A stretch of 64,000 bases of DNA from Vreelandella songnenensis (lineage in GTDB: Bacteria > Pseudomonadota > Gammaproteobacteria > Pseudomonadales > Halomonadaceae): assembly GCF_003002925.1 (NCBI RefSeq), contig NZ_PVTK01000003.1, forward strand, positions 186,001 to 250,000, written 5' to 3'. Positions 1 through 64,000 of this stretch are shown here, in pieces. The position numbers were made by a program, and so were the translations under genes. A model generated the notes under the pieces. The model worked only from the letters and a program-made list of their open reading frames with translations, did no database searches and was not told where the DNA came from. How positions within the stretch are numbered: the first letter of the stretch is position 1; each line of letters starts with the position of its first letter.

Positions 1-2
1 CC

Positions 3-1910
3 AGCGCATGCCTGGCGCAGGCTCAGGGTGAAGAGAGCGAAGATACCCGCTGGTTCTCGGTTGATGCGATCAACGAAGGGCTAGCGGAAGCGCCCGAAGA
101 CATGAGCCTGGCAACGCCGCGCGAGACACTGCGCAATTTTCTGGAGCTTACCGACGACGAGGAGTTTACCGCCGCCGCCCATGTGCTCAATCTTTCTGCT
201 TTTTCAAGCGGTGAGCAGCAGGAGCGTGGGGCAGAGCTTGCCAGACAGCTTGCCGAGGTGCTGCGGCGGGGCGAGTGGCTGAATGCGTCGAACCTTTCCG
301 GGCGCCAGGATGCGGCCATTGAAGACCCCTCCGGGCAGAATCCGCGGGCCGGTGAACCGCGCCGTGACATCGAGGTGGCCTCGCTCAAGGCAGGTGGCCA
401 GACTTACGATATTCGCCTGGGTCGTTACCGGGTAGAGGATGACGATCCTATCTGGCTGATCATGCCGGACAGCGTTTCCGCCATTCCGTTGCTGTATGAC
501 GAGTATGGGCCTTCCATGCTAGAGGAGTATATTCCCGAGCGCCTGAAGGCCTCGTTTGGCATGCTCAAGCTCTGGGAATGGATAGCCATTCCGGTATTCG
601 TGCTGATCATCGGCTCCGTCGGGTGGGCGGTGTACAGCCTCGTCGGGCTAGTGGCAAAGCTTGTGCCCTCCGGGGCGCGCAGCATCTTTGCTGCGCGCAT
701 CAAGGGGCCGGTGGCGCTGATCGTGATGTCGCTGGTCACCCAGACGCTGCTCGATTACGTGGTGTCCTTCTCGGCCGTGGCCACCACGACATTCCGGGTA
801 GTGCTGATTGCGGTCATGGCCTGGGGCGTGGGCACGATCGCCCTGCGCCTGGTCGATACCATCATGCTGCGCATGACGCGCCGCCTGGTGGGGGAAATCG
901 ACGATACCAAGCCCAAGGATGAGCGCAAGCTGCTGACCACGCTGTACGCGCTGCGCCGCGGTATCATTCTGCTGACGGTCATTGCCGTTTCAGTTTATGT
1001 GCTCAGTCAGATACAGCTTTTCGAGACCCTGGGGCTTTCGATCATGGCCTCGGCCAGCGTACTGGCCGTGCTCGTGGGTATCGCGGGTCAGGCGGTGCTG
1101 GGTAACATTCTTGCGTCTTTCCAGCTGTCGTTGGCCAAGCCCATCCGCATCGGTGATCTGGTGATCTTTGAAGGCCAGTGGTGCTACGTGGAAGGCATCT
1201 TCTATACGTTCATCCGTTTGAGGGTATGGGATGAGCGACGCCTGATCGTGCCGGTCACGTATTTCACCTCCAAGCCCTTTGAAAACCTCTCGGTGAAAAG
1301 CGCCAAGATGTATCGAAGCCTTGAGCTGGTTGTGCACCTGAGTGCGGATATCTCGCTTATTCGAGAAAAGTTTCTGGAGTATGCCGAGCAAGAGGACTGC
1401 GTGATCGAAAACCACAAGCTACTTCTCTACGTCACGGGCCAGACTGCTCATGCCCAGACGGTGACCGGCTACCTGATGACCTCCGACCCGCTTTCGGGCT
1501 GGTCGGCAGAGATGAATATTCGCGAAAAGCTGATCACGTTCATTCGCGATAATCATCCCGAATGGTGGCCGCGCGAGGTCATGGTGATCAGCCATCGCGA
1601 TGTGACAAAAGGCCATGGGACGAATAACCCCAAGACCGCCAAGACCTCGAAAGATGATGGCGAGGAGAAGACCGAGAAAACCGGTGATGACGCGCCTGAA
1701 TCTGCGATAGAAGAAGATCGGGATGAGGCAGAAGAAGACCGGGATGAGACGGAACGCCCGGATAGCGACGCTGAAACCGAAGACACTGAGAAGCACGAAA
1801 AGCCCAGGCGTTCAGCCGATTCGGAAAAAACGGTGAAAGCAAGGCGCGCTGACGACGAAGACAGCACCGATGAGGCAGAGCGCTCGGACGATGAGTCTTC
1901 CAAGCGCTGA
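3..1910 (+). CDS. MscS-family mechanosensitive channel with long charged tail (5' partial)
   Basis: This is a small-conductance mechanosensitive channel of the inner membrane that would release solutes on hypo-osmotic shock. The frame is open to the window edge and begins with residues resembling the end of a signal peptide (ACLAQAQG), so the true start lies upstream; the first internal ATG is at 102. Several hydrophobic helices span roughly residues 155-350 counted from that ATG. They end in the Gly/Ala-rich pore helix (VLVGIAGQAVLGN) and the MscS beta domain (KPIRIGDLVIFEG, then VPVTYFTSKPFEN). An extracytoplasmic N-terminal region precedes the membrane part. The last ~100 residues are almost entirely D, E, K, R, S and T and probably disordered. 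Family assignment is secure; the role of the tail is unknown. Confidence 0.88.
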   Translation, partial: SACLAQAQGEESEDTRWFSVDAINEGLAEAPEDMSLATPRETLRNFLELTDDEEFTAAAHVLNLSAFSSGEQQERGAELARQLAEVLRRGEWLNASNLSGRQDAAIEDPSGQNPRAGEPRRDIEVASLKAGGQTYDIRLGRYRVEDDDPIWLIMPDSVSAIPLLYDEYGPSMLEEYIPERLKASFGMLKLWEWIAIPVFVLIIGSVGWAVYSLVGLVAKLVPSGARSIFAARIKGPVALIVMSLVTQTLLDYVVSFSAVATTTFRVVLIAVMAWGVGTIALRLVDTIMLRMTRRLVGEIDDTKPKDERKLLTTLYALRRGIILLTVIAVSVYVLSQIQLFETLGLSIMASASVLAVLVGIAGQAVLGNILASFQLSLAKPIRIGDLVIFEGQWCYVEGIFYTFIRLRVWDERRLIVPVTYFTSKPFENLSVKSAKMYRSLELVVHLSADISLIREKFLEYAEQEDCVIENHKLLLYVTGQTAHAQTVTGYLMTSDPLSGWSAEMNIREKLITFIRDNHPEWWPREVMVISHRDVTKGHGTNNPKTAKTSKDDGEEKTEKTGDDAPESAIEEDRDEAEEDRDETERPDSDAETEDTEKHEKPRRSADSEKTVKARRADDEDSTDEAERSDDESSKR

Positions 1911-1935
1911 TCTGATGCGTAGCGCTAAAGTGCTG

Positions 1936-1965
1936 CCGCCCGCCAACGTAATGCTCGGCGGGCGG
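1936..1965. terminator. Hairpin between convergent genes
   Basis: A perfect 9-bp stem (CCGCCCGCC / GGCGGGCGG) with a 12-nt loop lies between the convergent channel and nitroreductase genes. No strong T-tract follows on either strand, so terminator function is inferred from position and GC-rich stem. Confidence 0.55.
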
Positions 1966-1976
1966 TGGCGTAATCC

Positions 1977-2576
1977 TTAAGAGAAAACGCGGAAGCGCTC
2001 TTCGTCGTCCATGAAGGTCTTCTCGCCAAACGGCGCTTCGTGAGAGCCGAAGGGCATCTGAGCACGCAGTTTCCAGGAAGCCGGCAGGTCCCAGGTCTGG
2101 AAGACCGCTTCATCAATGATCGGGTTGTAGTGCTGCAGGCTGGCGCCGATGTCTGACTCGGAAAGCGCGGTCCACACCGCAAACTGGGCGATGCCGGTTG
2201 AGTGCTCTGACCAGACGGGGAAGTTGTCGGCGTAGAGCGGGAATTTTTCCTGCAATTCCTTGACCACGTCCTGGTCTTCGAAGAACAGCACGGTGCCCGC
2301 ACCGGCGGAAAAGCTGTTGACTTTCTGCTCGGTGGCGGCGAACGCCTCTGCCGGCACGATCTTGCGCAGAGTGTCCATCACCAGCTGCCAGAACGCTTCG
2401 TGCTGGTCGTTGAACAGAATCACCGCCCGCGAGCTTTGCGAGTTGAAGGAAGAGGGGGCCTGCTTCACGGCTTCCTTGATAAGCGCGGTCACCACCGTTG
2501 AGCTGATCGGAAGATCTTTGCCAATAACGTATTGGCTACGGCGCTGCTTGTAGATATTGATAGCGGAGTTAGGCAC
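1977..2576 (-). CDS. Nitroreductase family oxidoreductase
   Basis: A 199-residue cytoplasmic protein of the FMN-dependent nitroreductase superfamily, likely an NAD(P)H-dependent reductase of nitro or quinone compounds. The N-terminal RRSQY segment and the APSSFNSQSSRAVIL segment match the usual FMN-binding positions (R-x-S, then PS..N.Q..R). The central IAQFAVWTALSESDIGASLQHYNP stretch is the typical helix and loop before the second flavin contact. Length fits the short Frm2/Hbn1-like subgroup. It is monocistronic, convergent with the upstream channel gene. The physiological substrate cannot be told from sequence. Confidence 0.85.
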   Translation of the reverse strand: MPNSAINIYKQRRSQYVIGKDLPISSTVVTALIKEAVKQAPSSFNSQSSRAVILFNDQHEAFWQLVMDTLRKIVPAEAFAATEQKVNSFSAGAGTVLFFEDQDVVKELQEKFPLYADNFPVWSEHSTGIAQFAVWTALSESDIGASLQHYNPIIDEAVFQTWDLPASWKLRAQMPFGSHEAPFGEKTFMDDEERFRVFS

Positions 2577-2738
2577 AAGCGCCTCCTCAATGATTGGTAG
2601 AACCCCTGAGGAAAGCGGCTCTCAGGACCGAGGCGAAATTTAAACTACTCTGTTCAAGGAAACCATGGAGAAATGTCAGCGCTTTAAGTGAAAAAAATCC
2701 TCGTATTGGTACCTCAAGTTTTGCTGAAAACGGCCAGC

Positions 2739-2767
2739 AGCAATGGCGCTTCAAGAGCGCCATTGCT
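2739..2767 (-). terminator. Terminator downstream of the LplT-Aas gene
   Basis: A perfect 12-bp stem (AGCAATGGCGCT and its complement) with a 5-nt loop lies about 50 nt past the stop codon at 2820 on the minus strand, followed in that direction by a weakly T-rich stretch. The rest of 2577-2819 shows no gene. Confidence 0.6.
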
Positions 2768-2819
2768 GTGCCTGTAAAGCAGGCAATTCAGCGGCAGATT
2801 GCGCTATTGCGCGGTTTTA

Positions 2820-5800
2820 TCATGACGCGGATGGCGCGGTGCTTTCGGCAAGCTTCGCCTTGGCCAGGCGTTTGGCCCCGGCAATATCAGGCTTGCCCGA
2901 ACCCAGGCTTGGCAGCGCTTCAACGGTAAACCAGTAGCTTGGTACCATCATCGGCGAGGCGCCGTTTTCCAGCATGGCCGCGCGTGCCGCCTGGGTGTCC
3001 AGGGGCGTCTCGGAAAGCAGCACGATACGCTCGCCCTTGCTTGCATCCGGCACGCTGACCGCCATGAGTGCGGTGTCCAGGTCGGGCAGCGTGGCTTTTA
3101 CTGCCTGCTCTACCGAGGCAAGTCCCACCATTTCGCCGCCAATCTTGGCAAACCTCGAGTAGCGGTCAACGATGAACAGAAAGCCGTCGTCGTCCAGATA
3201 CCCCTTGTCGCCCGTGACATACCAGCGCTGGCCGTGGAGCTCGCGCAGTACGCTCTCTGTTCGCGCGGTATCGCCAAGATAACCCTGCATGACCTGAGGG
3301 CCGCTGATCAGGATCATTCCGGCGTCACCGGTGGCGAGTTCGGTAAAGCTTTCCGGATCGACGATCTTGAAGCTGGTGCCGGGCAGCGGCATGCCTACGC
3401 TGCCTATCTTGGCGCCGCGCTGTACCTGCAGGTAGTTGATATCCAGGGCATCCGGCAGGTTGACTGCGGCTACCGGCGCCGTTTCAGTAGCGCCGTAACC
3501 TTCGAAGATCAGCTTGTGGAATTTCCTCTGGAAGGCTTCGCGCACGCTGTCATCGACTTTCTCCGCCCCGGCAACCACCACGCGCAGGCTGTCCAGCATG
3601 AGCGGGTGAACCTTGGGGCTGCGGGTGAACAGGCGCAGAAAGCTGGACGTGCCGCACATGATCGTCACGCGGTGCTTGGCAATGGCCTTGGCGATGCCGG
3701 TAGCGTCGGTAGGGTCCGGGTGACACACCAGCGGCAGACCCTCGATGAGCGGCAAGAATTGCGTCACTGTGAGGCCAAAGGCATGGAACAGCGGCAGCGA
3801 CGCCATCATGACATCGTCGTGCTCGGTATTCAGCGCATCAGACGTCTGCTTGATATTGGCCATCAGGTTGTGGTGGCTAAGCATGACGCCCTTGGGCGCG
3901 CCTTCGCTGCCACTGGAAAACAGGATGGCCGCGGTGGCATCGCCGCAGTGAGAGCGGCTAAAGCATTGGCGCAGAATCCCGGTAGGCAACAGGCGCACGG
4001 CCAGCCACATGCTCAGCCGCTCGGCACGACCGATCGAGGCCTGCAGCGTTTCCAGGTAGACCACGCGGTAATTGGCCAGCAGGGCATCTACCTCCAACCC
4101 GCGCTGGGCAAGCTTCTCCACAAAGCGCTGTGAGGTGAATACGGTACTGATATCGGCCTGAGAGAGTGCGGACGCCAGGGCCTCCTGGCTTGCGGTGTAG
4201 TTGAGATTGACCACTGTCTTGCCCGCCTGCAGGGTGGCCATATTGGCAAGCACCCCGGCGCTGCTGGTAGGGAGCAGCAGGCCCACATTCTGTGCCGGGC
4301 TGAGTTTGCGGATTCGCCGGGCCATCATCAGGCTGGCGGCCAGCGCCGTGCCGGCCTTGAGCGGGCGGCTCAGCGAGTCGGCCAGGGCAAGCTCCCCCGG
4401 GCGGCGTTTGACGCTTCTGATCCACGCATCGGGCAGGGTTTGCAGGTCATCCATGGCGTGCTGCCAGGAACGCGTGGCCTGATCAAAGATGCGCCGCTTG
4501 AGCACGTCCGCCGGGGTCTCCTTGGGCAGCGGTTCGCCAAAGGCGACGATGACCGAGCGGTGCAGCGGCGCGTTGCGCAGCGCCTTGAGCTTGCTCGATG
4601 AGCGCGAAAACTGGCTGCCCCACAGGCCGCGCAGATAGAACGGCACGATCTTGACATCCGGGTTGGCCATTTCGCAGGCGCGCCGATAGCCGCTGCGAAA
4701 CTCGCCCAGTTGGCCGGTACGGCTGATCGCACCCTCGGGAAACAGGCACACCACTTCACCGGCATTCAACTGCTCGGCCACGGCTGCCAGCGCCTGGCTT
4801 GCGTTTTCGCCGCGCTCGATGGGAATACAGCCCAGCGCCTTGAAGAACCCGCGCAGGTACCAGCGCTCATAGACGCTTCTCAGCATCACGAAACGCACCG
4901 GGCGAGGGCTTGCGATCTGTACCATGGCCCAGTCCACCCAACTGATATGGTTACCCAGCAGCAGCACGCCCCCTTGAGAAGGCAGGTTCTCCAAACCATG
5001 CACATCTACCCGGTAGTGGCGCGTCAGCAGGAAGCTGAGCAGAAAGCGCACCAGGCTCTGGGGCAGCTTGATCACGGTGTAGGCGCCGCCCACCAGGGCC
5101 ACCGCTGCAATCAGCATCAGCAGGTAGCGACTGTCGGCACCGGCGAGCGCAAAGAGCGCGGTCACGATCAGAAAGCCCAGCATGGCCAGGTTCTGAATCC
5201 AGTTGTTGGCGGCCAGCACAGTGCCCAGCTCCCGCTCGGCGGCGTGAAACTGAATCAAAGCGTTCAGGGGCACGATGAACAGCCCGCCCATCAGGCCGAT
5301 AAACACGAAGTTGAGCGCCTGGGTCAGCGGAGTGGAAAATAGCGGCAGGCAGCCAAGCCCTATGGCCACGCCCAGCGCGCCGACCGGAATCAGCCCGGTT
5401 TCGATACGGTTATGGGAAAACTTGCTGGCCAGCATCGAGCCCAGGGCGATCCCCACGCCGCTGGCAGCCAGAATACCTTGTAGCACCAGCGTATTATCGA
5501 TGTTCAGCGCGGCTTTGGCGTAGGCTGGAAACGCGGCAAGCAGCACCTGGCCCACCGACCAGAAAGTGGCCAGGCCAATGATCGAAAGCCTGAGCACCGG
5601 CTGACGGGCCACGATGCTGAGGTTTTCGCGAGCGGTCTGGCCGCGCCAGTAGTGCTTCCAGGCGAGTTTTTCCTGCGGGGTGGCCGCGCTATCCAGCGGC
5701 AGACGGTAGAGTAAAAGTGCCTGCATGAGGCTATTGGCCACCAGCAGCCAGCCAAGTGGGGCAATGTGGCCAAGCATCTGGCCCGGCGTTTGATCGGTTG

Positions 5801-6302
5801 ATATTACCCAGTGCTCGAACAGCGCGGTAAAGGCGACGGTGCCCGCCAGAATGGCGCCAATGGTGACTGCCTGAATCAGTCCGTTGGCCTCGGCCAGGCG
5901 CGGTTTGCCAAACAGCCCTTTTATCAGGCCATACTTGGCGGGCGAATAAAACGCTGACTGAACGGCCAGCAGCAGCGTCATGGCAAACGCTAGCCAGAAC
6001 ATGCCGTAATAGTAGGCGGCGGTAATACCCAGCGACACGCCGACCGCCGCCCAGGCAGAAAGGCGCAGAATGCGTACTTTGGGGTGGGCGTTGGCCGCGT
6101 GCCCGGCGGGGGTGAACAGTAGAATGAACGGCAGCAGGATCAGTGCGTTGACCAGCGCGGTCAGCACGATCTGCGTGGTGCCCTCATAGCTTTTGAAGAT
6201 CGTGTTCTGAATGACGATCTTGTGGCCCAGATCAACGAAGGCGTTGAGGAAAATGGCGATCAGGTAGGGCCAGGCGCCCGGCGTACGGAGCAGTCGTTGC
6301 AT
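2820..6302 (-). CDS. aas: LplT-Aas fusion: lysophospholipid flippase / 2-acyl-GPE acyltransferase / acyl-ACP synthetase
   Basis: A 1160-residue inner-membrane protein for recycling lysophospholipids. Residues ~1-410 form an MFS transporter like LplT, which flips lyso-PE inward. Residues ~430-630 are a PlsC-type acyltransferase with the H-x4-D box (GNHISWVDW) and the FPEGAISRTG substrate box. Residues ~650-1150 are an AMP-forming acyl-ACP synthetase with the P-loop-like SSGSEGAPKGVMLSHHN and a YGATETAP motif. In E. coli LplT and Aas are separate adjacent genes; here they are one uninterrupted frame, a fusion known in several proteobacteria. The start at 6302 gives the expected MFS N terminus. 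Monocistronic, divergent from the XRE-type gene. Confidence 0.92.
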   Translation of the reverse strand: MQRLLRTPGAWPYLIAIFLNAFVDLGHKIVIQNTIFKSYEGTTQIVLTALVNALILLPFILLFTPAGHAANAHPKVRILRLSAWAAVGVSLGITAAYYYGMFWLAFAMTLLLAVQSAFYSPAKYGLIKGLFGKPRLAEANGLIQAVTIGAILAGTVAFTALFEHWVISTDQTPGQMLGHIAPLGWLLVANSLMQALLLYRLPLDSAATPQEKLAWKHYWRGQTARENLSIVARQPVLRLSIIGLATFWSVGQVLLAAFPAYAKAALNIDNTLVLQGILAASGVGIALGSMLASKFSHNRIETGLIPVGALGVAIGLGCLPLFSTPLTQALNFVFIGLMGGLFIVPLNALIQFHAAERELGTVLAANNWIQNLAMLGFLIVTALFALAGADSRYLLMLIAAVALVGGAYTVIKLPQSLVRFLLSFLLTRHYRVDVHGLENLPSQGGVLLLGNHISWVDWAMVQIASPRPVRFVMLRSVYERWYLRGFFKALGCIPIERGENASQALAAVAEQLNAGEVVCLFPEGAISRTGQLGEFRSGYRRACEMANPDVKIVPFYLRGLWGSQFSRSSSKLKALRNAPLHRSVIVAFGEPLPKETPADVLKRRIFDQATRSWQHAMDDLQTLPDAWIRSVKRRPGELALADSLSRPLKAGTALAASLMMARRIRKLSPAQNVGLLLPTSSAGVLANMATLQAGKTVVNLNYTASQEALASALSQADISTVFTSQRFVEKLAQRGLEVDALLANYRVVYLETLQASIGRAERLSMWLAVRLLPTGILRQCFSRSHCGDATAAILFSSGSEGAPKGVMLSHHNLMANIKQTSDALNTEHDDVMMASLPLFHAFGLTVTQFLPLIEGLPLVCHPDPTDATGIAKAIAKHRVTIMCGTSSFLRLFTRSPKVHPLMLDSLRVVVAGAEKVDDSVREAFQRKFHKLIFEGYGATETAPVAAVNLPDALDINYLQVQRGAKIGSVGMPLPGTSFKIVDPESFTELATGDAGMILISGPQVMQGYLGDTARTESVLRELHGQRWYVTGDKGYLDDDGFLFIVDRYSRFAKIGGEMVGLASVEQAVKATLPDLDTALMAVSVPDASKGERIVLLSETPLDTQAARAAMLENGASPMMVPSYWFTVEALPSLGSGKPDIAGAKRLAKAKLAESTAPSAS

Positions 6303-6439
6303 GAGTCGTCAGCCTTATGGTTGTGTTGAAGTCAGAAGGACTTTCCGTGACGGCTGCATTTTACGCAACCTTCGCACGACAAGTTGCGTTATTCGTGCGG
6401 TAAAGTATCGTTATAAGCTACTTTTCCCAGGAGGTCAGT

Positions 6440-7186
6440 GTGTCTCAAACCGGTTCGCTGCTCGATGCCCTGAAACGCCAGCTTCGCGCACAGGGCAAGA
6501 CCTATGCCGATGTGGCCCAGTGGCTTGGGCTAAGCGAGGCCTCGGTCAAGCGCATGTTCGCCGAGCGCCATGTCACGCTAGCACGCCTTGAGTGCATGTG
6601 TGAGCGGCTCGACATTGAATTTGCCGAACTCGTTCACGCCATGCAGGCCGACGAGCGGCGCCTGCAGGAGCTTACTCAGGCCCAGGAGCAGAGCATCGCC
6701 GACGACCACGAACTGTTTCTGGTCGCGGTATGCGTGCTCAACGGCTACAGCTTTGCCGATATTCATCGCCAGTACCAGTTGAGCGAGGCGGAGTGTACCC
6801 GCCAGCTATTGAAGCTCGAGCGGCTGGCGCTGATCGAGCTTCTGCCCGGCAACCGGATCCGGCGTCGGGTAGCCCCCAATTTCCGCTGGCGCCCTGGTGG
6901 GCCCATACAGCAGTTCTTCCAACAGTATATTGCCAACGAGTTCTTTCGCTCGCGCTTTGACAGCGAAAGCGAAAAGCTGCTGGTGCTCAACGGCTTGTTA
7001 TCCCGGGCGGGCAACGACGAGTGGCAACAGATCATGCAGCGCCTGGCCAAGGAGTTTCACGAACTCTGCCAGCGGGAAAGTGCACTACCCATCACCCAGC
7101 GTTTTGGTACCACCTCGGTGCTGGCGGTGCGTCAGTGGCAGCACGGGTTGTTCAAGGATTACGCGCGCGAGTCGCCGCAAAAATAA
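6440..7186 (+). CDS. XRE-type helix-turn-helix regulator
   Basis: A 248-residue putative transcription factor. The N-terminal ~70 residues form a Cro/CI-type HTH (KTYADVAQWLGLSEASVKRMF, then LARLECMCERLDIEFAELV). The remaining ~170 residues are mostly helical with no recognised ligand domain; a central part (SFADIHRQYQLSEAECTRQL) could be a second winged-helix-like unit. The GTG start at 6440 is chosen because AGGAGG lies 5-6 nt upstream. It is divergent from the LplT-Aas gene, so autoregulation or control of that gene is possible but unproven. Similar proteins occur widely in marine and halophilic gammaproteobacteria without known targets. Confidence 0.8.
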   Translation: MSQTGSLLDALKRQLRAQGKTYADVAQWLGLSEASVKRMFAERHVTLARLECMCERLDIEFAELVHAMQADERRLQELTQAQEQSIADDHELFLVAVCVLNGYSFADIHRQYQLSEAECTRQLLKLERLALIELLPGNRIRRRVAPNFRWRPGGPIQQFFQQYIANEFFRSRFDSESEKLLVLNGLLSRAGNDEWQQIMQRLAKEFHELCQRESALPITQRFGTTSVLAVRQWQHGLFKDYARESPQK

Positions 7187-7203
7187 AATACAGAAGGGTA
7201 GTG

Positions 7204-7253
7204 AAGGCCTGCGTGTTTTAGTACGCTCTGGCCGGTTCAGGCGAACAGGCCTT
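7204..7253 (+). terminator. Possible terminator after the XRE-type gene
   Basis: An 8-bp stem (AAGGCCTG / CAGGCCTT) with a long ~34-nt loop followed by TTTCAGTT. The long loop makes this a weak call. Confidence 0.35.
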
Positions 7254-7326
7254 TTCAGTTACCATTTCAGCTACCATCGTTTGAGATATCTCATGACCCG
7301 CAACCGCGTTATCCCGCGTGCCGTGT

Positions 7327-8193
7327 ATGAATAGCCTGCCGTTTGAAGCCTTGGCCTGCCCGCTCGACGGCGACCCGCTCACTCAAGCCGGCGGCACATG
7401 GCGCTGTGCGGCGGGGCACAGTTTTGATATTGCCAAGCAGGGGTATGTGAATCTGCTGCCGGTTCAGCGCAAGCGCTCCGCTGACCCCGGCGACAGCAAA
7501 GCCATGGTCGCCGCGCGCCAGCGCTTTCTGAACGCAGGCTATTATCAGCCGATCGCCGAGGCGGTAAGCGAGGCCGTGCTTGAGGATAGAGCCGAAGGCG
7601 CGACTCTTGCGTGCCTGGATGCGGGTTGTGGCGAAGGTTATTACCTGCGCCAACTGGCTAACGCCGCAACGGATGCAGCGCCGCTTGAGTTGATTGGCCT
7701 GGATATCTCGAAGTGGGCCGTACTGGCCGCCGCCAAACAGGGTATTGCCGGACAGAAAAGCCCGATTGGCGCAACCTGGGTCGTCGGCAGCAACGCCAAT
7801 CTCCCCGTGCAGGCACAGGCACTGGATAGGCTGCTGTGCATGTTCGGGTTTCCCGTGGTGGAGGAGTTTGCGCGAGTGCTCAAGCCGGGCGGCGTCTGGC
7901 TTCAGGTGGAGGCCGGGCCAAATCATCTGCGCGAGCTTCGCGAGGTCATCTACCCGACGCTCAAACCCGAGCGCGTAAGTAATGCACCGGTCCCGGAAGG
8001 GTTTACGCAGGCGAATACCCAAACGCTGAACTACTCGTTAACGCTGGAGGGTAAAGCGGCGATTGCCGATTTACTGGCGATGACACCGCACCTTTACCGG
8101 GCAACGGCTGAGGGCCGGGAGAGGGCGGCCGCCCTTGAGGCATTGAGCGTGACCGTAGACGTGCAGCTGAGCAAGCTCGTTCGCAACGGTTAG
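7327..8193 (+). CDS. rlmA: 23S rRNA (guanine-N1)-methyltransferase RlmA
   Basis: Methylates the N1 of G745 (E. coli numbering) in helix 35 of 23S rRNA using SAM. The protein has an N-terminal zinc-binding module (ACPLDGDPL, then CAAGHSFD), the family signature KQGYVNLLPVQ followed by a KRSADPGDSKAM-type segment, and a Rossmann methyltransferase core with the SAM motif LDAGCGEGYY. ATG 7327 gives an N terminus like E. coli RlmA; an in-frame GTG three codons upstream (7318) is the alternative, and neither has a good Shine-Dalgarno. In the first zinc pair the second cysteine is replaced (C-P-L-D rather than C-x-x-C), a variant I recall from Pseudomonas homologues too. About 288 residues, slightly longer than the E. 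coli protein. Confidence 0.9.
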   Translation: MNSLPFEALACPLDGDPLTQAGGTWRCAAGHSFDIAKQGYVNLLPVQRKRSADPGDSKAMVAARQRFLNAGYYQPIAEAVSEAVLEDRAEGATLACLDAGCGEGYYLRQLANAATDAAPLELIGLDISKWAVLAAAKQGIAGQKSPIGATWVVGSNANLPVQAQALDRLLCMFGFPVVEEFARVLKPGGVWLQVEAGPNHLRELREVIYPTLKPERVSNAPVPEGFTQANTQTLNYSLTLEGKAAIADLLAMTPHLYRATAEGRERAAALEALSVTVDVQLSKLVRNG

Positions 8194-8266
8194 TCCAGAC
8201 CTATTGAGCGTAGGGGTAGCTAACCTTGCGCTGTAGCTCATGTCTTCATGTAACGCCCAAACGCAA

Positions 8267-8290
8267 CAAGGCCCGCATGAGCGGGCCTTG
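8267..8290. terminator. Hairpin between rlmA and the cold-shock gene
   Basis: A perfect 10-bp stem (CAAGGCCCGC / GCGGGCCTTG) with a 4-nt loop sits between the convergent rlmA and cold-shock genes and could serve both strands. There is no clear T-tract. Confidence 0.55.
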
Positions 8291-8331
8291 TGGGGCGGAC
8301 CGAAGTCCGCACAAACTGTTAATCTAAAAGA

Positions 8332-8538
8332 TTAAGAAGTTTGCTTGATGTTAGAAGCCTGAAGGCCTTTTTTACCCTGGGTAACGTCAAAAGAAACGCT
8401 AGCGCCTTCTTGAAGGGTTTTGAAGCCGTCGGACTGAATTTCGGAGAAGTGGGCGAACAGGTCGTCGCTGCCGTCAGAAGGAGCGATGAAACCGAAGCCT
8501 TTAGTGTCGTTGAACCATTTAACTGTGCCAGTTGCCAT
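8332..8538 (-). CDS. Cold-shock domain protein, CspA family
   Basis: A 68-residue single cold-shock domain that binds single-stranded RNA/DNA and acts as an RNA chaperone. The RNP1 motif KGFGFI and RNP2-like LFAHFS are both present, and the N terminus [18 protein letters not shown] is canonical. The start codon is preceded by AAGGATC on the minus strand. The ~280 bp upstream (8539-8810) hold no gene. They would contain the promoter and perhaps a long 5' leader as in other csp genes, but no leader structure was worked out. Which paralogue it is, and whether it is cold-induced, cannot be said. Confidence 0.95.
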
Positions 8539-8810
8539 GATTAGATCCTTTCGCGCATATGCGCTGTAATAAAGTTCCTGGTATTACCCAGATTAAGTAG
8601 CGGGTGAAACAAGGAATACAATATCAGGCTTGCCGAAAAAGATCGTACACTTCTGAAACCATGCTGCTTGCTAACCAACTGACGCTACAGTGTCACGATT
8701 ATCTCCGCGCGTCAAAGGCTTTTTGTATTTATTTTCCAGGCCTCGGGTAATATTTCACGCTTGGGCACCGCTGACTATCTCGCGAGTGCTAAGTATTTAA
8801 TACTCATTGC

Positions 8811-8957
8811 TTAATGACGGCGCTTGCGCATGGTGAGCTGTAATGCCGCCCCCAAGGCAGCAAGCCCGCCAGCGCTTAAAGCAAGCATCCCGACAGGCAA
8901 AGCGTTAGAGAGCATAAGCCCGCCCGCTGCGGCCCCGATGGTGAATGAAATGCGCCG
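8811..8957 (-). pseudogene. C-terminal remnant of an MFS transporter
   Basis: Reading the minus strand, about 46 codons ending at a TAA (8811-8813) encode a segment starting ISFTIGAAAGGLMLSNALP and ending QLTMRKRRH. This is the look of the last two membrane helices of an AraJ/MFS-type drug or sugar efflux protein with a basic tail. No start codon or upstream transporter sequence exists: a stop lies a few codons before the ISF segment and the opposite strand then switches to an unrelated coding remnant. Interpreted as the surviving 3' end of a deleted gene. Confidence 0.5.
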
Positions 8958-8960
8958 CGG

Positions 8961-9170
8961 CCGGATTCAAAAAAGCACGCGGTACACGCCCCATGCGAAG
9001 GAGTGCGCTACCTTGTGCTCGAGGGCTTGGGGGCGGCCACCTTCGAGCACACCTCGCTGATCGTGGATGAGGACCGACATCTGCGTCTGGTGTACTACGC
9101 TTTGCGTGACGAGCAGGACACCCCGGCGTTTCACGCCTGGCTGCGCGAAGGGAGCAGCGAATCGGCATGA
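8961..9170 (+). pseudogene. C-terminal remnant of a probable LysR-type regulator
   Basis: The plus-strand frame ending at TGA 9168-9170 encodes a continuous segment including VRYLVLEGLGAATFEHTSL, then RHLRLVYYALRDEQDTPAF and HAWLREGSS. The Y-x-L...P-A-F-x-x-W-L ending resembles the C terminus of GcvA-like LysR regulators, though the match is loose. No start codon or HTH is present upstream. With the adjacent antiparallel MFS remnant it fits a former divergent regulator/transporter pair that lost both 5' halves in one deletion near 8957-8961. Confidence 0.35.
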
Positions 9171-9225
9171 GCGCCAAACTCAGCCGTTATACTTTGACCG
9201 ACTATTGCCCAACCACGGTGACCAG

Positions 9226-10488
9226 ATGAGCTGGCTTTTAAAACGTTACATGAATACCTCATTGATTCTTCGCGTCACCATCGCGCTGGTGCTCGGCGTT
9301 GTGGTGGGGCTTGTGGGCGGTGACGCCGTTGCCACATGGCTTGGGCCGGTGGGTGATCTGCTGCTGCGCCTGCTGACGTTTTTGATCGTGCCTATCGTGC
9401 TGTTTACGCTGATGGTGGGTATCAATCAGTCCCGCGAGGGCAGCGTGGGGCGCGTGGGGGGCAAGGTGTTTGCCTACTATCTCGTCTCCACGGCGCTGGC
9501 GATTGTCGTGGGACTGAGCGTGGCTTCGCTGTTCAGCCCGGGAAGTGGCATGACGCTGGACGAGAATGCCAGCTTCACGGCACCGGAAAACCCCGGCCTG
9601 GTTGATGTCATTCTCGGTATTGTGCCGAGCAACATCATCGGCGCCTTTGCCGAGCAGAACCTGCTGGGCATTATCTTTACCGCGCTGGTGTTCGGGTTTG
9701 CGCTGCTGAAGCTGCGGCAAAGTGCCCAGCCGGCAGCGGCCGAGCGTTTGTATGAGGTAATCGAAGGCTTGAACAGCGTCACGCTCAAGGTAATGGCCGG
9801 TGTGCTGCACGTGGTGCCCATCGGCGTGTTCGCCATCGTGTCCGAGACGGTCAGCCAGCAGGGCCTGGATACGCTGCTGTCGCTGGGCGACATGGTGATG
9901 GTGCTGTATATCGCACTCGCCCTGCAACTGGTGATCTACTGCGTGATCATGCGCCTGTTCGGCGTGAGACTTCGAACCTTCTTTCGCGAAGCGCGCACGC
10001 CCATGGCCACTGCGTTTGCCACACAGAGCAGCTCCGGCACCTTGCCACTGACCATCAACGCGGCGCGGCGGCTGGGGATTTCGCGCAGCGTGTACGGATT
10101 CAGCCTGCCGCTCGGGGCTACGCTCAATATGGATGGCGCGGCGATTCGCATCGCGATTTCCGCCGTTTTCGCCGCCAACGTGATCGGCGCACCGCTCGAT
10201 TTTGTCAGCATGGTGCAGATCGTGCTGATCGGCACCTTGGTGTCGGTAGGTACCGCTGGTGTGCCAGGGGCGGGGATCATCATGATCGCTACGGTGTTTG
10301 CCCAGGTAGGACTACCCATCGAAACCGTGGTGCTGTTGACCGCCATCGATGCCCTGGTGGGGATGGGCGCCACTGCGTTGAACGTGACCGGCGACTTGGT
10401 AGGCACCACAGTGATCGCCCGCAGTGAAGGCGAAAAGCTCAGCGAAACGCCCGTCGAGGCAGACGACCCTTCCGCCGTCAGCCGTTAA
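9226..10488 (+). CDS. Dicarboxylate/amino acid:cation symporter (DAACS family)
   Basis: A 420-residue inner-membrane Na+- or H+-coupled importer of C4-dicarboxylates or acidic/neutral amino acids, with the GltPh fold. Visible signatures are the serine-rich hairpin 1 tip (FATQSSSGTLPLT), the helix 7 motif NMDGAA, the hairpin 2 segment GTAGVPGAG, and helix 8 NVTGDLVGTTVIAR with the substrate-binding D and R/N positions. ATG 9226 is chosen because it gives a short cytoplasmic N terminus (MSWLLKRYMN) before helix 1; the longer in-frame extension overlaps the upstream regulator remnant. Substrate (glutamate, serine/threonine or dicarboxylate) is not decided. Confidence 0.9.
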   Translation: MSWLLKRYMNTSLILRVTIALVLGVVVGLVGGDAVATWLGPVGDLLLRLLTFLIVPIVLFTLMVGINQSREGSVGRVGGKVFAYYLVSTALAIVVGLSVASLFSPGSGMTLDENASFTAPENPGLVDVILGIVPSNIIGAFAEQNLLGIIFTALVFGFALLKLRQSAQPAAAERLYEVIEGLNSVTLKVMAGVLHVVPIGVFAIVSETVSQQGLDTLLSLGDMVMVLYIALALQLVIYCVIMRLFGVRLRTFFREARTPMATAFATQSSSGTLPLTINAARRLGISRSVYGFSLPLGATLNMDGAAIRIAISAVFAANVIGAPLDFVSMVQIVLIGTLVSVGTAGVPGAGIIMIATVFAQVGLPIETVVLLTAIDALVGMGATALNVTGDLVGTTVIARSEGEKLSETPVEADDPSAVSR

Positions 10489-10511
10489 CCTGCAACGTAG
10501 GTGGAATAAAA

Positions 10512-10541
10512 AAGCCGCCTGGGCGTGAGCTCAGGCGGCTT
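10512..10541 (-). terminator. Rho-independent terminator for the Pmp3-like gene
   Basis: A 10-bp stem (AAGCCGCCTG / CAGGCGGCTT) is followed on the minus strand by TTTTTATT, a textbook terminator 26 nt past the stop of the minus-strand gene. It may also stop the convergent symporter transcript. Confidence 0.85.
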
Positions 10542-10566
10542 GGATATTCGTTGGCGGCTTTTCAGG

Positions 10567-10740
10567 CTAGTGCTTCAAAATCACATAAAATGCGTGAATG
10601 ATGCCGGGAATGAAGCCAAACAGGGTCAGGATGATATTGAGCCAGAAATGTCCCTTGAGGCCCACCTCAAAAAATACGCCCAGTGGCGGTAAGATGATGG
10701 CAAAAATCATCTTGATCGGATCTGTTGCAGTAAGCGCCAT
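10567..10740 (-). CDS. Pmp3/YqaE-family small membrane peptide
   Basis: A 57-residue hydrophobic proteolipid of the UPF0057/Pmp3 family, with two membrane helices. The family core is clear: IFAIILPPLGVFFEVG followed by FWLNIILTLFGFIPGIIHAFYVI. In yeast and plants Pmp3 proteins affect membrane potential and salt tolerance; the bacterial role is unsettled. The start at 10740 is chosen because AGGAGG lies 5 nt upstream on the minus strand; the frame extends a further 17 codons upstream without another good signal. Monocistronic with its own terminator. Confidence 0.92.
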   Translation of the reverse strand: MALTATDPIKMIFAIILPPLGVFFEVGLKGHFWLNIILTLFGFIPGIIHAFYVILKH

Positions 10741-10894
10741 AAAGCCTCCTTTGCTTAATCGGTACGTTACTACTTGCAAGTGTAGACGCAAGGTTCAAAC
10801 TTAGCGAACCGCTGCGCTTACGATTGACCCGGCGTTTTCGTTAGGGTTCATCAGGTTGCAGCCGGTTCTTATCAAAACAAGGGGAAGGGAAGCC

Positions 10895-12946
10895 ATGTAC
10901 AAACTATTGCCACCCTCGCTGATGCTGGCGGGCTGGGCGATGTCGGGGTCAGCCTGGGCGCAGAGTGCGCCACCGTCATCTGCTGAGGCGCTGCCGACCG
11001 TTGAGGTCAGCGCGCCGCGCCTGGCGCGGGAGCTTTATGCCACACCGGCTGCGGTTTCCACCATCGACCGCGAAACCATCGCTCAGGGGCAGCAGCGTGT
11101 GCGCCTGGATGAGGCGTTGGTAGGCGTTCCCGGGGTCTTCTTGCAAAACCGTGACAACTTCGCTCAGGGCCAGCGCATTTCCATTCGTGGCTTTGGCGCC
11201 CGCGCTCCGTTTGGCGTGCGCGGCATCACGGTAATGGTGGATGGCATTCCCTACACGCTTCCCGACGGCCAGGCGCAGCTGGATGCCATCGACCTGGATA
11301 GCGCCGAGCGTATCGAGGTCATCCGTGGCCCTTCATCGGTACTTTACGGCAACGCCGCTGGCGGGGTGATCGATATCACCACCGCCGATGGGCGTAGTGA
11401 CCTAGGCTCCAGGCTGCGCGTCGAGGCGGGTAGCGATGGCTATCAGAAGCTTTCACTGCAAAACGGCGGGCAAAACGGCGACTGGTCGCACCACGTCAGC
11501 TTGTCTGCCCTGAACGTGGATGGTTATCGGGACCAGAGTTCCACCGAGAAGTACCTGCTCAACGCCAAGCTGCGTCGCGAGCTGGGTAGCGAGCGCGCCT
11601 TGACCGCGATCGTGAATCTGCTGGAAAACCCGCGCTCGGAAGACCCCGGCGCGCTGAATGCCAACGAGGTAGCGCGTGGGCGCCATCAGGCCGCGCCAAA
11701 TTCGCGGGCCTTGGACGCTCACCAGAGTGTCGACCAGCAGTTGGTAGGGCTTCAGTATGAAGACCTGGCGGCCGGCCCCGGTGAGCTCTATCTCAAGGGG
11801 TTTATCGCCCGGCGCGATTTTGAACAGCAGTTGCCTTATGTCGGCGACAGCCGCTTGGGTTATCAGCGCGACTATATGGGCGTAAGCGGTGAGTACCACC
11901 ACGGCATCATGCTTGGCGAGCTGCCGTTTGACTATGTGGCGGGCGTGGATATTGCCCGCCAGGACGATGACCGGTTCCGGCGGCGCGTCAATGCGCAGGG
12001 CGGCGTGGGCGAGCAGGTGGCGGATGAAACCCAGAAGGCAACCTCGGCCGGGGTATTCGGGCAGGGGGACCTGGGCTTGACCGATCAACTGACGCTTTCG
12101 CTGGGCGCACGGTTTGACCGAATCGACCTGGATGTGGATGACCGCTATCTTGCCGATGGTGATCAAAGCGGAGACCGCACTTTCAACGAATGGAGCGGCT
12201 CGGCCGGACTCAGCTACCGTTATCGCCCCGAACACCAGGTGTATCTCAATACCGGTACCGCCTTTGAAACCCCGACGTTCTCCGAGTTTGCCAACCCGGC
12301 CGGCGGCGGCTTCAACCCGTCCATAGAGCCGCAAAAAGCCTGGAACCGTGAAGTGGGCATGCGCGGTTATATCGAGCCGCTGGCCATGGATTACGATGTG
12401 GCGCTGTTCTCGGTGCGCGTGCGCGATGAGCTGGTGCCTTATGATGAAGGCGGGCGCACCTTTTACCAGAATGCGGGCGATACCAACCGCGACGGCGTGG
12501 AGCTTTCCCTGGGCTGGCAGTTTGCCGACCAGTGGCGGCTGAACAGTGCGTTGACCCTCGCTCGCTACGAGTTCGATGCGTTCTCCACGCCAAGCGAGCG
12601 TTTTGACGGGAATCGCATTCCCGGGCTGCCCGAACAGACCTGGATCAACCAGTTGACCTGGCAGGGGCTTGCCGAGCGCTTTGCAACGCTCGAGACCGAG
12701 TATATCGGCGACATGGTGGCAGATAACGCCAACGAAACCGATATCGACAGCTACTGGCTGGTCAACCTGCGGGTAGGTGATGGCTGGCGCCTGGGCGGCG
12801 ATACGCTTTTGAACGCTTACGTAGGCGTGCGCAACCTGCTGGACGAGGAGCACTACGCCAACGTGCGCCTGAACGGCACCTTCGGCCGTTACTATGAGCC
12901 GGCGCCGGGGCGCAGCGTTTATGGTGGGGTAGAGGTGCGTTTTTAA
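10895..12946 (+). CDS. pqqU: TonB-dependent receptor, PqqU/YncD-like (predicted PQQ importer)
   Basis: A 683-residue outer-membrane TonB-dependent transporter. A signal peptide (to SAWAQ) is followed by a plug domain. The plug contains LDEALVGVPGVFLQNRDNFA, the SIRGFGARAPFGVRG loop, VDGIPYTLPDGQ and IRGPSSVLYGNAAGGVI. A beta-barrel follows and ends in the aromatic VEVRF terminus. These plug segments and the DRGRYYEPSPGR-like end (FGRYYEPAPGR) closely match E. coli YncD, now known as the PQQ transporter PqqU. Start 10895 has a strong purine-rich SD (GGGGAAGGGAAG). The next gene, convergent, is the PQQ-dependent glucose dehydrogenase, which supports the substrate call. Substrate remains inference. 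Confidence 0.8.
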   Translation: MYKLLPPSLMLAGWAMSGSAWAQSAPPSSAEALPTVEVSAPRLARELYATPAAVSTIDRETIAQGQQRVRLDEALVGVPGVFLQNRDNFAQGQRISIRGFGARAPFGVRGITVMVDGIPYTLPDGQAQLDAIDLDSAERIEVIRGPSSVLYGNAAGGVIDITTADGRSDLGSRLRVEAGSDGYQKLSLQNGGQNGDWSHHVSLSALNVDGYRDQSSTEKYLLNAKLRRELGSERALTAIVNLLENPRSEDPGALNANEVARGRHQAAPNSRALDAHQSVDQQLVGLQYEDLAAGPGELYLKGFIARRDFEQQLPYVGDSRLGYQRDYMGVSGEYHHGIMLGELPFDYVAGVDIARQDDDRFRRRVNAQGGVGEQVADETQKATSAGVFGQGDLGLTDQLTLSLGARFDRIDLDVDDRYLADGDQSGDRTFNEWSGSAGLSYRYRPEHQVYLNTGTAFETPTFSEFANPAGGGFNPSIEPQKAWNREVGMRGYIEPLAMDYDVALFSVRVRDELVPYDEGGRTFYQNAGDTNRDGVELSLGWQFADQWRLNSALTLARYEFDAFSTPSERFDGNRIPGLPEQTWINQLTWQGLAERFATLETEYIGDMVADNANETDIDSYWLVNLRVGDGWRLGGDTLLNAYVGVRNLLDEEHYANVRLNGTFGRYYEPAPGRSVYGGVEVRF

Positions 12947-12974
12947 GGCTTCGCGTTCATCGAACGGACCATAA

Positions 12975-13004
12975 AAAACGGGCAGCCCATGGGCTGCCCG
13001 TTTT
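12975..13004. terminator. Bidirectional terminator between pqqU and gcd
   Basis: A perfect 30-nt palindrome with arms AAAACGGGCAGCCC and its complement. A-tract and T-tract flanks let it work for both convergent genes. Confidence 0.85.
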
Positions 13005-13021
13005 CATGTTGCTGGCGCTAG

Positions 13022-15544
13022 TTACTCCGGCAGCGCGTAGCCGATCACGTAATCACCCATCTTGGTACCAAAGGTGCCGTGGCCCCCGGCCGAGATCACC
13101 ACATACTGGCGGCCATCGGCGCCGGTATAGGTCATCGGTGTGGCTTGGCCACCGGCCGGCAGGCGAGCCTTGTAAAGCTCTTCGCCGGTGGTGATGTCGT
13201 AAGCGCGCAGGTACTGATCCAGCGTGCCGCTCATGAAGGTAACGCCGCCGGCGGTGGTCAGCGGGCCGCCCAAGGCCGGTACGCCGACAGGCAGGCCGAT
13301 GGGCAGGCCAAGCGGCATGCTGTCACGCGTGGTGCCGTTGCGGTGCTTCCAGACAACATCGGCGCTCTGCAGGTCGATACCTGCCACGTCGCCCCAGGAG
13401 GGCGCCTGGCAGGGCAGGTCGAAGATGGAGAGCAGCGGGCCAAGCTCGACGGCATAGGGCGCGCCGGCATTGGGCTGCAGGCCCTGTTCGCTGGCCGAAC
13501 CCTGGCCCTCTTCCACATCATCACGCGGAATCAGGCGTGACACGAAGGCCAGATACTTGGCCCCGGTGAACAGCGCCTGACGCTCCGGATCAACCGCGAC
13601 ACCGCCCCAGTTCATCACCCCCACGTTACCCGGGTAGACGATGCTGCCTTCCAGCGATGGCGGCGTGTACTGGCCTTCATAGCGCAGCGAATTGAACTGG
13701 ATGCGACACATCATCTGGTCAAACGGCGTGGCGCCCCACATGTCGCGCTCGGTAAGCGGCGGTGGCAGCAGGTTCAGCGCCGAGCGCGGCTGGGTTTCTG
13801 CCGTCCAGTCACCTTCCACCGCGCCTTGCGGAGCGGGAATTTCCTCGATGGGCACGATCGGCTCGCCGGTTTCCCGGTTAAGCACGTAAAGGCTGCCCTG
13901 CTTGGTCGGCTGAATCACCGCAGGTTGGGTGCCTTCATCGGTGGCCAGATCAATCAGTACCGGCTGGGCCGGCATGTCCATGTCCCACAGATCATGGTGA
14001 ACAAACTGGTAGACCCAGGCTACCTGGCCGGTTTCGAGTTCGAGCGCAACGAGACCTGCACTATAGGTTTCGTCGTTTTCGGTGCGGTTGGCACCGTATT
14101 GGTCCGGAGTGGCGTTACCCATGGGCAGGTAAACCAGCCCCAGGTCTTCATCCACGCTGATGGGTGCCCACACGTTGGGCGAGTTGCGGGTATAGGTTTC
14201 ATCGTCCGCCAGCGGCTCGGTTTCTTCAGGGTTGCCGCTGTCCCAGTTCCACACCAGCTCGCCGGTGCGCACATCAAAGGCGCGAATCACGCCGGAAGGC
14301 TCATCGGTTGAGCTGTTGTCGGTAACGTGGCCGCCCAGAATCACCAGATTTTCGGTCACCGTGGCAGGCGATGTGGAGTAGTAGCCGCCCGGATCAAAAC
14401 TGCCGATGTTGCGCGTAAGGTCGACCTCGCCGTTATCGCCAAACCCGGCGCAGGGCTCGCCGGTGTCGGCATTGAGCGCAATCAGGCGGGCATCGGCAGT
14501 AGGCAGATAGAGGCGGCGCGGACACATGACGTCGGTCTGGCTGATAATGGCCGAGGGGGCATTTTCGCCCTCATCCGTCGCGGTAGTGTCAAAACCGTTA
14601 AGCAGCGATACGTCGATGGCGAAAGCGTCGCTGTCGGCAAACAGCGGCGACGGTGCCGCGGCGGTATCGGTGCTGTCATCTTCGCTATCCGCAGCGCCGC
14701 CTGCATAGTTGGCCGCATCATAATAGGCCAGGCCACGGCAGGTCATGTGCGCCCAGCCGGAGAAGTCTTCGGCACCTTGGGTACTGATCTCGGGATCGAA
14801 CTCCCACAAGGTTTCACCGGTTTCCGGCGAGAGCGCCATGGCGCGGCTGTGTGAGGTGCAGATATACAGGCTGTCGTTAACTTTCAGAGGCGTATTCTGA
14901 TTGGTGATCTCGGGCGGGGCGTTGGGGCCTGGCTCGTCGCCGGTTTGAATGCGCCATACCTCTTCAAGCTCGCCGACGTTTTCCGGGGTGATCTGGTCAA
15001 GCGAGGAGTAGTGGGTGCCGGCGTTGGTGCCGCCGTAGGCTGGCCAGTCGTCACCTGCCACCTGGGCCGGGTTTGCCTCGGTGCTTGCACGGTTATCCGC
15101 CAGGGTGCCCTCTATGTGGGCCGGGTCATCAAACTGGCTGGCAATGGCCACCAGGATGGCGGCGGCAATGCTTGCGGCAAGCGCCAGACTTCCGCCACGC
15201 GAGCGAAGCGGCTTGCGCCACCAGGGCAGTAGCATGATGATCGCAATCAGGCAGGGGATCGCCACCCGCGGCACCAGTTGCCACCAGTCCAGGCCCACTT
15301 CCCATAGCGCCCATACTAGCGTGGCAAAGAGTATCGCGGCATAGAGCCATAAAGCAGCGCCTTTGCGCAGGGCCAGCAGTATGCCGGCGACGATGACGGC
15401 AACGCCGGCAATCAAGTAGTAGGCGCTGCCGCCCAGGCTGAGCAGTTTGCCCCCACCGATGGCTAGCGCAAGGCCAGCAGCGGCTAGCAGCAGGCCAAGC
15501 ACGATGGCTGGCCATTTGCTGCGGGCGCGGGTGTTTTGTTCCAT
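13022..15544 (-). CDS. gcd: Membrane-bound PQQ-dependent glucose dehydrogenase
   Basis: An 840-residue quinoprotein that oxidises glucose (or a related polyol or quinate) in the periplasm and passes electrons to ubiquinone. The first ~150 residues hold about five membrane helices. The rest is an eight-bladed propeller with tryptophan-docking repeats (ALSPETGETLWEFDPE, ALNADTGEPCAGFGDNG, VLNRETGEPIVPIEE, AYDITTGEELYKARLP). Residues matching PQQ ligands of E. coli Gcd include the His in NTPLKVNDSLYICTSHS and the Lys in PTKQGSLYVLN. A segment of ~40 acidic/Ala residues (around DSEDDSTDTAAAPS) is an insert relative to E. coli. No pqq biosynthesis genes lie in the window. Confidence 0.9.
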   Translation of the reverse strand: MEQNTRARSKWPAIVLGLLLAAAGLALAIGGGKLLSLGGSAYYLIAGVAVIVAGILLALRKGAALWLYAAILFATLVWALWEVGLDWWQLVPRVAIPCLIAIIMLLPWWRKPLRSRGGSLALAASIAAAILVAIASQFDDPAHIEGTLADNRASTEANPAQVAGDDWPAYGGTNAGTHYSSLDQITPENVGELEEVWRIQTGDEPGPNAPPEITNQNTPLKVNDSLYICTSHSRAMALSPETGETLWEFDPEISTQGAEDFSGWAHMTCRGLAYYDAANYAGGAADSEDDSTDTAAAPSPLFADSDAFAIDVSLLNGFDTTATDEGENAPSAIISQTDVMCPRRLYLPTADARLIALNADTGEPCAGFGDNGEVDLTRNIGSFDPGGYYSTSPATVTENLVILGGHVTDNSSTDEPSGVIRAFDVRTGELVWNWDSGNPEETEPLADDETYTRNSPNVWAPISVDEDLGLVYLPMGNATPDQYGANRTENDETYSAGLVALELETGQVAWVYQFVHHDLWDMDMPAQPVLIDLATDEGTQPAVIQPTKQGSLYVLNRETGEPIVPIEEIPAPQGAVEGDWTAETQPRSALNLLPPPLTERDMWGATPFDQMMCRIQFNSLRYEGQYTPPSLEGSIVYPGNVGVMNWGGVAVDPERQALFTGAKYLAFVSRLIPRDDVEEGQGSASEQGLQPNAGAPYAVELGPLLSIFDLPCQAPSWGDVAGIDLQSADVVWKHRNGTTRDSMPLGLPIGLPVGVPALGGPLTTAGGVTFMSGTLDQYLRAYDITTGEELYKARLPAGGQATPMTYTGADGRQYVVISAGGHGTFGTKMGDYVIGYALPE

Positions 15545-15730
15545 GGGATTCCCCTGTTAACAACGTATCAAGGGCTAGCGGGCAGTGGCGCCGACTAGCC
15601 GCTATAGACGTGCGTTAACCCATCATTCGGTGCAAACGATGGGTTAAAACACATTGGTGGCGCATTTATTTTAATTATCAATTCGCTTTTGGTCGAACCG
15701 ATTCGAGAATAAATCCTGCTCAAAAAATAC

Positions 15731-15756
15731 AGGGCTGCCCCGGAAAGGGCAGCCCT
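15731..15756 (-). terminator. Terminator of the CurA-like gene
   Basis: A 10-bp stem (AGGGCTGCCC / GGGCAGCCCT) with a 6-nt loop, followed on the minus strand by GTATTTTTTG. It lies 40 nt past the stop codon. Confidence 0.85.
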
Positions 15757-15795
15757 GAGCGTAAAGCGGTTCTTGAAGGCTTGAAAAACGCGCTA

Positions 15796-16800
15796 TCAAT
15801 CGGTCAGTTTAACCAGCATCTTGCCGGTATTGCCGCCCTCGAACAGTTCCAGAAACGCATCGGGCGTACTTTCAAGCCCCTCTTTGACCGTTTCCTTATA
15901 GTCGATATCGCCAGCGGCTACCTGAGGTGTCACTTCCTTCAGAAATTCAGGGTAGTGCTCCCAGTGATCCGCCACGATGAAGCCCTGCATTCTGGCTTTA
16001 CGTACCACCATCTGCGACATGTTGCTGGGCCCCGGCGCGGGTTTTTCGGCGTTGTAGGTATCGATCATGCCGCATACGGCAATGCGTGCGCCTTCGTTGA
16101 GCTGGCTCAGCGCCGCTTCCAGGCAGATGCCGCCTACGTTTTCGTAATACACATCGATGCCTTCGGGGCTTGCCAGGCGGATGGCATCACTGAGTTCGTG
16201 AGCACCGCGGTCTTTATAAGTGACCGGCTCGACACCCATCGATTCAAGCCAGGCAAGCTTGTGCGCCGCGCCGGCGATGCCCACCACGTGGCAACCCTTG
16301 GCCTTGGCCAGTTGAACGACCAGGGAGCCGACCGCGCCGCTGGCAGCACTGACCAGCACGTTATCGCCGGGGCGACATTCGGCGATCAGGTTAAGGCCCG
16401 TCCAGGCAGTCATGCCGGGCATGCCCAGCACGCCCAGGTAAGCCTGTTCGGGGACGTCGGCGCTGGGCAGCGGATAAACGCCTTCTGCTGAAATCTGCGC
16501 AATATCGCGCCAGCCGCCCATGTGGCTCACGATGTCGCCCTCTTTCAAGCGCTCATCGTTCGAGGCGATCACTTCACCAATTGCGCCACCTTCCATGGGC
16601 TGGCCAAGGCGAAACGGCGCAACGTAAGTATGCTGACCGCTCATGCGACCGCGCATGTAAGGGTCTACGGAAAGCCAGCGGTTGCGAATGCGTACTTCGC
16701 CCTGATTGAGCTCAGGGAGTTCCTGGGTTTCCAGGGAAAACAGCTCGCGCTCCGGCAGGCCGTTGGGGTAGTCGGTAAGAGTAAAATAACGTGATTGCAT
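15796..16800 (-). CDS. curA: NADP-dependent medium-chain reductase, CurA/YncB-like
   Basis: A 334-residue zinc-free medium-chain reductase that reduces alpha,beta-unsaturated carbonyls (leukotriene B4 dehydrogenase type; E. coli CurA reduces curcumin). The N-terminal RNRWLSVDPYMRGRM is the family signature, and the nucleotide site is VLVSAASGAVGSLVVQLAKAKG. The YENVGG and ARIAVCGMIDTYN segments are also typical. The start at 16800 has GGAGG about 8 nt upstream on the minus strand; the longer frame (to 16821) lacks one. Monocistronic. Natural substrate unknown. Confidence 0.88.
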   Translation of the reverse strand: MQSRYFTLTDYPNGLPERELFSLETQELPELNQGEVRIRNRWLSVDPYMRGRMSGQHTYVAPFRLGQPMEGGAIGEVIASNDERLKEGDIVSHMGGWRDIAQISAEGVYPLPSADVPEQAYLGVLGMPGMTAWTGLNLIAECRPGDNVLVSAASGAVGSLVVQLAKAKGCHVVGIAGAAHKLAWLESMGVEPVTYKDRGAHELSDAIRLASPEGIDVYYENVGGICLEAALSQLNEGARIAVCGMIDTYNAEKPAPGPSNMSQMVVRKARMQGFIVADHWEHYPEFLKEVTPQVAAGDIDYKETVKEGLESTPDAFLELFEGGNTGKMLVKLTD

Positions 16801-16903
16801 GGGTGCCTCCTGCAAAGCCATGACTGATCAATGTACTTGCAGCATAGAGATCATTAACCTGCTTGCAAGTTCGTTATTTTTTTCACGCGTGAACGAGCCA
16901 AAA

Positions 16904-16933
16904 AATAGGGCGCTCTTTTAGGAGCGCCCTATT
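16904..16933 (-). terminator. Terminator downstream of the RlpA-like gene
   Basis: A perfect 12-bp stem (AATAGGGCGCTC and complement) with a 6-nt loop, followed on the minus strand by TTTTTGG. It lies ~80 nt past the RlpA-like stop. Confidence 0.8.
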
Positions 16934-17011
16934 GGGTTTTGACGGTATCGCGTGGCAGCGATGGCGTTGAGCAGCTAAGGGGTACCACACACTCGGCGGG
17001 TGTGTTATCCG

Positions 17012-17392
17012 TTAATTCAGCAACGTGACCATGACGGGGGCCGTGCCTCTGCGCAGTATGCCCAGCTTGCGTGCTGCGCGCTTTGAAAGATCAATGATAC
17101 GCCCGTTCACAAAAGGCCCTCGGTCGTTGATCAGTACTTCCACTTCTTGCCCGGTATCTGCGCGGGTTACCAACACTTTCGTCCCAAAGGGCAGGCTTGG
17201 ATGGGCGGCGGTGAGCGCCTGTTGATCAAAGGCTTCTCCGCTGGCCGTCATGGCGCCTTGAAAGCGGTCACTGTAGTAGGAAGCAACGCCTTCCTGTGCA
17301 TCGATATCGTTGGCGAACGCGTTATTGACCGTAAAAAATACACACAGTACGGCCAAACAACTCGTTCGAAATAGTCGTTTAGGGGCTCCCAT
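17012..17392 (-). CDS. RlpA-like double-psi beta-barrel protein
   Basis: A 126-residue exported protein. A signal peptide (to NAFAN) precedes a double-psi beta-barrel of the RlpA family: GVASYYSDRFQGAMTASGEAFD, TAAHPSLPFGTKVLVT, then VLINDRGPFVNGRIIDLSKRAA. RlpA cleaves denuded glycan strands at the septum. The catalytic Asp position (INDRGPF) and the histidine of AAHPSLPFGT are present. The C-terminal SPOR domain of full RlpA is absent and there is no lipobox, so this is a short soluble periplasmic form. Such short forms are often separate paralogues from the septal enzyme. Glycan cleavage here is inferred. Confidence 0.85.
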   Translation of the reverse strand: MGAPKRLFRTSCLAVLCVFFTVNNAFANDIDAQEGVASYYSDRFQGAMTASGEAFDQQALTAAHPSLPFGTKVLVTRADTGQEVEVLINDRGPFVNGRIIDLSKRAARKLGILRRGTAPVMVTLLN

Positions 17393-17709
17393 TGGAGTAC
17401 CTCAGTTATTCGTGTCGAGAGTCTCGCAAGCATCAATGAGGTGCCGTATAGGCGAGAGGATGGTAACGCGCTCTTCAAGGGGCGGCAAGCTTTAAGACGT
17501 TCGGCGCAATTGGGCGCCAAGTTGCGTATTTTCCGTCTTTTGGGTTATGGCCTTGGATTTCAGGAGGTTAGCGCTTTATAAAAGCAACGCATGACGGCGG
17601 CGTTTGGTACGTTAAAATGATGTCATTCATTGAGGCTTTTACTTACTATTAAGCATCGTCAGTCAATTTTAAACCTGACTTCCTTATGCTCTGAATCAAG
17701 GACGTACTC
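17393..17709. other. Intergenic region, divergent promoters
   Basis: About 317 bp between the divergent RlpA-like and PPC-repeat genes. It is AT-richer toward the right end (around 17560-17700) and must contain both promoters. No further gene, repeat or clear regulatory palindrome was recognised. Confidence 0.6.
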
Positions 17710-19146
17710 ATGGCCAAGTCCTCTCCTTTTGCGCTGATACTGGTAGCCGTCGGCGGCGCCGTTGTTGGCTTTCTAACTGCCCAAGCGCTGCCTGCCACTG
17801 ACGCTTCTGCAGCATCGAACACTGAAACTACCGGTCCGGACGGCGCCTCGGGTGCGCTGGCAGGTCTTGATGGCGTCACCCTTGGCGAGCGTATGCAGGG
17901 GGAAATCACGGCAAGCGACATGCTCAATGGTAACGACGGCAGCCGCTACGACCGCTACGTGATCAGCCTTGAAGAGGGCGACCTGGTCGAGTTTAGCTTG
18001 CGCGGGGCGTTGAACGGCGTGGTCGCGCTTTATGACGACCAACTCCAGCTTTTGAACAGTGCCTCAATGGTGCGTCACCGTATAGAAGAGGGCGGTGACT
18101 ACATGGTGGTGGTCAGCGGTGGTGATGCCAGCAGCTACGGCCCTTACACCCTGAACAGCCGGGTCATCGAGCTGAGCGACGATAACGTACTGACCCTTGA
18201 TGCGCCGCTGGACAGCTGGCTTGCCGGTTCTCCCAGCGAGTTTACGCTGACCATCGAAGAAGCTGGCATGTACCAGCTGGAAATGCGCTCCGATGAGTTT
18301 GATGCCTATCTGGAACTTGATGGTCCGAACGGCTACCACCGTGAGGATGACGATAGCGCCGGTGATCTGGATGCCCGCATTTCCGATTTCCTGGCCCCCG
18401 GCGAATACACGCTGACGGCAAGAGCGCCTTACGGTGAAGGCGAAGGTCTTTTCACGCTGACCGCCGAGCCGCGGGAGTTGCCCGGTGACGGGGAGCTGCG
18501 CAACGACGGCGCCATCGTTCCCGACGATTCGCTGAACGGCTGGTACAGTGGTCAGGATCTGACCTATCAGATTGAGGTCGAAGAGGCCGGTCTTTATCAG
18601 ATCGACATGACGTCAAGCGATGTGGACGCTTATCTGGTGCTTGAAGGCCCCAATGGCTACTACCGTGAAGATGACGATAGCGGTGGTGATCTGGATGCGC
18701 GCATTGCCGATTTCCTGGAGCCGGGCACCTACGAGCTGACGGCACGTACTGCCTACGGTACCGACAGCGGTCTGTTTACCATCACCATGGCGCCTCATGC
18801 GTTGCCGGACGATGTGACGCTTCGCAATGACGGGGCAATTACGCCGGATGAGACCCTCAATGGCTGGTTCAATGGTGAGCCTCTGATCTATGAGCTTGAG
18901 CTTGAAGAAAGCTCGCTGGTAACACTTGATATGCGCTCCAGCGATTTCGATGCCTATCTTGAGCTTGAAGGCGAAGGTGTTGCCTACAGCGATGACGACG
19001 GTGGCAATGGCACCGATGCGCGCCTTCAAGAGCAGCTGCTGCCCGGTACCTATCGGGTGATGGCGCGCGGTTTCAGCACCATGGGAAGCGGCTTGTTCGA
19101 GCTTGAGGTGAGCGCTGAGCCCACTCAGATGCAGCCCAGCATGTAA
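17710..19146 (+). CDS. Exported protein with tandem PPC-like beta-sandwich repeats
   Basis: A 478-residue protein with an N-terminal signal or anchor helix (FALILVAVGGAVVGFLTAQAL) and four ~110-residue repeats. The last three repeats share a framework: L-N/D-x-W-x-x-G, an E-E-A-G/S-x-Y/V-x-L-D/E-M-x-S-x-x-x-D-A-Y-L core, then G-Y-x-R-E-D-D-D-S-x-G-D-L-D-A-R and a P-G-T/E-Y-x-L-T-A-R strand. This is the layout of bacterial pre-peptidase C-terminal (PPC) domains. The acidic DDDSGGDLDAR loops could bind calcium. No catalytic domain is attached. The product composition is very acidic, as usual for periplasmic proteins of halophiles. Function unknown. Confidence 0.75.
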   Translation: MAKSSPFALILVAVGGAVVGFLTAQALPATDASAASNTETTGPDGASGALAGLDGVTLGERMQGEITASDMLNGNDGSRYDRYVISLEEGDLVEFSLRGALNGVVALYDDQLQLLNSASMVRHRIEEGGDYMVVVSGGDASSYGPYTLNSRVIELSDDNVLTLDAPLDSWLAGSPSEFTLTIEEAGMYQLEMRSDEFDAYLELDGPNGYHREDDDSAGDLDARISDFLAPGEYTLTARAPYGEGEGLFTLTAEPRELPGDGELRNDGAIVPDDSLNGWYSGQDLTYQIEVEEAGLYQIDMTSSDVDAYLVLEGPNGYYREDDDSGGDLDARIADFLEPGTYELTARTAYGTDSGLFTITMAPHALPDDVTLRNDGAITPDETLNGWFNGEPLIYELELEESSLVTLDMRSSDFDAYLELEGEGVAYSDDDGGNGTDARLQEQLLPGTYRVMARGFSTMGSGLFELEVSAEPTQMQPSM

Positions 19147-19164
19147 CGTTTCTAGCGTTGTCTG

Positions 19165-19200
19165 AAACGCCCCTGCCCATGAGAGTGAGCAGGGGCGTTT
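19165..19200 (+). terminator. Terminator of the PPC-repeat gene
   Basis: A 12-bp stem (AAACGCCCCTGC / GCAGGGGCGTTT) with a 12-nt loop, ending in TTT, directly after the gene. Confidence 0.8.
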
Positions 19201-19260
19201 ATGTTTGGCTACGCTCAATGGTTGAAGAGCGGCGAGAGCCGTATTACAGGGAGGTATAAA

Positions 19261-20034
19261 ATGATGTATGGCAAGTTAAGTGGCGCTGCGCTTGCGGCGC
19301 TGGTTCTCAGCGGCTGCCAGTCGCCCGAAGCAGAGAGGGTTACCTCGCCTTCACTCAGCTATCAGCCGCTTGAAAAGCGCTTTGTAGAGCCTGGGTGTCA
19401 GCGCGAACACTGCTCCGAAGTGACGGTATCATCGCTCGTTTTCCCCGACGATCCTGACTTGAGTGACGAGCTGAAACGCCGTCTGCTGGCGCTTGCCATG
19501 GACATGACCGATGCCCCTGCCGACCCCCCGCAAGAGTGGGACGGCTATGCAGAGGCGTTTTTTGCCAGAGCCGGCGAGGATAGCGAAATGCTGCCCCAGT
19601 TCATGGCGAGCGAAGCGCAGATGGAGGCTAGCGTATATGCCCAGCACGACGGCCTGCTGGTGCTTGAGCTGACAAGCTACGTCTACCACGCGGGGCAGGC
19701 TCATGGGCTACCTTCAACAGCCTTCATGGTGATTGATGAGCGCCAGTCGCGAGCGGTAAGTCTGGATGACATGCTGCTGGATGGCCAGGACGGTGCGTTT
19801 CAGGAAGCGCTGCTTCAGGCGCACAGGCGGTGGATGGCTGAAATGGGTTACGACGACCAGTATGTGATCAACTGGCCGCTAAGTGAAAGCCGTAACGTGG
19901 CGCCGCTGGAAGATAGCTGGGTGGTGAAATTCAACGTCTACGAAATTGCGCCTTACGCCGTTGGTCAGCCGGAGCTCTTTATACCTTTCGAAGATCTTGA
20001 AGGCGTTGCCAAGCCGCGCTATCTGGGGCAATAG
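19261..20034 (+). CDS. Lipoprotein with DUF3298/RsiV-like C-terminal domain
   Basis: A 257-residue predicted lipoprotein. The signal peptide ends in the lipobox LSGC (AALVLSGCQSPEAE). The mature part has an N-terminal DUF4163-like strand region and a C-terminal DUF3298-like domain, recognisable by LELTSYVYHAGQAHGLPSTAFMVID and the ending FNVYEIAPYAVGQPELFIPFEDL. These domains occur in RsiV-type proteins that bind lysozyme and in many envelope lipoproteins of unknown role. The ATG at 19261 follows the SD GGGAGG by 7 nt; an adjacent ATG at 19264 is equally possible. Alone downstream of a terminator, so probably monocistronic. Confidence 0.78.
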   Translation: MMYGKLSGAALAALVLSGCQSPEAERVTSPSLSYQPLEKRFVEPGCQREHCSEVTVSSLVFPDDPDLSDELKRRLLALAMDMTDAPADPPQEWDGYAEAFFARAGEDSEMLPQFMASEAQMEASVYAQHDGLLVLELTSYVYHAGQAHGLPSTAFMVIDERQSRAVSLDDMLLDGQDGAFQEALLQAHRRWMAEMGYDDQYVINWPLSESRNVAPLEDSWVVKFNVYEIAPYAVGQPELFIPFEDLEGVAKPRYLGQ

Positions 20035-20069
20035 CCCTGGATAGCGCGGGTAATGTGATGTTCGAGCCC

Positions 20070-20948
20070 TTATCGGCCGGCGTTGAGGCAGCCAATCACA
20101 ACGAGTAGCGCGGCGGTTGGCAGGCGCCAGTCCAGCACGCTGACGCCTGCCAATACCAATAGAAGGCCAGCCAGAATGGGTACGCCATAGGCCAGGCTCC
20201 CCACCAGGCTTGCATGGCCCCAGCGCAGGGCTTTATCCCATGCCACCATGGCGATGCCGTAGGGGCCAAGGCCCAGGGCGACGCCTGCCAGCAGCGCTTC
20301 GGTGCTGGGCAGGGCGGGGTGGCCTTCAAATGCCAGGCTTGCAAGCGTTGTCATCGCGCAGGCAATCAATAGCATGCGCGGCAGTAGCGGCGTAATGGAA
20401 ACCGGTGCCGCCTGGCTTACCCATGAGTAGAGCGCCCAGCAGCAGGCCGCCAGCAGCGCAAGGCCGTAACCCACGGTGGCACCACCGAGTCCGCTGCTCA
20501 GCGCCTGGGGAACCAGCAGCAGCGCCGCGCCGGAAAACGCAATCAGTGCCCCCGTCACGCCCGCCAGGCGCAGCTTGCCGAAACGACTCCACTGGCTCAA
20601 CAGCACAAACAGTACCGGCCAGGTATAGGTAATCAGGGCGGCTTCCGCCGCTGGCGCCAGGCGCATGCCGATGAAGTAGGTGCTGACGGCACCCAGAATC
20701 AACAGAGGAATGCCTAACCAGATGCCCAGCTGCCAGCTGCGGCTACAGCTTGCCACGTTGACGCGGCGGCTCAGCGGCATGGTAGCCAAAGCGCCTGCCA
20801 GGAGCGTCAAGGCAGTCAGCTGAAGAGGCGAGGACGTATGGGCACGTTCAGCAAGCAGCGGCGCCACGCTCCACAGCACGACTGCCACCAAAGCGGCGCC
20901 GACGCTGTACCAACGAGGGAACACGATAGGGGAGTGAGTGCGTTGCAT
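20070..20948 (-). CDS. EamA/DMT-family exporter
   Basis: A 292-residue inner-membrane protein with ten predicted helices in two EamA repeats (VALVAVVLWSVAPLLAE..., second repeat CCWALYSWVSQAA...). It resembles YddG-like amino-acid or metabolite exporters but no substrate is evident. Start 20948 is chosen for the AAGGAGA 7-8 nt upstream on the minus strand. The divergent LysR gene 100 bp away is the obvious candidate regulator. The intergenic region contains an AT-rich stretch with ATCACAATATCGATCTTTATTGATAG-like repeats that could hold the LysR site. Confidence 0.85.
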   Translation of the reverse strand: MQRTHSPIVFPRWYSVGAALVAVVLWSVAPLLAERAHTSSPLQLTALTLLAGALATMPLSRRVNVASCSRSWQLGIWLGIPLLILGAVSTYFIGMRLAPAAEAALITYTWPVLFVLLSQWSRFGKLRLAGVTGALIAFSGAALLLVPQALSSGLGGATVGYGLALLAACCWALYSWVSQAAPVSITPLLPRMLLIACAMTTLASLAFEGHPALPSTEALLAGVALGLGPYGIAMVAWDKALRWGHASLVGSLAYGVPILAGLLLVLAGVSVLDWRLPTAALLVVIGCLNAGR

Positions 20949-21049
20949 GAGCGGTCTCCTTGCCTGGAACATGTGCAAAGCAGCATACTCGCCAATAAAA
21001 CATCACAATATCGATCTTTATTGATAGCTTTGATCACAAAAGGTGATAT

Positions 21050-21922
21050 ATGCGCGCCCCTACTCTGGACCTCACGTTGCTGCGCACGCTGGTGGCGATT
21101 GCCGATACGGGCAGCGTCACTGCGGCGGCCAAGCGCCTGTCCTATACGCAGTCGACGGTGAGCATGCAGCTACAGCGCCTGGAGGCACATCTTGAGCTAA
21201 GTCTTCACGAACGCGATGGACGCCGACTGCGATTTACCCCTGACGGCGAACGCCTGCTGACCCATGCGCGGCGCCTTCTGGCGCTGAATGACGAAGCTTG
21301 GGGCGACATGCAGGCCCAGCAGGTCACCGGCGACCTGACGCTTGGGATACCCGAGGATTACGCCTCGCTGCTGCCCTCGGTATTTGCCTACTTTCACCAG
21401 CTTTACCCGGCCGTGGGGTTGAAAGTTATCTGCGGCACGAGTGCTCACCTGGTCGAGCAGGTAAAGGCCGCCGAGCTTGATCTGGCGCTGGTTACCCGCC
21501 AGCGCAATTCGCCGGGGGGCGACGTGATTCGCCGCGAACCGCTGGTCTGGGCCGTGGGTGTCAACCAGCAGCCCCTTCTAAGCGACCCGATACCCCTGGC
21601 GCTTTATTCACCCGGCGCCGACGTCTTTCGGGAAGTGGCCGAGCAGGCGTTGCAGGGGGCGGGGCGTAACTGGCGGGTGGCCTATACCAGTCAGTCGATG
21701 GCCGGACTTGCGCCTATCGTGATCGCCGGGCTGGCCGTAGTGGTGGTGACGCGCAGCATGCTTACCCCATCGCTGCGTCCACTGGATGAAAGCAGCGGCC
21801 TGCCGGCTCTGCCCATGATCGAGCTGGCGCTACACCGCGCCCCTCACCGCCCCTCAGAGCCTGCTCGGCGGCTCGGTGAGCTGATCCGCGAGCAGCTGGC
21901 CGCACCAAGCGAAGCGGTATGA
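21050..21922 (+). CDS. LysR-type transcriptional regulator
   Basis: A 290-residue LysR regulator. The winged HTH is at residues ~5-65 (DTGSVTAAAKRLSYTQSTVSMQLQRLEAHL), followed by the linker helix and a periplasmic-binding-like effector domain beginning at DLTLGIPEDYA. It is divergent from the EamA exporter and probably controls it, with the effector likely being a substrate of that exporter. This pairing of LysR with DMT exporter is common (ArgP/LysG-like logic). The start at 21050 gives the normal short N terminus before the HTH. Confidence 0.9.
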   Translation: MRAPTLDLTLLRTLVAIADTGSVTAAAKRLSYTQSTVSMQLQRLEAHLELSLHERDGRRLRFTPDGERLLTHARRLLALNDEAWGDMQAQQVTGDLTLGIPEDYASLLPSVFAYFHQLYPAVGLKVICGTSAHLVEQVKAAELDLALVTRQRNSPGGDVIRREPLVWAVGVNQQPLLSDPIPLALYSPGADVFREVAEQALQGAGRNWRVAYTSQSMAGLAPIVIAGLAVVVVTRSMLTPSLRPLDESSGLPALPMIELALHRAPHRPSEPARRLGELIREQLAAPSEAV

Positions 21923-22052
21923 GCTGAAGGCAGGAGACGCTAAACTGCCTCAAACCTGGCGACAAGAGGTCTAGCGTTGAGAGGTTAAGCGACCCGCCTT
22001 GGCCCGACTACACTAGACTGAACGCCATATAACGTTGCACTAGGAGCGCTGC

Positions 22053-22610
22053 ATGCACGAGCTGGACCATTACATTTACCCCCATAGGGTGCTTCACTGG
22101 CTGGTAGCCGGGGGCGTGCTGCTGGCGCTTGCCAGCGGGTTCACCTTTGGCACATTAGGGTATGAAGGCACCGTCGAGCTTTTCGGCAATACGCTGACGA
22201 ACCTGCTGTACACCAGTCACAAGACGCTGGGTATCACCCTCTTGCTGTTGATGACCCTGCGCATCATTACCCGCATCGCCTTCGTAGTACCGGACCATGA
22301 CCCGCCCCTGAATGCCTTTGAGCGCATCGTCAGTACCAGCGTGCATCATCTGCTGTATCTGGCGTTGATCATCATGCCGCTACTTGGCTGGGCGGCCACC
22401 GCCACCGGCGGCTATCCCATCGAGTTCTTCCACTGGCACTTGCCGGGCCTTCTTGGCGAACGGCCCGCGCTTTCCAGCCAGCTCTATACCTGGCACGGAC
22501 GTATTGGCTGGGCAATCGTGGTGTTGACCACGCTGCATGTGGCGGGGGCGCTGTTTCACTGGCGTATCAAGCGCGATACCGTCACCAAACGCATGAGCCT
22601 GTTCGATTAA
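22053..22610 (+). CDS. Cytochrome b561-type membrane protein
   Basis: A 185-residue diheme b-type cytochrome with four helices. Candidate haem histidines are in HRVLHWLVAGG (helix 1), SHKTLGITLLLLM (helix 2) and TWHGRIGWAIVVLTTLHVAGALFHW (helix 4). The family moves electrons between quinol and periplasmic acceptors, or detoxifies superoxide (CybB). An SD (GGAGCG) precedes ATG 22053. The next gene, an unknown membrane protein 61 nt downstream on the same strand, may be co-transcribed. A second b561 homologue is at 27043-27639. Confidence 0.88.
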   Translation: MHELDHYIYPHRVLHWLVAGGVLLALASGFTFGTLGYEGTVELFGNTLTNLLYTSHKTLGITLLLLMTLRIITRIAFVVPDHDPPLNAFERIVSTSVHHLLYLALIIMPLLGWAATATGGYPIEFFHWHLPGLLGERPALSSQLYTWHGRIGWAIVVLTTLHVAGALFHWRIKRDTVTKRMSLFD

Positions 22611-22671
22611 GGACTGACCAAGCGTTTACTAGACAACAACACCAGCACGGCGCGCAGGGAGCAGAACCGCC

Positions 22672-23400
22672 ATGGGTCAGCAAATCGCGTTCATCATTGG
22701 CTTGGCCGCCGTTCATGTGTACGCCAGCAAGCTTCGCAAGCTAAGCGCCGTGCCACGCAGCGCCTGGCTTTCGCTGGCGGGCGGCATCTCGGTCGCCTAC
22801 GTGTTCATTCACGTGTTTCCGGCCTTGAGCAAAGCCCATGAAACGATCAACGCCCATGGCCTTCTGGCAGTTCTCGAGCACAATGCCTATATCGTCGCAC
22901 TGATTGGTCTGGCGGTGTTTTACGGCCTCGAGCAGGTAGCTTCCCACCATTCAGAGCCTTTTCGAAAGGGTGCCAAGACTCATTTCAGAAAGCTTGAGGG
23001 TGTATTCTGGATCCATGTGGGCTCCTTTTCGCTCTACAACGCGCTGATTGGTTATCTGCTGGTGTATCGCGACAATCAGTTTCCCGACGTGGTGTTCTTT
23101 TTTCTGGCCATGAGCGCGCATTTTCTGGTCAATGACCACGGCCTGGTGCGCCATCATCGCGATCGCTACCTGGCCCGCGGGCGCTGGGTGCTGGCAAGCG
23201 CGGTTATCATTGGCTGGCTGGTGGGCATGGCCGTTGAGGTCACCGAGGCCTTTGTCGGCCTGCTGTATGCCTTCGTAGCCGGCGGTGTGGTGCTGAACGT
23301 GCTTAAAGAAGAGCTGCCGGAAGACCGGCGCAGCCAGTTCTGGCCCTTTGCCCTGGGAGTGGCGAGCTGCACCCTGCTGCTGATTTTTGCCGAGCCCTAG
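22672..23400 (+). CDS. Polytopic membrane protein with ZIP-like features
   Basis: A 242-residue inner-membrane protein with about seven hydrophobic helices. I do not recognise it at gene level. Histidine-rich positions in helices, such as YVFIHVFPALSKAHE, and the polar helix HFLVNDHGLVRHHRDR recall the metal-binding helices of ZIP zinc transporters, and the last part (YAFVAGGVVLNVLKEELPED) resembles the final ZIP helix pattern. The canonical HNFxDG and HExPHE motifs are not present, so metal transport is only a suggestion. SD AGGGAGCAGAACCGCC precedes the ATG. It follows the cytochrome b561 gene with a 61-nt gap. Confidence 0.55.
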   Translation: MGQQIAFIIGLAAVHVYASKLRKLSAVPRSAWLSLAGGISVAYVFIHVFPALSKAHETINAHGLLAVLEHNAYIVALIGLAVFYGLEQVASHHSEPFRKGAKTHFRKLEGVFWIHVGSFSLYNALIGYLLVYRDNQFPDVVFFFLAMSAHFLVNDHGLVRHHRDRYLARGRWVLASAVIIGWLVGMAVEVTEAFVGLLYAFVAGGVVLNVLKEELPEDRRSQFWPFALGVASCTLLLIFAEP

Positions 23401-23473
23401 GCGGTTAAGTCGACCTTTACAGGTTGTCTCCCTTCGCGTGACATCCGTGCGTTTAAGCAGGCGCGTCTAGGTA

Positions 23474-23486
23474 AATGAAAATCACT
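23474..23486. promoter_or_regulatory. Fur-box-like site upstream of the exporter gene
   Basis: AATGAAAATCACT matches 11 of 13 core positions of the Fur consensus AATGATAATCATT. It lies ~70 bp before the exporter start, in an AT-rich intergenic region. Found by eye only. Confidence 0.45.
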
Positions 23487-23553
23487 TTGTTTATTGACTT
23501 GGGGCGTTAGTGCGTCACAATTTGCCGCCTATCAACGCCGTAGGGAAGTGCGC

Positions 23554-25209
23554 ATGGAGCTGTTGCAGGTTGTCTTTCGTCATTACCGCTGGCCGTTTCT
23601 AGGCGCCATCGGCCTGAGCCTTTTCAGTGCGGGGCTGGGAGTCGGGGTGATTGCCTTTATCAACCAGCGGTTGATCGAGGTGGGCAGCCCGCTTTCCGCC
23701 CTGCCGCAGTTTCTCGGTCTGCTGGCGGTGCTTCTGGCAGTAACGCTGGGTACGCAGCTTGCGCTGACGCTGCTTGGGCACCACTTTGTCTTTGATCTGC
23801 GCTCGCGGCTGGTAAAGCGCATTCTGGATACCGACATCGAGCGCCTTGAGCAGCTGGGTAACGCCACGCTTCTGGCAAGCCTTTCAAGCGATGTACGCAA
23901 CATCACCATCGGCTTTGTACGCCTGCCGGAGCTTGTGCAGGGCGTGGTGCTGACACTTGCCTCGATTGCCTATCTGGCCTGGCTTTCGCCGCAGATGGTG
24001 GTCATCACGGTAGTGTGGATCGCGTTCACCATGTGGGCTGGCTGGGTACTGGTGTCTCGAGTATATCGGCACTTCAACCTGGTGCGGGAAAGCGAAGACC
24101 GTTTATACAAGGATTACCAGTCGGCGATTGAAGGGCGTAAGGAGCTGGCACTGAACCGCGATCGGGCGAAACATTTCTTTGATGAAACCTACACCGCGAA
24201 TGCGCGGGAGTACCGCTACCACATCATTCGCGCCGATACTTACCATCTAAGCGCCGGCAACTGGTCCAACATCATGATGCTGGGCGCCATTGGCGTGGTG
24301 TTCTTCATGGCCAATGGCCTGGGGTGGGCAACGCCGGCGGTGGCGGCCACCTTCGCTTTGACTCTGCTGTTCTTGCGCACTCCGTTGATTCAGGCGATCG
24401 GCGCCTGGCCCACCCTGATCAGCGCCCAGGTAGCGTTTGACAAGCTGGCAAGCCTCGAGCTTGCCGAGTATCAGCCGGGCTTTGGTGTCGAGAACCGCTT
24501 TACCGACTGGCAGCGCCTGGAACTGGTTGACGTCACCTATCACTACCCTGAAAGCGCGCACGGCGAAGGCTTTCACGTCGGGCCCATCAACCTGACGCTC
24601 ACGCGCGGCGAGCAGGTATTTCTGATCGGCGGCAATGGTAGCGGTAAATCGACCCTGGCACGCCTCTTGAGCGGTCTTTACCGGCCCGAGGGCGGACACA
24701 TCAAGGTGGATGGTCAGGTTCTTACCCCAGCGCAGTGGCAGGACTTCAGAGCGCACTTTGCCAGCGTGTTCACCGATTTTCATCAGTTCGACCTGGCCAT
24801 GGGCCCGGACGGGCAAAAAGCCGATCCCGCGCTGGTCGCCACCTGGCTTGAACGGCTGCAGATGCAGCAGAAGCTGCAATGGGAAGGCGACCGGGTAATC
24901 AATACCCAGCTTTCCCAAGGCCAGCGCAAGCGTTTGGCACTGTTACTCGCCATTGCCGAAGAGCGGGATATTCTGCTGCTCGATGAGTGGGCGGCGGACC
25001 AGGATCCGCAGTTCCGGCGGCTTTTCTATCGCGAGCTTTTGCCCCACCTGCGGGAAATGGGCAAGACGGTATTTGCGATCAGCCACGACGACAGCTACTT
25101 CGCCCACGCGGACCGGCTTCTGGAGATGTCTCAGGGTAAGCTTCATGAGCTGACCGGCGCCCAGCGTGACCTGGCAAGCCAGGACGCCGTTGCCCAGATC
25201 AATACTTGA
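23554..25209 (+). CDS. PvdE/SyrD-family cyclic peptide (siderophore) ABC exporter
   Basis: A 551-residue ABC half-transporter with a six-helix membrane domain (residues ~1-300) fused to an ATPase (Walker [10 protein letters not shown], signature [10 protein letters not shown], Walker [14 protein letters not shown]). The signature LSQGQ and the WAADQDP ending are distinctive for the COG4615 group, which includes PvdE (pyoverdine precursor export), SyrD and microcin exporters. ATG 23554 is chosen with AGGGAAG 6 nt upstream; an in-frame TTG at 23494 would add a non-hydrophobic extension. It sits beside Fhu-type iron genes and has a Fur-like site upstream, so siderophore traffic is the likely role. 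No NRPS gene is in the window. Confidence 0.85.
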
Positions 25210-25235
25210 TGGGGTAAGTAGTTCGACAGGTGATA

Positions 25236-26009
25236 TCAGGGGGCGCGCTTGCGCGCCACCCGGTCACATCCTTCCAGCGGGCAGTTGCTGCATACGCTGA
25301 ACTCATCAAGCAGGTAGCGCAGACAGCAGAGCTTGCGCACCCGCTTCTCTTCATCGCTGCCGTCGGGCGTGTAGGTGCGTACCGGCTCGAAAAGCGGATT
25401 GCGCTGCCCGCCAAGGTGGCGTGATTCCAGCAGCGCCCGGACGGCTTCAAGCGCCTCATGATTGACGTCGGGGTGCTCGGCAAGCAGATTCACGTAGTAA
25501 TCCAGGTAGCCGCCGGCGTTGCTCCAGAACACGCGCGGGGCCGCGCCGGAAATGGCCGCCAGGCGCTCGATCAGCGGCGCCCAGTGCTGGTCAATCAGCT
25601 TGGCGAAACGTTCGCTGCCTGCCTCGGTGCCCATCGGTTCGCCTTCATGAGGTAGCCACAGCCGCTGGGTGCAGCCTTCCTCGTTGAGGATGACGTGCAC
25701 ATCATCGAGCTCTACCGGCAAATCGCGATTGAGCAGAAGGTGAGAGGCAATAGTGGGAACGGTCAGCGCGCTGAAGTGCCACTTCGACCACAGCGAAGTA
25801 ATGGCGCGTTTGTCGCCACCCGGGTAGCGGGCGGCGTAGTGGGATAGATCCTGCTCTAAAAGCGCAGTATTACGCCAGCGTGATGCCTTGACCGCACCCG
25901 ACGGGGGCGTGCCGCCGATCAGCGGCGGCGTAAACAGCACCAGCTGCCCTTGATAGCAATCGGCAAGCGTAGGGGCGTGGGCTGAATGATCTAGAGCAAG
26001 CGGCGGCAT
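25236..26009 (-). CDS. fhuF: FhuF-like ferric-siderophore reductase
   Basis: A 257-residue cytoplasmic 2Fe-2S protein that reduces ferric hydroxamate siderophores to release iron. The C terminus carries the diagnostic cluster motif C-C-x10-C-x2-C (KLCCLRYLLDEF, then VCSNCPLEGC). The start at 26009 is chosen because GGGAG lies 8 nt upstream on the minus strand; the longer frame begins at 26027 without a signal. It is convergent with the exporter gene, only 26 nt apart, and a Fur-like site lies ~110 bp upstream. Confidence 0.88.
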   Translation of the reverse strand: MPPLALDHSAHAPTLADCYQGQLVLFTPPLIGGTPPSGAVKASRWRNTALLEQDLSHYAARYPGGDKRAITSLWSKWHFSALTVPTIASHLLLNRDLPVELDDVHVILNEEGCTQRLWLPHEGEPMGTEAGSERFAKLIDQHWAPLIERLAAISGAAPRVFWSNAGGYLDYYVNLLAEHPDVNHEALEAVRALLESRHLGGQRNPLFEPVRTYTPDGSDEEKRVRKLCCLRYLLDEFSVCSNCPLEGCDRVARKRAP

Positions 26010-26117
26010 AACGGAACTCCCGAACATGAGCTTTGTGCAAGCTCAAGCACACCTGCTTGTTGGCCAGGGTGATACGCCAATGCAGTGCAGGTTGAAAGTG
26101 GTCGTCTCAGCTTAAGC

Positions 26118-26134
26118 GATAATGCTTATCAATT
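26118..26134. promoter_or_regulatory. Fur-box-like site upstream of fhuF
   Basis: GATAATGCTTATCAATT contains the palindrome GATAATGCTTATC, close to the Fur consensus half-sites GATAAT / ATTATC. It is located between fhuF and fhuC, ~110 bp upstream of the fhuF start. Confidence 0.55.
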
Positions 26135-26173
26135 GAAGCGTTAGTTGCGAATCAATGCGTTTTACAAGAAGGC

Positions 26174-26941
26174 CTACTGGGCCACGGCAATCCGATGATC
26201 GCCGCTGGGGTGCTGCAATACCTGCATGGGTAGGCCGTAAATAGCTTCGAGTGTGGTATCGCACATCAGCTCATCCGGCGTGCCGTGCGCCAGCAGCCGC
26301 CCGCTATGCAGGGCCATGAGCTCATCGCAGTAGCGCGAGGCCATGTTGATATCGTGCAGAACGATAATCACCCCGAGGTTAAGCTCATCGCAGAGCTTGC
26401 GAATCAGGGCGAGCACTTCCATCTGGTGAGCAATGTCCAGCGCGGCCAGCGGTTCATCGAGCAGAAGAAAACGGCTGCCCTGGGCGATCAGCATGGCAAG
26501 CCACACCCGCTGGCGTTCACCCCCGGAAAGCGTATCCACCAGCCGGTCGGCAAACGCTTCGGTATGGGTAAGGGCAATGGCTCGATCAATCGCCGCGGTA
26601 TCCTTGTGGTTGTGCCGCCCCAGCAGGCCGTGCCAGGGGTAGCGGCCAAACGCGACCAGCTCACGCCCGGTCAGGTTTTCAGCACTGGGCAGGTGCTGGG
26701 GCAGGTAGGCCACCTGACGGGCGAATTCTCGGTTCCCCCAGGCATTCAGCGGGCGCTGATCAAAATGAATCTCGCCCTCGCTGACTGCCTGCTGCTGGGC
26801 GAGCAGCTTGATGAGGGTCGATTTCCCCGAACCGTTATGGCCGATCAGGCCGTAGACCTTACCTTCTTGAAAGGTATGCTCAATGGGTTGCAAAAGGGGC
26901 TTGCCATTGATGGCAAAGGTAGCGCCTTTAACCTCGAACAT
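26174..26941 (-). CDS. fhuC: Iron-siderophore ABC transporter ATPase
   Basis: A 255-residue ATPase energising ferric-siderophore import. Walker [12 protein letters not shown]-loop YLPQHLP, signature LSGGERQRVWLAMLIAQ, Walker B LLLDEPLAALD and the H-loop VLHDINMA are all present. The sequence is of the FhuC/FecE/BtuD class, and length matches E. coli FhuC (265). Its cognate permease is most likely the FhuB-type protein encoded 1 kb away on the opposite strand. A Fur-like box lies just upstream of its start, on the far side of a 101-bp gap from the cytochrome gene. Confidence 0.9.
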   Translation of the reverse strand: MFEVKGATFAINGKPLLQPIEHTFQEGKVYGLIGHNGSGKSTLIKLLAQQQAVSEGEIHFDQRPLNAWGNREFARQVAYLPQHLPSAENLTGRELVAFGRYPWHGLLGRHNHKDTAAIDRAIALTHTEAFADRLVDTLSGGERQRVWLAMLIAQGSRFLLLDEPLAALDIAHQMEVLALIRKLCDELNLGVIIVLHDINMASRYCDELMALHSGRLLAHGTPDELMCDTTLEAIYGLPMQVLQHPSGDHRIAVAQ

Positions 26942-26993
26942 GCAGGACTCCTGACCATCAGAAGAGAATGGATAAGGCCGTCATTGTATCGGG

Positions 26994-27006
26994 AATGGTT
27001 ATCATT
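26994..27006. promoter_or_regulatory. Fur-box-like site upstream of fhuC
   Basis: AATGGTTATCATT matches 11 of 13 positions of the Fur core AATGATAATCATT, ~55 bp before the fhuC start codon. Confidence 0.6.
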
Positions 27007-27042
27007 TAATAGCGAGAAAATACCCTTCGCTTATTACCCCGT

Positions 27043-27639
27043 CTAGCGACTGACAGGACCTGCCATGCGTGATATCACCTTATCCTTGAAGCCGAAGTGA
27101 TGCACAAGTGCCATGCTCACGTGCCCAGCTATCAGGATTAAAAGCAGCCAGGCGAGCGGGCTATGCAGCAGGTTGGCTATCTCGATCATCCAGGGAATAT
27201 CGCGTTCAGCCGCGTTGAGTAGCGGTATGCCGTAGACATCCAGCGCGCCGCCTCTGCCGTACTGACGCAAGATGCTCAAGGCAGGCAAGATGATCAGCAG
27301 CGCATAAAACGTCATATGAACTCCGCGCGCCAGCACGCCGCTTAGCCCAGCGGCGGGTAAAGGGCGCTGGCGCCGATTGAGCCAGGCCCAGCCCGCGCGT
27401 AATACCGTAATCCCTAACAGCAAAACGCCCAAGCTACCGTGGGGGCCTATGCTTGAAAGCATCAGCGTAAGTTCACTTTCGCCAAATCCTCGCCATGCCA
27501 GTACCACGCTGAACTGAAGCAGCACGATAGCCGCCGTCAGCCAATGCAGGGCGCGGCTGATCACGCCATAATGGGTAGCGCTATCTCGCCAGTAAGGGCG
27601 GGCACGTGTTGGAGAAGTCTGGTTAGTGATAAGGGGCAT
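27043..27639 (-). CDS. Cytochrome b561 family protein
   Basis: A 198-residue four-helix diheme cytochrome b. Candidate haem histidines are in ISRALHWLTAAIV, GPHGSLGVLLLGI, VHMTFYALLIILPALS and LLHSPLAWLLLILIAGHVSMALVHH. It sits between fhuC and fhuB, framed by Fur-like sites, so it may supply electrons for siderophore reduction or respond to iron. That link is inferred from position only. The start at 27639 leaves ~25 residues before helix 1. Confidence 0.85.
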   Translation of the reverse strand: MPLITNQTSPTRARPYWRDSATHYGVISRALHWLTAAIVLLQFSVVLAWRGFGESELTLMLSSIGPHGSLGVLLLGITVLRAGWAWLNRRQRPLPAAGLSGVLARGVHMTFYALLIILPALSILRQYGRGGALDVYGIPLLNAAERDIPWMIEIANLLHSPLAWLLLILIAGHVSMALVHHFGFKDKVISRMAGPVSR

Positions 27640-27813
27640 TGTTTCTCGTCTCTAGCGGTTTGATTTGGCTAAATGCCAATAACCCATACGGATACTCATT
27701 ACCAACGGCCTTGGCCGGGTGATGATACGCCGTTTCAGCGGATGCCGAGCCACTGGCCGGCCTGCCTTGCAACGCATATAACGCTGCTAGGTCAAAGGGT
27801 TAATTGTAGTGTT

Positions 27814-27826
27814 AATCGTTATCATT
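27814..27826. promoter_or_regulatory. Fur-box-like site upstream of fhuB
   Basis: AATCGTTATCATT matches 10 of 13 Fur core positions. It lies in an AT-rich stretch ~120 bp before the fhuB start and ~175 bp before the divergent cytochrome gene. Confidence 0.5.
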
Positions 27827-27947
27827 TAAAATATTTTGCGTTAATGCAACCGCTATCTGTTATCCGGACTGGAAACTCGCCCCTTGGGCTGTTGCCAGAC
27901 GCGCACGGCGTTATTTCAGTTACAGCCCATACAGTAAGGTATCTACC

Positions 27948-29948
27948 ATGCCAGGCAGTGTGCCGTTGGCCCAGAAGATAGGCGGCATGTCTCCCGCCAA
28001 AGTGTGTCTATTGCTCAGCCTTCCGCTGGCCATGCTCCTGATAATGGGCTTTCAGGCGCAAGGCGGCCTGGGCCAGAGCCTTCAGGCTCTGTTTAGTCCG
28101 GACCTCGACCAGGTCGATGACCTGTTGCTGCACTTTACCTGGTGGCCGCGGCTGGCAGTTGCCCTATTGGCTGGGGGTGGGCTTGCCCTGGCGGGTGTGC
28201 TGATGCAGCAGGTGCTGCGCAATCCGCTTGCCGCGCCCACCACACTGGGTGTGGCAAGTGGTGCCAACTTGGCGCTCATGGCCGCCACATTGATGGCGCC
28301 AGGGCTTTTGGTGGTGGGGCGAGAGTGGGTCGCTCTGGCCGGTGGCGCTCTGGCGATGGGGCTGGTATTTGCCCTGGCCTGGCGGCGCGGGCTTGCGCCG
28401 GTGGTGGTGGTGCTGGCCGGGCTGGTGGTCAATCTTTACCTGGGCGCGCTTTCAACGGCGCTTTTGCTTTTCAATCATGAAACCCTGGCGGGGTTGCTTA
28501 TCTGGAGTGCCGGCTCGCTTTCCCAGAGCGGCTGGGACGGCGCTGCCGCCCTGGCGCCGCGCCTGGCACTCTGCGTACTGGCGGCCTGGCTGCTGCTGCG
28601 CCCACTGGCGGTGCTCGAGCTTGACGAGGCCAGTGCCAAAAGCCTGGGCATATCGCTCAAGTACCTGCGCTTTGCCGGCCTGGGGCTTGCGGTATTCATT
28701 ACCGGTAGCGTGGTCAGCGTAGTGGGTATCGTCGGATTCATCGGCCTGGCGGCGCCCAATATCGTACGTATGGCCGGCGCGCGCCGGCTGGGAACGCGGC
28801 TACTCTGGTCAACGCTTCTGGGGGCGGTGCTGTTGGCCACGACGGACCTTCTGCTTCAGCGATTTTCCGGCATGGCGGCGACCTTGATTCCCACCGGGGC
28901 GGTCACCGGTGCGCTGGGCGCTCCGCTGCTTTTATGGCTGATTCCCCGCCTGAAGCTTCAAGGCGACCGGCCGCCGCAGTCTTCCAGCATGCTGGCTGGC
29001 CGCCACGCTGCACCGTATCGCTTGGCCATCGGGCTTTTATTGGCGCTGTTGCTGGCCACTTGCCTGGGGCTTTTTGTCGGCCAGGGGGGCAGCGGCTGGG
29101 CGTGGGTCAACGTGTTGGATGGGAACGTTATCGAGTGGCGCTTCCCTCGGGTGATGGCCGCCGCGGCCAGTGGCCTGATGCTGGCCATCGCCGGCACGCT
29201 GTTGCAGCGGCTTTCTGCCAATCCCATGGCAAGTCCTGAAGTGCTGGGTATCAGCGGAGGCTGCGCCATTGCGCTGATTCTGGGTATCTATTTACTGCCC
29301 GCCCCCAGCAATACTGCGCTGATCGGTATCGGTACCGCAGGGGCACTGGTGACACTTTCAGGGCTGGTGGCCTTGAACCGGCGCAGCGGCTTTGTGCCCG
29401 AGCGGCTTTTGCTGAGCGGTGTGGCGATCAGCGCGCTGTTCGATGCGGTGCGCAGCATACTGCTTGCAGGCGGCGACCCGCGTGGCCAGCAGGTCATTGC
29501 GTGGCTGGCGGGCTCGACCTACTACGTGGATGTCACCAGCGCCCTGGTAGTGGGAACACTGGCGGCGGGGCTTGCTCTTGCCACGCTTCCGTTTACCCGC
29601 TGGCTGGATATTCTGCCCTTGGGCGCCCCCATGGCGCAGGCGTTGGGTGTGGGCCTGAACAGGGCGCGACTCGGGCTGCTGCTGCTGGTGGCCCTGCTGA
29701 CTGCCTGCGCGACGCTGGTGGTCGGGCCGCTTTCGTTTATCGGCCTGCTGGCGCCACACATGGCGCGCCTTGTAGGGTTCTCCCGCGCCCGTGAACATCT
29801 GGTGGGGGCGGCTCTCATCGGCATGCTGCTGATGGTGCTGGCCGACTGGGTAGGGCGGCAGGTCATGTTCCCCTACGAGATACCGGCAGGCCTGGTGGCT
29901 TCGCTGATCGGCGGGGCTTACTTCATGTGGGGCCTGCGGCGGCTGTAG
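27948..29948 (+). CDS. fhuB: Double-length iron-siderophore ABC permease
   Basis: A 666-residue FecCD/BtuC-type permease made of two fused halves (~20 helices in all), as in E. coli FhuB (660). Each half has the family boxes: [34 protein letters not shown] in the first and [26 protein letters not shown] in the second. EAA-like coupling loops are also visible ([12 protein letters not shown] and [12 protein letters not shown]). It would move ferric hydroxamate-type siderophores through the inner membrane with FhuC. No periplasmic binding protein or TonB receptor for it is in the window. An in-frame ATG at 27987 is an alternative start. Confidence 0.92.
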
Positions 29949-29977
29949 GCTGGATACCGCAGGCGCCACTGACCTTA

Positions 29978-30991
29978 TCAGGCGGCGTGCTGCTGAAAAT
30001 AGGCGCCCATCACTTCAAGCACCTTATCGATATCTGCATCATCAATGTCACGATGCACCACAAGGCGCGTGGCGTATAAAAGCTCGATCAGGATATCGTG
30101 CTCCTTGAGCCAGGTGGAAAGCGGGCGCACGTGTTCGTCGGGCACGTGGGCAAACACCATGTTGGTCGCCTGGGAAGTAACCTGTATACCCGGCAGGGCA
30201 GCCAGGCCTGTTGCCAGACGCGCCGCCCGGCGGTGATCGAAAGCCAGGTCATCGACATGGTGATCCAGCGCATACTGGCAGGCCGCCGCAATAATGCCCG
30301 CCTGGCGCATGCCGCCACCGACCACCTTGCGCCAGCGGCGGGCGCGCTCGATAAAGTTGCGCGAGCCGACCAGGGCCGAGCCAATTGGCGTGCCCATGCC
30401 CTTGGAGAAGCACAGCGAAATGCTGTCAAACGGGCGGCAGAGCTTCTCGAGCGGTACTTCGCTTGCCACGGCGGCATTGAACAGCCGGGCGCCATCCAGG
30501 TGGGTTGCCAAGCCACGGGAGCGGGCGAATTCCGTGGCCTGATGGACGTACTCCTGTGGCAATACCTTGCCGCCGATCGTGTTTTCCAGCGCCAGAAGGC
30601 GCGTACGCGCAAAGTGGAAATCATCGGCTTTAATCGCCGCGCTGATCTTCTCCAGCGGCAGGCTACCGTCGCTGGCGTTTTCGATGGGCTGCGGCTGAAT
30701 GCTGCCAAGCACGGCAGCGCCGCCCCCTTCGTAACGGTAGGTGTGGGCGGATTGGCCGACGATATACTCATCACCGCGTTCGCAGTGGGCCATCAAACCG
30801 ACCAGGTTGCTTTGGGTGCCGCTTGGAAACAGCAGCGCGGCCTGCTTGCCCGATAGCGTGGCAAGATGCTCCTGAAAGGCATTCACCGTGGGATCGTCAC
30901 CCCATACGTCATCACCGACGGGGGCCGACATCATGGCCTCCAGCATGGCGGGGCTTGGACGGGTCACCGTATCGCTACGCAAATCAATCAT
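29978..30991 (-). CDS. ltaE: Low-specificity L-threonine aldolase
   Basis: A 337-residue PLP enzyme cleaving L-threonine and L-allo-threonine to glycine and acetaldehyde. Family segments are [20 protein letters not shown] at the N terminus, [31 protein letters not shown], and the PLP-lysine site [12 protein letters not shown]. Length is typical (E. coli LtaE 333). It is monocistronic and convergent with fhuB. Confidence 0.95.
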
Positions 30992-31087
30992 GTTATTTCC
31001 TTGGGTAACCTGTGATAAACAGGGCAGCTCTTCAATAACCCACTATGGTTACAGCATACGAAGAAGCAACCCAGCGTAGGTAATGTG

Positions 31088-32299
31088 ATGGATCTTAAGA
31101 GTGGCTATCCGTTTTGGGCGATAAAAAATGGTCTGTTGACTACTTTCCCACAGCTCACCCATGACCATCAATGCGATGTCGCGGTGATTGGCGGCGGGAT
31201 TACCGGGGCGCTGATTGCCAATGAGCTCAGCGAGCATGGCCATCACGTGGTAGTACTCGAGCGCCGGGATATCGGCTGGGGGAGTACGGCGGCAAGTACT
31301 GCCCTGCTGCAGTATGAAATTGATACTCACCTGACCGAGCTTGCAAGGCGTTACGGTGAAGAAAACGGAGTGCTGGCCTACCAGGCGTGTGCCGACGCGA
31401 TACTGGAGCTTGAAACCCTGGCGCGTGAGCTTGGAGGTGTCGAGTTCGAGCGACAAAAGAGCCTCTACTTCGCCAGTAATGAAGAGGATGTAGCATCCCT
31501 GAAAGCAGAGCTTGCCCTACGCCAGAAAAATGGTTTCGAGGCCAGCTGGCTCGAGCAGCAAGTACTTGTGGAGCGCTACGGCTTCAAGGCGCCCGGCGGC
31601 ATCCTGACCGAGCTTGCGGCAAGCGTTGACCCTTATCAGATGGCCTATCAACTGTTCAACAAGGTGGCAAGCCGGGGTGGCGAGGTGTATGACCGTACCC
31701 AGGTGAGCGAGATGATTCAGCGCGACGATCACCTGGCGCTTAGGCTGACCAATGGCGCTACGCTCTCCTGCCAGCAGGTCGTCATTGCCGCCGGTTACGA
31801 GTCCCAGGCGTGGTTGCCTGAGCCGGTTGCCAAGAACCGCAGCAGCTACGCTTTCATCACCGACCCGTTACCGCTTGAGATGCTTGGCGAGCTTAAACAG
31901 ACGCTGGTGTGGGAGTCGGCCAGGCCGTATCTGTACCTGCGCACCACTGTGGATGGCCGGCTGTTGATAGGCGGCGACGATGATGATCAGGACATTCCGG
32001 GCCGCCGTGACGACCGGGTGATCGAAAAAGCCCAGGGGCTTGCGAAAAAGGTGGAAGCGCTCTGGCCGTCGCTGACCATCAACCCCACGTTCAGCTGGGG
32101 CGGCACCTTTGCCGAAACGGAAGATGGACTGCCCTATTTTGGCCCTCACGAAGCGCACGGTAAAAGAGTACACTTCGCCATGGCCTACGGCGGAAACGGC
32201 ATCAGCTACAGCATGGTAGGTGCCAAGCTGGTACGCGCGCTGATCGAAGGTCGGGAACATCCCTTGGCCACGCTATTTTCCTTTGAACGTCACGCTTAA
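31088..32299 (+). CDS. FAD-dependent amine/amino-acid oxidoreductase (DAO family)
   Basis: A 403-residue flavoprotein. The N-terminal Rossmann motif is DVAVIGGGITGALIANELSEHG with the acidic ribose binder in VVVLERRD. The flavin-contact segment GWGSTAASTALLQYE and the C-terminal WGGTFAETEDGLPYFG plus AMAYGGNGISYSM are typical of the DAO superfamily (DadA, sarcosine oxidase, PuuB-like). The substrate cannot be assigned. ATG 31088 is preferred over the adjacent GTG. The next gene, speG, begins ~65 nt downstream on the same strand, which would fit a role in polyamine or amine catabolism, as inference only. Confidence 0.82.
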   Translation: MDLKSGYPFWAIKNGLLTTFPQLTHDHQCDVAVIGGGITGALIANELSEHGHHVVVLERRDIGWGSTAASTALLQYEIDTHLTELARRYGEENGVLAYQACADAILELETLARELGGVEFERQKSLYFASNEEDVASLKAELALRQKNGFEASWLEQQVLVERYGFKAPGGILTELAASVDPYQMAYQLFNKVASRGGEVYDRTQVSEMIQRDDHLALRLTNGATLSCQQVVIAAGYESQAWLPEPVAKNRSSYAFITDPLPLEMLGELKQTLVWESARPYLYLRTTVDGRLLIGGDDDDQDIPGRRDDRVIEKAQGLAKKVEALWPSLTINPTFSWGGTFAETEDGLPYFGPHEAHGKRVHFAMAYGGNGISYSMVGAKLVRALIEGREHPLATLFSFERHA

Positions 32300-32364
32300 C
32301 CCCCGCAGCGGGCCATCGCGCCTGAGTGCAGCTCCTGGCCCGCTGCCCGATGAGAGCAGTACCC

Positions 32365-32895
32365 ATGGATCATCTACTTTACTTGCGCGCACTGGAACGC
32401 AGCGACCTGCGTTTCGTGCACGAACTCAACAACAACCAAAGCATCATGTCGTACTGGTTCGAAGAGCCCTACGAATCCTTTGATGAGCTGGAAGAGCTTT
32501 ACAACAAGCATATTCACGACAACGCCGAGCGGCGCTTCGTGGCTGAAGACAGTTCGGGCATCGCCATCGGGCTCGTGGAGCTGATCGAGATCGACTACAT
32601 CCACCGCAGCGCTGAATTCCAGATCATCATCACGCCAGACCATCAGGGAAAGGGCTTTGCTCGTTCTCTGATCCGCCAGGCCTTGCACTACTCCTTTACC
32701 ATTTTAAATATTCACAAGGTGTATCTGATCGTTGCAGTGGAGAACGTCAAGGCGATTCATCTTTATGAAGAGAGCGGGTTTATCGAAGAGGGGCATCTGG
32801 TGCAGGAGTTCTTCATCAACGGTAAATACCGCGACGTAAAGCGGATGTATATTTTGCAGGAGACGTATTTGGCACAGTTAGACAAGTTGCAATAA
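32365..32895 (+). CDS. speG: Spermidine N1-acetyltransferase
   Basis: A 176-residue GNAT enzyme that acetylates spermidine/spermine with acetyl-CoA to relieve polyamine toxicity. Long stretches match E. coli Spe[45 protein letters not shown] (the acetyl-CoA pyrophosphate loop), and [19 protein letters not shown] 32365 gives the right N terminus; an in-frame ATG at 32350 is possible. Likely co-transcribed with the upstream oxidase. Confidence 0.93.
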
Positions 32896-33010
32896 GTGAG
32901 CAGGGCGGTTTCCATATTGCAGTCGTCTGCTTTACTGCGCCTGAAAAAAACGTGCTGATTACTGAGATTTGCTGGAAAGGGCTAAGGCTTTCGTTGGCTA
33001 TCATGGGTAT

Positions 33011-33045
33011 TACTCCTGCCAACCTAACAACGGCTGGCAGGAGTA
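33011..33045 (-). terminator. Hairpin after the M48 protease gene
   Basis: An 11-bp inverted repeat (TACTCCTGCCA / TGGCAGGAGTA) with a ~13-nt loop, 14 nt beyond the protease stop on the minus strand. It lacks a T-tract, so termination is uncertain. Confidence 0.5.
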
Positions 33046-33058
33046 GCAGTATCGATAT

Positions 33059-33820
33059 CTAGTTGAGCGTGGATTCCAGGCGGTTGGCACGATCACCAGA
33101 GGCTGGGTGGCTGGAGAAGAAGCTACTATCGTTGCCGTACTTGGCTTCAAGTTTACGCAGTGCCGAGATTGAAGCCTCAACATCCATATCGTGCTCCTTT
33201 AGAAGCTCGATGGCGTAGTCGTCAGCTTCATTCTCCTGGCGTTGGGAGAACTGGGCGTTGATGAGCTTCTCGCCCAGCTCGCCAAGCTCTGAACTTGAAA
33301 GAACGGCAGCGGTGGAGCTTCCGCTTGCAGCGGCTGCTTCACGCGCGGCAGAGGCAGCATAGGCCACCTGGAAGGCTCGCTTGGAGTGACCAAGTGCCAC
33401 GTGACCGATTTCATGCGCGATAACGTAGCGCACTTCATCGTCGTTCATCTCATCCATCAAGCCGCTATACAGACGGATAGACCCATTGGGTACTGCAAAG
33501 GCGTTCATTTCAGGGACTTGGTACACGTTAAAATCGAGGTTGTTGCCATCGACCACGTCCCAACCCTTGGTCAGGTTTGCCAAACGTTCCGCATACTGGC
33601 TGTTGGTGGCGACGAGCTGGTTTTCACTATCGAGCTGGGCAATGGTTTGATCGCCTAATTGCTGCATTTGTTGGTCAGACATCGTTACAGCGCCTGCCAT
33701 ACCTGCGCCTGCAGACATGAGCCCACCCAGGTCAGCGCCGGATTGGCAGCCGCTGACCATCAGGGTTGCAGCCAAACCTAATACACAGGATGTTTTCCGC
33801 CCAGAAAAAGAGGATTGCAT
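33059..33820 (-). CDS. M48-family metalloprotease lipoprotein
   Basis: A 253-residue zinc metalloprotease of the LoiP/BepA/Oma1-like group, anchored in the envelope by a lipobox (LMVSGCQSG). The active site is the HExxH motif in VIAHEIGHVALGHSKRA, and the third zinc ligand Glu is probably in QENEADDYAIELL. The C-terminal KYGNDSSFFSSHPASGDRANRL is the typical M48 ending. Start 33820 is preferred because AAGGAA lies six nt upstream; the ATG at 33826 would abut that SD. The family degrades misassembled outer-membrane proteins. No tetratricopeptide domain follows, unlike BepA. Confidence 0.9.
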   Translation of the reverse strand: MQSSFSGRKTSCVLGLAATLMVSGCQSGADLGGLMSAGAGMAGAVTMSDQQMQQLGDQTIAQLDSENQLVATNSQYAERLANLTKGWDVVDGNNLDFNVYQVPEMNAFAVPNGSIRLYSGLMDEMNDDEVRYVIAHEIGHVALGHSKRAFQVAYAASAAREAAAASGSSTAAVLSSSELGELGEKLINAQFSQRQENEADDYAIELLKEHDMDVEASISALRKLEAKYGNDSSFFSSHPASGDRANRLESTLN

Positions 33821-34180
33821 TATCATTTCCTTAATCAATATGCGCATAGCATGAAATGTTGCGCATTTAATAGTATGTCTCAATTGGCCTAACTAATATT
33901 AGATTAAATCGTTTCTTAACTCCATCCCTGCTGTTATTAAAACGCCTGAACCAGTCTATTGAATGCCCTTGAGGTATTCGTTGAGTGTCGATTAGCCGCA
34001 AAAATCCATATAGCCGTCATTAGTAATGGGATTGACTTGTAAGGTAAGGGTTTATTGGATTTTAAAGGGTAACAAACGTGTGGTGTTTGAAGAGGGATAA
34101 AGGACAGGGTGTGTAATGCAATCTGAATCGGATTTACTTACTTGAGAATAACGGCAGCGTTCCACAGGGAGGCGCTGAAC

Positions 34181-34203
34181 AAGGCCGCCATTCTGGCGGC
34201 CTT
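34181..34203 (-). terminator. Terminator of the 40-codon gene
   Basis: A perfect 10-bp stem (AAGGCCGCCA / TGGCGGCCTT) with a 3-nt loop, 15 nt beyond the stop of the small minus-strand gene. Confidence 0.65.
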
Positions 34204-34217
34204 TAGACACAGCTCGT

Positions 34218-34340
34218 TTAGCGTTTGCGCATATAGTCGGCTAATGCTTCGAACGCGGCGCGCTGCTGTAAAGCGCGCTGTGCCCAGATCTGCATGACAT
34301 CGTCACGCATAGCCGGGTAGCAGGGGATTGAGTGTTGCAT
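34218..34340 (-). CDS. Small protein of 40 residues, unknown
   Basis: A short minus-strand frame encodes 40 residues starting MQHSIPCYPAMRDDVMQIW and ending ADYMRKR. It has a strong Shine-Dalgarno (AAAGGAGTGCATGCC before ATG) and a terminator hairpin immediately after the stop, so it has the full architecture of a gene. The central part (MQIWAQRALQQRAAFEALADYMRKR) would form one amphipathic basic helix, reminiscent in size and charge of DUF1127-type small proteins but without their signature. Function unknown. Confidence 0.6.
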   Translation of the reverse strand: MQHSIPCYPAMRDDVMQIWAQRALQQRAAFEALADYMRKR

Positions 34341-34916
34341 GGCATGCACTCCTTTGTGGGTGAAGGGTCAGAGATTATTATTAGAATGATGCTTTATTGT
34401 GCATCGCAGCACATGGCCGCGACGCTAAATAGTAAGTGCTTTTCAAGCCTTGCTCTAGTCAAAAAGGTGTAGGAGATTTGCCAACTGCTGTAAGAAATGG
34501 CTTACAGATGAGCCTCCATTTAGCTAGCTAATTGAATGAGCAGGCATTTTAGGTGAGCTAAAAAAGCCAGGAGGATACCTGACTTTATGAATCTTTTTTT
34601 CTAAAACAGTGAGTAAATGTGCTCGATTAGCCCATATAGCTGGCTATCGCGTTCATGGCTGCACGCTGACATTGCGCTTGAACAAGCCAGAATTGAAGAA
34701 CGTCACTATCGTATTCGAAGGGGGGAAGCTGGAGAGGCATTGCGTGGTCCTCCTGTTAGGACACACACGTCAGTATAGTGGCTTTTTGCTGCTTTGCAGC
34801 AAGAATCGTAATGCTTGCCAGATTTAGTCTGGGATAGGCAAACGGATGACGCAGAAAATCGTATAACCCGCTAGGCTTCAAAGGAGAAACCCTTTTCCTC
34901 TGCGAATGGAGTCGCA
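34341..34916. other. AT-rich, sparsely coding gap before poxB
   Basis: Together with 33821-34180 this is the longest stretch without a confident gene. It is clearly AT-richer than its surroundings. It holds the promoter of the 40-codon gene, a possible 53-codon frame (34617-34778) and the poxB leader. No tRNA, IS end or attachment site was recognised. Confidence 0.5.
34617..34778 (+). CDS. Possible small frame of 53 codons
   Basis: ATG 34617 to TAG 34776-34778 encodes 53 residues including DIALEQARIEERHYRIRRGE, a basic, helix-prone composition that looks more protein-like than the overlapping frame at 34609. There is only a weak purine-rich signal upstream. It could be a decayed fragment or chance; no homologue is recognised. 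Confidence 0.22.
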   Translation: MCSISPYSWLSRSWLHADIALEQARIEERHYRIRRGEAGEALRGPPVRTHTSV

Positions 34917-34917
34917 T

Positions 34918-36630
34918 ATGAGCGCCACTGTTGCTGAAATCATGGTCGATACTCTTCAAAACGCCGGTGCCAAGCGCTGTTACGGCGTTGTCGGGGATAC
35001 CCTCAATCAATTTACGGATGCCTTGCGCCAAAGCGATATCGAGTGGATCGGCGTTCGCCATGAAGAGGTTGGCGGATTCGCGGCTGGCGGCGAAGCCTAT
35101 CTCACCCAGGAGCTGGCGCTATGTGCAGGCTCCTGCGGCCCCGGCAGCCTGCACTTTGTGAACGGGCTGTTTGATGCCCATCGCAACGGCGCCCCCGTGG
35201 TATTGATTGCCACTCAGGTGCCGCTGGCTGAAACCGGCGTCAGCTTTCCCCAGGAAGTGGATCAGGTACAGATCTTCAAGCAGTACAGCGTGTTCTGCGA
35301 AACGATCTCCTCACCCGAGCAGGCCCGCCGCATGACGGCCCTGGCCGCGCAGGCGGCGCTTGCCAAAGGCGGCGTGGCGGTATTGATCGTACCCGGCGAT
35401 GTCATGAAGCAGGCGCCGGAAAGCCAGCTGGCGTTTCGTGCGCATCGTTTCGAGTACTCGCTGCGGCCCAGTGCCGAAGCGTTTGTGCCCGCCGTCAAGC
35501 AGCTCAACAAGGGCGGCAAGATCACCATTTTCGCTGGCTCTGGCTGTCGTGACGCCCGCGAGCAGGTGATCGCACTGGCTGAAAAGCTCCAGGCGCCCAT
35601 CGCCTGGACTTCCCGTGCCAAGGATTTTATCGAACACGACAACCCCTATCAGGTCGGCATGACCGGGGTATATGGTCTGGAAGGCGGTTACCACGCCGTG
35701 GCCGAGTGCGACACGCTGTTGATGCTGGGGTGTAACTTCGCCTTCAAGCAGTTCTACCCGGAAGACGCCGCCATCATTCAGGTCGATAGCGACCCCGCCC
35801 AGATCGGCAAGCGTTATCCGGTAGACGTTGGCATCATTGGCAGCGTTCGTGATACCTGCGAGGCGCTTTGTCAGGTAGTTGAGCGCAACCCGCAATCGCG
35901 CTGGCTGGAAAAGTGTCGCAAGCACTACGCCAAGTCGCTGGAAAAATCGGCGCACAAGAGCCGCGATGATTCACTGATCCATCCTCAGGAGCTGACGCTT
36001 GCCATCGACCGGCTTGCGGCGGACAACGCGCTGTTCACTGCCGATACGGGCAGTGTGACCGTGTGGATGCTGCGCCATATTCAGGCCAGCGGCCAGCGTC
36101 GTACCCTGGCAAGTCTGCAGCACGGCACCATGGCCAACGCCTATCCGCAAGCATTGGGCATTCAGCTGGCCTACCCCGAACGCCAGGTGATTGCCCTGTG
36201 CGGGGATGGCGGGCTCTCCATGCTGATGGGCGATCTGTTGACGCTGGTACAGCGCAAGATCCCGCTCAAGATCGTGGTCTACAACAACCAGTCGCTCAGC
36301 TTCGTGGAGCTTGAGCAGAAGGTGGAAGGACTTCTGGACGCCTATACCGAGCTGCAGAACCCGAACTTCGGCGAAGTGGCCAGTGCCATGGGCCTGTGGG
36401 GTAAACGGGTTGAACGCGAGGACGAGCTTGGGGATGCCATCACCGAATGGCTTGCCCAGCCAGGCCCTGCGCTGCTGGACGTAATGACCAACCCCATGGA
36501 ACTGGTCATGCCGCCCAAGGTAGCAGCAGGGCAGGTGGCTTCCACCGCGCTGTATTCAGCCAAGGCAGTACTGAGCGGGCGCATGGACGAGGTGGTTCAC
36601 CTGGTGAAGAGCAACTTCTTGAAGCGGTAA
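34918..36630 (+). CDS. poxB: Pyruvate dehydrogenase (ubiquinone)
   Basis: A 570-residue ThDP/FAD flavoprotein that decarboxylates pyruvate to acetate and CO2 and reduces ubiquinone at the membrane surface. The N-terminal PYR domain has the catalytic-Glu region GVRHEEVGGFAAGGEAYL, the middle domain binds FAD, and the C-terminal domain has the ThDP motif GDGGLSMLMGDLLTL...VVYNN. The tail LSGRMDEVVHLVKSNFLKR matches the lipid-binding amphipathic C-terminal helix of E. coli PoxB (572 residues). ATG 34918 has GGAG 7 nt upstream; an in-frame ATG at 34906 is less likely. Related uses (acetolactate synthase) are ruled out by the tail. Confidence 0.93.
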   Translation: MSATVAEIMVDTLQNAGAKRCYGVVGDTLNQFTDALRQSDIEWIGVRHEEVGGFAAGGEAYLTQELALCAGSCGPGSLHFVNGLFDAHRNGAPVVLIATQVPLAETGVSFPQEVDQVQIFKQYSVFCETISSPEQARRMTALAAQAALAKGGVAVLIVPGDVMKQAPESQLAFRAHRFEYSLRPSAEAFVPAVKQLNKGGKITIFAGSGCRDAREQVIALAEKLQAPIAWTSRAKDFIEHDNPYQVGMTGVYGLEGGYHAVAECDTLLMLGCNFAFKQFYPEDAAIIQVDSDPAQIGKRYPVDVGIIGSVRDTCEALCQVVERNPQSRWLEKCRKHYAKSLEKSAHKSRDDSLIHPQELTLAIDRLAADNALFTADTGSVTVWMLRHIQASGQRRTLASLQHGTMANAYPQALGIQLAYPERQVIALCGDGGLSMLMGDLLTLVQRKIPLKIVVYNNQSLSFVELEQKVEGLLDAYTELQNPNFGEVASAMGLWGKRVEREDELGDAITEWLAQPGPALLDVMTNPMELVMPPKVAAGQVASTALYSAKAVLSGRMDEVVHLVKSNFLKR

Positions 36631-36636
36631 GTAGAC

Positions 36637-36798
36637 ATGCGCCTTCATGTGCTATCCGATCTGCATCTTGAGCATTTCGACAGTGGCCGCCCATTGCCAG
36701 CCGTTGAGGCGGATATCGTCCTGCTGGCTGGCGATATTCACCGCCAGTGCGAGGGCATGGCTTGGGCGCGGGGCCAGTTTCTTGAAGCGCTGGATTAA
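36637..36798 (+). pseudogene. Truncated calcineurin-like phosphoesterase (N-terminal 53 codons)
   Basis: Starting 6 nt after poxB, this frame encodes the start of a metallophosphoesterase: RLHVLSDLHLEHFDSG with the first metal motif D-x-H, then DIVLLAGDIHRQCEGM with the GD-x-H motif. It stops after 53 codons at 36796, whereas such enzymes are ~250 residues, so all later metal motifs (GNH[ED], H, GHxH) are missing. Homology to the region upstream of kdgD begins within ~15 bp of the stop (about 36812). It reads as a gene cut by insertion or recombination of the hexuronate locus. Confidence 0.75.
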
Positions 36799-36877
36799 GC
36801 TCTTTTTTAGCTAACACTTTGGTCTAACTGCGGGTTTATATGCTTGCGGGGGAAAGCATAGTTGATTAGGTTGTTTC

Positions 36878-36895
36878 TTGTATGATGTATGACGA
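36878..36895 (+). promoter_or_regulatory. Hexuronate-locus operator candidate 1
   Basis: TTGTATGATGTATGACGA, 16 of 18 identical to the best form of the recurring site. It lies ~65 bp before the decayed kdgD and ~430 bp before tctC, and is the only such site ahead of the tctCBA-gudD genes. The ~90 bp around it also resemble the region upstream of the intact kdgD. Confidence 0.7.
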
Positions 36896-36960
36896 TAGTT
36901 AGCGTCGTTAATATCTGTTTAAACCCATGTGGCGTGCCGCTAGAACTATGAAGGGGTTAC

Positions 36961-37275
36961 GTGAAGTTCTCTAAACAAGAGGTAATTAAAGCAGTTGGTG
37001 ATGACCCGTTATCGTTTCCGGTCTGTAGCTGATATGCCCGTTATCTTTTACATGGAACTGTTTAAAGGGAATACCGAAGCGGTCAAGAAAATACCAGCGA
37101 ATTTCCATTCCCTTTATCGATCTGCGCGACCATAAAGCAGGGGATGCCGTCAGCCTGATCAAGAGGCCGGTACCGACATTATCGGGTGCCCGGCGGGAAA
37201 GGCTTGCGCACCCTGGTAATGCCTACTCAAGAAGAGCGCAAACAGCTGGAACAACTGATTGAGTCGGCAAAGTAA
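36961..37275 (+). pseudogene. Decayed kdgD (5-dehydro-4-deoxyglucarate dehydratase) remnant
   Basis: The first 20 codons (GTG start; KFSKQEVIKAVGDDPLSFP) match the N terminus of the intact kdgD at 41930. The sequence then jumps to the C-terminal part (ADMPVIFYMELFKGNTEAVK, then PFIDLRDHKAG, DAVSLIK, DIIG.PAGK, VMPTQEERKQLEQLIESAK). About 200 internal codons, including the Schiff-base lysine region, are gone, and at least three frameshifts split the rest. The remnant stops 52 nt before tctC, implying an ancestral kdgD-tctCBA-gudD operon. Confidence 0.88.
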
Positions 37276-37327
37276 AACCCCGTTGATATCCCAAAAACAC
37301 TCACGCTCACAATCACAGGTGGAAACA

Positions 37328-38272
37328 ATGAAAAAGACAATACTGACCCTTTCCGTCGCTGCCGCTGCACTTTCCTCTGCTCTCGCTTTTGCCGATTATC
37401 CAGAGAAAAACATCGAGTTCATCGTACCTTGGAACGCAGGCGGTGGTGCCGACAACGTTGTGCGAGCACTACAGAATCCGGTTGAGGAAGCGCTGGGTAC
37501 GAACATCGTAGTACGCAACATTTCGGGTGGCGGTGGCGCAGTAGGCTTCTCAACCGCTGTTGCCGCCAAGACGGACGGTTACGTGATGACAATTCCGACC
37601 AATGCCACCTTCACGCTCGAAGGCCTGGGTAATGTCGGCTTCTCCTACACCGACTTTGAATACATTGCCCGCGTTCTGGTCGAGCCTTACGTTCTGGCCG
37701 TCAACAGCCAGAAAGGCTGGGGTTCGCTGGAGGAACTGGTCAACGACCTGAAAGAGAACGACCGTCCTCTGATGGTGGGTGCTTCAGGCGTCGGGTCTTC
37801 CACGCACATCATGGCCGTTGCGCTGGCTGAAGAGCTTGGCGTCCACTTTGAAGTAGTGCCTTATGACAGCGGCGCGAATGCCGTGACGGCCGCCATGGGT
37901 GGACACATCGATGCCGTCGTCCTGAATCCTTCAGAAGTGGTTTCCGCGATTGATTCCGGCCGCCTGAACGCCGTTGTCACAACGGGCGACGAGCGCAGCG
38001 GCGCACTGCCTGACTCCCCCACCATGCTGGAAGAGGGTTACGACTTCTCCATCAGCCAGTGGCGCGGTATTGCGGCACCCAAAGGCATCAGCCAGGAAGT
38101 CGAAGACCGCTGGGTGGAAGCCATCCAGGCTGCCGTTGAAGATCCCGAGTTCCAGCGCGCAGCCGAGATGATGGGGTCGGACATCATGCCGCTTTATGGC
38201 GATGAGCTTGATGCGTTCGTCGAAAACACGGCCCAACTGATGATCGAAGAAGCTGAAAAACTGGCTCAGTGA
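37328..38272 (+). CDS. tctC: TTT-family transporter substrate-binding protein
   Basis: A 314-residue periplasmic binding protein of the tripartite tricarboxylate transporter (TctC/Bug) family. A signal peptide (to LAFA) is followed by the family start YPEKNIEFIVPWNAGGGADN with the carboxylate-binding loop, and later GASGVGSSTH and GHIDAVVLNPSEV. ATG 37328 has AGGTGG 6 nt upstream. It leads the tctCBA-gudD operon. The linkage to gudD suggests a hexarate (glucarate or galactarate) or hexuronate substrate, rather than citrate; inference from context. Confidence 0.88.
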   Translation: MKKTILTLSVAAAALSSALAFADYPEKNIEFIVPWNAGGGADNVVRALQNPVEEALGTNIVVRNISGGGGAVGFSTAVAAKTDGYVMTIPTNATFTLEGLGNVGFSYTDFEYIARVLVEPYVLAVNSQKGWGSLEELVNDLKENDRPLMVGASGVGSSTHIMAVALAEELGVHFEVVPYDSGANAVTAAMGGHIDAVVLNPSEVVSAIDSGRLNAVVTTGDERSGALPDSPTMLEEGYDFSISQWRGIAAPKGISQEVEDRWVEAIQAAVEDPEFQRAAEMMGSDIMPLYGDELDAFVENTAQLMIEEAEKLAQ

Positions 38273-38279
38273 GGAAGAT

Positions 38280-38789
38280 ATGCAACGGCCTATTCCAGAA
38301 GCAACGTTTCATATTGTGCTGATAGGCCTTGTGGGTTACTTCCTGATGGAAAGTTATTCTATTCGAGGAAGCGCAGCTGGCGGCAGTCTGTCGCCGGCCT
38401 TTTTCCCCAAGGCAATCTGTGTATTTCTCATCGTTCTGCTGTTGCTGTCGCTGGTCAGGGTCATTATTGAGGGTGTGTCCAGCAAGGATGCCGACGAAGT
38501 GCGTGAAAGCAGCTTCCGAGTATCGGTCATTGCCTGGGTAACGGTACTTGCCCTGCTGATACTTTACGCCTTTCTGCTTGAACCCCTTGGCTATGTGGTC
38601 ACCACGGCGTTACTGATCTTCTGCATGGTGTCGACCCTGGTGCTGCTGAACAAGCAGGAGCAGAAAGCGTCCTTGAAAGGTGTGGCGGGGCTTGCCGGTT
38701 TTTCCATACTCACTTCGCTGGCCATCTTCATACTGTTCAGTAAAGGCTTCAGCATTATTCTGCCCACCCTGGGAATAGCCGGAGTTTAA
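38280..38789 (+). CDS. tctB: TTT-family transporter small membrane subunit
   Basis: A 169-residue inner-membrane protein with four hydrophobic helices, the TctB subunit of the tripartite tricarboxylate transporter. Size, topology and position between tctC and tctA identify it; sequence in this subunit is poorly conserved in general. It starts 7 nt after tctC and ends 2 nt before tctA. Confidence 0.87.
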   Translation: MQRPIPEATFHIVLIGLVGYFLMESYSIRGSAAGGSLSPAFFPKAICVFLIVLLLLSLVRVIIEGVSSKDADEVRESSFRVSVIAWVTVLALLILYAFLLEPLGYVVTTALLIFCMVSTLVLLNKQEQKASLKGVAGLAGFSILTSLAIFILFSKGFSIILPTLGIAGV

Positions 38790-38791
38790 TC

Positions 38792-40279
38792 ATGAATGAT
38801 TATATCGATGCACTAGGGCTTGTCTTCCAGGGGTATGTACTGCTGGCAATTGCAGGCGGAACGCTGCTCGGCCTGATCATGGGCGCGCTGCCGGGCCTGA
38901 CGGCGGCCATGGCGATTGCGCTGTTGCTGCCGCTGACCTTTGGCATGCCGCCGGTGATGGGGGTCGGCATGCTGCTGGGCACCTTGTGCGGTGCCATTGC
39001 GGGTGGCTCCGTATCGGCAACGCTGTTGAATATTCCAGGGACTCCCTCTTCTGTGGCAACAACGCTCGATGCCTTCCCCATGGCCCGTAGCGGTCAGGCG
39101 GGGCGAGCGCTGGGAATTGCCATTGTTGCCTCGTTTCTGGGTGGTATCTTCAGTGCGGTAGTGTTGAGTGTTCTTGCGCCACCCATCGCTGAATTTGCCC
39201 TGCGCTTTGGCGCCCCTGAGTACTTTGCGCTCAGCGTTTTTGGCCTGGTAATCATCGCGTCTGTTTCCAAGAACCTGGCGAAAGGTCTGGCGGCCGGACT
39301 TATCGGCCTGCTGCTGGCGACGGTCGGTTCTGATCCCATGGTTGGCAGTGCCCGGTTTACCTATGGAAACATGTCACTGTTGACCGGCATCAATCTTCTG
39401 CCGGCGCTTATTGGCCTGTTTGCGGTTTCACAGGTGCTGGCCGATGTCGTCGACTACTTCAAGACAGAAAAAGCCGATACGTCCAGTACACCCGTGGACA
39501 AGGCCTCGCCGCGCTGGATTGAGGTCATCAAGCACTGGAAGGTTGTCCTGACCAGCTCCGTGATTGGTACGATCGTGGGCGCCATTCCTGGCGCGGGCGG
39601 CAGTATTGCCTCCTTCCTGTCCTACGACCAAGCCAAGAAGATGTCCAAGACTCCCGAAAAATTCGGCAAGGGACACCCGGAAGGCATCATTGCCTCTGAA
39701 TCCTCGAATAACTCACTGGTCGGTGGCTCGCTGATTCCCATGCTCACCTTGGGCGTACCCGGTGAAGCGGCCACGGCCGTCTTGATGGGGGGGTTGATGA
39801 TTCAGGGTATTCGCCCAGGCCCGACGTTATTTACCGAACAGGGCGCCATTATCTACGGCATCTTCATTGCCTTCTTCGTCGCCAATATCTTCATGATGCT
39901 CTTTCAGTGGTTTGGTATCAGGCTGTTTATCAAGATATTGCAGATTCCACGTAAGCTCCTGATGGCGATGATCCTGGTCTTCTGCGTCATTGGTGTCTAC
40001 GCGGTGGACTCCAACATATTCAATGTTTATCTGATGCTGGCCTTCGGTGTTCTCGGGTTTTTCCTGAACAAGTATGGCTTTGGTACTGCGCCGGTCATTC
40101 TGGGCCTGATTCTGGGACCCATTGCAGAATCAAATCTGCGACGAGCGCTACTGGTATCAGGCGGCGACTGGTCTGTGTTTGTCTCTCGACCGATCAGCCT
40201 GGCGTTCCTGCTCGTTGCCCTGCTATTTCTGGCATTCAGCCTGTGGCAAAACGCCAAACATAAAACGACATCAGCTTAG
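38792..40279 (+). CDS. tctA: TTT-family transporter large membrane subunit
   Basis: A 495-residue, ~12-helix inner-membrane protein forming the translocation path. The two TctA signature regions are visible: [20 protein letters not shown] with the following [23 protein letters not shown], and the second-half [20 protein letters not shown] plus [20 protein letters not shown]. Translationally packed with tctB. The operon continues 11 nt later with gudD. Confidence 0.93.
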
Positions 40280-40290
40280 GGTTAATCACT

Positions 40291-41616
40291 ATGTTTCCAA
40301 AAATTACCTCAATGAAAGTGGTACCTGTCGCCGGTTACGATGGTTTTTTGCTTAACCTCAGCGGTGGTCATGCACCCTGGTTCATTCGCTGCGTCGTGAT
40401 TCTCGAAGACGATGCCGGTAACAAGGGCGTCGGTGAGATTCCTTCCAGTGCCGGTATTCTCAAGGGCCTGGAGCAGTGCCGCGGCATCGTCGAAGGCTCC
40501 ACCATCAACGCGTTCAAGCAGACGCTCAACAATGCCCGCTCGACGCTGGCCCAGAACGGCCGCGAAGAGCGCGGTCGCCAGACCTTCGATTTACGCGTAG
40601 CGGTTCATGTCGTGACTGGCCTTGAGTCGGCGCTGCTCGACCTTTACGGTCAGGCCGTCGGCCTGCCGGTAGCGGATCTTTTGGGCCAGTACGGCCGCCA
40701 GCGCGACGAAGTCGAGGTGCTGGGCTACCTGTTCCTGCTGGGCGACCCGGACAAGACCGATCTGCCTTACCCGAAGGCAACGTCCCCGGTGGATGCCTGG
40801 GACGAGGTGCGCTATCAAAAGGCACTGACGCCGGATGCCGTCGCGAATCTGGCCAAGGCCGCTTATGAGCGCTATGGGTTCAAGGACTTCAAGCTCAAGG
40901 GGGGTGTACTGCGCGGTGAGGAAGAGGCCGATTGCATTCGAGCGCTTCACGAAGCCTTCCCGGAGGCACGCTTGACGCTCGACCCCAATGGCGCCTGGAA
41001 GCTCGACGAGGCGGTGCGGGTTCTGGAGCCCATCAAGCATCTGCTCAGCTACGCGGAAGATCCCTGCGGTCAGGAAGAGAGCTACTCGGGGCGCGAAACC
41101 ATGGCCGAGTTCAAGAAGCGCACGGGGCTGCCTACCGCGACCAACATGATCGCGACCGATTTCAAGCAGCTGCAGTACGCCGTTCAGCTCAACGCGGTGG
41201 ATATCCCGCTGGCCGATTGCCACTTCTGGACCATGCAGAGCGCGGTCATGGTGGGTGAGCTGTGCAACGAGTGGGGCATGACCTGGGGCTCGCACAGCAA
41301 TAACCACTTCGATATTTCGCTTGCCATGATGACCCACGTGGCCGCGGCGTGCCCCGGCGAGATCACCGCGATCGACACGCACTGGATCTGGCAGGACGGC
41401 CAGCGCATCACCAAGGAGCCGTTCTTGATTCGCGACGGCAAGCTGAAGGTACCGACCACGCCCGGTCTCGGCGTTGAGCTGGACGAAGAGAAGCTGATGG
41501 AGGCGCATCAGCTCTACAAGACGCTGGACGTGACCCAGCGTAACGATGCCATGGCGATGCAGTATCTGGTAGCCGGCTGGGAGTTCGATCCCAAGCGGCC
41601 GGCGCTGGTGCGCTAA
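40291..41616 (+). CDS. gudD: D-glucarate dehydratase
   Basis: A 441-residue enolase-superfamily enzyme dehydrating D-glucarate (and usually L-idarate) to 5-dehydro-4-deoxy-D-glucarate. The match to E. coli GudD (446) runs along the whole length: [34 protein letters not shown], and [10 protein letters not shown]. Catalytic K201-x-K203 is in DFKLKGG, metal ligands are near D231 (LDPNGAW) and E256 (YAEDPCG), and the base His335 lies in SHSNNHFD. These correspond to K207, D235, E260 and H339 of E. coli. Last gene of the tct operon. Its product feeds KdgD. A paralogue acting on L-idarate/galactarate cannot be excluded. Confidence 0.93.
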
Positions 41617-41639
41617 GCCCTGAATCTGCGCCGATGCTT

Positions 41640-41673
41640 ACGCACGCTATAGGTCTTCTCGGGTAGCGTGCGT
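41640..41673 (+). terminator. Inverted repeat after gudD
   Basis: A perfect 10-bp stem (ACGCACGCTA / TAGCGTGCGT) with a 14-nt loop, 24 nt after the gudD stop. There is no T-tract, so it may be a terminator or an mRNA-stabilising hairpin. Confidence 0.5.
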
Positions 41674-41842
41674 GATCCTGACGTATCGATGAGTCAGGTT
41701 TTGCCCAGTGAATAGCTTGATTGATGCCGAGCGGATACTTGAAGAAGAAAGCCCGTACTCGCAGCGCGTCATCAGCCGTTAGCACTTTAGTCGAAACTCA
41801 TGCTATTTCGCTTGCGCGGCTTATCGGCGTTGATTACTTTCT

Positions 41843-41866
41843 AATTTGTATGATGTATTACAAATT
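41843..41866 (+). promoter_or_regulatory. Hexuronate-locus operator, best palindrome
   Basis: Perfect 8-bp arms AATTTGTA / TACAAATT flank TGATGTAT. The inner 18-mer (41846-41863) TTGTATGATGTATTACAA is the reference form of the recurring site. It lies 64 bp before the kdgD start. The T-G-T-n3-A-C-A core is of the GntR/FadR operator type, so a FadR-subfamily repressor is the likely binder. Confidence 0.75.
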
Positions 41867-41929
41867 ATAGTCATCACGTTTTTAAGTCGTGCCGGTGATC
41901 CTGGCGTGTGAAAACAAGAGGGTAGTTGT

Positions 41930-42847
41930 GTGAAATTCTCCCAACAACAAGTAATACAAGCCGTTGGCGATGGATTGCTGTCGTTTCCCATTACCGATTT
42001 CGACCAGAACGGCCAATTCGACGAGCAAAGCTACCGCAAGCGCCTGGCGTGGTTCATCAGCCATGACATTTCCGCCGTCTTTGTCGCGGGAGGCACGGGA
42101 GAATTTTTCAACCTGACGCTTGAGGAGTACCGCCAGATCGTTCGCGTTGCCGTGGAGGTTATCGACGGCAAGCTGCCCGTGATCGCCAGCGCCGGATTGA
42201 GCGTCGAGGCCGGCAAGGCGTTTGCCCAGGCCGCTGAAGAGGCTGGCGCCGATGGCATTCTGCTGATGCCGCCGTACCTGACCGAGTGCCCCCAGGATGG
42301 GCTGGTTGAGTATGCCCGGCAAATCTGTGATTCCACCGCCGTCAACGTCATCTATTACAACCGGGGTAACGGCGTGCTTGACGCCCGCTCGGTCCAGGCG
42401 CTCGCCGATGCATGTCCGAACCTGATCGGTTTGAAGGATGGCAAAGGCGATATTCAGGCGCTCAACAAGATCATCAAGACCGTTGGAAACCGGCTGGTTT
42501 ACGTGGGTGGCGTACCTACGGCAGAGATTTTTGCCGAGGCGTATCTCTCCATCGGCGTCAATACCTACTCATCGGCGGTTTTCAATTTCGTACCCGACAT
42601 GGCGGTCACGTTCTACCGGGCGCTGCGCGGAGGAGACAAAGCCGTGGTCAAGCAGATCACCAACGACTTCTTCATCCCCTTCATCGACCTGCGTGACCAG
42701 AAGTCGGGCTACGCGGTGAGCCTGATCAAGGAGGGCGCGGACATTATCGGCCGCCCGGCGGGCAGCGTGCGTGCCCCCTTGACCATGCCTACCCCAGAGC
42801 AGCGCCAGCAGCTAGAGCAGCTTATTGAAGCGGCTCGCTCTTTCTGA
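41930..42847 (+). CDS. kdgD: 5-dehydro-4-deoxyglucarate dehydratase (decarboxylating)
   Basis: A 305-residue class I aldolase-like (DHDPS superfamily) enzyme that dehydrates and decarboxylates 5-dehydro-4-deoxy-D-glucarate to 2,5-dioxopentanoate (2-oxoglutarate semialdehyde). Features: the GGTGEFF carboxylate loop, the catalytic Tyr near 142-143 in VIYYNRGNG, and Schiff-base Lys169 in LIGLKDGKGD. GTG 41930 is the start, with AAGAGGG ~8 nt upstream. First gene of a kdgD-dctPQM-gci operon. A second intact copy begins at 63130 and a decayed one lies at 36961. The product would need a semialdehyde dehydrogenase, which is not in the window. Confidence 0.94.
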   Translation: MKFSQQQVIQAVGDGLLSFPITDFDQNGQFDEQSYRKRLAWFISHDISAVFVAGGTGEFFNLTLEEYRQIVRVAVEVIDGKLPVIASAGLSVEAGKAFAQAAEEAGADGILLMPPYLTECPQDGLVEYARQICDSTAVNVIYYNRGNGVLDARSVQALADACPNLIGLKDGKGDIQALNKIIKTVGNRLVYVGGVPTAEIFAEAYLSIGVNTYSSAVFNFVPDMAVTFYRALRGGDKAVVKQITNDFFIPFIDLRDQKSGYAVSLIKEGADIIGRPAGSVRAPLTMPTPEQRQQLEQLIEAARSF

Positions 42848-42884
42848 AACTTCAAACCCAATGCAGAACAAGAGGTGTTACGTG

Positions 42885-43877
42885 ATGAAAACAACAACTA
42901 TCCGTCGTCAGGCCCTGTTTGCCCTTACCAGTGCGTCGCTCCTGGCCGCGGCCATGTCGGCGCATGCCGACAACTGGCGAGGCTGGAACATTCATCCGGA
43001 TGGCTACCCGAATACCGTGGCGCTTGAAGCATTTGCTGAAGCGGTGGCCGAGCAGACCGAAGGCCGTGTCACGCCCCGTGTCTACAACAACGCCGTGCTG
43101 GGCGATCAGTCGGATGCCATCGAGCAGACGCGCAATGGCGCGCTGGATTTTGCCAACTTCAACATGGGCCCCATGGGGCCGATCGTCCGTGAAACCGACG
43201 TCTTCTCGCTGCCGTTCCTGTTTACCGACATTGACCACATGCATACGGTCATGGACGGTGAAATCGGCCAGCGCTTTGCCGATGCTCTGGAAGAGAAAGG
43301 CCTGGTCGTACTTTCCTGGTTCGACTCCGGCTCGCGCAGCATCTACAACACCAAGCGCCCGATCCACACGCCTGAAGACGTTGCAGGTTTGAAAATTCGC
43401 GTCATGAACAACGACCTGTACGTTGAAATGATGGAAGCGCTGGGAGGCAACGCCACGCCCATGGCTTACGGCGAGGTGTATCAGAGCCTGACCACAGGCG
43501 TGCTGGATGGCGCCGAGAACAACTACCCATCATTTGAGTCCAGCAACCACTACGAAGCGGCGGAGTACTACTCGCTGACCGAGCACCTGATCATTCCCGA
43601 GTGCCTGTGTGTGGCGAAGGCCAGCTGGGAAAAGCTTTCCGAAGAGGATCAGGAGATCGTTCGTGAGGAGGCTGTGAAGGCGTCGGAAATGCAGCGCGAG
43701 CTGTGGGTGGAAAGCTCTGAAGAGAGCCGCCAGATCATTCTTGATCATGGCGTCGAGATCAACGAAGTCGATGACAAGGCAGCCTTCCAGGCGCTGATGG
43801 AGCCGATGTACGAAAACTTCATCGCCAACAACCCCGGCACGGGCGAACTGATCGAGGAAATCAGGGCCGCTCAATAA
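42885..43877 (+). CDS. dctP: TRAP transporter substrate-binding protein (predicted hexuronate)
   Basis: A 330-residue periplasmic DctP-type binding protein. A signal peptide (to SAHA) is followed by the TRAP fold, including GALDFANFNMGPMGPI, the substrate-carboxylate Arg region GLKIRVMNNDLYVEMMEALGGNATPM, and the YQSLTTGVLDGAENNYPSFES segment. TRAP systems linked to uronate genes usually bind D-glucuronate or D-galacturonate, and the gene lies between kdgD and gci, which supports that. The ATG at 42885 is preferred (GTG at 42882 adjoins). A hairpin follows before dctQ. Confidence 0.88.
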   Translation: MKTTTIRRQALFALTSASLLAAAMSAHADNWRGWNIHPDGYPNTVALEAFAEAVAEQTEGRVTPRVYNNAVLGDQSDAIEQTRNGALDFANFNMGPMGPIVRETDVFSLPFLFTDIDHMHTVMDGEIGQRFADALEEKGLVVLSWFDSGSRSIYNTKRPIHTPEDVAGLKIRVMNNDLYVEMMEALGGNATPMAYGEVYQSLTTGVLDGAENNYPSFESSNHYEAAEYYSLTEHLIIPECLCVAKASWEKLSEEDQEIVREEAVKASEMQRELWVESSEESRQIILDHGVEINEVDDKAAFQALMEPMYENFIANNPGTGELIEEIRAAQ

Positions 43878-43890
43878 TTTCTTTGACCTG

Positions 43891-43916
43891 CTTCCGGCGG
43901 CCCTTGCCGCCGGAAG
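43891..43916 (+). terminator. Intercistronic hairpin dctP-dctQ
   Basis: A perfect 10-bp stem (CTTCCGGCGG / CCGCCGGAAG) with a 6-nt loop in the 57-nt gap. Such hairpins after binding-protein genes usually act as partial terminators or 3' stabilisers, raising the amount of binding protein over membrane subunits. Confidence 0.7.
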
Positions 43917-43934
43917 ATTGAAAGGGAAGGTGTC

Positions 43935-44471
43935 GTGAGTATAGAAATTGAAACGCCCAGCCATCGAAATAGCACGACAAGAAGCGGCGCTCTCGATCGC
44001 GTTCTGGACGGTATTGCCGAGCTGTGCGTGTGGGTGGCCGGTGTCATGCTGGTCGCTCTTATCGCTACCTTCGGCTGGCTGGTGTTCGGGCGTTACGTGC
44101 TCAACAACACGCCTACCTGGGTCGAGCAGACCTCCCTGGTACTGGTGGTCTACATCACCTGCCTTGGGGCGGCCGCCGGCGTTCGCTACCACAGCCATCT
44201 GAATATCGACTTCGTACGCGAGAGCTTTCCGCCCGCGTTACGTGCCTTGATGCATCACATCTCCGATCTGTTCATCCTCATCTTTGGCGGCTTCATGGCA
44301 GCCCAGGGCTGGAAGCTGGTGATGACCAACATGGAAAGAGCCATTCCCATGATTGGTATTCCGGAAAGCTTTCGTGCAGCGCCGCTGGTGATCTGTGGTG
44401 TGCTGATCATGCTGTTTGCCGGTGCGGATATCGTGCAGCGATTACTGTCTCGAAATACCCAGAGGACATAA
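43935..44471 (+). CDS. dctQ: TRAP transporter small membrane subunit
   Basis: A 178-residue inner-membrane protein with four helices (first around AGVMLVALIATFGWLVFGRYVL), the DctQ subunit. The ...TPTWVEQTSLVLVVYITCLGAAAGVRYHSHLNIDF segment is the most conserved part of the family. GTG 43935 is the start, with GGGAAGG upstream. It ends 3 nt before dctM. Confidence 0.9.
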   Translation: MSIEIETPSHRNSTTRSGALDRVLDGIAELCVWVAGVMLVALIATFGWLVFGRYVLNNTPTWVEQTSLVLVVYITCLGAAAGVRYHSHLNIDFVRESFPPALRALMHHISDLFILIFGGFMAAQGWKLVMTNMERAIPMIGIPESFRAAPLVICGVLIMLFAGADIVQRLLSRNTQRT

Positions 44472-44474
44472 GCC

Positions 44475-45755
44475 ATGGGGCTGCTCATTCTGTTTGGAAT
44501 CTTTTTTCTGGGCCTGGTGGCAGGCGCACCGGTGGCCTTTGCGGTTGGCCTGGCGGCGGTGGCCACTTTCTTGTATGAAGGATTGCCGCTGTTCGTGGCC
44601 TTTCAGCGTATTCTGTCGGGCATCTCTGTCTTTTCACTTCTGGCCATTCCGTTTTTCATCTTCGCCGGCGAGCTGATGCTGCACGGCGGTATTTCGACTC
44701 GCCTCGTGCGTCTGGCATCGGCCATGGTGGGAAGAATGCGTGGCGGCCTTGGCATGGTGAATATCAGCTCTTCGATGCTGTTTGGGGGGATTTCGGGCTC
44801 GGCGGTCGCCGATACCTCGGCGCTGGGCTCCATACTTATCCCGGTCATGAAGGAGAAGGGCTACGACGCCGACTACGCGGTCAACGTCACGGTGACCTCA
44901 TCGATTGCCGGGGTGGTCATTCCGCCCAGCCATAACATGATCCTTTACGCCGTGGCCGCCGGGGGCGGGATTTCCGTTACCCAGCTGTTCATTGCAGGCA
45001 TCGTGCCCGGGATTCTGATGTGCTTGAGCCTGGCAGTGGCCGCCTACATCGTGGCCGTCAAGCGCGGCTACAAGGGCGAAGCCTTTCCCGGCTGGCAGGC
45101 GCTGATGATGAGCCTGGTCGCATCGCTGCCTGGGCTGATGACGGCGGTGATCATCGTGGGTGGGGTGCTCTCAGGCATCTTGACCGTGACCGAGTCCGGT
45201 GCGTTTGGTGCCATCTATGCCATTCTGGTGACCGGGCTCGTCTACCGCGAGCTCAAGTGGGCATCGTTCAAGGCCGCGGTGATCCAGTCGGTGAAGACCA
45301 CTGCCCTGGTGATGATACTGGTGGGCTGCGCCTCGGCGTTTTCCTACCTGCTGGCGCTTTATAACGTGCCGGAAATGCTGACCACCGGGCTGATGGCGAT
45401 TTCCGACAGGCCTTTCGTGATCTTCTTGATGCTCAACCTGATTCTGCTGGTGCTGGGCATGATCATGGACATGGCGGCCTTGATTCTGATCTGTACGCCG
45501 ATCTTTCTGCCGGTGGCCATGCAGTTCGGCATGGATCCGATTCAGTTCGGCATCATCATGATGATGAACCTGGGGCTTGGCCTCTGTACCCCGCCGGTGG
45601 GCGCCTGCCTGTTCGTGGGCTGCGTGATTGGCAAGATCAAGATCGAGCAGGCGGTGCGCACCATCTGGCCATTCTTTCTGGCGCTGTTTGTGGCGTTGAT
45701 GCTGGTGACCTATATCCCGGCGGTCTCGCTCACGCTACCCGGCCTTTTCAGATAA
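44475..45755 (+). CDS. dctM: TRAP transporter large membrane subunit
   Basis: A 426-residue, ~12-helix DctM permease. Typical segments are GMVNISSSMLFGGISGSAVADTSALGSILIPVM, SSIAGVVIPPSHNMILYAVAAGG and LGLCTPPVGACLFVGC. With DctP and DctQ it forms a Na+-driven uptake system, likely for hexuronates. gci starts 21 nt downstream in the same operon. Confidence 0.95.
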   Translation: MGLLILFGIFFLGLVAGAPVAFAVGLAAVATFLYEGLPLFVAFQRILSGISVFSLLAIPFFIFAGELMLHGGISTRLVRLASAMVGRMRGGLGMVNISSSMLFGGISGSAVADTSALGSILIPVMKEKGYDADYAVNVTVTSSIAGVVIPPSHNMILYAVAAGGGISVTQLFIAGIVPGILMCLSLAVAAYIVAVKRGYKGEAFPGWQALMMSLVASLPGLMTAVIIVGGVLSGILTVTESGAFGAIYAILVTGLVYRELKWASFKAAVIQSVKTTALVMILVGCASAFSYLLALYNVPEMLTTGLMAISDRPFVIFLMLNLILLVLGMIMDMAALILICTPIFLPVAMQFGMDPIQFGIIMMMNLGLGLCTPPVGACLFVGCVIGKIKIEQAVRTIWPFFLALFVALMLVTYIPAVSLTLPGLFR

Positions 45756-45776
45756 CGTCATGACAGGGACAACGCC

Positions 45777-46913
45777 ATGAAAGTGCAAGCGGTCAACACG
45801 TATATTCTGGATCACAAGCTTGAAACTGCCTTTGAAAGTGCCTCGATGTCGTTCAAGCGCCGTCAGCACTGTCTGGTCGAGATTGTCTGCGAAGACGGCA
45901 CCGTAGGATGGGGGGAGTGCCTGGGTCCGGCCAAGGCGAACGCGGAGGTGGTGAGAACCTACGCACAGTGGTTGATCGGCCAGAATCCGCTGGAAACCGA
46001 AAAGCTCTGGCTTACGCTTTACAACCGCCTGCGCGACCAGGGCCAGCGTGGCCTGACCATGACGGCCCTGAGCGGTATCGATATTGCGCTGTGGGATATC
46101 AAGGGCAAGCGCTTTGACGTACCGATTTCCACGCTGCTGGGTGGGCGCTTTCGCGAATCCGTGCGCGCCTACGCCACCGGTTCGTTCTCCCGCGAAGGCG
46201 TTGACCGGGTAAGCGACGTGGCGGCGGAGGTGGCGCGCTACCGTGAAGAGGGCTTTCACGCCGTCAAGATCAAGATCGGCTTCGATGTGGAGGAGGATCT
46301 CAAGGTGATCGAGGCGGTGCGCGAGGCGATCGGGCCAGATGTGCGCTTGATGATTGACGCCAACCACGGCTACGACTACCTGGAAGCTGTCGAAGTGGGC
46401 AAGCGCGCGGCCGCGTTCGGTATCGACTGGTTCGAGGAGCCGGTGCTTCCCGAGCAGATTGGCACCTATCAAGCGGTGAGGGCCGATCAGCCCATCCCAG
46501 TGGCAAGCGGCGAGAACTGGCACGGCCGCTACGCCATGCAGGAGCCTTTGGCGCGCCGCGCCATCGATATCATCCAGCCGGATATATGCGGTGTGGGCGG
46601 GTTCAGCGAAATGCGCCGTGTGGTGGATATGGCCGCCATGCACGGCGTGCGCCTGGTGCCGCACGTATGGGGAACGGCGGTATGCCTGGCGGCGAGCCTC
46701 CAGTTCATGGCCGCACTGCCGCCCAATCCGCCGCGGCGCTCGCCGCTGGAGCCCATCATGGAGTTTGATCGTACGGAAAACCCGTTCCGCCAAGCGGTGG
46801 TCAAGACGCCGCTGGAGCATTGCCGGGGTGTGATGGCCATTCCCGATGGCCCAGGGCTGGGAATTGATATCAATCGCGAAGCGCTAATCACTTACGCACT
46901 AAAGGAACAATAA
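45777..46913 (+). CDS. gci: D-galactarolactone cycloisomerase
   Basis: A 378-residue enolase-superfamily enzyme that opens D-galactaro-1,4-lactone to 3-deoxy-2-keto-L-threo-hexarate, bypassing lactone hydrolysis and dehydration. The sequence follows the Agrobacterium tumefaciens Gci as I remember it, including the same length and nearly identical stretches (TVGWGECLGPA, LRDQGQRGLT, ALSGIDIALWDIKGK, EPIMEFDRT-NPFRQAV). Catalytic K164-x-K166, metal ligands D194, E220 and E246, and His296 (VPHVWGT) are in place. Last gene of the kdgD-dctPQM operon. This points to oxidative galacturonate catabolism, with uronate dehydrogenase encoded elsewhere. Confidence 0.9.
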   Translation: MKVQAVNTYILDHKLETAFESASMSFKRRQHCLVEIVCEDGTVGWGECLGPAKANAEVVRTYAQWLIGQNPLETEKLWLTLYNRLRDQGQRGLTMTALSGIDIALWDIKGKRFDVPISTLLGGRFRESVRAYATGSFSREGVDRVSDVAAEVARYREEGFHAVKIKIGFDVEEDLKVIEAVREAIGPDVRLMIDANHGYDYLEAVEVGKRAAAFGIDWFEEPVLPEQIGTYQAVRADQPIPVASGENWHGRYAMQEPLARRAIDIIQPDICGVGGFSEMRRVVDMAAMHGVRLVPHVWGTAVCLAASLQFMAALPPNPPRRSPLEPIMEFDRTENPFRQAVVKTPLEHCRGVMAIPDGPGLGIDINREALITYALKEQ

Positions 46914-47016
46914 AAAAGGAGCTATAAATGATATCAGATTTAACCAATAGCGGTTAATCAGCAGCCTTCATGGTGTGAAGTCAAGGCACTATCATCGGTT
47001 GAAAATTATATGAACC

Positions 47017-47046
47017 AGCCATTAGATACTCCGTTATCTAATGGCT
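47017..47046 (+). terminator. Terminator of the kdgD-dctPQM-gci operon
   Basis: A perfect 12-bp stem (AGCCATTAGATA / TATCTAATGGCT) with a 6-nt loop, followed by TTCGTTTTT. The rest of 46914-47287 is AT-rich and holds the next operator and promoter. Confidence 0.88.
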
Positions 47047-47120
47047 TTCGTTTTTATAAATTGCCTGTTTTATATATAGACTAATGGAGAAGTGCAGTGA
47101 TTCTAAATACACATTAATGT

Positions 47121-47144
47121 CATTAAACATATTATGTATGACCA
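47121..47144 (+). promoter_or_regulatory. Hexuronate-locus operator candidate, ABC operon
   Basis: CATTAAACATATTATGTAT (47121-47139) followed by GACCA. The first 19 bases are identical to 57045-57063 upstream of the racemase-type gene, and the 18-mer ending at 47144 matches the reference site at 12 of 18 positions. It is placed ~145 bp before the binding-protein gene. Confidence 0.6.
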
Positions 47145-47287
47145 ATAGGCGTATGATCTATTAACTCAATAAATGTGGAGCGCGTTAACAACACACTGAA
47201 AGGAGCGGGCATGTTTGAACGTTGATGCTTAAACAACCGATACGCTGACAACTATAAATACAAGCCAGACAATCAATGGAGTACGGC

Positions 47288-48883
47288 ATGAGCACCCTTG
47301 TAAGGTACCTGCTAGGGGCGACGATGCTGTTGCTGAGCGCAGTAGCACACTCGAATACGCCTAGTGACCAACTCATCATTGCCTTGAAAATGAACAATAT
47401 CCTCTCCCTGGATCCGGCGGCGGCAACGGGCAACGATATTGCCTTCATCAACGCCAATCTCTACGACACGCTGATAGAACTGGACCCGGAAGACCCGACC
47501 ATTATCCTGCCCTCCGTCGCAAGCGAGTGGGACGTGGCCGATGACAATATGTCGCTCAGGTTTACGCTGCGAGAAGACATCAACTTCCATTCAGGCAACC
47601 CACTGACGGCTGAGGACGTCGTGTGGACACTTGAACGCGTCCTTAATCTCAACCTGGCGCTGGCCACCACCTGGAAGGCGCTGGGATTCACCCAGGAAAA
47701 TGTTTCCAGCCTGATATCGGCGCCAAGCTCCCATGAAGTAGAGATTAAGTTCCCCCGCGAGCTCGATCCAAAGCTTGTGATGTACACCCTGGCGACCAGC
47801 CCCAGCGCCTTCATCATCGATAAGCAGCGGGTATTGGAGCATGAACAGCAGGGCGATCTGGGCAACCAGTGGCTGACCACCAACGCGGCGGGTAGCGGCG
47901 CCTTCAGCCTGCAGCAGTGGATTCCTCAGGACCGGATCATCATGACCAAGAACGACCGTTACTGGGGGGAAATGCCTACGCTTGAGCGGATCGTCATGCG
48001 TAATCTGAAAGAGTCACAGACCATGCGCCTGATGATCGAGCGTGGCGACATCGATGTGGCCATCGGCATGTCGGTGCCCGATATTCGCTCTCTGGAAGAG
48101 GCTGAAGGGGTGGATATTCAAACCACCCAGCGCGGTACGCTCTACTACGTGGCCGTCAGCATGCAGAATGACATTCTGGCCAACAAGGATGTTCGAAGAG
48201 CCATTCGCGGCACCATCAACTACGACGGTATCAATGACAGCATCATGCCGTTCTACGGCATCTTCCACCAAAGACCTGTCAAGCTTGGCCTTCCCGCGAC
48301 GCTGCCTGAACCCATGTATTCGCTGACCACCGAGGAGGCTCGGGCGCTACTGGCAGAGGCAGGTTACGAGAATGGGTTTACCACGACCATCCGAGCACTC
48401 AACGAATCGCCGTTCATCAACGTGGCGATCAACTTGCAGAACAGTCTGGAGCGTATCGGCATCAATGCGGAAATCATCAGCGGCACCGGCAACCAGGTTT
48501 ACGGCGCCATGCGAGACCGCCGCTTCGATATTATCGTGGGCCGTGGCGGCGGCGGCTTTGCTCCCCACCCTGATTCCAACCTTACGCCGCTTCTGCTCAA
48601 CCCCGACAATGCCGATGCCGCCAAGCTGACCAACTTTCAGGGATGGCGAACCGGCTATCAGAACGAGCGTATCAACGAGCTGATCATGCAGGCGGTTTCC
48701 GAAGCCGATAGCGACGTGCAGAACCGTTTATACGGTGAAGTTCAGTCCATCTATGAAGAGGATGTCGGCGCGCTGTTTCCCTTCTCACAGATGGTCAATA
48801 CGGTCGTCGTCAGAAACGAAGTCGAGGGATACCTTGACGATCCGGCGGCGATGACGCGCTTGAGGTCCGTCACCAAGCGCTAA
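47288..48883 (+). CDS. Family 5 (DppA/OppA-type) substrate-binding protein
   Basis: A 531-residue periplasmic binding protein of the SBP_bac_5 family with a signal peptide (to VAHS). Family segments include LSLDPAAATGNDIAFINANLYDTL, FTLREDINFHSGNPLTAEDVVWTLER and FAPHPDSNLTPLL near the ligand pocket. ATG 47288 has GGAG 6 nt upstream. It leads a five-gene ABC operon enclosed by pectin genes. Family 5 binding proteins take up peptides, nickel, or oligosaccharides, so oligogalacturonides are a reasonable prediction here. Sequence alone cannot separate that from peptides. Confidence 0.85.
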   Translation: MSTLVRYLLGATMLLLSAVAHSNTPSDQLIIALKMNNILSLDPAAATGNDIAFINANLYDTLIELDPEDPTIILPSVASEWDVADDNMSLRFTLREDINFHSGNPLTAEDVVWTLERVLNLNLALATTWKALGFTQENVSSLISAPSSHEVEIKFPRELDPKLVMYTLATSPSAFIIDKQRVLEHEQQGDLGNQWLTTNAAGSGAFSLQQWIPQDRIIMTKNDRYWGEMPTLERIVMRNLKESQTMRLMIERGDIDVAIGMSVPDIRSLEEAEGVDIQTTQRGTLYYVAVSMQNDILANKDVRRAIRGTINYDGINDSIMPFYGIFHQRPVKLGLPATLPEPMYSLTTEEARALLAEAGYENGFTTTIRALNESPFINVAINLQNSLERIGINAEIISGTGNQVYGAMRDRRFDIIVGRGGGGFAPHPDSNLTPLLLNPDNADAAKLTNFQGWRTGYQNERINELIMQAVSEADSDVQNRLYGEVQSIYEEDVGALFPFSQMVNTVVVRNEVEGYLDDPAAMTRLRSVTKR

Positions 48884-48924
48884 TCGACGCGGTGAGCGGG
48901 TGTGTTAACCAAGAGGACATAATA

Positions 48925-49941
48925 ATGACAAGATCGCGCTATTCAGGCGTTGTGAGAAAGATAGGTGTCATCTTCATTACCCTGTTCGGGCTTTTGACCA
49001 TGACCTTCGTGATCGGCAGGCTGATGCCTATCGATCCGGTTCTTGCGGTCATTGGTCCTGATGCCGACTCTTCTACCTATCAGCAGGTGTTCGAACAGAT
49101 GGGCCTGGACCGGCCGATATGGGTGCAGTACTTCTACTATCTGCAGGCGATGCTGTCCGGCGATTTTGGCCGGGCCATTCTGACCGGTAGCCCGGTGGTC
49201 GATGACATTCTTCGCGTACTGCCGGCCACCATCGAGCTTGCATCCATCGCGATCATGGTAGGTGTCGGCCTGGGCGTTCCACTGGGTGTCTATGCGGCCA
49301 CTCATCGCGGGCGCCTGGGCGATCATCTGACGCGGGTGATCACGCTTTTCGGCTATTCGACCCCGGTGTTCTGGGTCGGCATGGTGGGGCTGATCATCTT
49401 CTACGCCTGGCTTAACTGGGCGGGTGCGGCAGGCCGCATCGGCTTTGCCTATGATGGCATGTTCACAAGCTATACCGGCTTCTATCTGGTGGACACGCTG
49501 CTTTCCGGCAACCTTGAAGCCTTCTTCAGCGCGCTGCGCCACATCGCCTTGCCCGCCTTGATTCTAGGCCTGAACTCCGTCTCCTTTATTGGCCGTATGA
49601 CGCGCAGCTTCATGCTCGAACAGCTCTCCCAGGAGTATATAAAGACGGCACGCGTTAAAGGACTCTCCGAGCGCAGCGTGATCTGGAAGCATGCGTTCAA
49701 GAATATCCGCGTACAGCTGTTGACCATCGTAGCGCTCGCCTATGGCGGGCTGCTCGAGGGTGCTGTGTTGATCGAAACCGTCTTTGCCTGGCCCGGCTTC
49801 GGCCAGTACCTGACCGACAGCCTGCTGATGGGCGACATGAACGCCGTCATGGCCTCGGTACTGTTCATTGGCCTGGTGTTCGTGTTTCTGAATCTGCTGT
49901 CCGACGTCCTGTACAAGCTGTTCGATCCGAGGACTCAATAA
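48925..49941 (+). CDS. ABC permease, DppB type
   Basis: A 338-residue inner-membrane permease with six helices. The N-terminal half contains the typical GRLMPIDPVLAVIG periplasmic start and DRPIWVQYFYYLQAMLSGDFGRAI, and the EAA coupling loop is near EYIKTARVKGLSERSVIWKHAFKN. Start 48925 follows AGAGG; the open frame upstream has no signal. It overlaps the next gene by one base. Confidence 0.9.
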   Translation: MTRSRYSGVVRKIGVIFITLFGLLTMTFVIGRLMPIDPVLAVIGPDADSSTYQQVFEQMGLDRPIWVQYFYYLQAMLSGDFGRAILTGSPVVDDILRVLPATIELASIAIMVGVGLGVPLGVYAATHRGRLGDHLTRVITLFGYSTPVFWVGMVGLIIFYAWLNWAGAAGRIGFAYDGMFTSYTGFYLVDTLLSGNLEAFFSALRHIALPALILGLNSVSFIGRMTRSFMLEQLSQEYIKTARVKGLSERSVIWKHAFKNIRVQLLTIVALAYGGLLEGAVLIETVFAWPGFGQYLTDSLLMGDMNAVMASVLFIGLVFVFLNLLSDVLYKLFDPRTQ

Positions 49942-50849
49942 TGAAAAGTACCGAAACCCTCAAGAACCCTGGCTACGCTCTGGGTGCTCGGTCTGAAGCG
50001 CAGCCCTCGCGGATGACCTTTTGGATAAAGTCCTTCAAGAAACTGTGTAAAAACCCCTTGAGCGCCTCCGGCGTGGTCATCGTCGCCTTGCTGTTGGTGT
50101 GTGCCATAGCGGCCCCGCTTATTGCCACGCACAATCCGCTCGAGCAGGACCTGGGCCGTATTCTCGCATCACCTTCGCTTGCCCACTGGTTTGGAACGGA
50201 CGAGTACGGCCGGGATATCTTCAGCCGCATCGTGTATGGCTCGCGGGTAACGCTGTATATCATTTTTCTGGTGACCATCATTGTCGGCCCTATCGGCCTT
50301 CTGATCGGCACCATGTCCGGCTATTTTGGCGGCTGGGTCGATAGCGTCTTCATGCGTATCACGGATATTTTCATCTCGTTTCCAAGCCTGGTGCTGGCGC
50401 TGGCGTTCGTGGCCGCGCTTGGCCCGGGGCTTGAGCACGCGGTAATTGCCATCGCGATTACTTCTTGGCCGCCGGTGGCGCGTCTTGCCCGTGCCGAAAC
50501 GCTGACCTTCAGAAACTCTGATTACGTCGTGGCGGCTCAGCTGCAGGGCGCATCGTCCTTTCGCATCCTTTTTCACTACATCTCGCTCATGTGCCTGCCG
50601 TCGCTCATCGTGCGCCTGACCATGAACATGGCCACCGTCATATTGACCGCCGCGGCGCTGGGCTTTCTGGGCCTGGGCGCCCAGCCGCCGCTTCCCGAGT
50701 GGGGCGCGATGATATCCACCGGGCGCAGCTACATGCTCGAAAGCTGGTGGCTCGTCGCCTTTCCCGGTGCGGCCATCATGCTCGTAAGCCTGGCGTTCAA
50801 TCTGCTGGGCGACGGCCTGCGTGATCTCTTAGACCCCCGGACCGAGTGA
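49941..50849 (+). CDS. ABC permease, DppC type
   Basis: A 302-residue inner-membrane permease. The segment HWFGTDEYGRDIFSRIVYGSRVTL is the hallmark of DppC/OppC proteins, and the EAA-like loop is NSDYVVAAQLQGASSFRILFHYI. The C terminus NLLGDGLRDLLDPRTE is also canonical. Start and stop are tightly packed with neighbours. Confidence 0.93.
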   Translation: MKSTETLKNPGYALGARSEAQPSRMTFWIKSFKKLCKNPLSASGVVIVALLLVCAIAAPLIATHNPLEQDLGRILASPSLAHWFGTDEYGRDIFSRIVYGSRVTLYIIFLVTIIVGPIGLLIGTMSGYFGGWVDSVFMRITDIFISFPSLVLALAFVAALGPGLEHAVIAIAITSWPPVARLARAETLTFRNSDYVVAAQLQGASSFRILFHYISLMCLPSLIVRLTMNMATVILTAAALGFLGLGAQPPLPEWGAMISTGRSYMLESWWLVAFPGAAIMLVSLAFNLLGDGLRDLLDPRTE

Positions 50850-50852
50850 GGT

Positions 50853-51704
50853 ATGGACATGGATGTATTGGCGATTGAAAACTTGAACGTTACCTTCCGC
50901 ACCGATGAAGGCATCAAGCACGCGGTCCGCGATGTGTCTTTTACGCTCAATAACGAAAAGCTGGCGATAGTCGGGGAGTCCGGTTCGGGAAAATCCACCG
51001 TGGGCAAGGCGATCCTGCGCTTGAATCCGCCTTCGACGCTGGTAACCGCCGACGCGCTTCGGTTTGGGGAAACGGATCTTCTCGCCTGTAACGAGAAAGC
51101 CATCCGCGCCATTCGCGGTCAGCATATTTCGATGATCATGCAGGACCCCAAGTTTTCGCTGAACCCGGTGATGACCGTAGGCGAGCAGATAGCCGAGGCG
51201 CTCAGCGTGCATCGCCGTATCAGCAAGCGTGAGGCCAGGCTGGCGGCGCTCGAGATGTTGAAAGAGGTGAGCATTGCCGACCCTGAGCACGTGTATGGCC
51301 AGTATCCGCACGAGATATCCGGAGGCATGGGGCAGCGCATCATGATTGCCATGATGGTCATCCCCGAGCCCGATATCATCATCGCCGATGAGCCGACGTC
51401 TGCACTCGACGTGTCGGTTCAGCAGGATGTGCTCAATATACTTACCCGGTTGATCGAGAAGAAGAATATCAGCCTGATATTCATCAGCCACGATCTCAAC
51501 CTGGTGAAGAAGTTCTGTGACCACGTGCTGGTCATGTATGGCGGCCGTGTCGTGGAGTCGATCAGGGCGGACGCGCTTTCCAACGCGTCCCACCCTTATA
51601 CGCGCGGGCTGATGGAGTCGCTTCCGAGCCTCCGGCACCGTCGGGACGTCTTGCCGGTCATGACCCGCGACCAGAATTGGCTTACTCAGGACTACACGCC
51701 ATGA
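50853..51704 (+). CDS. ABC ATPase, DppD type
   Basis: A 283-residue ATPase with Walker A GESGSGKST, Q-loop IMQDPKFSLNP, signature ISGGMGQRIMIAMMV, Walker [14 protein letters not shown] and H-loop FISHDLN. It is shorter than E. coli DppD (327) and ends soon after the SLPSLRHRR segment, lacking the cysteine-rich C-terminal extension of many oligopeptide ATPases. It overlaps the next gene by 4 bases (ATGA). Confidence 0.9.
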   Translation: MDMDVLAIENLNVTFRTDEGIKHAVRDVSFTLNNEKLAIVGESGSGKSTVGKAILRLNPPSTLVTADALRFGETDLLACNEKAIRAIRGQHISMIMQDPKFSLNPVMTVGEQIAEALSVHRRISKREARLAALEMLKEVSIADPEHVYGQYPHEISGGMGQRIMIAMMVIPEPDIIIADEPTSALDVSVQQDVLNILTRLIEKKNISLIFISHDLNLVKKFCDHVLVMYGGRVVESIRADALSNASHPYTRGLMESLPSLRHRRDVLPVMTRDQNWLTQDYTP

Positions 51705-52444
51705 TTGCCATTGAATCACTTTCATTCGACATGCCGGGTGCCGGCAAATCCAAGCGCATCCTCAACGACATCAATATCCACGTGGGCAGAGGCGAATGCT
51801 TCGGGTTGGTAGGCGAGTCGGGTTCCGGCAAGACGAGCATTCTGAAGTGCCTGGCAGGGCAGTTCAAAGGCTGGGAAGGGGGTATCGCCGTTCAGGGAAA
51901 ATCGATTGCCGACACCTCGCTCAAGGAGCGCAGTAATACCATGCAGATGGTATTTCAGGACCCCTACGGCGCCTTGCACCCACGACATACCATTCGCAAG
52001 ATACTCAATGAGCCTCTGGCCATCAAAGGCCTGCCCGACAAGGCTGAGCGTATCCACAAGGCGCTCAAGGACGTAGGGCTCGATGAGTCGTTCCTGCCCC
52101 GTTATCCCCACCAGCTCTCGGGCGGCCAGCGGCAGCGGGTAGCCATCGCCCGGGCCATCATTCTGGACCCGGATATCATTCTGCTCGATGAACCAACCTC
52201 AGCACTGGATGTATCGGTTCAGGCCGAGATACTCAACCTGCTGGCCAGCCTTCACCACCGCCGGCAACTGACCTACCTGATGGTATCTCACGATCTCGGT
52301 GTCATCGCGCATCTGTGCGAGCGCGTCGCCGTCATGAAGGCCGGGGAGGTCGTCGAAGTGGTGGCAAGGGAAGACCTGATCGAGGGAAATGTTACCCACA
52401 ACTATACCCAATCGCTTTTGCAGCACGCGTTTAGTCGTGAGTAA
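51701..52444 (+). CDS. ABC ATPase, DppF type
   Basis: A 247-residue ATPase with Walker [11 protein letters not shown]-loop [15 protein letters not shown], signature [15 protein letters not shown], Walker [14 protein letters not shown] and H-loop MVSHDLGV. The C-terminal oligopeptide domain is again short. The start at 51701 (ATG overlapping the previous TGA) is preferred over an upstream TTG. It completes the ABC operon. Confidence 0.9.
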
Positions 52445-52477
52445 GGGGGGGCATTTGGTTGAATTATCTGTAGCTGT

Positions 52478-52501
52478 AAAAGGCGGGGGTTCCCGCCTTT
52501 T
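52478..52501. terminator. Terminator between the ABC operon and the esterase
   Basis: A 10-bp stem (AAAAGGCGGG / CCCGCCTTTT) with a 4-nt loop and A/T flanks, suitable for both convergent transcripts. Confidence 0.85.
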
Positions 52502-52512
52502 GCTTGCGCTGT

Positions 52513-53409
52513 TTATTCGGGCATGACGCCGATCTGCCCCATCCACTGGGCTAACAGGTGTGGCCAGCCGGTCACCGGTTTGCCCTGGGCACCGGCGATG
52601 CCAAAGCCGTGCCCGCCATCACGGAAGATATGCAGTTCGGCCTTCACGCCGGCGGCGTGAAGTGCGCTGTAAAACGCCACGGCATTGGCGGGCGGGACGG
52701 AAGGGTCGTCATCGGCCAGTACCAGAAACGTTTCAGGGGCATCGCTGCCAACGTGCTCTTCCGGGGAGTGGTCGCGCTTTTGCTGCGGCGTTGGGGTATC
52801 GCCCAGAAGGGCGGCACGCGAGCCTGCGTGAACGCCGTCATCCTGCATGGTGACAACTGGGTAAACCAGCGCGACAAAATCTGGCCGTGCCGAAATGGCC
52901 TGCTCATCGCTATCGGCCGGATACGCTTCTCTGCCGTATCCCGTGGCAAGCGATGCACCAAGGTGTCCCGCGGCCGAAAATCCCAGAAAGCCGATCCTTT
53001 CAGGGTCCAGACCCCATTCGTCGGCATGTCCGCGCACCAGACGCACTGCACGCTGGGCATCCGCCAGCGGCGCATCAGCGCGGTTGTCATGCCCTTCGCC
53101 AGGCAGGCGGTAGGTCAGAAGAAAGCTGGTAACCCCTAGCGTCGCCAGCGCCTTGGCAATTTCGACCCCCTCCTTGTCCAGTACTATCCGCCGGTAAGAG
53201 CCGCCGGGTGCGATAATGATGGAGGTGCCGTTAGGGTTCTCGGGAACCCAGGCGGTGACGCTGGGCGTAACGATACCCGTAAGCGCGCGGTCCGCGCGGA
53301 ACAGGTTATTTGAGCGCTCTTCCACCAAGGGGGCCAAGTCGGTTGGCGTGCCTTCAGGACGATCGTTCCAGAGCGGCAGCACCGCTTCGTGCTCTAGTGT
53401 TTCAGCCAT
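52513..53409 (-). CDS. Alpha/beta-hydrolase, predicted carbohydrate (pectin) esterase
   Basis: A 298-residue alpha/beta hydrolase without an obvious signal peptide, so probably cytoplasmic. The oxyanion-type motif is APGGSYRRI (HGG-like), the nucleophile elbow GFSAAGH (G-x-S-x-G variant), the acid is near LVLADDDPSVPP, and the His is in DGGHGFG. It belongs to the BD-FAE/acetyl-xylan-esterase-like group. Placement just downstream of pelX suggests deacetylation of imported pectic oligomers, analogous to PaeX of Dickeya; this is inference. Start 53409 has AGGAA ~8 nt upstream; the frame extends to 53430. Confidence 0.78.
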   Translation of the reverse strand: MAETLEHEAVLPLWNDRPEGTPTDLAPLVEERSNNLFRADRALTGIVTPSVTAWVPENPNGTSIIIAPGGSYRRIVLDKEGVEIAKALATLGVTSFLLTYRLPGEGHDNRADAPLADAQRAVRLVRGHADEWGLDPERIGFLGFSAAGHLGASLATGYGREAYPADSDEQAISARPDFVALVYPVVTMQDDGVHAGSRAALLGDTPTPQQKRDHSPEEHVGSDAPETFLVLADDDPSVPPANAVAFYSALHAAGVKAELHIFRDGGHGFGIAGAQGKPVTGWPHLLAQWMGQIGVMPE

Positions 53410-53449
53410 GGCAATTCCTGTACGCATCAAGCCTCACACGCATAAAAAA

Positions 53450-53483
53450 GAGTGCTTGAGGCTGAATATCACCTCAAGCACTC
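53450..53483 (-). terminator. Terminator of pelX
   Basis: A 12-bp stem (GAGTGCTTGAGG and complement) with a 10-nt loop, followed on the minus strand by TTTTTTATG. It separates pelX from the esterase gene, which may therefore need its own promoter or readthrough. Confidence 0.85.
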
Positions 53484-53496
53484 AACCCCAACCTGC

Positions 53497-55728
53497 TTAA
53501 TCGAATACTAGCTTTTGAAGGGCCAGTGCCTGTTCGCGGCGCTCGCTTTCCGTATTGGCCTGCTGCTGAAGCAGCGCCTTGATATCGTTCAGCGTTTCTT
53601 CGTCATAGGGCGATGAGCTAGCCTGCGAGTCTTCCTCCTGGATAAACCAGTTGTCGTCACTGATATCGCCATGGACGCTGTCCAGGTAATCGCTTTCGCT
53701 CTCCAGACGCAGCGATACGTTGCCTTCAAGCTTGGCGGACTCCAGCTGGTCGCCGTAGGGGCTCTGGCGAACAATGAAGTTGAAGCGCTTGTTGTCGATG
53801 GCCACGTTGTCGATGATGGACAAGGCGCCCGAGTTGAAGTTATCGGTGAAGCCATCCATACCATTGTTGAACGAAAGATTACCCTTCACGGTGTGGGCAA
53901 CGGGAAGGCCTTCGCCGCCCAGCTTGAAGCCATTGCCCAGGTTGCCACCTGTCTGTTGGGTGTTGAAGGTCTGGCCATTGTTGAACGCAATGGAGTTGGT
54001 AATGGTGACGGCACCGTTGGGGCCATCCTCTACCTTGTTGAACAGATCCCAGCCATCGTCGATATTGTGGTGCGAGATACAGTGGTCGAACGAGTTGCTT
54101 TCGCCAATACGCATCTTGGCGGCAAAGCCGTCGGCGTTGATGCCGGAGGCGTCCTCGTTGTTGTAGCTTTCGCTATAGCGCACCGTGTTATGGCTCGCCC
54201 ACAGGGCGCGGCCGACGTTATCTGGTGAGGTGATCTGAAAGCCGGTGTCTGGTGCGCTATGGGTCACGATATGCTCGAACACGTTATGGCTGCCGTGCAC
54301 GATCAGGCGCTCGCCGGCGACTTCCAGGTGATCCAGCTGCCAGTAGTGGGCGTTATGCGAGACCATGCCGGTAAAGCGCACCTCGGCATCTTCGCCGGAA
54401 AGCCGCTTTAACGCGTCTGGCGTGCCACTGGCGGTCAGGGGGATTTCAACCGCATCATATTCGCCGCTGGCGAGGTGAATGGTGCCTCCCGGTGCGACCA
54501 GCGAAATGGCCGATTCCAGATCCAGCGGATTTTCCAGATCGCCTGACTGCCCTGCACGGCCATCCGGCGATACGTGAAGATTATAAGGGTCAGCAACGCT
54601 CATAGGCTCAAGCGTCAGCGTGGTGTGCTGGGGCTGAGTGTCCGGTCCTTCGGAAGGCGTGAAGGTAACGTTCAGCTCGGCAGGTTCGCTGACCTCAAGC
54701 GGAAAGTGCCACAGGTGGCCGGCTTCTACTTCCTGCGCCTCGCCAAGCGCTTCGCCATCCCGGGTGATGCTGAAAGTGCCTGCGTAGTTGGCCAGTGCCT
54801 GCAGCGTGTAGTCGGGCGTTGTCACGACGCCAGGGGAGGCAAGTGACCAGACGAGCGGCATTTCGGGCGCCTGATACGCGGCGTCTTGACGGGTGTTTGC
54901 ATCAGAAAGGTCGAGGGTGATATCGGAAACGCTGAGACGGGCATTGCGCGAGGCAAAAAAGCCCACATGCTGATGCTCCGGGTCTTGCACCTCGACCAGG
55001 TTGGCGGGCGCTTCGCTCAGCTCATGGCGGTAGGTTTCATCGCCGTCTTCCAGGGTGACGCTGAAATGCTCGTCGCTGCGCTCAAGGCTCATGCGGTAGG
55101 TGTGTTCACTGCCGTGAGGTATATCTTCAGCATAATCTTCTTTACTCAGCCGGTTACCCGGATTTCCCCAAGGGTCTTGAATGCCCTCACGGTATACCGC
55201 TGTCGCGTTTGCCAGCCCGTCATTTTCCCGCGTGTGCGAGCGCAACAGGTTCATGACCATATTGGAGGCGGCCGGAAACTCTTCATGCCCAAGAGGCTGC
55301 GGGTTGGCGCGCGGCGCGCCCAGCACATCGCGCACGATAATACCGGCGCCTTCCTGGCGATTGGGCGTTGCCCCGGTTTCCGGCCCTAGCTGCTCTAACG
55401 TAAGCGTTGCCGTGAGGATGAAGTTCTTGTCGGTTGGCAGGGTAGTGTAATAGAAGGTGCCGCCTTCATGAGAGTTGGCGAGTTTCCCGCCCCGGCTTTC
55501 GATCGTCACGTGGTCGAGCAGGGCGCCGGAAGTGACCGGTTCACCGTCGTGGGTCACCTCATTGGTGCCGACCTTTTCGGGCAGAATCGTAGAGCCGAAA
55601 TTCAGATCCGTTGACTGGCCGAAGGTGATGCTCTGCCAAACGAGTTCGGAGGTATCGTCGGCCTGTGCCAGCGAAAAGCCCAGGGCGGGCGTCATGACGG
55701 TCAAGGCGAGCGTAGCTATTTTTCTCAT
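53497..55728 (-). CDS. pelX: PL9 exo-polygalacturonate lyase (PelX-like)
   Basis: A 743-residue secreted (periplasmic) polysaccharide lyase; length matches Dickeya PelX (745 as I recall). The signal peptide ends near SLAQA. Residues ~30-375 are beta-rich accessory domains, including a lectin-like segment. Residues ~375-705 are a right-handed parallel beta-helix. The PL9 calcium ligands are D533, D557, D558 and D561 (in NADGF and DDGWD), spaced exactly as D209/D233/D234/D237 in Pel9A, and the catalytic base is K602 (GNGFKLGG). It would release unsaturated digalacturonate from chain ends. An operator-like site lies ~85 bp upstream. Confidence 0.92.
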   Translation of the reverse strand: MRKIATLALTVMTPALGFSLAQADDTSELVWQSITFGQSTDLNFGSTILPEKVGTNEVTHDGEPVTSGALLDHVTIESRGGKLANSHEGGTFYYTTLPTDKNFILTATLTLEQLGPETGATPNRQEGAGIIVRDVLGAPRANPQPLGHEEFPAASNMVMNLLRSHTRENDGLANATAVYREGIQDPWGNPGNRLSKEDYAEDIPHGSEHTYRMSLERSDEHFSVTLEDGDETYRHELSEAPANLVEVQDPEHQHVGFFASRNARLSVSDITLDLSDANTRQDAAYQAPEMPLVWSLASPGVVTTPDYTLQALANYAGTFSITRDGEALGEAQEVEAGHLWHFPLEVSEPAELNVTFTPSEGPDTQPQHTTLTLEPMSVADPYNLHVSPDGRAGQSGDLENPLDLESAISLVAPGGTIHLASGEYDAVEIPLTASGTPDALKRLSGEDAEVRFTGMVSHNAHYWQLDHLEVAGERLIVHGSHNVFEHIVTHSAPDTGFQITSPDNVGRALWASHNTVRYSESYNNEDASGINADGFAAKMRIGESNSFDHCISHHNIDDGWDLFNKVEDGPNGAVTITNSIAFNNGQTFNTQQTGGNLGNGFKLGGEGLPVAHTVKGNLSFNNGMDGFTDNFNSGALSIIDNVAIDNKRFNFIVRQSPYGDQLESAKLEGNVSLRLESESDYLDSVHGDISDDNWFIQEEDSQASSSPYDEETLNDIKALLQQQANTESERREQALALQKLVFD

Positions 55729-55811
55729 GAATAAACCTTATGGTCTTTATGATTATTCTTGAAGGGCTGGCCACGACCCGAGAGAGGGTGGTGGCTCTAA
55801 AATGTGTCAAA

Positions 55812-55829
55812 AGATAATACATAGTACGT
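55812..55829 (-). promoter_or_regulatory. Operator candidate upstream of pelX
   Basis: Minus-strand 18-mer ACGTACTATGTATTATCT shares 11 of 18 positions with the reference site, including the TATGTATTA core. It lies ~85 bp before pelX. A weaker member of the set. Confidence 0.45.
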
Positions 55830-55888
55830 TTGATGCTACACATTAGCGAAAAGTATGACAGTGCTGATTCAAGATGCGGATATAGCCT

Positions 55889-56926
55889 TTAACGTATCTC
55901 GATCCAATCCGGGCTCTGGCCAACCGGCAGGCGATCAGTCAACGCTAGATAGCCGGTATTTTCGTCAATGCGATAACTCGCAATATGATGGGAGAACTGC
56001 CCGGCGGCAATCAGGTAGTGACCACAGGCGCTAAGCGCGAAACCGCGAGGGCGGTTTTCTGTTTCAAAATGCTTTTCGAAGATAAGTGTGCCATCTGGTT
56101 GCACGTTGAATAAGTGCAGCGTCGAAGTGGCTTTTTCGGAGGCATAAAGAAAGCGGCCATCTGGCGATATATGAATATCTGCTGCCTGAAACGCCTCTTG
56201 TTGATCTGGCAAGTGCGCCGTTTGCAGGTGGCTTAAACCTGCTGTGTCGTAACGAACGACGCTAACGGCTCCGTTGCGCTCGCCGATGATATAAGCGATA
56301 GGCTGGGCAGGGTGATAGGCAATATGCCTTGGCCCGGTGCCCGCTGAGAGCGTTAGTTCATCAACTTGCTGGACTGAAAAGGAGCTGCCGCCACCTTCCA
56401 CAAGAGATTCCCATTGCCATTGATATATAACGTCTTTACCCAGCCCGGTTGCCAAGATGGTCTTGTCATCTGGCGCCATGCTCAGCATGTGTGCGTTAAG
56501 AATTTCCCGAATACGGTGCGCTTGATCCGCGACACGGCGATCTTTCTGTATGCCAAAAATACTGACGTGATGATCGATAAACGATGCGCTGAGCAGGTGT
56601 GTGTCATCCGCGCTTGTCTGGATATAGGCCAGGTTGGACTCCACGGGCGTATTGCCCAGATGCTGCAGGCCGCCTTTTGGATCAATGGTGAAACTGGCAA
56701 TAAAGAACGGTTCACCGCGTGAAACGGCATAAAGCGTATTGCGCGCGCGCGATAGGGCAAGAGGCATGGCACCCCCGGGTTTTGCAAGACCTGGCAGGCG
56801 CATGTGGGACACGTATTCAAGCGTTCCAGTTGCTAGCGATAGAGTGACGGTATAAAGCTCTCCGCTTAGCGCGCAGCCTACATATAGCGTCTTTTTTTGA
56901 TCGATCATCGGGTCTTTCAATCCCAT
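55889..56926 (-). CDS. Seven-bladed beta-propeller lactonase (predicted aldarolactonase)
   Basis: A ~345-residue cytoplasmic protein of the 6-phosphogluconolactonase/3-carboxymuconate cyclase family (COG2706), seen from YVGCALSGELYTVTLSLATGTL, the repeats ending ...ISPDGRFLYASEKATSTLHLFNV, and GHYLIAAGQFSHHIASYRID. Some relatives (UxuL type) hydrolyse galactaro- and glucarolactones made by uronate dehydrogenase, and that role fits this locus better than pentose-phosphate metabolism. Start 56926 or the internal ATG at 56908 are both possible; neither has a strong SD. It is divergent from the racemase-type gene across an operator-containing region. Confidence 0.82.
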   Translation of the reverse strand: MGLKDPMIDQKKTLYVGCALSGELYTVTLSLATGTLEYVSHMRLPGLAKPGGAMPLALSRARNTLYAVSRGEPFFIASFTIDPKGGLQHLGNTPVESNLAYIQTSADDTHLLSASFIDHHVSIFGIQKDRRVADQAHRIREILNAHMLSMAPDDKTILATGLGKDVIYQWQWESLVEGGGSSFSVQQVDELTLSAGTGPRHIAYHPAQPIAYIIGERNGAVSVVRYDTAGLSHLQTAHLPDQQEAFQAADIHISPDGRFLYASEKATSTLHLFNVQPDGTLIFEKHFETENRPRGFALSACGHYLIAAGQFSHHIASYRIDENTGYLALTDRLPVGQSPDWIEIR

Positions 56927-57044
56927 GTTGAGTGTCTTTTATATGGCTTTAAACAATACTCATAAAATCGTTATTTGTGCTGATTGTCTGACTTAGTAAC
57001 TTCATACCATTGTCTATATTGTTGTCCGCAGTGTGTTTCTCTAA

Positions 57045-57068
57045 CATTAAACATATTATGTATTACCT
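57045..57068 (+). promoter_or_regulatory. Operator candidate between lactonase and racemase-type genes
   Basis: CATTAAACATATTATGTAT followed by TACCT. Nineteen bases are identical to 47121-47139 and the 18-mer 57051-57068 matches the reference site at 12 of 18. It sits in the 194-bp divergent region and could serve both genes. Confidence 0.62.
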
Positions 57069-57120
57069 TAAGCAGCCATATCAAATGTAAAAATACGCGA
57101 ATCATGAGGGCCAAGGCACG

Positions 57121-58275
57121 ATGAAAATCGAATCCATATCCGTAGACGTTATCCGCTATGAATCCAAGTTGGCCCGCGACAGCGCCGGCCATGCGCATGC
57201 TGGTAAACCCAGCGAAGCACAGATTGCCATGCTCTCCATCACCGCTGAAGACGGCACCAAAGGGTACGCTTTTGCACCCAAGGAATTGATCCGGCCTTAC
57301 ATCGTTGAAAACTACTTCAAGAAGGCAGCCATTGGTAAGCCTGTGCATGCGCGGGAACTTATCTGGCAGGATCTCTGGTTACGCCAGCGGGGCAGCGGAG
57401 CACAGCTCACCGACCGCGCCATGGCGGTGCTCGATCAGGCGCTTTGGGATCTGGCCGGCCGCCAGTTGAACGTGCCTGTCTACCAACTGCTGGGCGGTGC
57501 GCGAAACAAGGTGAAAGCCTACGCCAGCACCATGTGCGGCGATGAAACGCAAGGCGGACTCTCCACGCCGGAAGAGTACGCTCGGTTTGCAGAGGATCTG
57601 GTCGCGCGTGGCTATCAAGGCATCAAGCTGCATACCTGGATGCCGCCGGTCAGTTTTGCTCCCAGTGTCGAGATGGATATCCGTGCCTGTGAGGCCGTGC
57701 GAGAGGCAGTAGGGCCCAATGTGGCGCTGATGCTGGATGGCTACCACTGGTACAACCGGATGGACGCCCTGAAAATTGGCCGCGCACTTTCACGCCTGGA
57801 TTTTGCCTGGTTTGAAGAGCCGATGCCCGAAGACTCCATGGAGTCCTACCGCTGGCTGACCCAGCAGGTAGACGTGCCGGTTATCGGCCCGGAAACCATT
57901 GGCGGCAAGCATCAGAGCCGTGCCAGCTGGGTTCAGCACAATGCCTGCGACATCCTGCGTGCCGGTGTGGCCAATGGTGGCGGCATCACGCCCTGTATCA
58001 AGGCAGCGCATCTGGCCGAAGCGTTCGGCATGGACTGTGAAATTCACGGCAACGGCGCGCCGAATCTGGCGGTCGTGGGGGCGATTACCAACTGCCAGTG
58101 GTACGAGCGTGGCCTGCTGCATCCGCATATGGATTACGACGAGGCACCTGCCTACTTGAACGTCATCGTCGATGAAATGGATGCCCAGGGTTTCGTTCAT
58201 CTGCCTGATCGCCCGGGCCTGGGTGAAAGCATCAATTTTGAGTACATCCAAAATAATACGTCAGAGAGCTACTGA
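57121..58275 (+). CDS. Mandelate-racemase-type acid-sugar dehydratase, substrate unassigned
   Basis: A 384-residue enolase-superfamily protein of the mandelate racemase subgroup. Metal ligands are D206 (LMLDGYHWY), E232 (WFEEPMPED) and E258 (GPETIGG), and the His/Asp dyad is H309 (CEIHGNG) with D277. The second-strand motif is K169-x-H171 (IKLHTW) instead of the K-x-K of mandelate racemase, glucarate dehydratase and the Gci at 45777, so the stereochemistry or substrate must differ. Galactarate, a galacturonate-derived aldonate or an anhydro-sugar acid are possible. It lies just upstream of the SSS symporter, in the same direction. Confidence 0.8.
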   Translation: MKIESISVDVIRYESKLARDSAGHAHAGKPSEAQIAMLSITAEDGTKGYAFAPKELIRPYIVENYFKKAAIGKPVHARELIWQDLWLRQRGSGAQLTDRAMAVLDQALWDLAGRQLNVPVYQLLGGARNKVKAYASTMCGDETQGGLSTPEEYARFAEDLVARGYQGIKLHTWMPPVSFAPSVEMDIRACEAVREAVGPNVALMLDGYHWYNRMDALKIGRALSRLDFAWFEEPMPEDSMESYRWLTQQVDVPVIGPETIGGKHQSRASWVQHNACDILRAGVANGGGITPCIKAAHLAEAFGMDCEIHGNGAPNLAVVGAITNCQWYERGLLHPHMDYDEAPAYLNVIVDEMDAQGFVHLPDRPGLGESINFEYIQNNTSESY

Positions 58276-58380
58276 TTCAGCTAATAGGCTGGGCTAGTTC
58301 ACCGCGTATATTCCAAAGCGCCAGCGTTAACACTATTCGGCAATGCCGATGTTCCAATAATAAAGTGATAAGGGATTCTT

Positions 58381-60171
58381 ATGAGCGTCGATGTCTGGGT
58401 AATATTGATTTACCTTGTCTTTCTGGTGGTCATTGGTTGGGTCTTTAAAAACTTCAACACCAATACCAGTGATTACTTCCGCGGCGGCGGTAACATGCTG
58501 TGGTGGCTGGTCGGCTCGACCGCTTTCATGACGCAATTCTCGGCCTGGACATTTACAGGTGCGGCCTCTCAGGCCTACGTGAGCGGCTTTGCGATCATTT
58601 TCCTGTTCATGGCCAATGCCGCCGGCTATTTCCTGAACTATGTGTATTTTGCCCCGCGATTCAGGCAACTGCGCGTAGTCACGGCCGCTGAAGCATTGAA
58701 GATGCGCTACGGCAAACCCAGTGAGCAGACCTTCATCTGGTTCAGCATGTTCGACGGCCTGGTATCGGCGGCAACCTGGTTGAGCGCGCTGGCTATCATC
58801 ACTTCGGCGGTTTTCGACGTGCCGCTTGAAACCGTTATCCTGCTGGCCGGCATCGCGGTAGTGGCCATGTCCGTTACCGGTGGCGCCTGGGCGGTGGTGG
58901 CGTCTGACTACGTTCAGATGCTCATCATCATGTCGGTAACCTTCGTATGCTTCTTCGTTGCCTGGGGCAATACCGACAGCATCGGCACTATCATCTCAAG
59001 CTACGACGGCGAGTTCCTGACCGGCAGTGGCTATGGCTATGCATGGCTGTTCGGCTTCTGGGTATTCATGCTGATCATCAAGCAGATCTTCATGATGAAC
59101 AACACGCTTAACGGCTACCGCTACATGTGTGCCAAGAACAGCAAGAATGCTCGCTATGGCGCGCTGTTCACACTTTGCCTGGCGTTGATCGGGCCGGTTG
59201 TGTGGTTCTTCCCGGCCTGGTTCATGCACGCCTATAGCCCTGAGTTTGCGCAAAACTTTACCATGTTGGGTGCCAGCGCCAATGAGGCGGTCTTCGTCGC
59301 GTTCGTCAGTGAATACATGCCGGCCGGCATGCTGGGTCTTCTGATGGCCGCCATGTTCGCCGCCAGCATGTCCTCCATGGACTCGGGTCTGAACCGTAAC
59401 GCTGGCTTCTTCGTGCGTAACTTCTACCTCTCGGTCATCAAGCCACACGCCACCGAGCAGGAAATGCTGCGCGTATCGCGCATCGTCACGCTCTGTTTCG
59501 GCGCCATCATCATTGGCATCAGCCTGTTCATCAACTCGCTCAAGAGCATGAGCCTGTTCGAGATCCTGCTGACGGCCAGCGCCTTGATCACGTTCCCGAT
59601 CACCATTCCCGCCATGCTCGGCCTGATCGTTCGCAAGACACCTGACTGGTCAGGCTGGGGAACGCTGGTAGTGGGTTGCATGGTTTCCTACGCTGTCGGC
59701 GCCTGGCTGAGCCCTGAACTGGTGACCAGTGTCATGGGCATGGACATCAGCCCGCGCGAATGGTCGGACTTCCGCGTTGCCTTCGCCATCGGTGCCCACG
59801 CGGTGATCACGGGCGGCTTCTTCCTGCTCAGTAGCCTGTTCTATAAAGCTGAAGCTCATTCGCCCGAGCGTGCAGCCGAGCGTCAGGAGATGTGGCAGCG
59901 CTGGGAAACGCCGGTAGAGAGCACTGATGCAGACCCGGCTGCCGACGCCGTGGACTACGGGCAGAAAATCATCCTGGGCCGCCTGATCCTGATTGGCAGT
60001 GTCATGGTCATGGGGTTATCGCTGCTGCCCAACTCTACCGATGGACGTCTCATCATGCTGCTGTGCGGGGCGCTGCTGCTGATCCCGGCTGTTCTGATGT
60101 TGATATCTGCTCGTTCAAGCAAGCGGGCCATGAAAGAAGCCGAGTTGCAGGCACACGTCGCCTATAAGTAG
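58381..60171 (+). CDS. Sodium:solute symporter (SSS family)
   Basis: A 596-residue inner-membrane symporter with 13-15 helices. The SSS core is clear: DYFRGGGNMLWWLVGSTAFMTQFSAWTFTGAASQAYVSG (Na2-site region) and LGLLMAAMFAASMSSMDSGLNRNAGFFVRNFY (helix 8-9 Ser motif). SSS proteins in pectin and alginate loci import uronates or unsaturated mono/disaccharides; the exact sugar is unknown. It begins 105 nt after the racemase-type gene and may form a two-gene operon with it. Confidence 0.9.
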   Translation: MSVDVWVILIYLVFLVVIGWVFKNFNTNTSDYFRGGGNMLWWLVGSTAFMTQFSAWTFTGAASQAYVSGFAIIFLFMANAAGYFLNYVYFAPRFRQLRVVTAAEALKMRYGKPSEQTFIWFSMFDGLVSAATWLSALAIITSAVFDVPLETVILLAGIAVVAMSVTGGAWAVVASDYVQMLIIMSVTFVCFFVAWGNTDSIGTIISSYDGEFLTGSGYGYAWLFGFWVFMLIIKQIFMMNNTLNGYRYMCAKNSKNARYGALFTLCLALIGPVVWFFPAWFMHAYSPEFAQNFTMLGASANEAVFVAFVSEYMPAGMLGLLMAAMFAASMSSMDSGLNRNAGFFVRNFYLSVIKPHATEQEMLRVSRIVTLCFGAIIIGISLFINSLKSMSLFEILLTASALITFPITIPAMLGLIVRKTPDWSGWGTLVVGCMVSYAVGAWLSPELVTSVMGMDISPREWSDFRVAFAIGAHAVITGGFFLLSSLFYKAEAHSPERAAERQEMWQRWETPVESTDADPAADAVDYGQKIILGRLILIGSVMVMGLSLLPNSTDGRLIMLLCGALLLIPAVLMLISARSSKRAMKEAELQAHVAYK

Positions 60172-60180
60172 CTATCGATG

Positions 60181-60215
60181 AAGGGCATCCCGACCTAACG
60201 CTCGGCGATGCCCTT
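60181..60215 (+). terminator. Terminator of the symporter gene
   Basis: A 9-bp stem (AAGGGCATC / GATGCCCTT) extended by inner CCGA/TCGG pairing, 9 nt after the stop codon. Confidence 0.75.
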
Positions 60216-60218
60216 CAA

Positions 60219-60236
60219 AGGTAGTACGTCATAAAT
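60219..60236 (-). promoter_or_regulatory. Operator candidate upstream of kdgM
   Basis: On the minus strand ATTTATGACGTACTACCT matches the reference site at 12 of 18 positions and shares GTACTAC with the site before the PL2 lyase. It is ~75 bp before kdgM. Confidence 0.45.
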
Positions 60237-60311
60237 GATACAGGAGGGATTGACCCCGTAACGCCAGGCATGTTCGCAACAATAAAAAATCTTTAAATCA
60301 AGGTGAATTTA

Positions 60312-61031
60312 ATGAAAAACAAAACGTTAGTAACCGGGATCGCCGCGCTATCCACACTGCTGTGCAGCCACGCTTATGCAAGCTCGACGACCATTTCAAC
60401 CAAGTACGAACAGACCTTCAGAGAGAATCAGGATTATAAGGTTAAGTTTGGTGTTGGCCACGTTTTCGATAACGACATCGGCATCGCTTTCGAGCATCAG
60501 CGCCGGTGGCGAGACGAGGTCAGCGGCAGGCCGGAGCTTGCGGAAAACCTGTTCGGTCTTGGCTATACCTATACGCTGGATGAAGCGAAGCGCTGGTCCA
60601 TTCAGCCGAAAATCGAGTACAAGTTCAATCCAGGTTCAGAAACGGCTCGCCCCATGTTGCGGCTCAACTACCGACTCAGTGACGACTGGCGTTTAGGGGC
60701 ACGCTATCGATACGAGTATCAGACGTTCAGTGAAGGTGGCGGTGTGCGTTCCCGAGTGAACCGTTTCGACGGCTATGTAGGCTATGCACTGACCGACCGG
60801 ATCGGCTTGGCCTGGAATGCAAGCTACGCCTACGTGCTTGGGGATTCGGGCAGCATGTATACCGGCAACAGTGATCGCTGGGAGCATGAGTTTGGGGCGG
60901 CTTACCGGGTCAATGCGGCCAATACGCTGGCACTGACTTATAAGCGTAAAGATGAAACCCGCGATAGCGCGACCTACAACGCCGGTAAAAACAACGATGC
61001 GGTTCAGGTAACTTACAGCTACCGATTCTAG
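60312..61031 (+). CDS. kdgM: KdgM-family oligogalacturonate porin
   Basis: A 239-residue outer-membrane beta-barrel. The signal peptide ends at SHAYA, and amphipathic strands follow (EHQRRWRDE, RWSIQPKIEYKFNP, DWRLGARYRYEYQTF, TLALTYKRKDETRD) with the C-terminal aromatic end VQVTYSYRF. Size and the many inward-facing Arg/Lys positions match KdgM, a monomeric 12-strand channel for acidic oligogalacturonides. Start 60312 has AAGGTG 8 nt upstream. It is flanked by the symporter and a pectate lyase, which supports the substrate. Confidence 0.88.
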   Translation: MKNKTLVTGIAALSTLLCSHAYASSTTISTKYEQTFRENQDYKVKFGVGHVFDNDIGIAFEHQRRWRDEVSGRPELAENLFGLGYTYTLDEAKRWSIQPKIEYKFNPGSETARPMLRLNYRLSDDWRLGARYRYEYQTFSEGGGVRSRVNRFDGYVGYALTDRIGLAWNASYAYVLGDSGSMYTGNSDRWEHEFGAAYRVNAANTLALTYKRKDETRDSATYNAGKNNDAVQVTYSYRF

Positions 61032-61140
61032 AAAACGTCACTAACCGGGTGGCAGCTGGATGCTTTTAATGTCTCAAGCAGTGTTCGTTTATTCACGCTA
61101 AGCGATTTGATATTTATCCAGCGCCACCTTTCTTTGATAT

Positions 61141-61158
61141 TTGTATGATGTACTACAT
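61141..61158 (+). promoter_or_regulatory. Operator candidate upstream of the PL2 lyase
   Basis: TTGTATGATGTACTACAT, 16 of 18 identical to the reference site, ~64 bp before the lyase start, the same distance as at kdgD. Confidence 0.7.
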
Positions 61159-61221
61159 CTTCAATATCTTTTCTTCGCCGGCTGGGAGCTAACGCTGCTC
61201 AATTAACCCGGAGTGATTGAA

Positions 61222-62937
61222 ATGAATCTTCGTTTAGCCTTTAGAACATGCTGTGTACTGACCCTGGCAGCCAGTTATAACGTTTACGCTGACAGCGCGC
61301 GCCTGCAGGCGGTTCAGGCCTTTGCCGACACCGTCCTGGATCAGGCGAGCGATCACCACCACGGCGACACTCCTTCGCCGCTGCTGGCAAGCGGTGTAAA
61401 TCCGCGTACCGGAGAGCAGCTGGAGTGGGTGTTCCCTGATGGACGCAGGGCAGTGCTCTCCAACTTCTCGGCACAGCAGAATCTAATGCGCGTGCTGGTG
61501 GGGTTAAGCAACTTGACCGGTGACGAGCGTTACCGTGAGCAAGCCAAAGCCAACGTGCGCTATTACTTCGATAACTATCAGGATGACAGTGGGCTGCTGT
61601 TCTGGGGCGGGCACCGCTTCGTCAATCTGAAAACGCTTGAGCCGGAAGGGCCGAGCGAAAAAGAGATGGTCCACGAGCTGAAAAACGCCTACCCCTACTA
61701 TGAGCTGATGTTCGAGGTTGACCCGGACGCGACAATGGCGTTTATCCGCGGCTTCTGGAATGCTCATGTGTATGATTGGGAAGCCTTGGAAACCAGTCGC
61801 CACGGCGAGTATGGCCTGGAAATAGGGGAGCTGTGGGATAGCGACTTCACCCAGCAGCCGCCGTTCTTTGCAACCCGTGGCCTGAGCTTTCTCAATACGG
61901 GCAATGACCTGATCTACTCGGCGGGTCTGCTCTACCACTATAACGACGAACCCGGTGCGCTGACCTGGGCCAAGCGTCTTGCCGAGCAGTATGTTCTGCC
62001 GCGTAACCCTGAAACAGGGCTTGGCGTCTATCAGTTTACTCAGCCGCTCAAGCGCGATGAAACCGACGACGATAGCGATACGCTTTCCAAGTACGGTGAC
62101 CGTGCCCAGCGTCAGTTCGGCCCTGAATTCGGCCCCGATGCCCTGGAAGGCAACATGCTGCTGCGCGGGCGCACGGGCACCATCTACTCCGAAAACGCCT
62201 TGATGCAGCTGGCGCTGGCAGAATCACTCGGCGACGATGGCGAAGAGCTCAAGAAGTGGACGCTGGACGGATTAAAGGCCTTCGCCCAGTACGCCTACGA
62301 TGAGGAGACCAATACCTTCCGCCCCATGATTGCTGACGGAACGGATCTTTCCAGCTATACGCTGCCGCGTGATGGTTACTACGGCAAACAGGGCACCGTG
62401 TTGGAGCCTTATACGGCAGGCAGCAACTTCATGCTCTCCTACGCCCGCGCCTACACGCTCGAGCAGGATGCTGACCTGTGGCGGGTTGCCCGCGGCATAG
62501 CGAAAGGCCAGAAGCTTGGCGATATCGGCGATGCCGGTGGGCAGAATCCGCAGGTCAATCTGGAGACGGGCAACAGCGATCCGTATTCGATTTTTGCCCT
62601 GATCGACTTATGGCAGGCGACCCAGCAGCAGGCCTATCTGGATCTGGCCGAGAAAGTTGCTGACAACATTCTTGAAAATAAGCGCGTCAACGACTTTTTT
62701 GTAAGAAACCAGGAGGTGGAATACGCTGAAATCGACAGCATCGACCCCTACGCGCTACTGGCATTGGAAGCAGCGCAGCAGGGCGAAATTGATGCGGTAG
62801 CACCGTTTCTCAACGGTGGCGGCTTTACCGAAGGCGCCTATCACATGGCGAATGGCGACGTTCGATACTCGACCACCGACAATGAGCTGTTCTCGCTTAA
62901 ACCAGGTGAAGAGCTCATGCCCAATGGCAAGCGATAG
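61222..62937 (+). CDS. PL2-family periplasmic pectate lyase
   Basis: A 571-residue exported lyase with an (alpha/alpha)7-barrel fold expected for PL2. The signal peptide ends near NVYADS. Against Yersinia YePL2A (as I recall: H109, E130, catalytic R171, H172), this protein has H131 (WGGHRF), E152 (MVHELK), R193 and H194 (SRHGEY), every one at the same offset of 22, which strongly supports PL2 and retention of the transition-metal site and Arg base. Start 61222 has GGAG 8 nt upstream. Signal peptide and partner KdgM suggest action on imported oligogalacturonides in the periplasm. Confidence 0.9.
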   Translation: MNLRLAFRTCCVLTLAASYNVYADSARLQAVQAFADTVLDQASDHHHGDTPSPLLASGVNPRTGEQLEWVFPDGRRAVLSNFSAQQNLMRVLVGLSNLTGDERYREQAKANVRYYFDNYQDDSGLLFWGGHRFVNLKTLEPEGPSEKEMVHELKNAYPYYELMFEVDPDATMAFIRGFWNAHVYDWEALETSRHGEYGLEIGELWDSDFTQQPPFFATRGLSFLNTGNDLIYSAGLLYHYNDEPGALTWAKRLAEQYVLPRNPETGLGVYQFTQPLKRDETDDDSDTLSKYGDRAQRQFGPEFGPDALEGNMLLRGRTGTIYSENALMQLALAESLGDDGEELKKWTLDGLKAFAQYAYDEETNTFRPMIADGTDLSSYTLPRDGYYGKQGTVLEPYTAGSNFMLSYARAYTLEQDADLWRVARGIAKGQKLGDIGDAGGQNPQVNLETGNSDPYSIFALIDLWQATQQQAYLDLAEKVADNILENKRVNDFFVRNQEVEYAEIDSIDPYALLALEAAQQGEIDAVAPFLNGGGFTEGAYHMANGDVRYSTTDNELFSLKPGEELMPNGKR

Positions 62938-63129
62938 GTAGTCGTTAGTTCTAGAAGTACAGCGTCGATTAATCCCTGATCAATGAAAGGTCTTTATCGG
63001 CGCTGCCTGGTTCGGCAGTGCTGAATATCCAAAAGGGACAGGTTCCCACAAATTGATATTGATCCGGCTACTGCTTCCCTTTATAGTTGTGTGATGTATT
63101 ACAACGAGACATGATACAGGAATAAAAAT
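62938..63129. other. Intergenic region before the second kdgD
   Basis: 192 bp with no gene. It contains the strong operator at 63087-63104 and the promoter of the second kdgD; no terminator hairpin for the lyase gene was identified. Confidence 0.6.
63087..63104 (+). promoter_or_regulatory. Operator candidate upstream of the second kdgD
   Basis: TTGTGTGATGTATTACAA, 17 of 18 identical to the reference site, with arms GTTGT / ACAAC. It lies 25 bp before the start codon, closer than at the first kdgD. Confidence 0.75.
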
Positions 63130-64000
63130 ATGCATTTTTCACGCGAAAAAACGCTGGCTTCCATCTCCAATGGCTTGCTCTCCTTCCCGATCACCGACTT
63201 TGACAGCCAAGGCCGTTTTGATCGCGAGAGCTATCAGGGGCGTTTGAAGTGGTTTGTCAGCCACGAAATTTCTGCGGTATTCGTGGCCGGTGGCACGGGC
63301 GAGTTCTTCAGCCTGTCGCTTGAAGATTTCCGCGACGTAGTCACCACGGCGGTAGAGACCATTGGCGGCCAGTTGCCCATCATCGCAAGCGCGGGGCAGA
63401 GCGTCGAGCAGGCCAAGGCCCAGGCGAAAATCGCTGAAGAGGCGGGCGCCGACGGTATTCTGCTGATGCCTCCTTACCTTACCGAGTGCCCGCAGGATGG
63501 CCTGGTCGAGTATGCGCGTGCAGTGTGCGACAGCACCTCGCTGAACGTTATCTACTACAACCGCGGTAACGGCATCATGGACGCGGCTGCGGTCAAGCAG
63601 CTGGCGGACGCATGCCCCAATCTGATCGGTCTCAAGGATGGTAAGGGCGATATCCAGGCGCTGAACAAGATCGTCAAGACCGTCGGCGACCGTCTCGCCT
63701 ATATTGGTGGTGTACCGACTGCCGAGATTTTCGCTGAAGCCTATCTCTCCATCGGCGTTAACACTTACTCATCCGCAGTATTCAACTTCGTGCCGGATAT
63801 GGCGTCAACGTTCTACAAGGCGTTGCGGGCTGGCGAGCACAAGACGGTCGAAAAGATTACCCGCGAGTTCTTCATCCCGTTTGTTGATCTGCGTGACCGC
63901 AAGAAAGGCTACGCTGTAAGCCTGATCAAGCTGGGCGCGGATATCATCGGCAAACCGGCAGGTAAGGTACGTGCTCCACTGGTCATGCCCGATGCGTCAG
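63130..64000 (+). CDS. kdgD: Second 5-dehydro-4-deoxyglucarate dehydratase (3' end beyond window)
   Basis: The frame from ATG 63130 is open to the window edge (about 290 of ~305 codons). It aligns end to end with the kdgD at 41930, sharing AVFVAGGTGEFF, GADGILLMPPYLTECPQDG, NVIYYNRGNG, the Schiff-base segment LIGLKDGKGDIQALNKI and GVPTAEIFAEAYLSIGVNTY. It differs mainly in the first ~40 residues, around residues 60-100 and near the C terminus. SD is weak (AGGAATAAAAAT). It is probably the first gene of another operon continuing right, a good place to look for the semialdehyde dehydrogenase and uronate dehydrogenase. Confidence 0.92.
   Translation, partial: MHFSREKTLASISNGLLSFPITDFDSQGRFDRESYQGRLKWFVSHEISAVFVAGGTGEFFSLSLEDFRDVVTTAVETIGGQLPIIASAGQSVEQAKAQAKIAEEAGADGILLMPPYLTECPQDGLVEYARAVCDSTSLNVIYYNRGNGIMDAAAVKQLADACPNLIGLKDGKGDIQALNKIVKTVGDRLAYIGGVPTAEIFAEAYLSIGVNTYSSAVFNFVPDMASTFYKALRAGEHKTVEKITREFFIPFVDLRDRKKGYAVSLIKLGADIIGKPAGKVRAPLVMPDAS

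Follow-up and report, generated by a model that had tools for sequence, protein, structure and literature searches.

Eight sites in one sugar-acid and pectin locus of Vreelandella songnenensis are predicted, on sequence evidence, to be operators of a single GntR-family (FadR-subfamily, FCD) repressor of the GguR type, and this reading is held to be quite likely. The locus was analysed in a window of 64,000 nucleotides, to which coordinates refer unless a contig or locus prefix is given. An earlier note on this DNA had taken the sites as strong and weak versions of one palindromic operator. All eight sequences occur where it placed them, but instead of one operator they represent two predicted classes and one doubtful, weak site, so that the earlier interpretation as a whole is partly supported.

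Predicted operator classes

The sites and the evidence for each are as follows.

36878..36895, + strand: predicted class-1 operator ahead of tctCBA-gudD (sequence match, genome profile)
41846..41863, + strand: predicted class-1 operator ahead of kdgD1-TRAP(dctPQM)-mle1 (perfect consensus, profile, footprint)
47125..47142, + strand: predicted class-2 operator ahead of the Opp-type ABC transporter genes (profile, footprint)
55814..55831, - strand: predicted class-2 operator ahead of the pelX-like gene (profile, footprint)
57049..57066, + strand: predicted class-2 operator in the gap from which the lactonase gene (-) and mle2/SSF (+) diverge (profile, footprint)
60219..60236, - strand: probable weak operator ahead of the kdgM porin gene (partly conserved block, neither profile)
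61141..61158, + strand: predicted class-1 operator ahead of pelW (sequence match, profile)
63087..63104, + strand: predicted class-1 operator, 26 bp ahead of kdgD2 (sequence match, profile, footprint)

Class 1, approximately TTGTATGATGTATKACAW, is placed ahead of the uronate/aldarate operons and pelW; class 2, AAACATAYTATGTATKAY, stands ahead of oppA, pelX and the lactonase gene/mle2. The sequence ATGTATKAY is common to both, and the left box differs, TTGTATG in class 1 versus AAACATAY in class 2. A class-1 site is thus a core ATGTATKACAW with a TTGTA box on its left, and the class-2 box AAACATA has the opposite orientation. The core, ATGTATTACAT, is a palindrome as had been claimed; the 18-mer as a whole, with its extra TTGTA box, is not a plain one. 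The GntR/FadR-type core suggested earlier was found as a GT-AYK-AC pattern. The FadR-type form NyGTM-N0-1-KACNy appears as GTA-Y-KAC in 73 class-1 sites of the genus, an agreement imposed by the search pattern; the base after the core is A in 56/73, and the next is A or T in 73/73.

Most sites lie 25-145 bp ahead of a first gene, as the earlier note had it. The exception, 36878, is 364 bp from the listed tctC start, with a broken kdgD-like remnant in between. In the six genomes whose pectin locus was mapped, the kdgD2 site precedes its gene by 24-26 bp.

Match statistics and conservation

Mismatches to TTGTATGATGTATTACAA number 0 (41846), 1 (63087) and 2 (36878 and 61141). In 200 Markov-1 random windows, the rate at 2 mismatches is 0.005 matches per window, and closer matches (0-1) are absent; with 4 observed, these sites, previously scored as 16-18/18, are far beyond chance. 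The weaker sites, as first placed, have 6 mismatches each (47127, 57051, 60219) or more than 6 (55812; 7 by eye). At 6 mismatches 9.9 matches per window are expected and 11 were observed, so by the class-1 consensus the weak sites do not rise above chance. A single consensus for all eight was rejected, as it blends two classes and lets the weak sites fall to chance.

A class-1 profile built on 30/62 distinct sequences of relatives gave four matches at E up to 10 in the 3.69-Mb genome, all at the locus, among the 150/653 first-look candidates scored. The class-2 profile (18/20 sequences) gave three, again all at the locus, among 150/402 candidates scored, and neither profile matched the other class at E up to 10 among these candidates. 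Matches inside or before unrelated genes, which would have spoken against the single regulon proposed earlier, were absent among the candidates scored. A simple pattern search that allowed up to 3 mismatches gave six matches genome-wide, two of them outside the locus, and the reversed control also gave six.

Phylogenetic footprints ranked the kdgD1 site 1/186 windows (7/9 rows are true; rows G109 and G110 are the kdgD2 promoter instead) and the kdgD2 site 1/136. The class-2 sites ranked 2/216 at oppA (6 sequences, where MAFFT broke the G109 block after the core), 2/206 at pelX (9 sequences) and 11/196 at mle2 (9 sequences). From these ranks and the profile from relatives, the sites at 47125, 55814 and 57049 are considered real members of a second conserved class, which rescues three of the four weak sites. 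The kdgM site ranked 10/156 (7 sequences), is matched by neither profile among the candidates scored, and is only a probable operator. Conservation in related loci, proposed earlier as a check, holds with the exception of the pelW site, which is strong here and lacks conservation among the three aligned relatives (rank 88/186, 4 sequences). The tctC site, with 2 sequences only, lies outside the ranking.

Since the weak sites match the class-1 consensus no better than chance, they might reflect an accidental likeness of AT-rich promoter DNA. The conserved blocks, the specificity of the sites within the genome and their placement in other genomes make this explanation scarcely credible, and the profile searches speak against it for seven sites, kdgM alone excepted.

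Genes of the locus

37259..41616, + strand: tctC, tctB, tctA and a glucarate-dehydratase-like gene (gudD-like, 689 bits vs cut-off 828.7)
41930..46913, + strand: kdgD1 (above curated cut-off), TRAP transporter dctPQM and an MR_MLE enzyme (Gci by position)
47276..52444, + strand: Opp-type ABC transporter, five genes (homology)
52513..56926, - strand: paeX-like esterase and pelX-like exo-pectate lyase (both under curated cut-offs), lactonase family protein
57121..60171, + strand: mle2 (MR_MLE) and SSF symporter (homology)
60303..61031, + strand: KdgM-family porin (homology)
61213..62937, + strand: pelW-like periplasmic pectate lyase (Pfam Pectate_lyase_2; under the NCBIfam PelW cut-off)
63130..64000, + strand, crossing the window edge: kdgD2, 5-dehydro-4-deoxyglucarate dehydratase, 305 aa (above cut-off)

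Udh, Gli and KGSADH are names given by family and position, each protein scoring under its curated cut-off. Models for KduI and GH88/GH105 had no match in the genome. One binding-protein-like gene of the five tested had no Pfam family at E up to 0.001. Identity drops in a cassette-like manner around the pectin genes; no relatives were found in viral contigs.

The candidate regulator

A GntR/FCD regulator gene is found at C3:251947-252666, 1.95 kb beyond the right window edge. It is the fourth in a run from 63130 that comprises kdgD2, an amidohydrolase gene, an SDR gene read as Udh by position, the GntR gene and an aldehyde dehydrogenase gene. The earlier guess, a GntR-type regulator encoded outside the window and to be sought just to its right, was therefore good in both type and place. 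The FCD domain (PF07729) covers C3:252253-252633 with E 4e-23, and the N-terminal part is matched by GntR-family models. The E. coli proteins ExuR and UxuR are likewise GntR-family hexuronate regulators (by NCBIfam name), but the present protein scores far under their curated cut-offs (105.7 bits vs 396 and 104.2 vs 442), and also under that of NanR; all three identities were rejected.

Among 30 aligned proteins, from 42 copies in relatives, the helix SRTVIREAITHLKS is identical in 26. Overall identity is just 52-56% for 23 of the 30, three of which have I to V in the helix, and a relative at 38% identity shows more changes there. Other FCD regulators of the same genome share no more than 41% of the DNA-binding domain with it (11 distinct proteins compared out of 12, since the overlapping loci L011 and L014 yield the same ORF).

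Occurrence across the genus

Of the 82 genomes from the genus (Halomonas/Vreelandella), 36 have the exact class-1 core, with 73 sites and one match for the reversed control pattern. The regulator (E up to 1e-40) occurs in 40/82, all 36 core-bearing genomes included; Fisher's test gives 4e-19, uncorrected for relatedness, related genomes being non-independent samples. The remaining four have a 2-mismatch site in the region examined. The regulator gene is no more than 30 kb away from 65 of the 73 sites. A homologue of kdgD, gudD, tctC, dctP or pelW starts 23-238 bp downstream of 68 (for 36878 the homologue counted is the broken kdgD-like remnant), and at the other five the next gene has no reference homologue; this tally omits nine named loci, duplicates of G102, G043, G022, G024, G110, G109, G003, G026 and G004. 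The class-1 co-occurrence holds equally for the catabolic genes.

Among the 82 genomes class 2 is confined to nine, all with pelX. Its sites number 25 by one pattern and 23 by another, the latter missing a hybrid site in relative G004 (G004:C13:49022) and 55814 of the present genome. Since class 2 occurs only with pelX, co-occurrence cannot separate the regulator from another factor for this class. Two regulators might then be at work, the GguR-type protein on class 1 and a factor encoded elsewhere on class 2, as the different left halves, the lack of cross-matches among the candidates scored and the restriction to pelX genomes would allow. This is unlikely, as ATGTATKAY is kept in both classes, all nine class-2 genomes carry the 81-100% form of the regulator, and the G004 site combines class-1 and class-2 features at the orthologous kdgD1 promoter. 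Nor was a second regulator recognised among the proteins scanned from window position 33062 to L008:14116, which covered part of the ORFs.

Predicted promoters and an upstream element

Column conservation in 71 distinct upstream sequences, from the 73 class-1 sites, points to a promoter ahead of the operator.

41812..41840, + strand: inferred kdgD1 promoter, -35 TTGCGC (41812-41817), 17-bp spacer, -10 TACTTT (41835-41840)
36816..36827, + strand: ACTU-like element ahead of the 36878 promoter, ACTTTGGTCTAA (conserved motif)
41784..41795, + strand: ACTU-like element ahead of the 41846 promoter, ACTTTAGTCGAA (conserved motif)

TAnnnT lies 12 bp ahead of the core in 48/71 class-1 promoters (background 0.011), and TTGC or TTGT is found around -35 in 59/71. 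The kdgD1 transcript would start within the operator or at its edge, a position that makes repression the most likely mode of action. Some GntR proteins act as activators, and activation from these sites would have that precedent. It is quite improbable here, with the site just downstream of the inferred -10 and, in six genomes, close ahead of kdgD2, an arrangement that fits blocking, and with the usual activator position taken by another conserved element in 63/71 promoters.

That element, ACTTTRGTY, is mostly at -63. In the ACTU described for CrbR/ErdR (PMC5715377), an imperfect inverted repeat ACY-N3-GTC directly precedes the promoter of acetate genes. The present element is likewise of the ACY-N3-GTY type, just upstream of a sigma-70-type promoter, and its spacing agrees with the published matches; it has GTT instead of GTC in many cases and stands ahead of uronate rather than acetate promoters. 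With up to 1 mismatch it has 28 matches genome-wide, outscored by the reversed control with 57, so no regulon is claimed for it. Of four exact matches, two are at the locus; another falls within a long frame on the opposite strand, and for the last no ORF starts within 260 bp.

Comparison with known regulons

In Halomonas HL-48 and HL-93, the GguR regulon as described in PMC5507952 joins a GntR-family regulator with galactarate/glucarate genes, TctABC, Udh, Gli, Gci and the UxuPQM TRAP transporter. The present locus resembles it in gene content and in its GntR/FCD regulator, with gene roles here assigned by homology or position. The regulator gene adjoins oxidative uronate/aldarate genes, and operators 36878, 41846 and 63087 stand before the galactarate/glucarate-TctABC and Udh/Gli/Gci/UxuPQM genes. 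In contrast to that paper's section on the GguR regulon, the locus includes pectate lyases, a porin and an Opp transporter, and adds a second operator class. Operators of the FadR subfamily are described in PMC4494728 as A/T-rich palindromes with GT and AC mostly three apart, many with additional half-sites 7-12 nt away; here, the extra box hardly varies in class 1, and class 2 has it reversed. Among the matches listed for the open-licence literature, no paper title dealt with this operator at pectin loci in Halomonas/Vreelandella. The locus seems to be a regulon of a known type, widened to take in pectin. Relative to the GguR regulon as the section in PMC5507952 presents it, the additions are the pectin genes and their separate operator class, the identity drop and the ACTU-like element.

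Proposed mechanism and significance

Binding, repression, the effector and the action of the same protein on class 2 are proposed from these patterns. Without sugar acid, a dimer would sit on the operator over the inferred transcription start and block RNA polymerase. Its release would follow when the FCD domain binds an effector, a uronate or aldarate, turning on uptake (TTT, TRAP, Opp, SSF and the KdgM-type porin), pectin cleavage by the PelX-, PelW- and PaeX-like enzymes, and the oxidative uronate pathway (Udh, Gli and Gci by position, the GudD-like enzyme, KdgD and an aldehyde dehydrogenase presumed to act on KGSA). With its own gene in the run behind site 63087, the regulator would repress itself. 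Class 1 would be the full operator, and class 2 would mark the pectin part.

A broader reading, tentative and possible rather than probable, combines entry of a pectin cassette, control by an ACTU-like activator and a KduI-independent route. The cassette may have entered an ancestral GguR-controlled uronate locus, where diverged amidohydrolase, Udh and regulator genes may have displaced the resident ones, and the second operator class, on which the same regulator would act, may have come with it. An ACTU-like activator site may also have been kept by the uronate half, tying it to the overall carbon state. Unsaturated products of the PelW/PelX-like lyases may pass through Udh directly to KdgD, a KduI-independent route proposed because no KduI or GH88/GH105 model matched; Udh would presumably oxidise 4-deoxy-5-ketouronate at C1.

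In a salt-loving consumer of pectin and sugar acids, the locus offers a regulon that is compact, can be tested and has its regulator gene named. It presents two natural operator classes, possibly read by one DNA-binding helix, and a catabolic cassette that seemingly moved together with a regulator and sites of its own. If real, the ACTU-like element would connect uronate use in halomonads to a global carbon signal.

Gene content of the locus

A pectin and hexuronate locus fills the window (C3:186001-250000 of a 3.69 Mb genome) from 37 kb onward. Its components are as follows.

First group: TTT transporter and glucarate-dehydratase-like gene
Second group: kdgD, TRAP transporter and MR_MLE enzyme
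Within the locus: Opp-type transporter
Minus strand: PaeX-like, PelX-like and lactonase-like genes
Within the locus: second MR_MLE enzyme and SSF symporter
End of the locus inside the window: KdgM-family porin, PelW-like lyase and second kdgD

Both kdgD genes pass the curated cut-off; the gudD-, PaeX-, PelX- and PelW-like genes score under theirs. A broken kdgD-like remnant with stop codons in all three frames (~37000-37250) lies between the operator at 36878 and tctC. Although lyases of the PelW and PelX type are encoded, the whole genome (34 contigs) gave no match to KduI (PF04962) or GH88/GH105 (PF07470) at an E-value cut-off of 0.001.

Two classes of putative operator

The earlier note described eight versions of one palindromic operator, and all eight sequences are present where it placed them. 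Four differ from TTGTATGATGTATTACAA by 0-2 mismatches, whereas a set of 200 random windows gave 0.005 matches per window at 2 mismatches and no better match. The remaining sites are at chance level against this consensus (11 matches at 6 mismatches, 9.9 expected), three of them because they represent a different conserved sequence, AAACATAYTATGTATKAY, seen when upstream regions of relatives are aligned. For each class a profile was built from relatives' sites, with the source genome excluded. Over the whole genome, at E up to 10, the class-1 profile gave four matches, 36878, 41846, 61141 and 63087 (150 of 653 first-look candidates scored), and the class-2 profile three, 47125, 55814 (minus strand) and 57049 (150 of 402 scored); given these fractions, weak sites were possibly missed. 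Neither profile matched the kdgM site at 60219. A plain pattern at up to 3 mismatches found the four class-1 sites (0, 0, 0 and 2 mismatches) and two further matches elsewhere, both at 3 mismatches, and its reversed control gave 6 matches in the genome. Matches were not equally frequent outside the locus, the outcome that would have counted against the earlier note.

The class-1 core, ATGTATKACAW, is of the FadR type and shares with most FadR-type sites the spacing of GT and AC three apart (described in PMC4494728). To its left stands an almost invariant extra TTGTA box in the same direction. In class 2 the left box is reversed, so that ACATAYTATGT is itself palindromic; the right half is weaker, and the last core base is C in 13 and T in 10 of 23 sites. 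The kdgD1 promoter of one compared genome (G004) carries a class-1/class-2 hybrid, AAACATATGATGTATTAC, which speaks for a single putative reader of both classes.

Conservation in the genus

The exact core TGTATGATGTAYKAC occurs at 73 sites in 36 of 82 genus genomes; its reversed control matched once. At 68 of these sites a kdgD, gudD, tctC, dctP or pelW homologue starts 23-238 bp downstream, although certain tctC matches are just 28-30% identical and for 36878 the homologue is the broken remnant. The other five precede a gene resembling, by eye, a secreted binding protein, which in G043 and G024 is followed by a TctA homologue and gudD. This family (~330-358 aa) is seen at locus L055 (complement, near 8137), with similar genes in G024, G098, G047 and G110; the single member tested had no Pfam match. 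Class 2, at up to 1 mismatch, accounts for 25 sites in 9 of the 82 genomes (reversed control: zero), exactly the nine that carry pelX. The 23 sites examined lie upstream of mle2 (9), pelX (8) and oppA (6).

Footprint rank (the place of a site among 18-base windows of aligned upstream sequences) was as follows; tctC had too few sequences.

kdgD2 site: 1 of 136
kdgD1 site: 1 of 186
oppA site: 2 of 216
pelX site: 2 of 206
kdgM site: 10 of 156
mle2 site: 11 of 196
pelW site: 88 of 186, not conserved

Upstream of mle2 the first rank falls to a block, CCATTGTCTATATTG (~57004-57021), about 46 bp 5' of the class-2 site and perhaps part of the promoter of the divergent pair.

Promoter geometry

Among 71 distinct class-1 promoters, 48 have TAnnnT at -12 to -7 relative to the core, against a background of 0.011, and 59 have TTGC or TTGT near -35. 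The predicted transcription start would lie within the operator or at its edge, a placement consistent with steric repression. Farther upstream, mostly at -63, 63 of the 71 carry ACTTTRGTY.

36816-36827 and 41784-41795: ACTTTRGTY element, ~63 bp before the class-1 operator, position kept in relatives

The element is found in 0 of 23 class-2 promoters and nowhere in the upstream background of the sequences compared. Six of the eight class-1 promoters without it have a common AGNCTAAAGTCTAG closer to the site; the last two are pelW in the source genome and kdgD2 in G003. ACTTTRGTY resembles the CrbR/ErdR ACTU motif, which CrbR needs in order to activate acs in P. fluorescens and which lies directly upstream of the RpoD promoter (PMC5715377); ACTTTRGTY likewise stands just ahead of the predicted promoter. 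Genome-wide, the pattern at 1 mismatch was in no excess over its control, so an ACTU-like identity is a lead only. At locus L207 (G000:C3:328216), ACTTTAGTTTAA lies 49 bp before an opposite-strand gene resembling, by eye, acetate kinase.

The candidate regulator

The genome has 13 FCD-domain genes (PF07729 search). As the earlier note anticipated, one lies just right of the window.

C3:251947-252666: GntR/FCD regulator gene, 1.95 kb beyond the window edge

It is the fourth gene of the run headed by kdgD2, behind site 63087, and is flanked by an SDR, named Udh from its position, and by an aldehyde dehydrogenase. Its close relatives come from Halomonas/Vreelandella and occupy nine loci, in V. 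nanhaiensis, V. zhanjiangensis, V. malpeensis, V. populi, V. nigrificans and four Halomonas isolates; the nearest solved structures by sequence are PdhR and NanR. Of the 82 genomes, 40 have the regulator; every one of the 36 with the exact core is among them, and the remaining four have a 2-mismatch site within the fetched region. Within 30 kb of it lie 65 of the 73 class-1 sites; the eight farther off comprise six on other contigs, one at a distance of 36.5 kb and one at 2.5 Mb, the last upstream of a tctC homologue. Since the catabolic genes co-occur likewise, this association alone is no proof of the binder. The DNA-binding helix SRTVIREAITHLKS is identical in 26 of 30 aligned relatives (three others have I to V, one more changes), 23 of the 30 being just 52-56% identical overall, and all 11 distinct other FCD regulators of the source genome that were compared differ there; such conservation helps the case for this protein as the probable binder. 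Among the 19 genomes mapped from the 52-57% group, 14 carry a separate site 58-59 bp before the regulator gene, which reads TTGTACGATATAATACAA in 11 of these.

History and place of the regulon

Compared with three genomes lacking the pectin genes (G028, G055 and G054), dctM is 93% and mle1 85% identical; identity falls to 67-69% for the amidohydrolase, 66% for the Udh-like gene and 55% for the regulator, and beyond it stands at 84-85% (aldehyde dehydrogenase) and 77-78% (Ldh2). The pectin genes sit at the drop, which suggests that a cassette replaced the middle of the locus and brought a regulator version of its own; the two versions occur together in G109. Contrary to such a replacement, dctQ is also just 73-75% identical, and faster regulator evolution may be a simple alternative.

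The published GguR regulon of Halomonas HL-48 and HL-93 comprises galactarate/glucarate genes, TctABC, Udh, Gli, Gci and UxuPQM (as given in PMC5507952). The comparison covered gene content and neighbourhood, both of which match, and the locus is therefore classed as a GguR-type regulon, most likely the same one, extended to pectin. The finding of the earlier note is correct in essence and of an ordinary kind; three details are less usual, namely the second class of operator, the cassette-like identity pattern and the element resembling ACTU.
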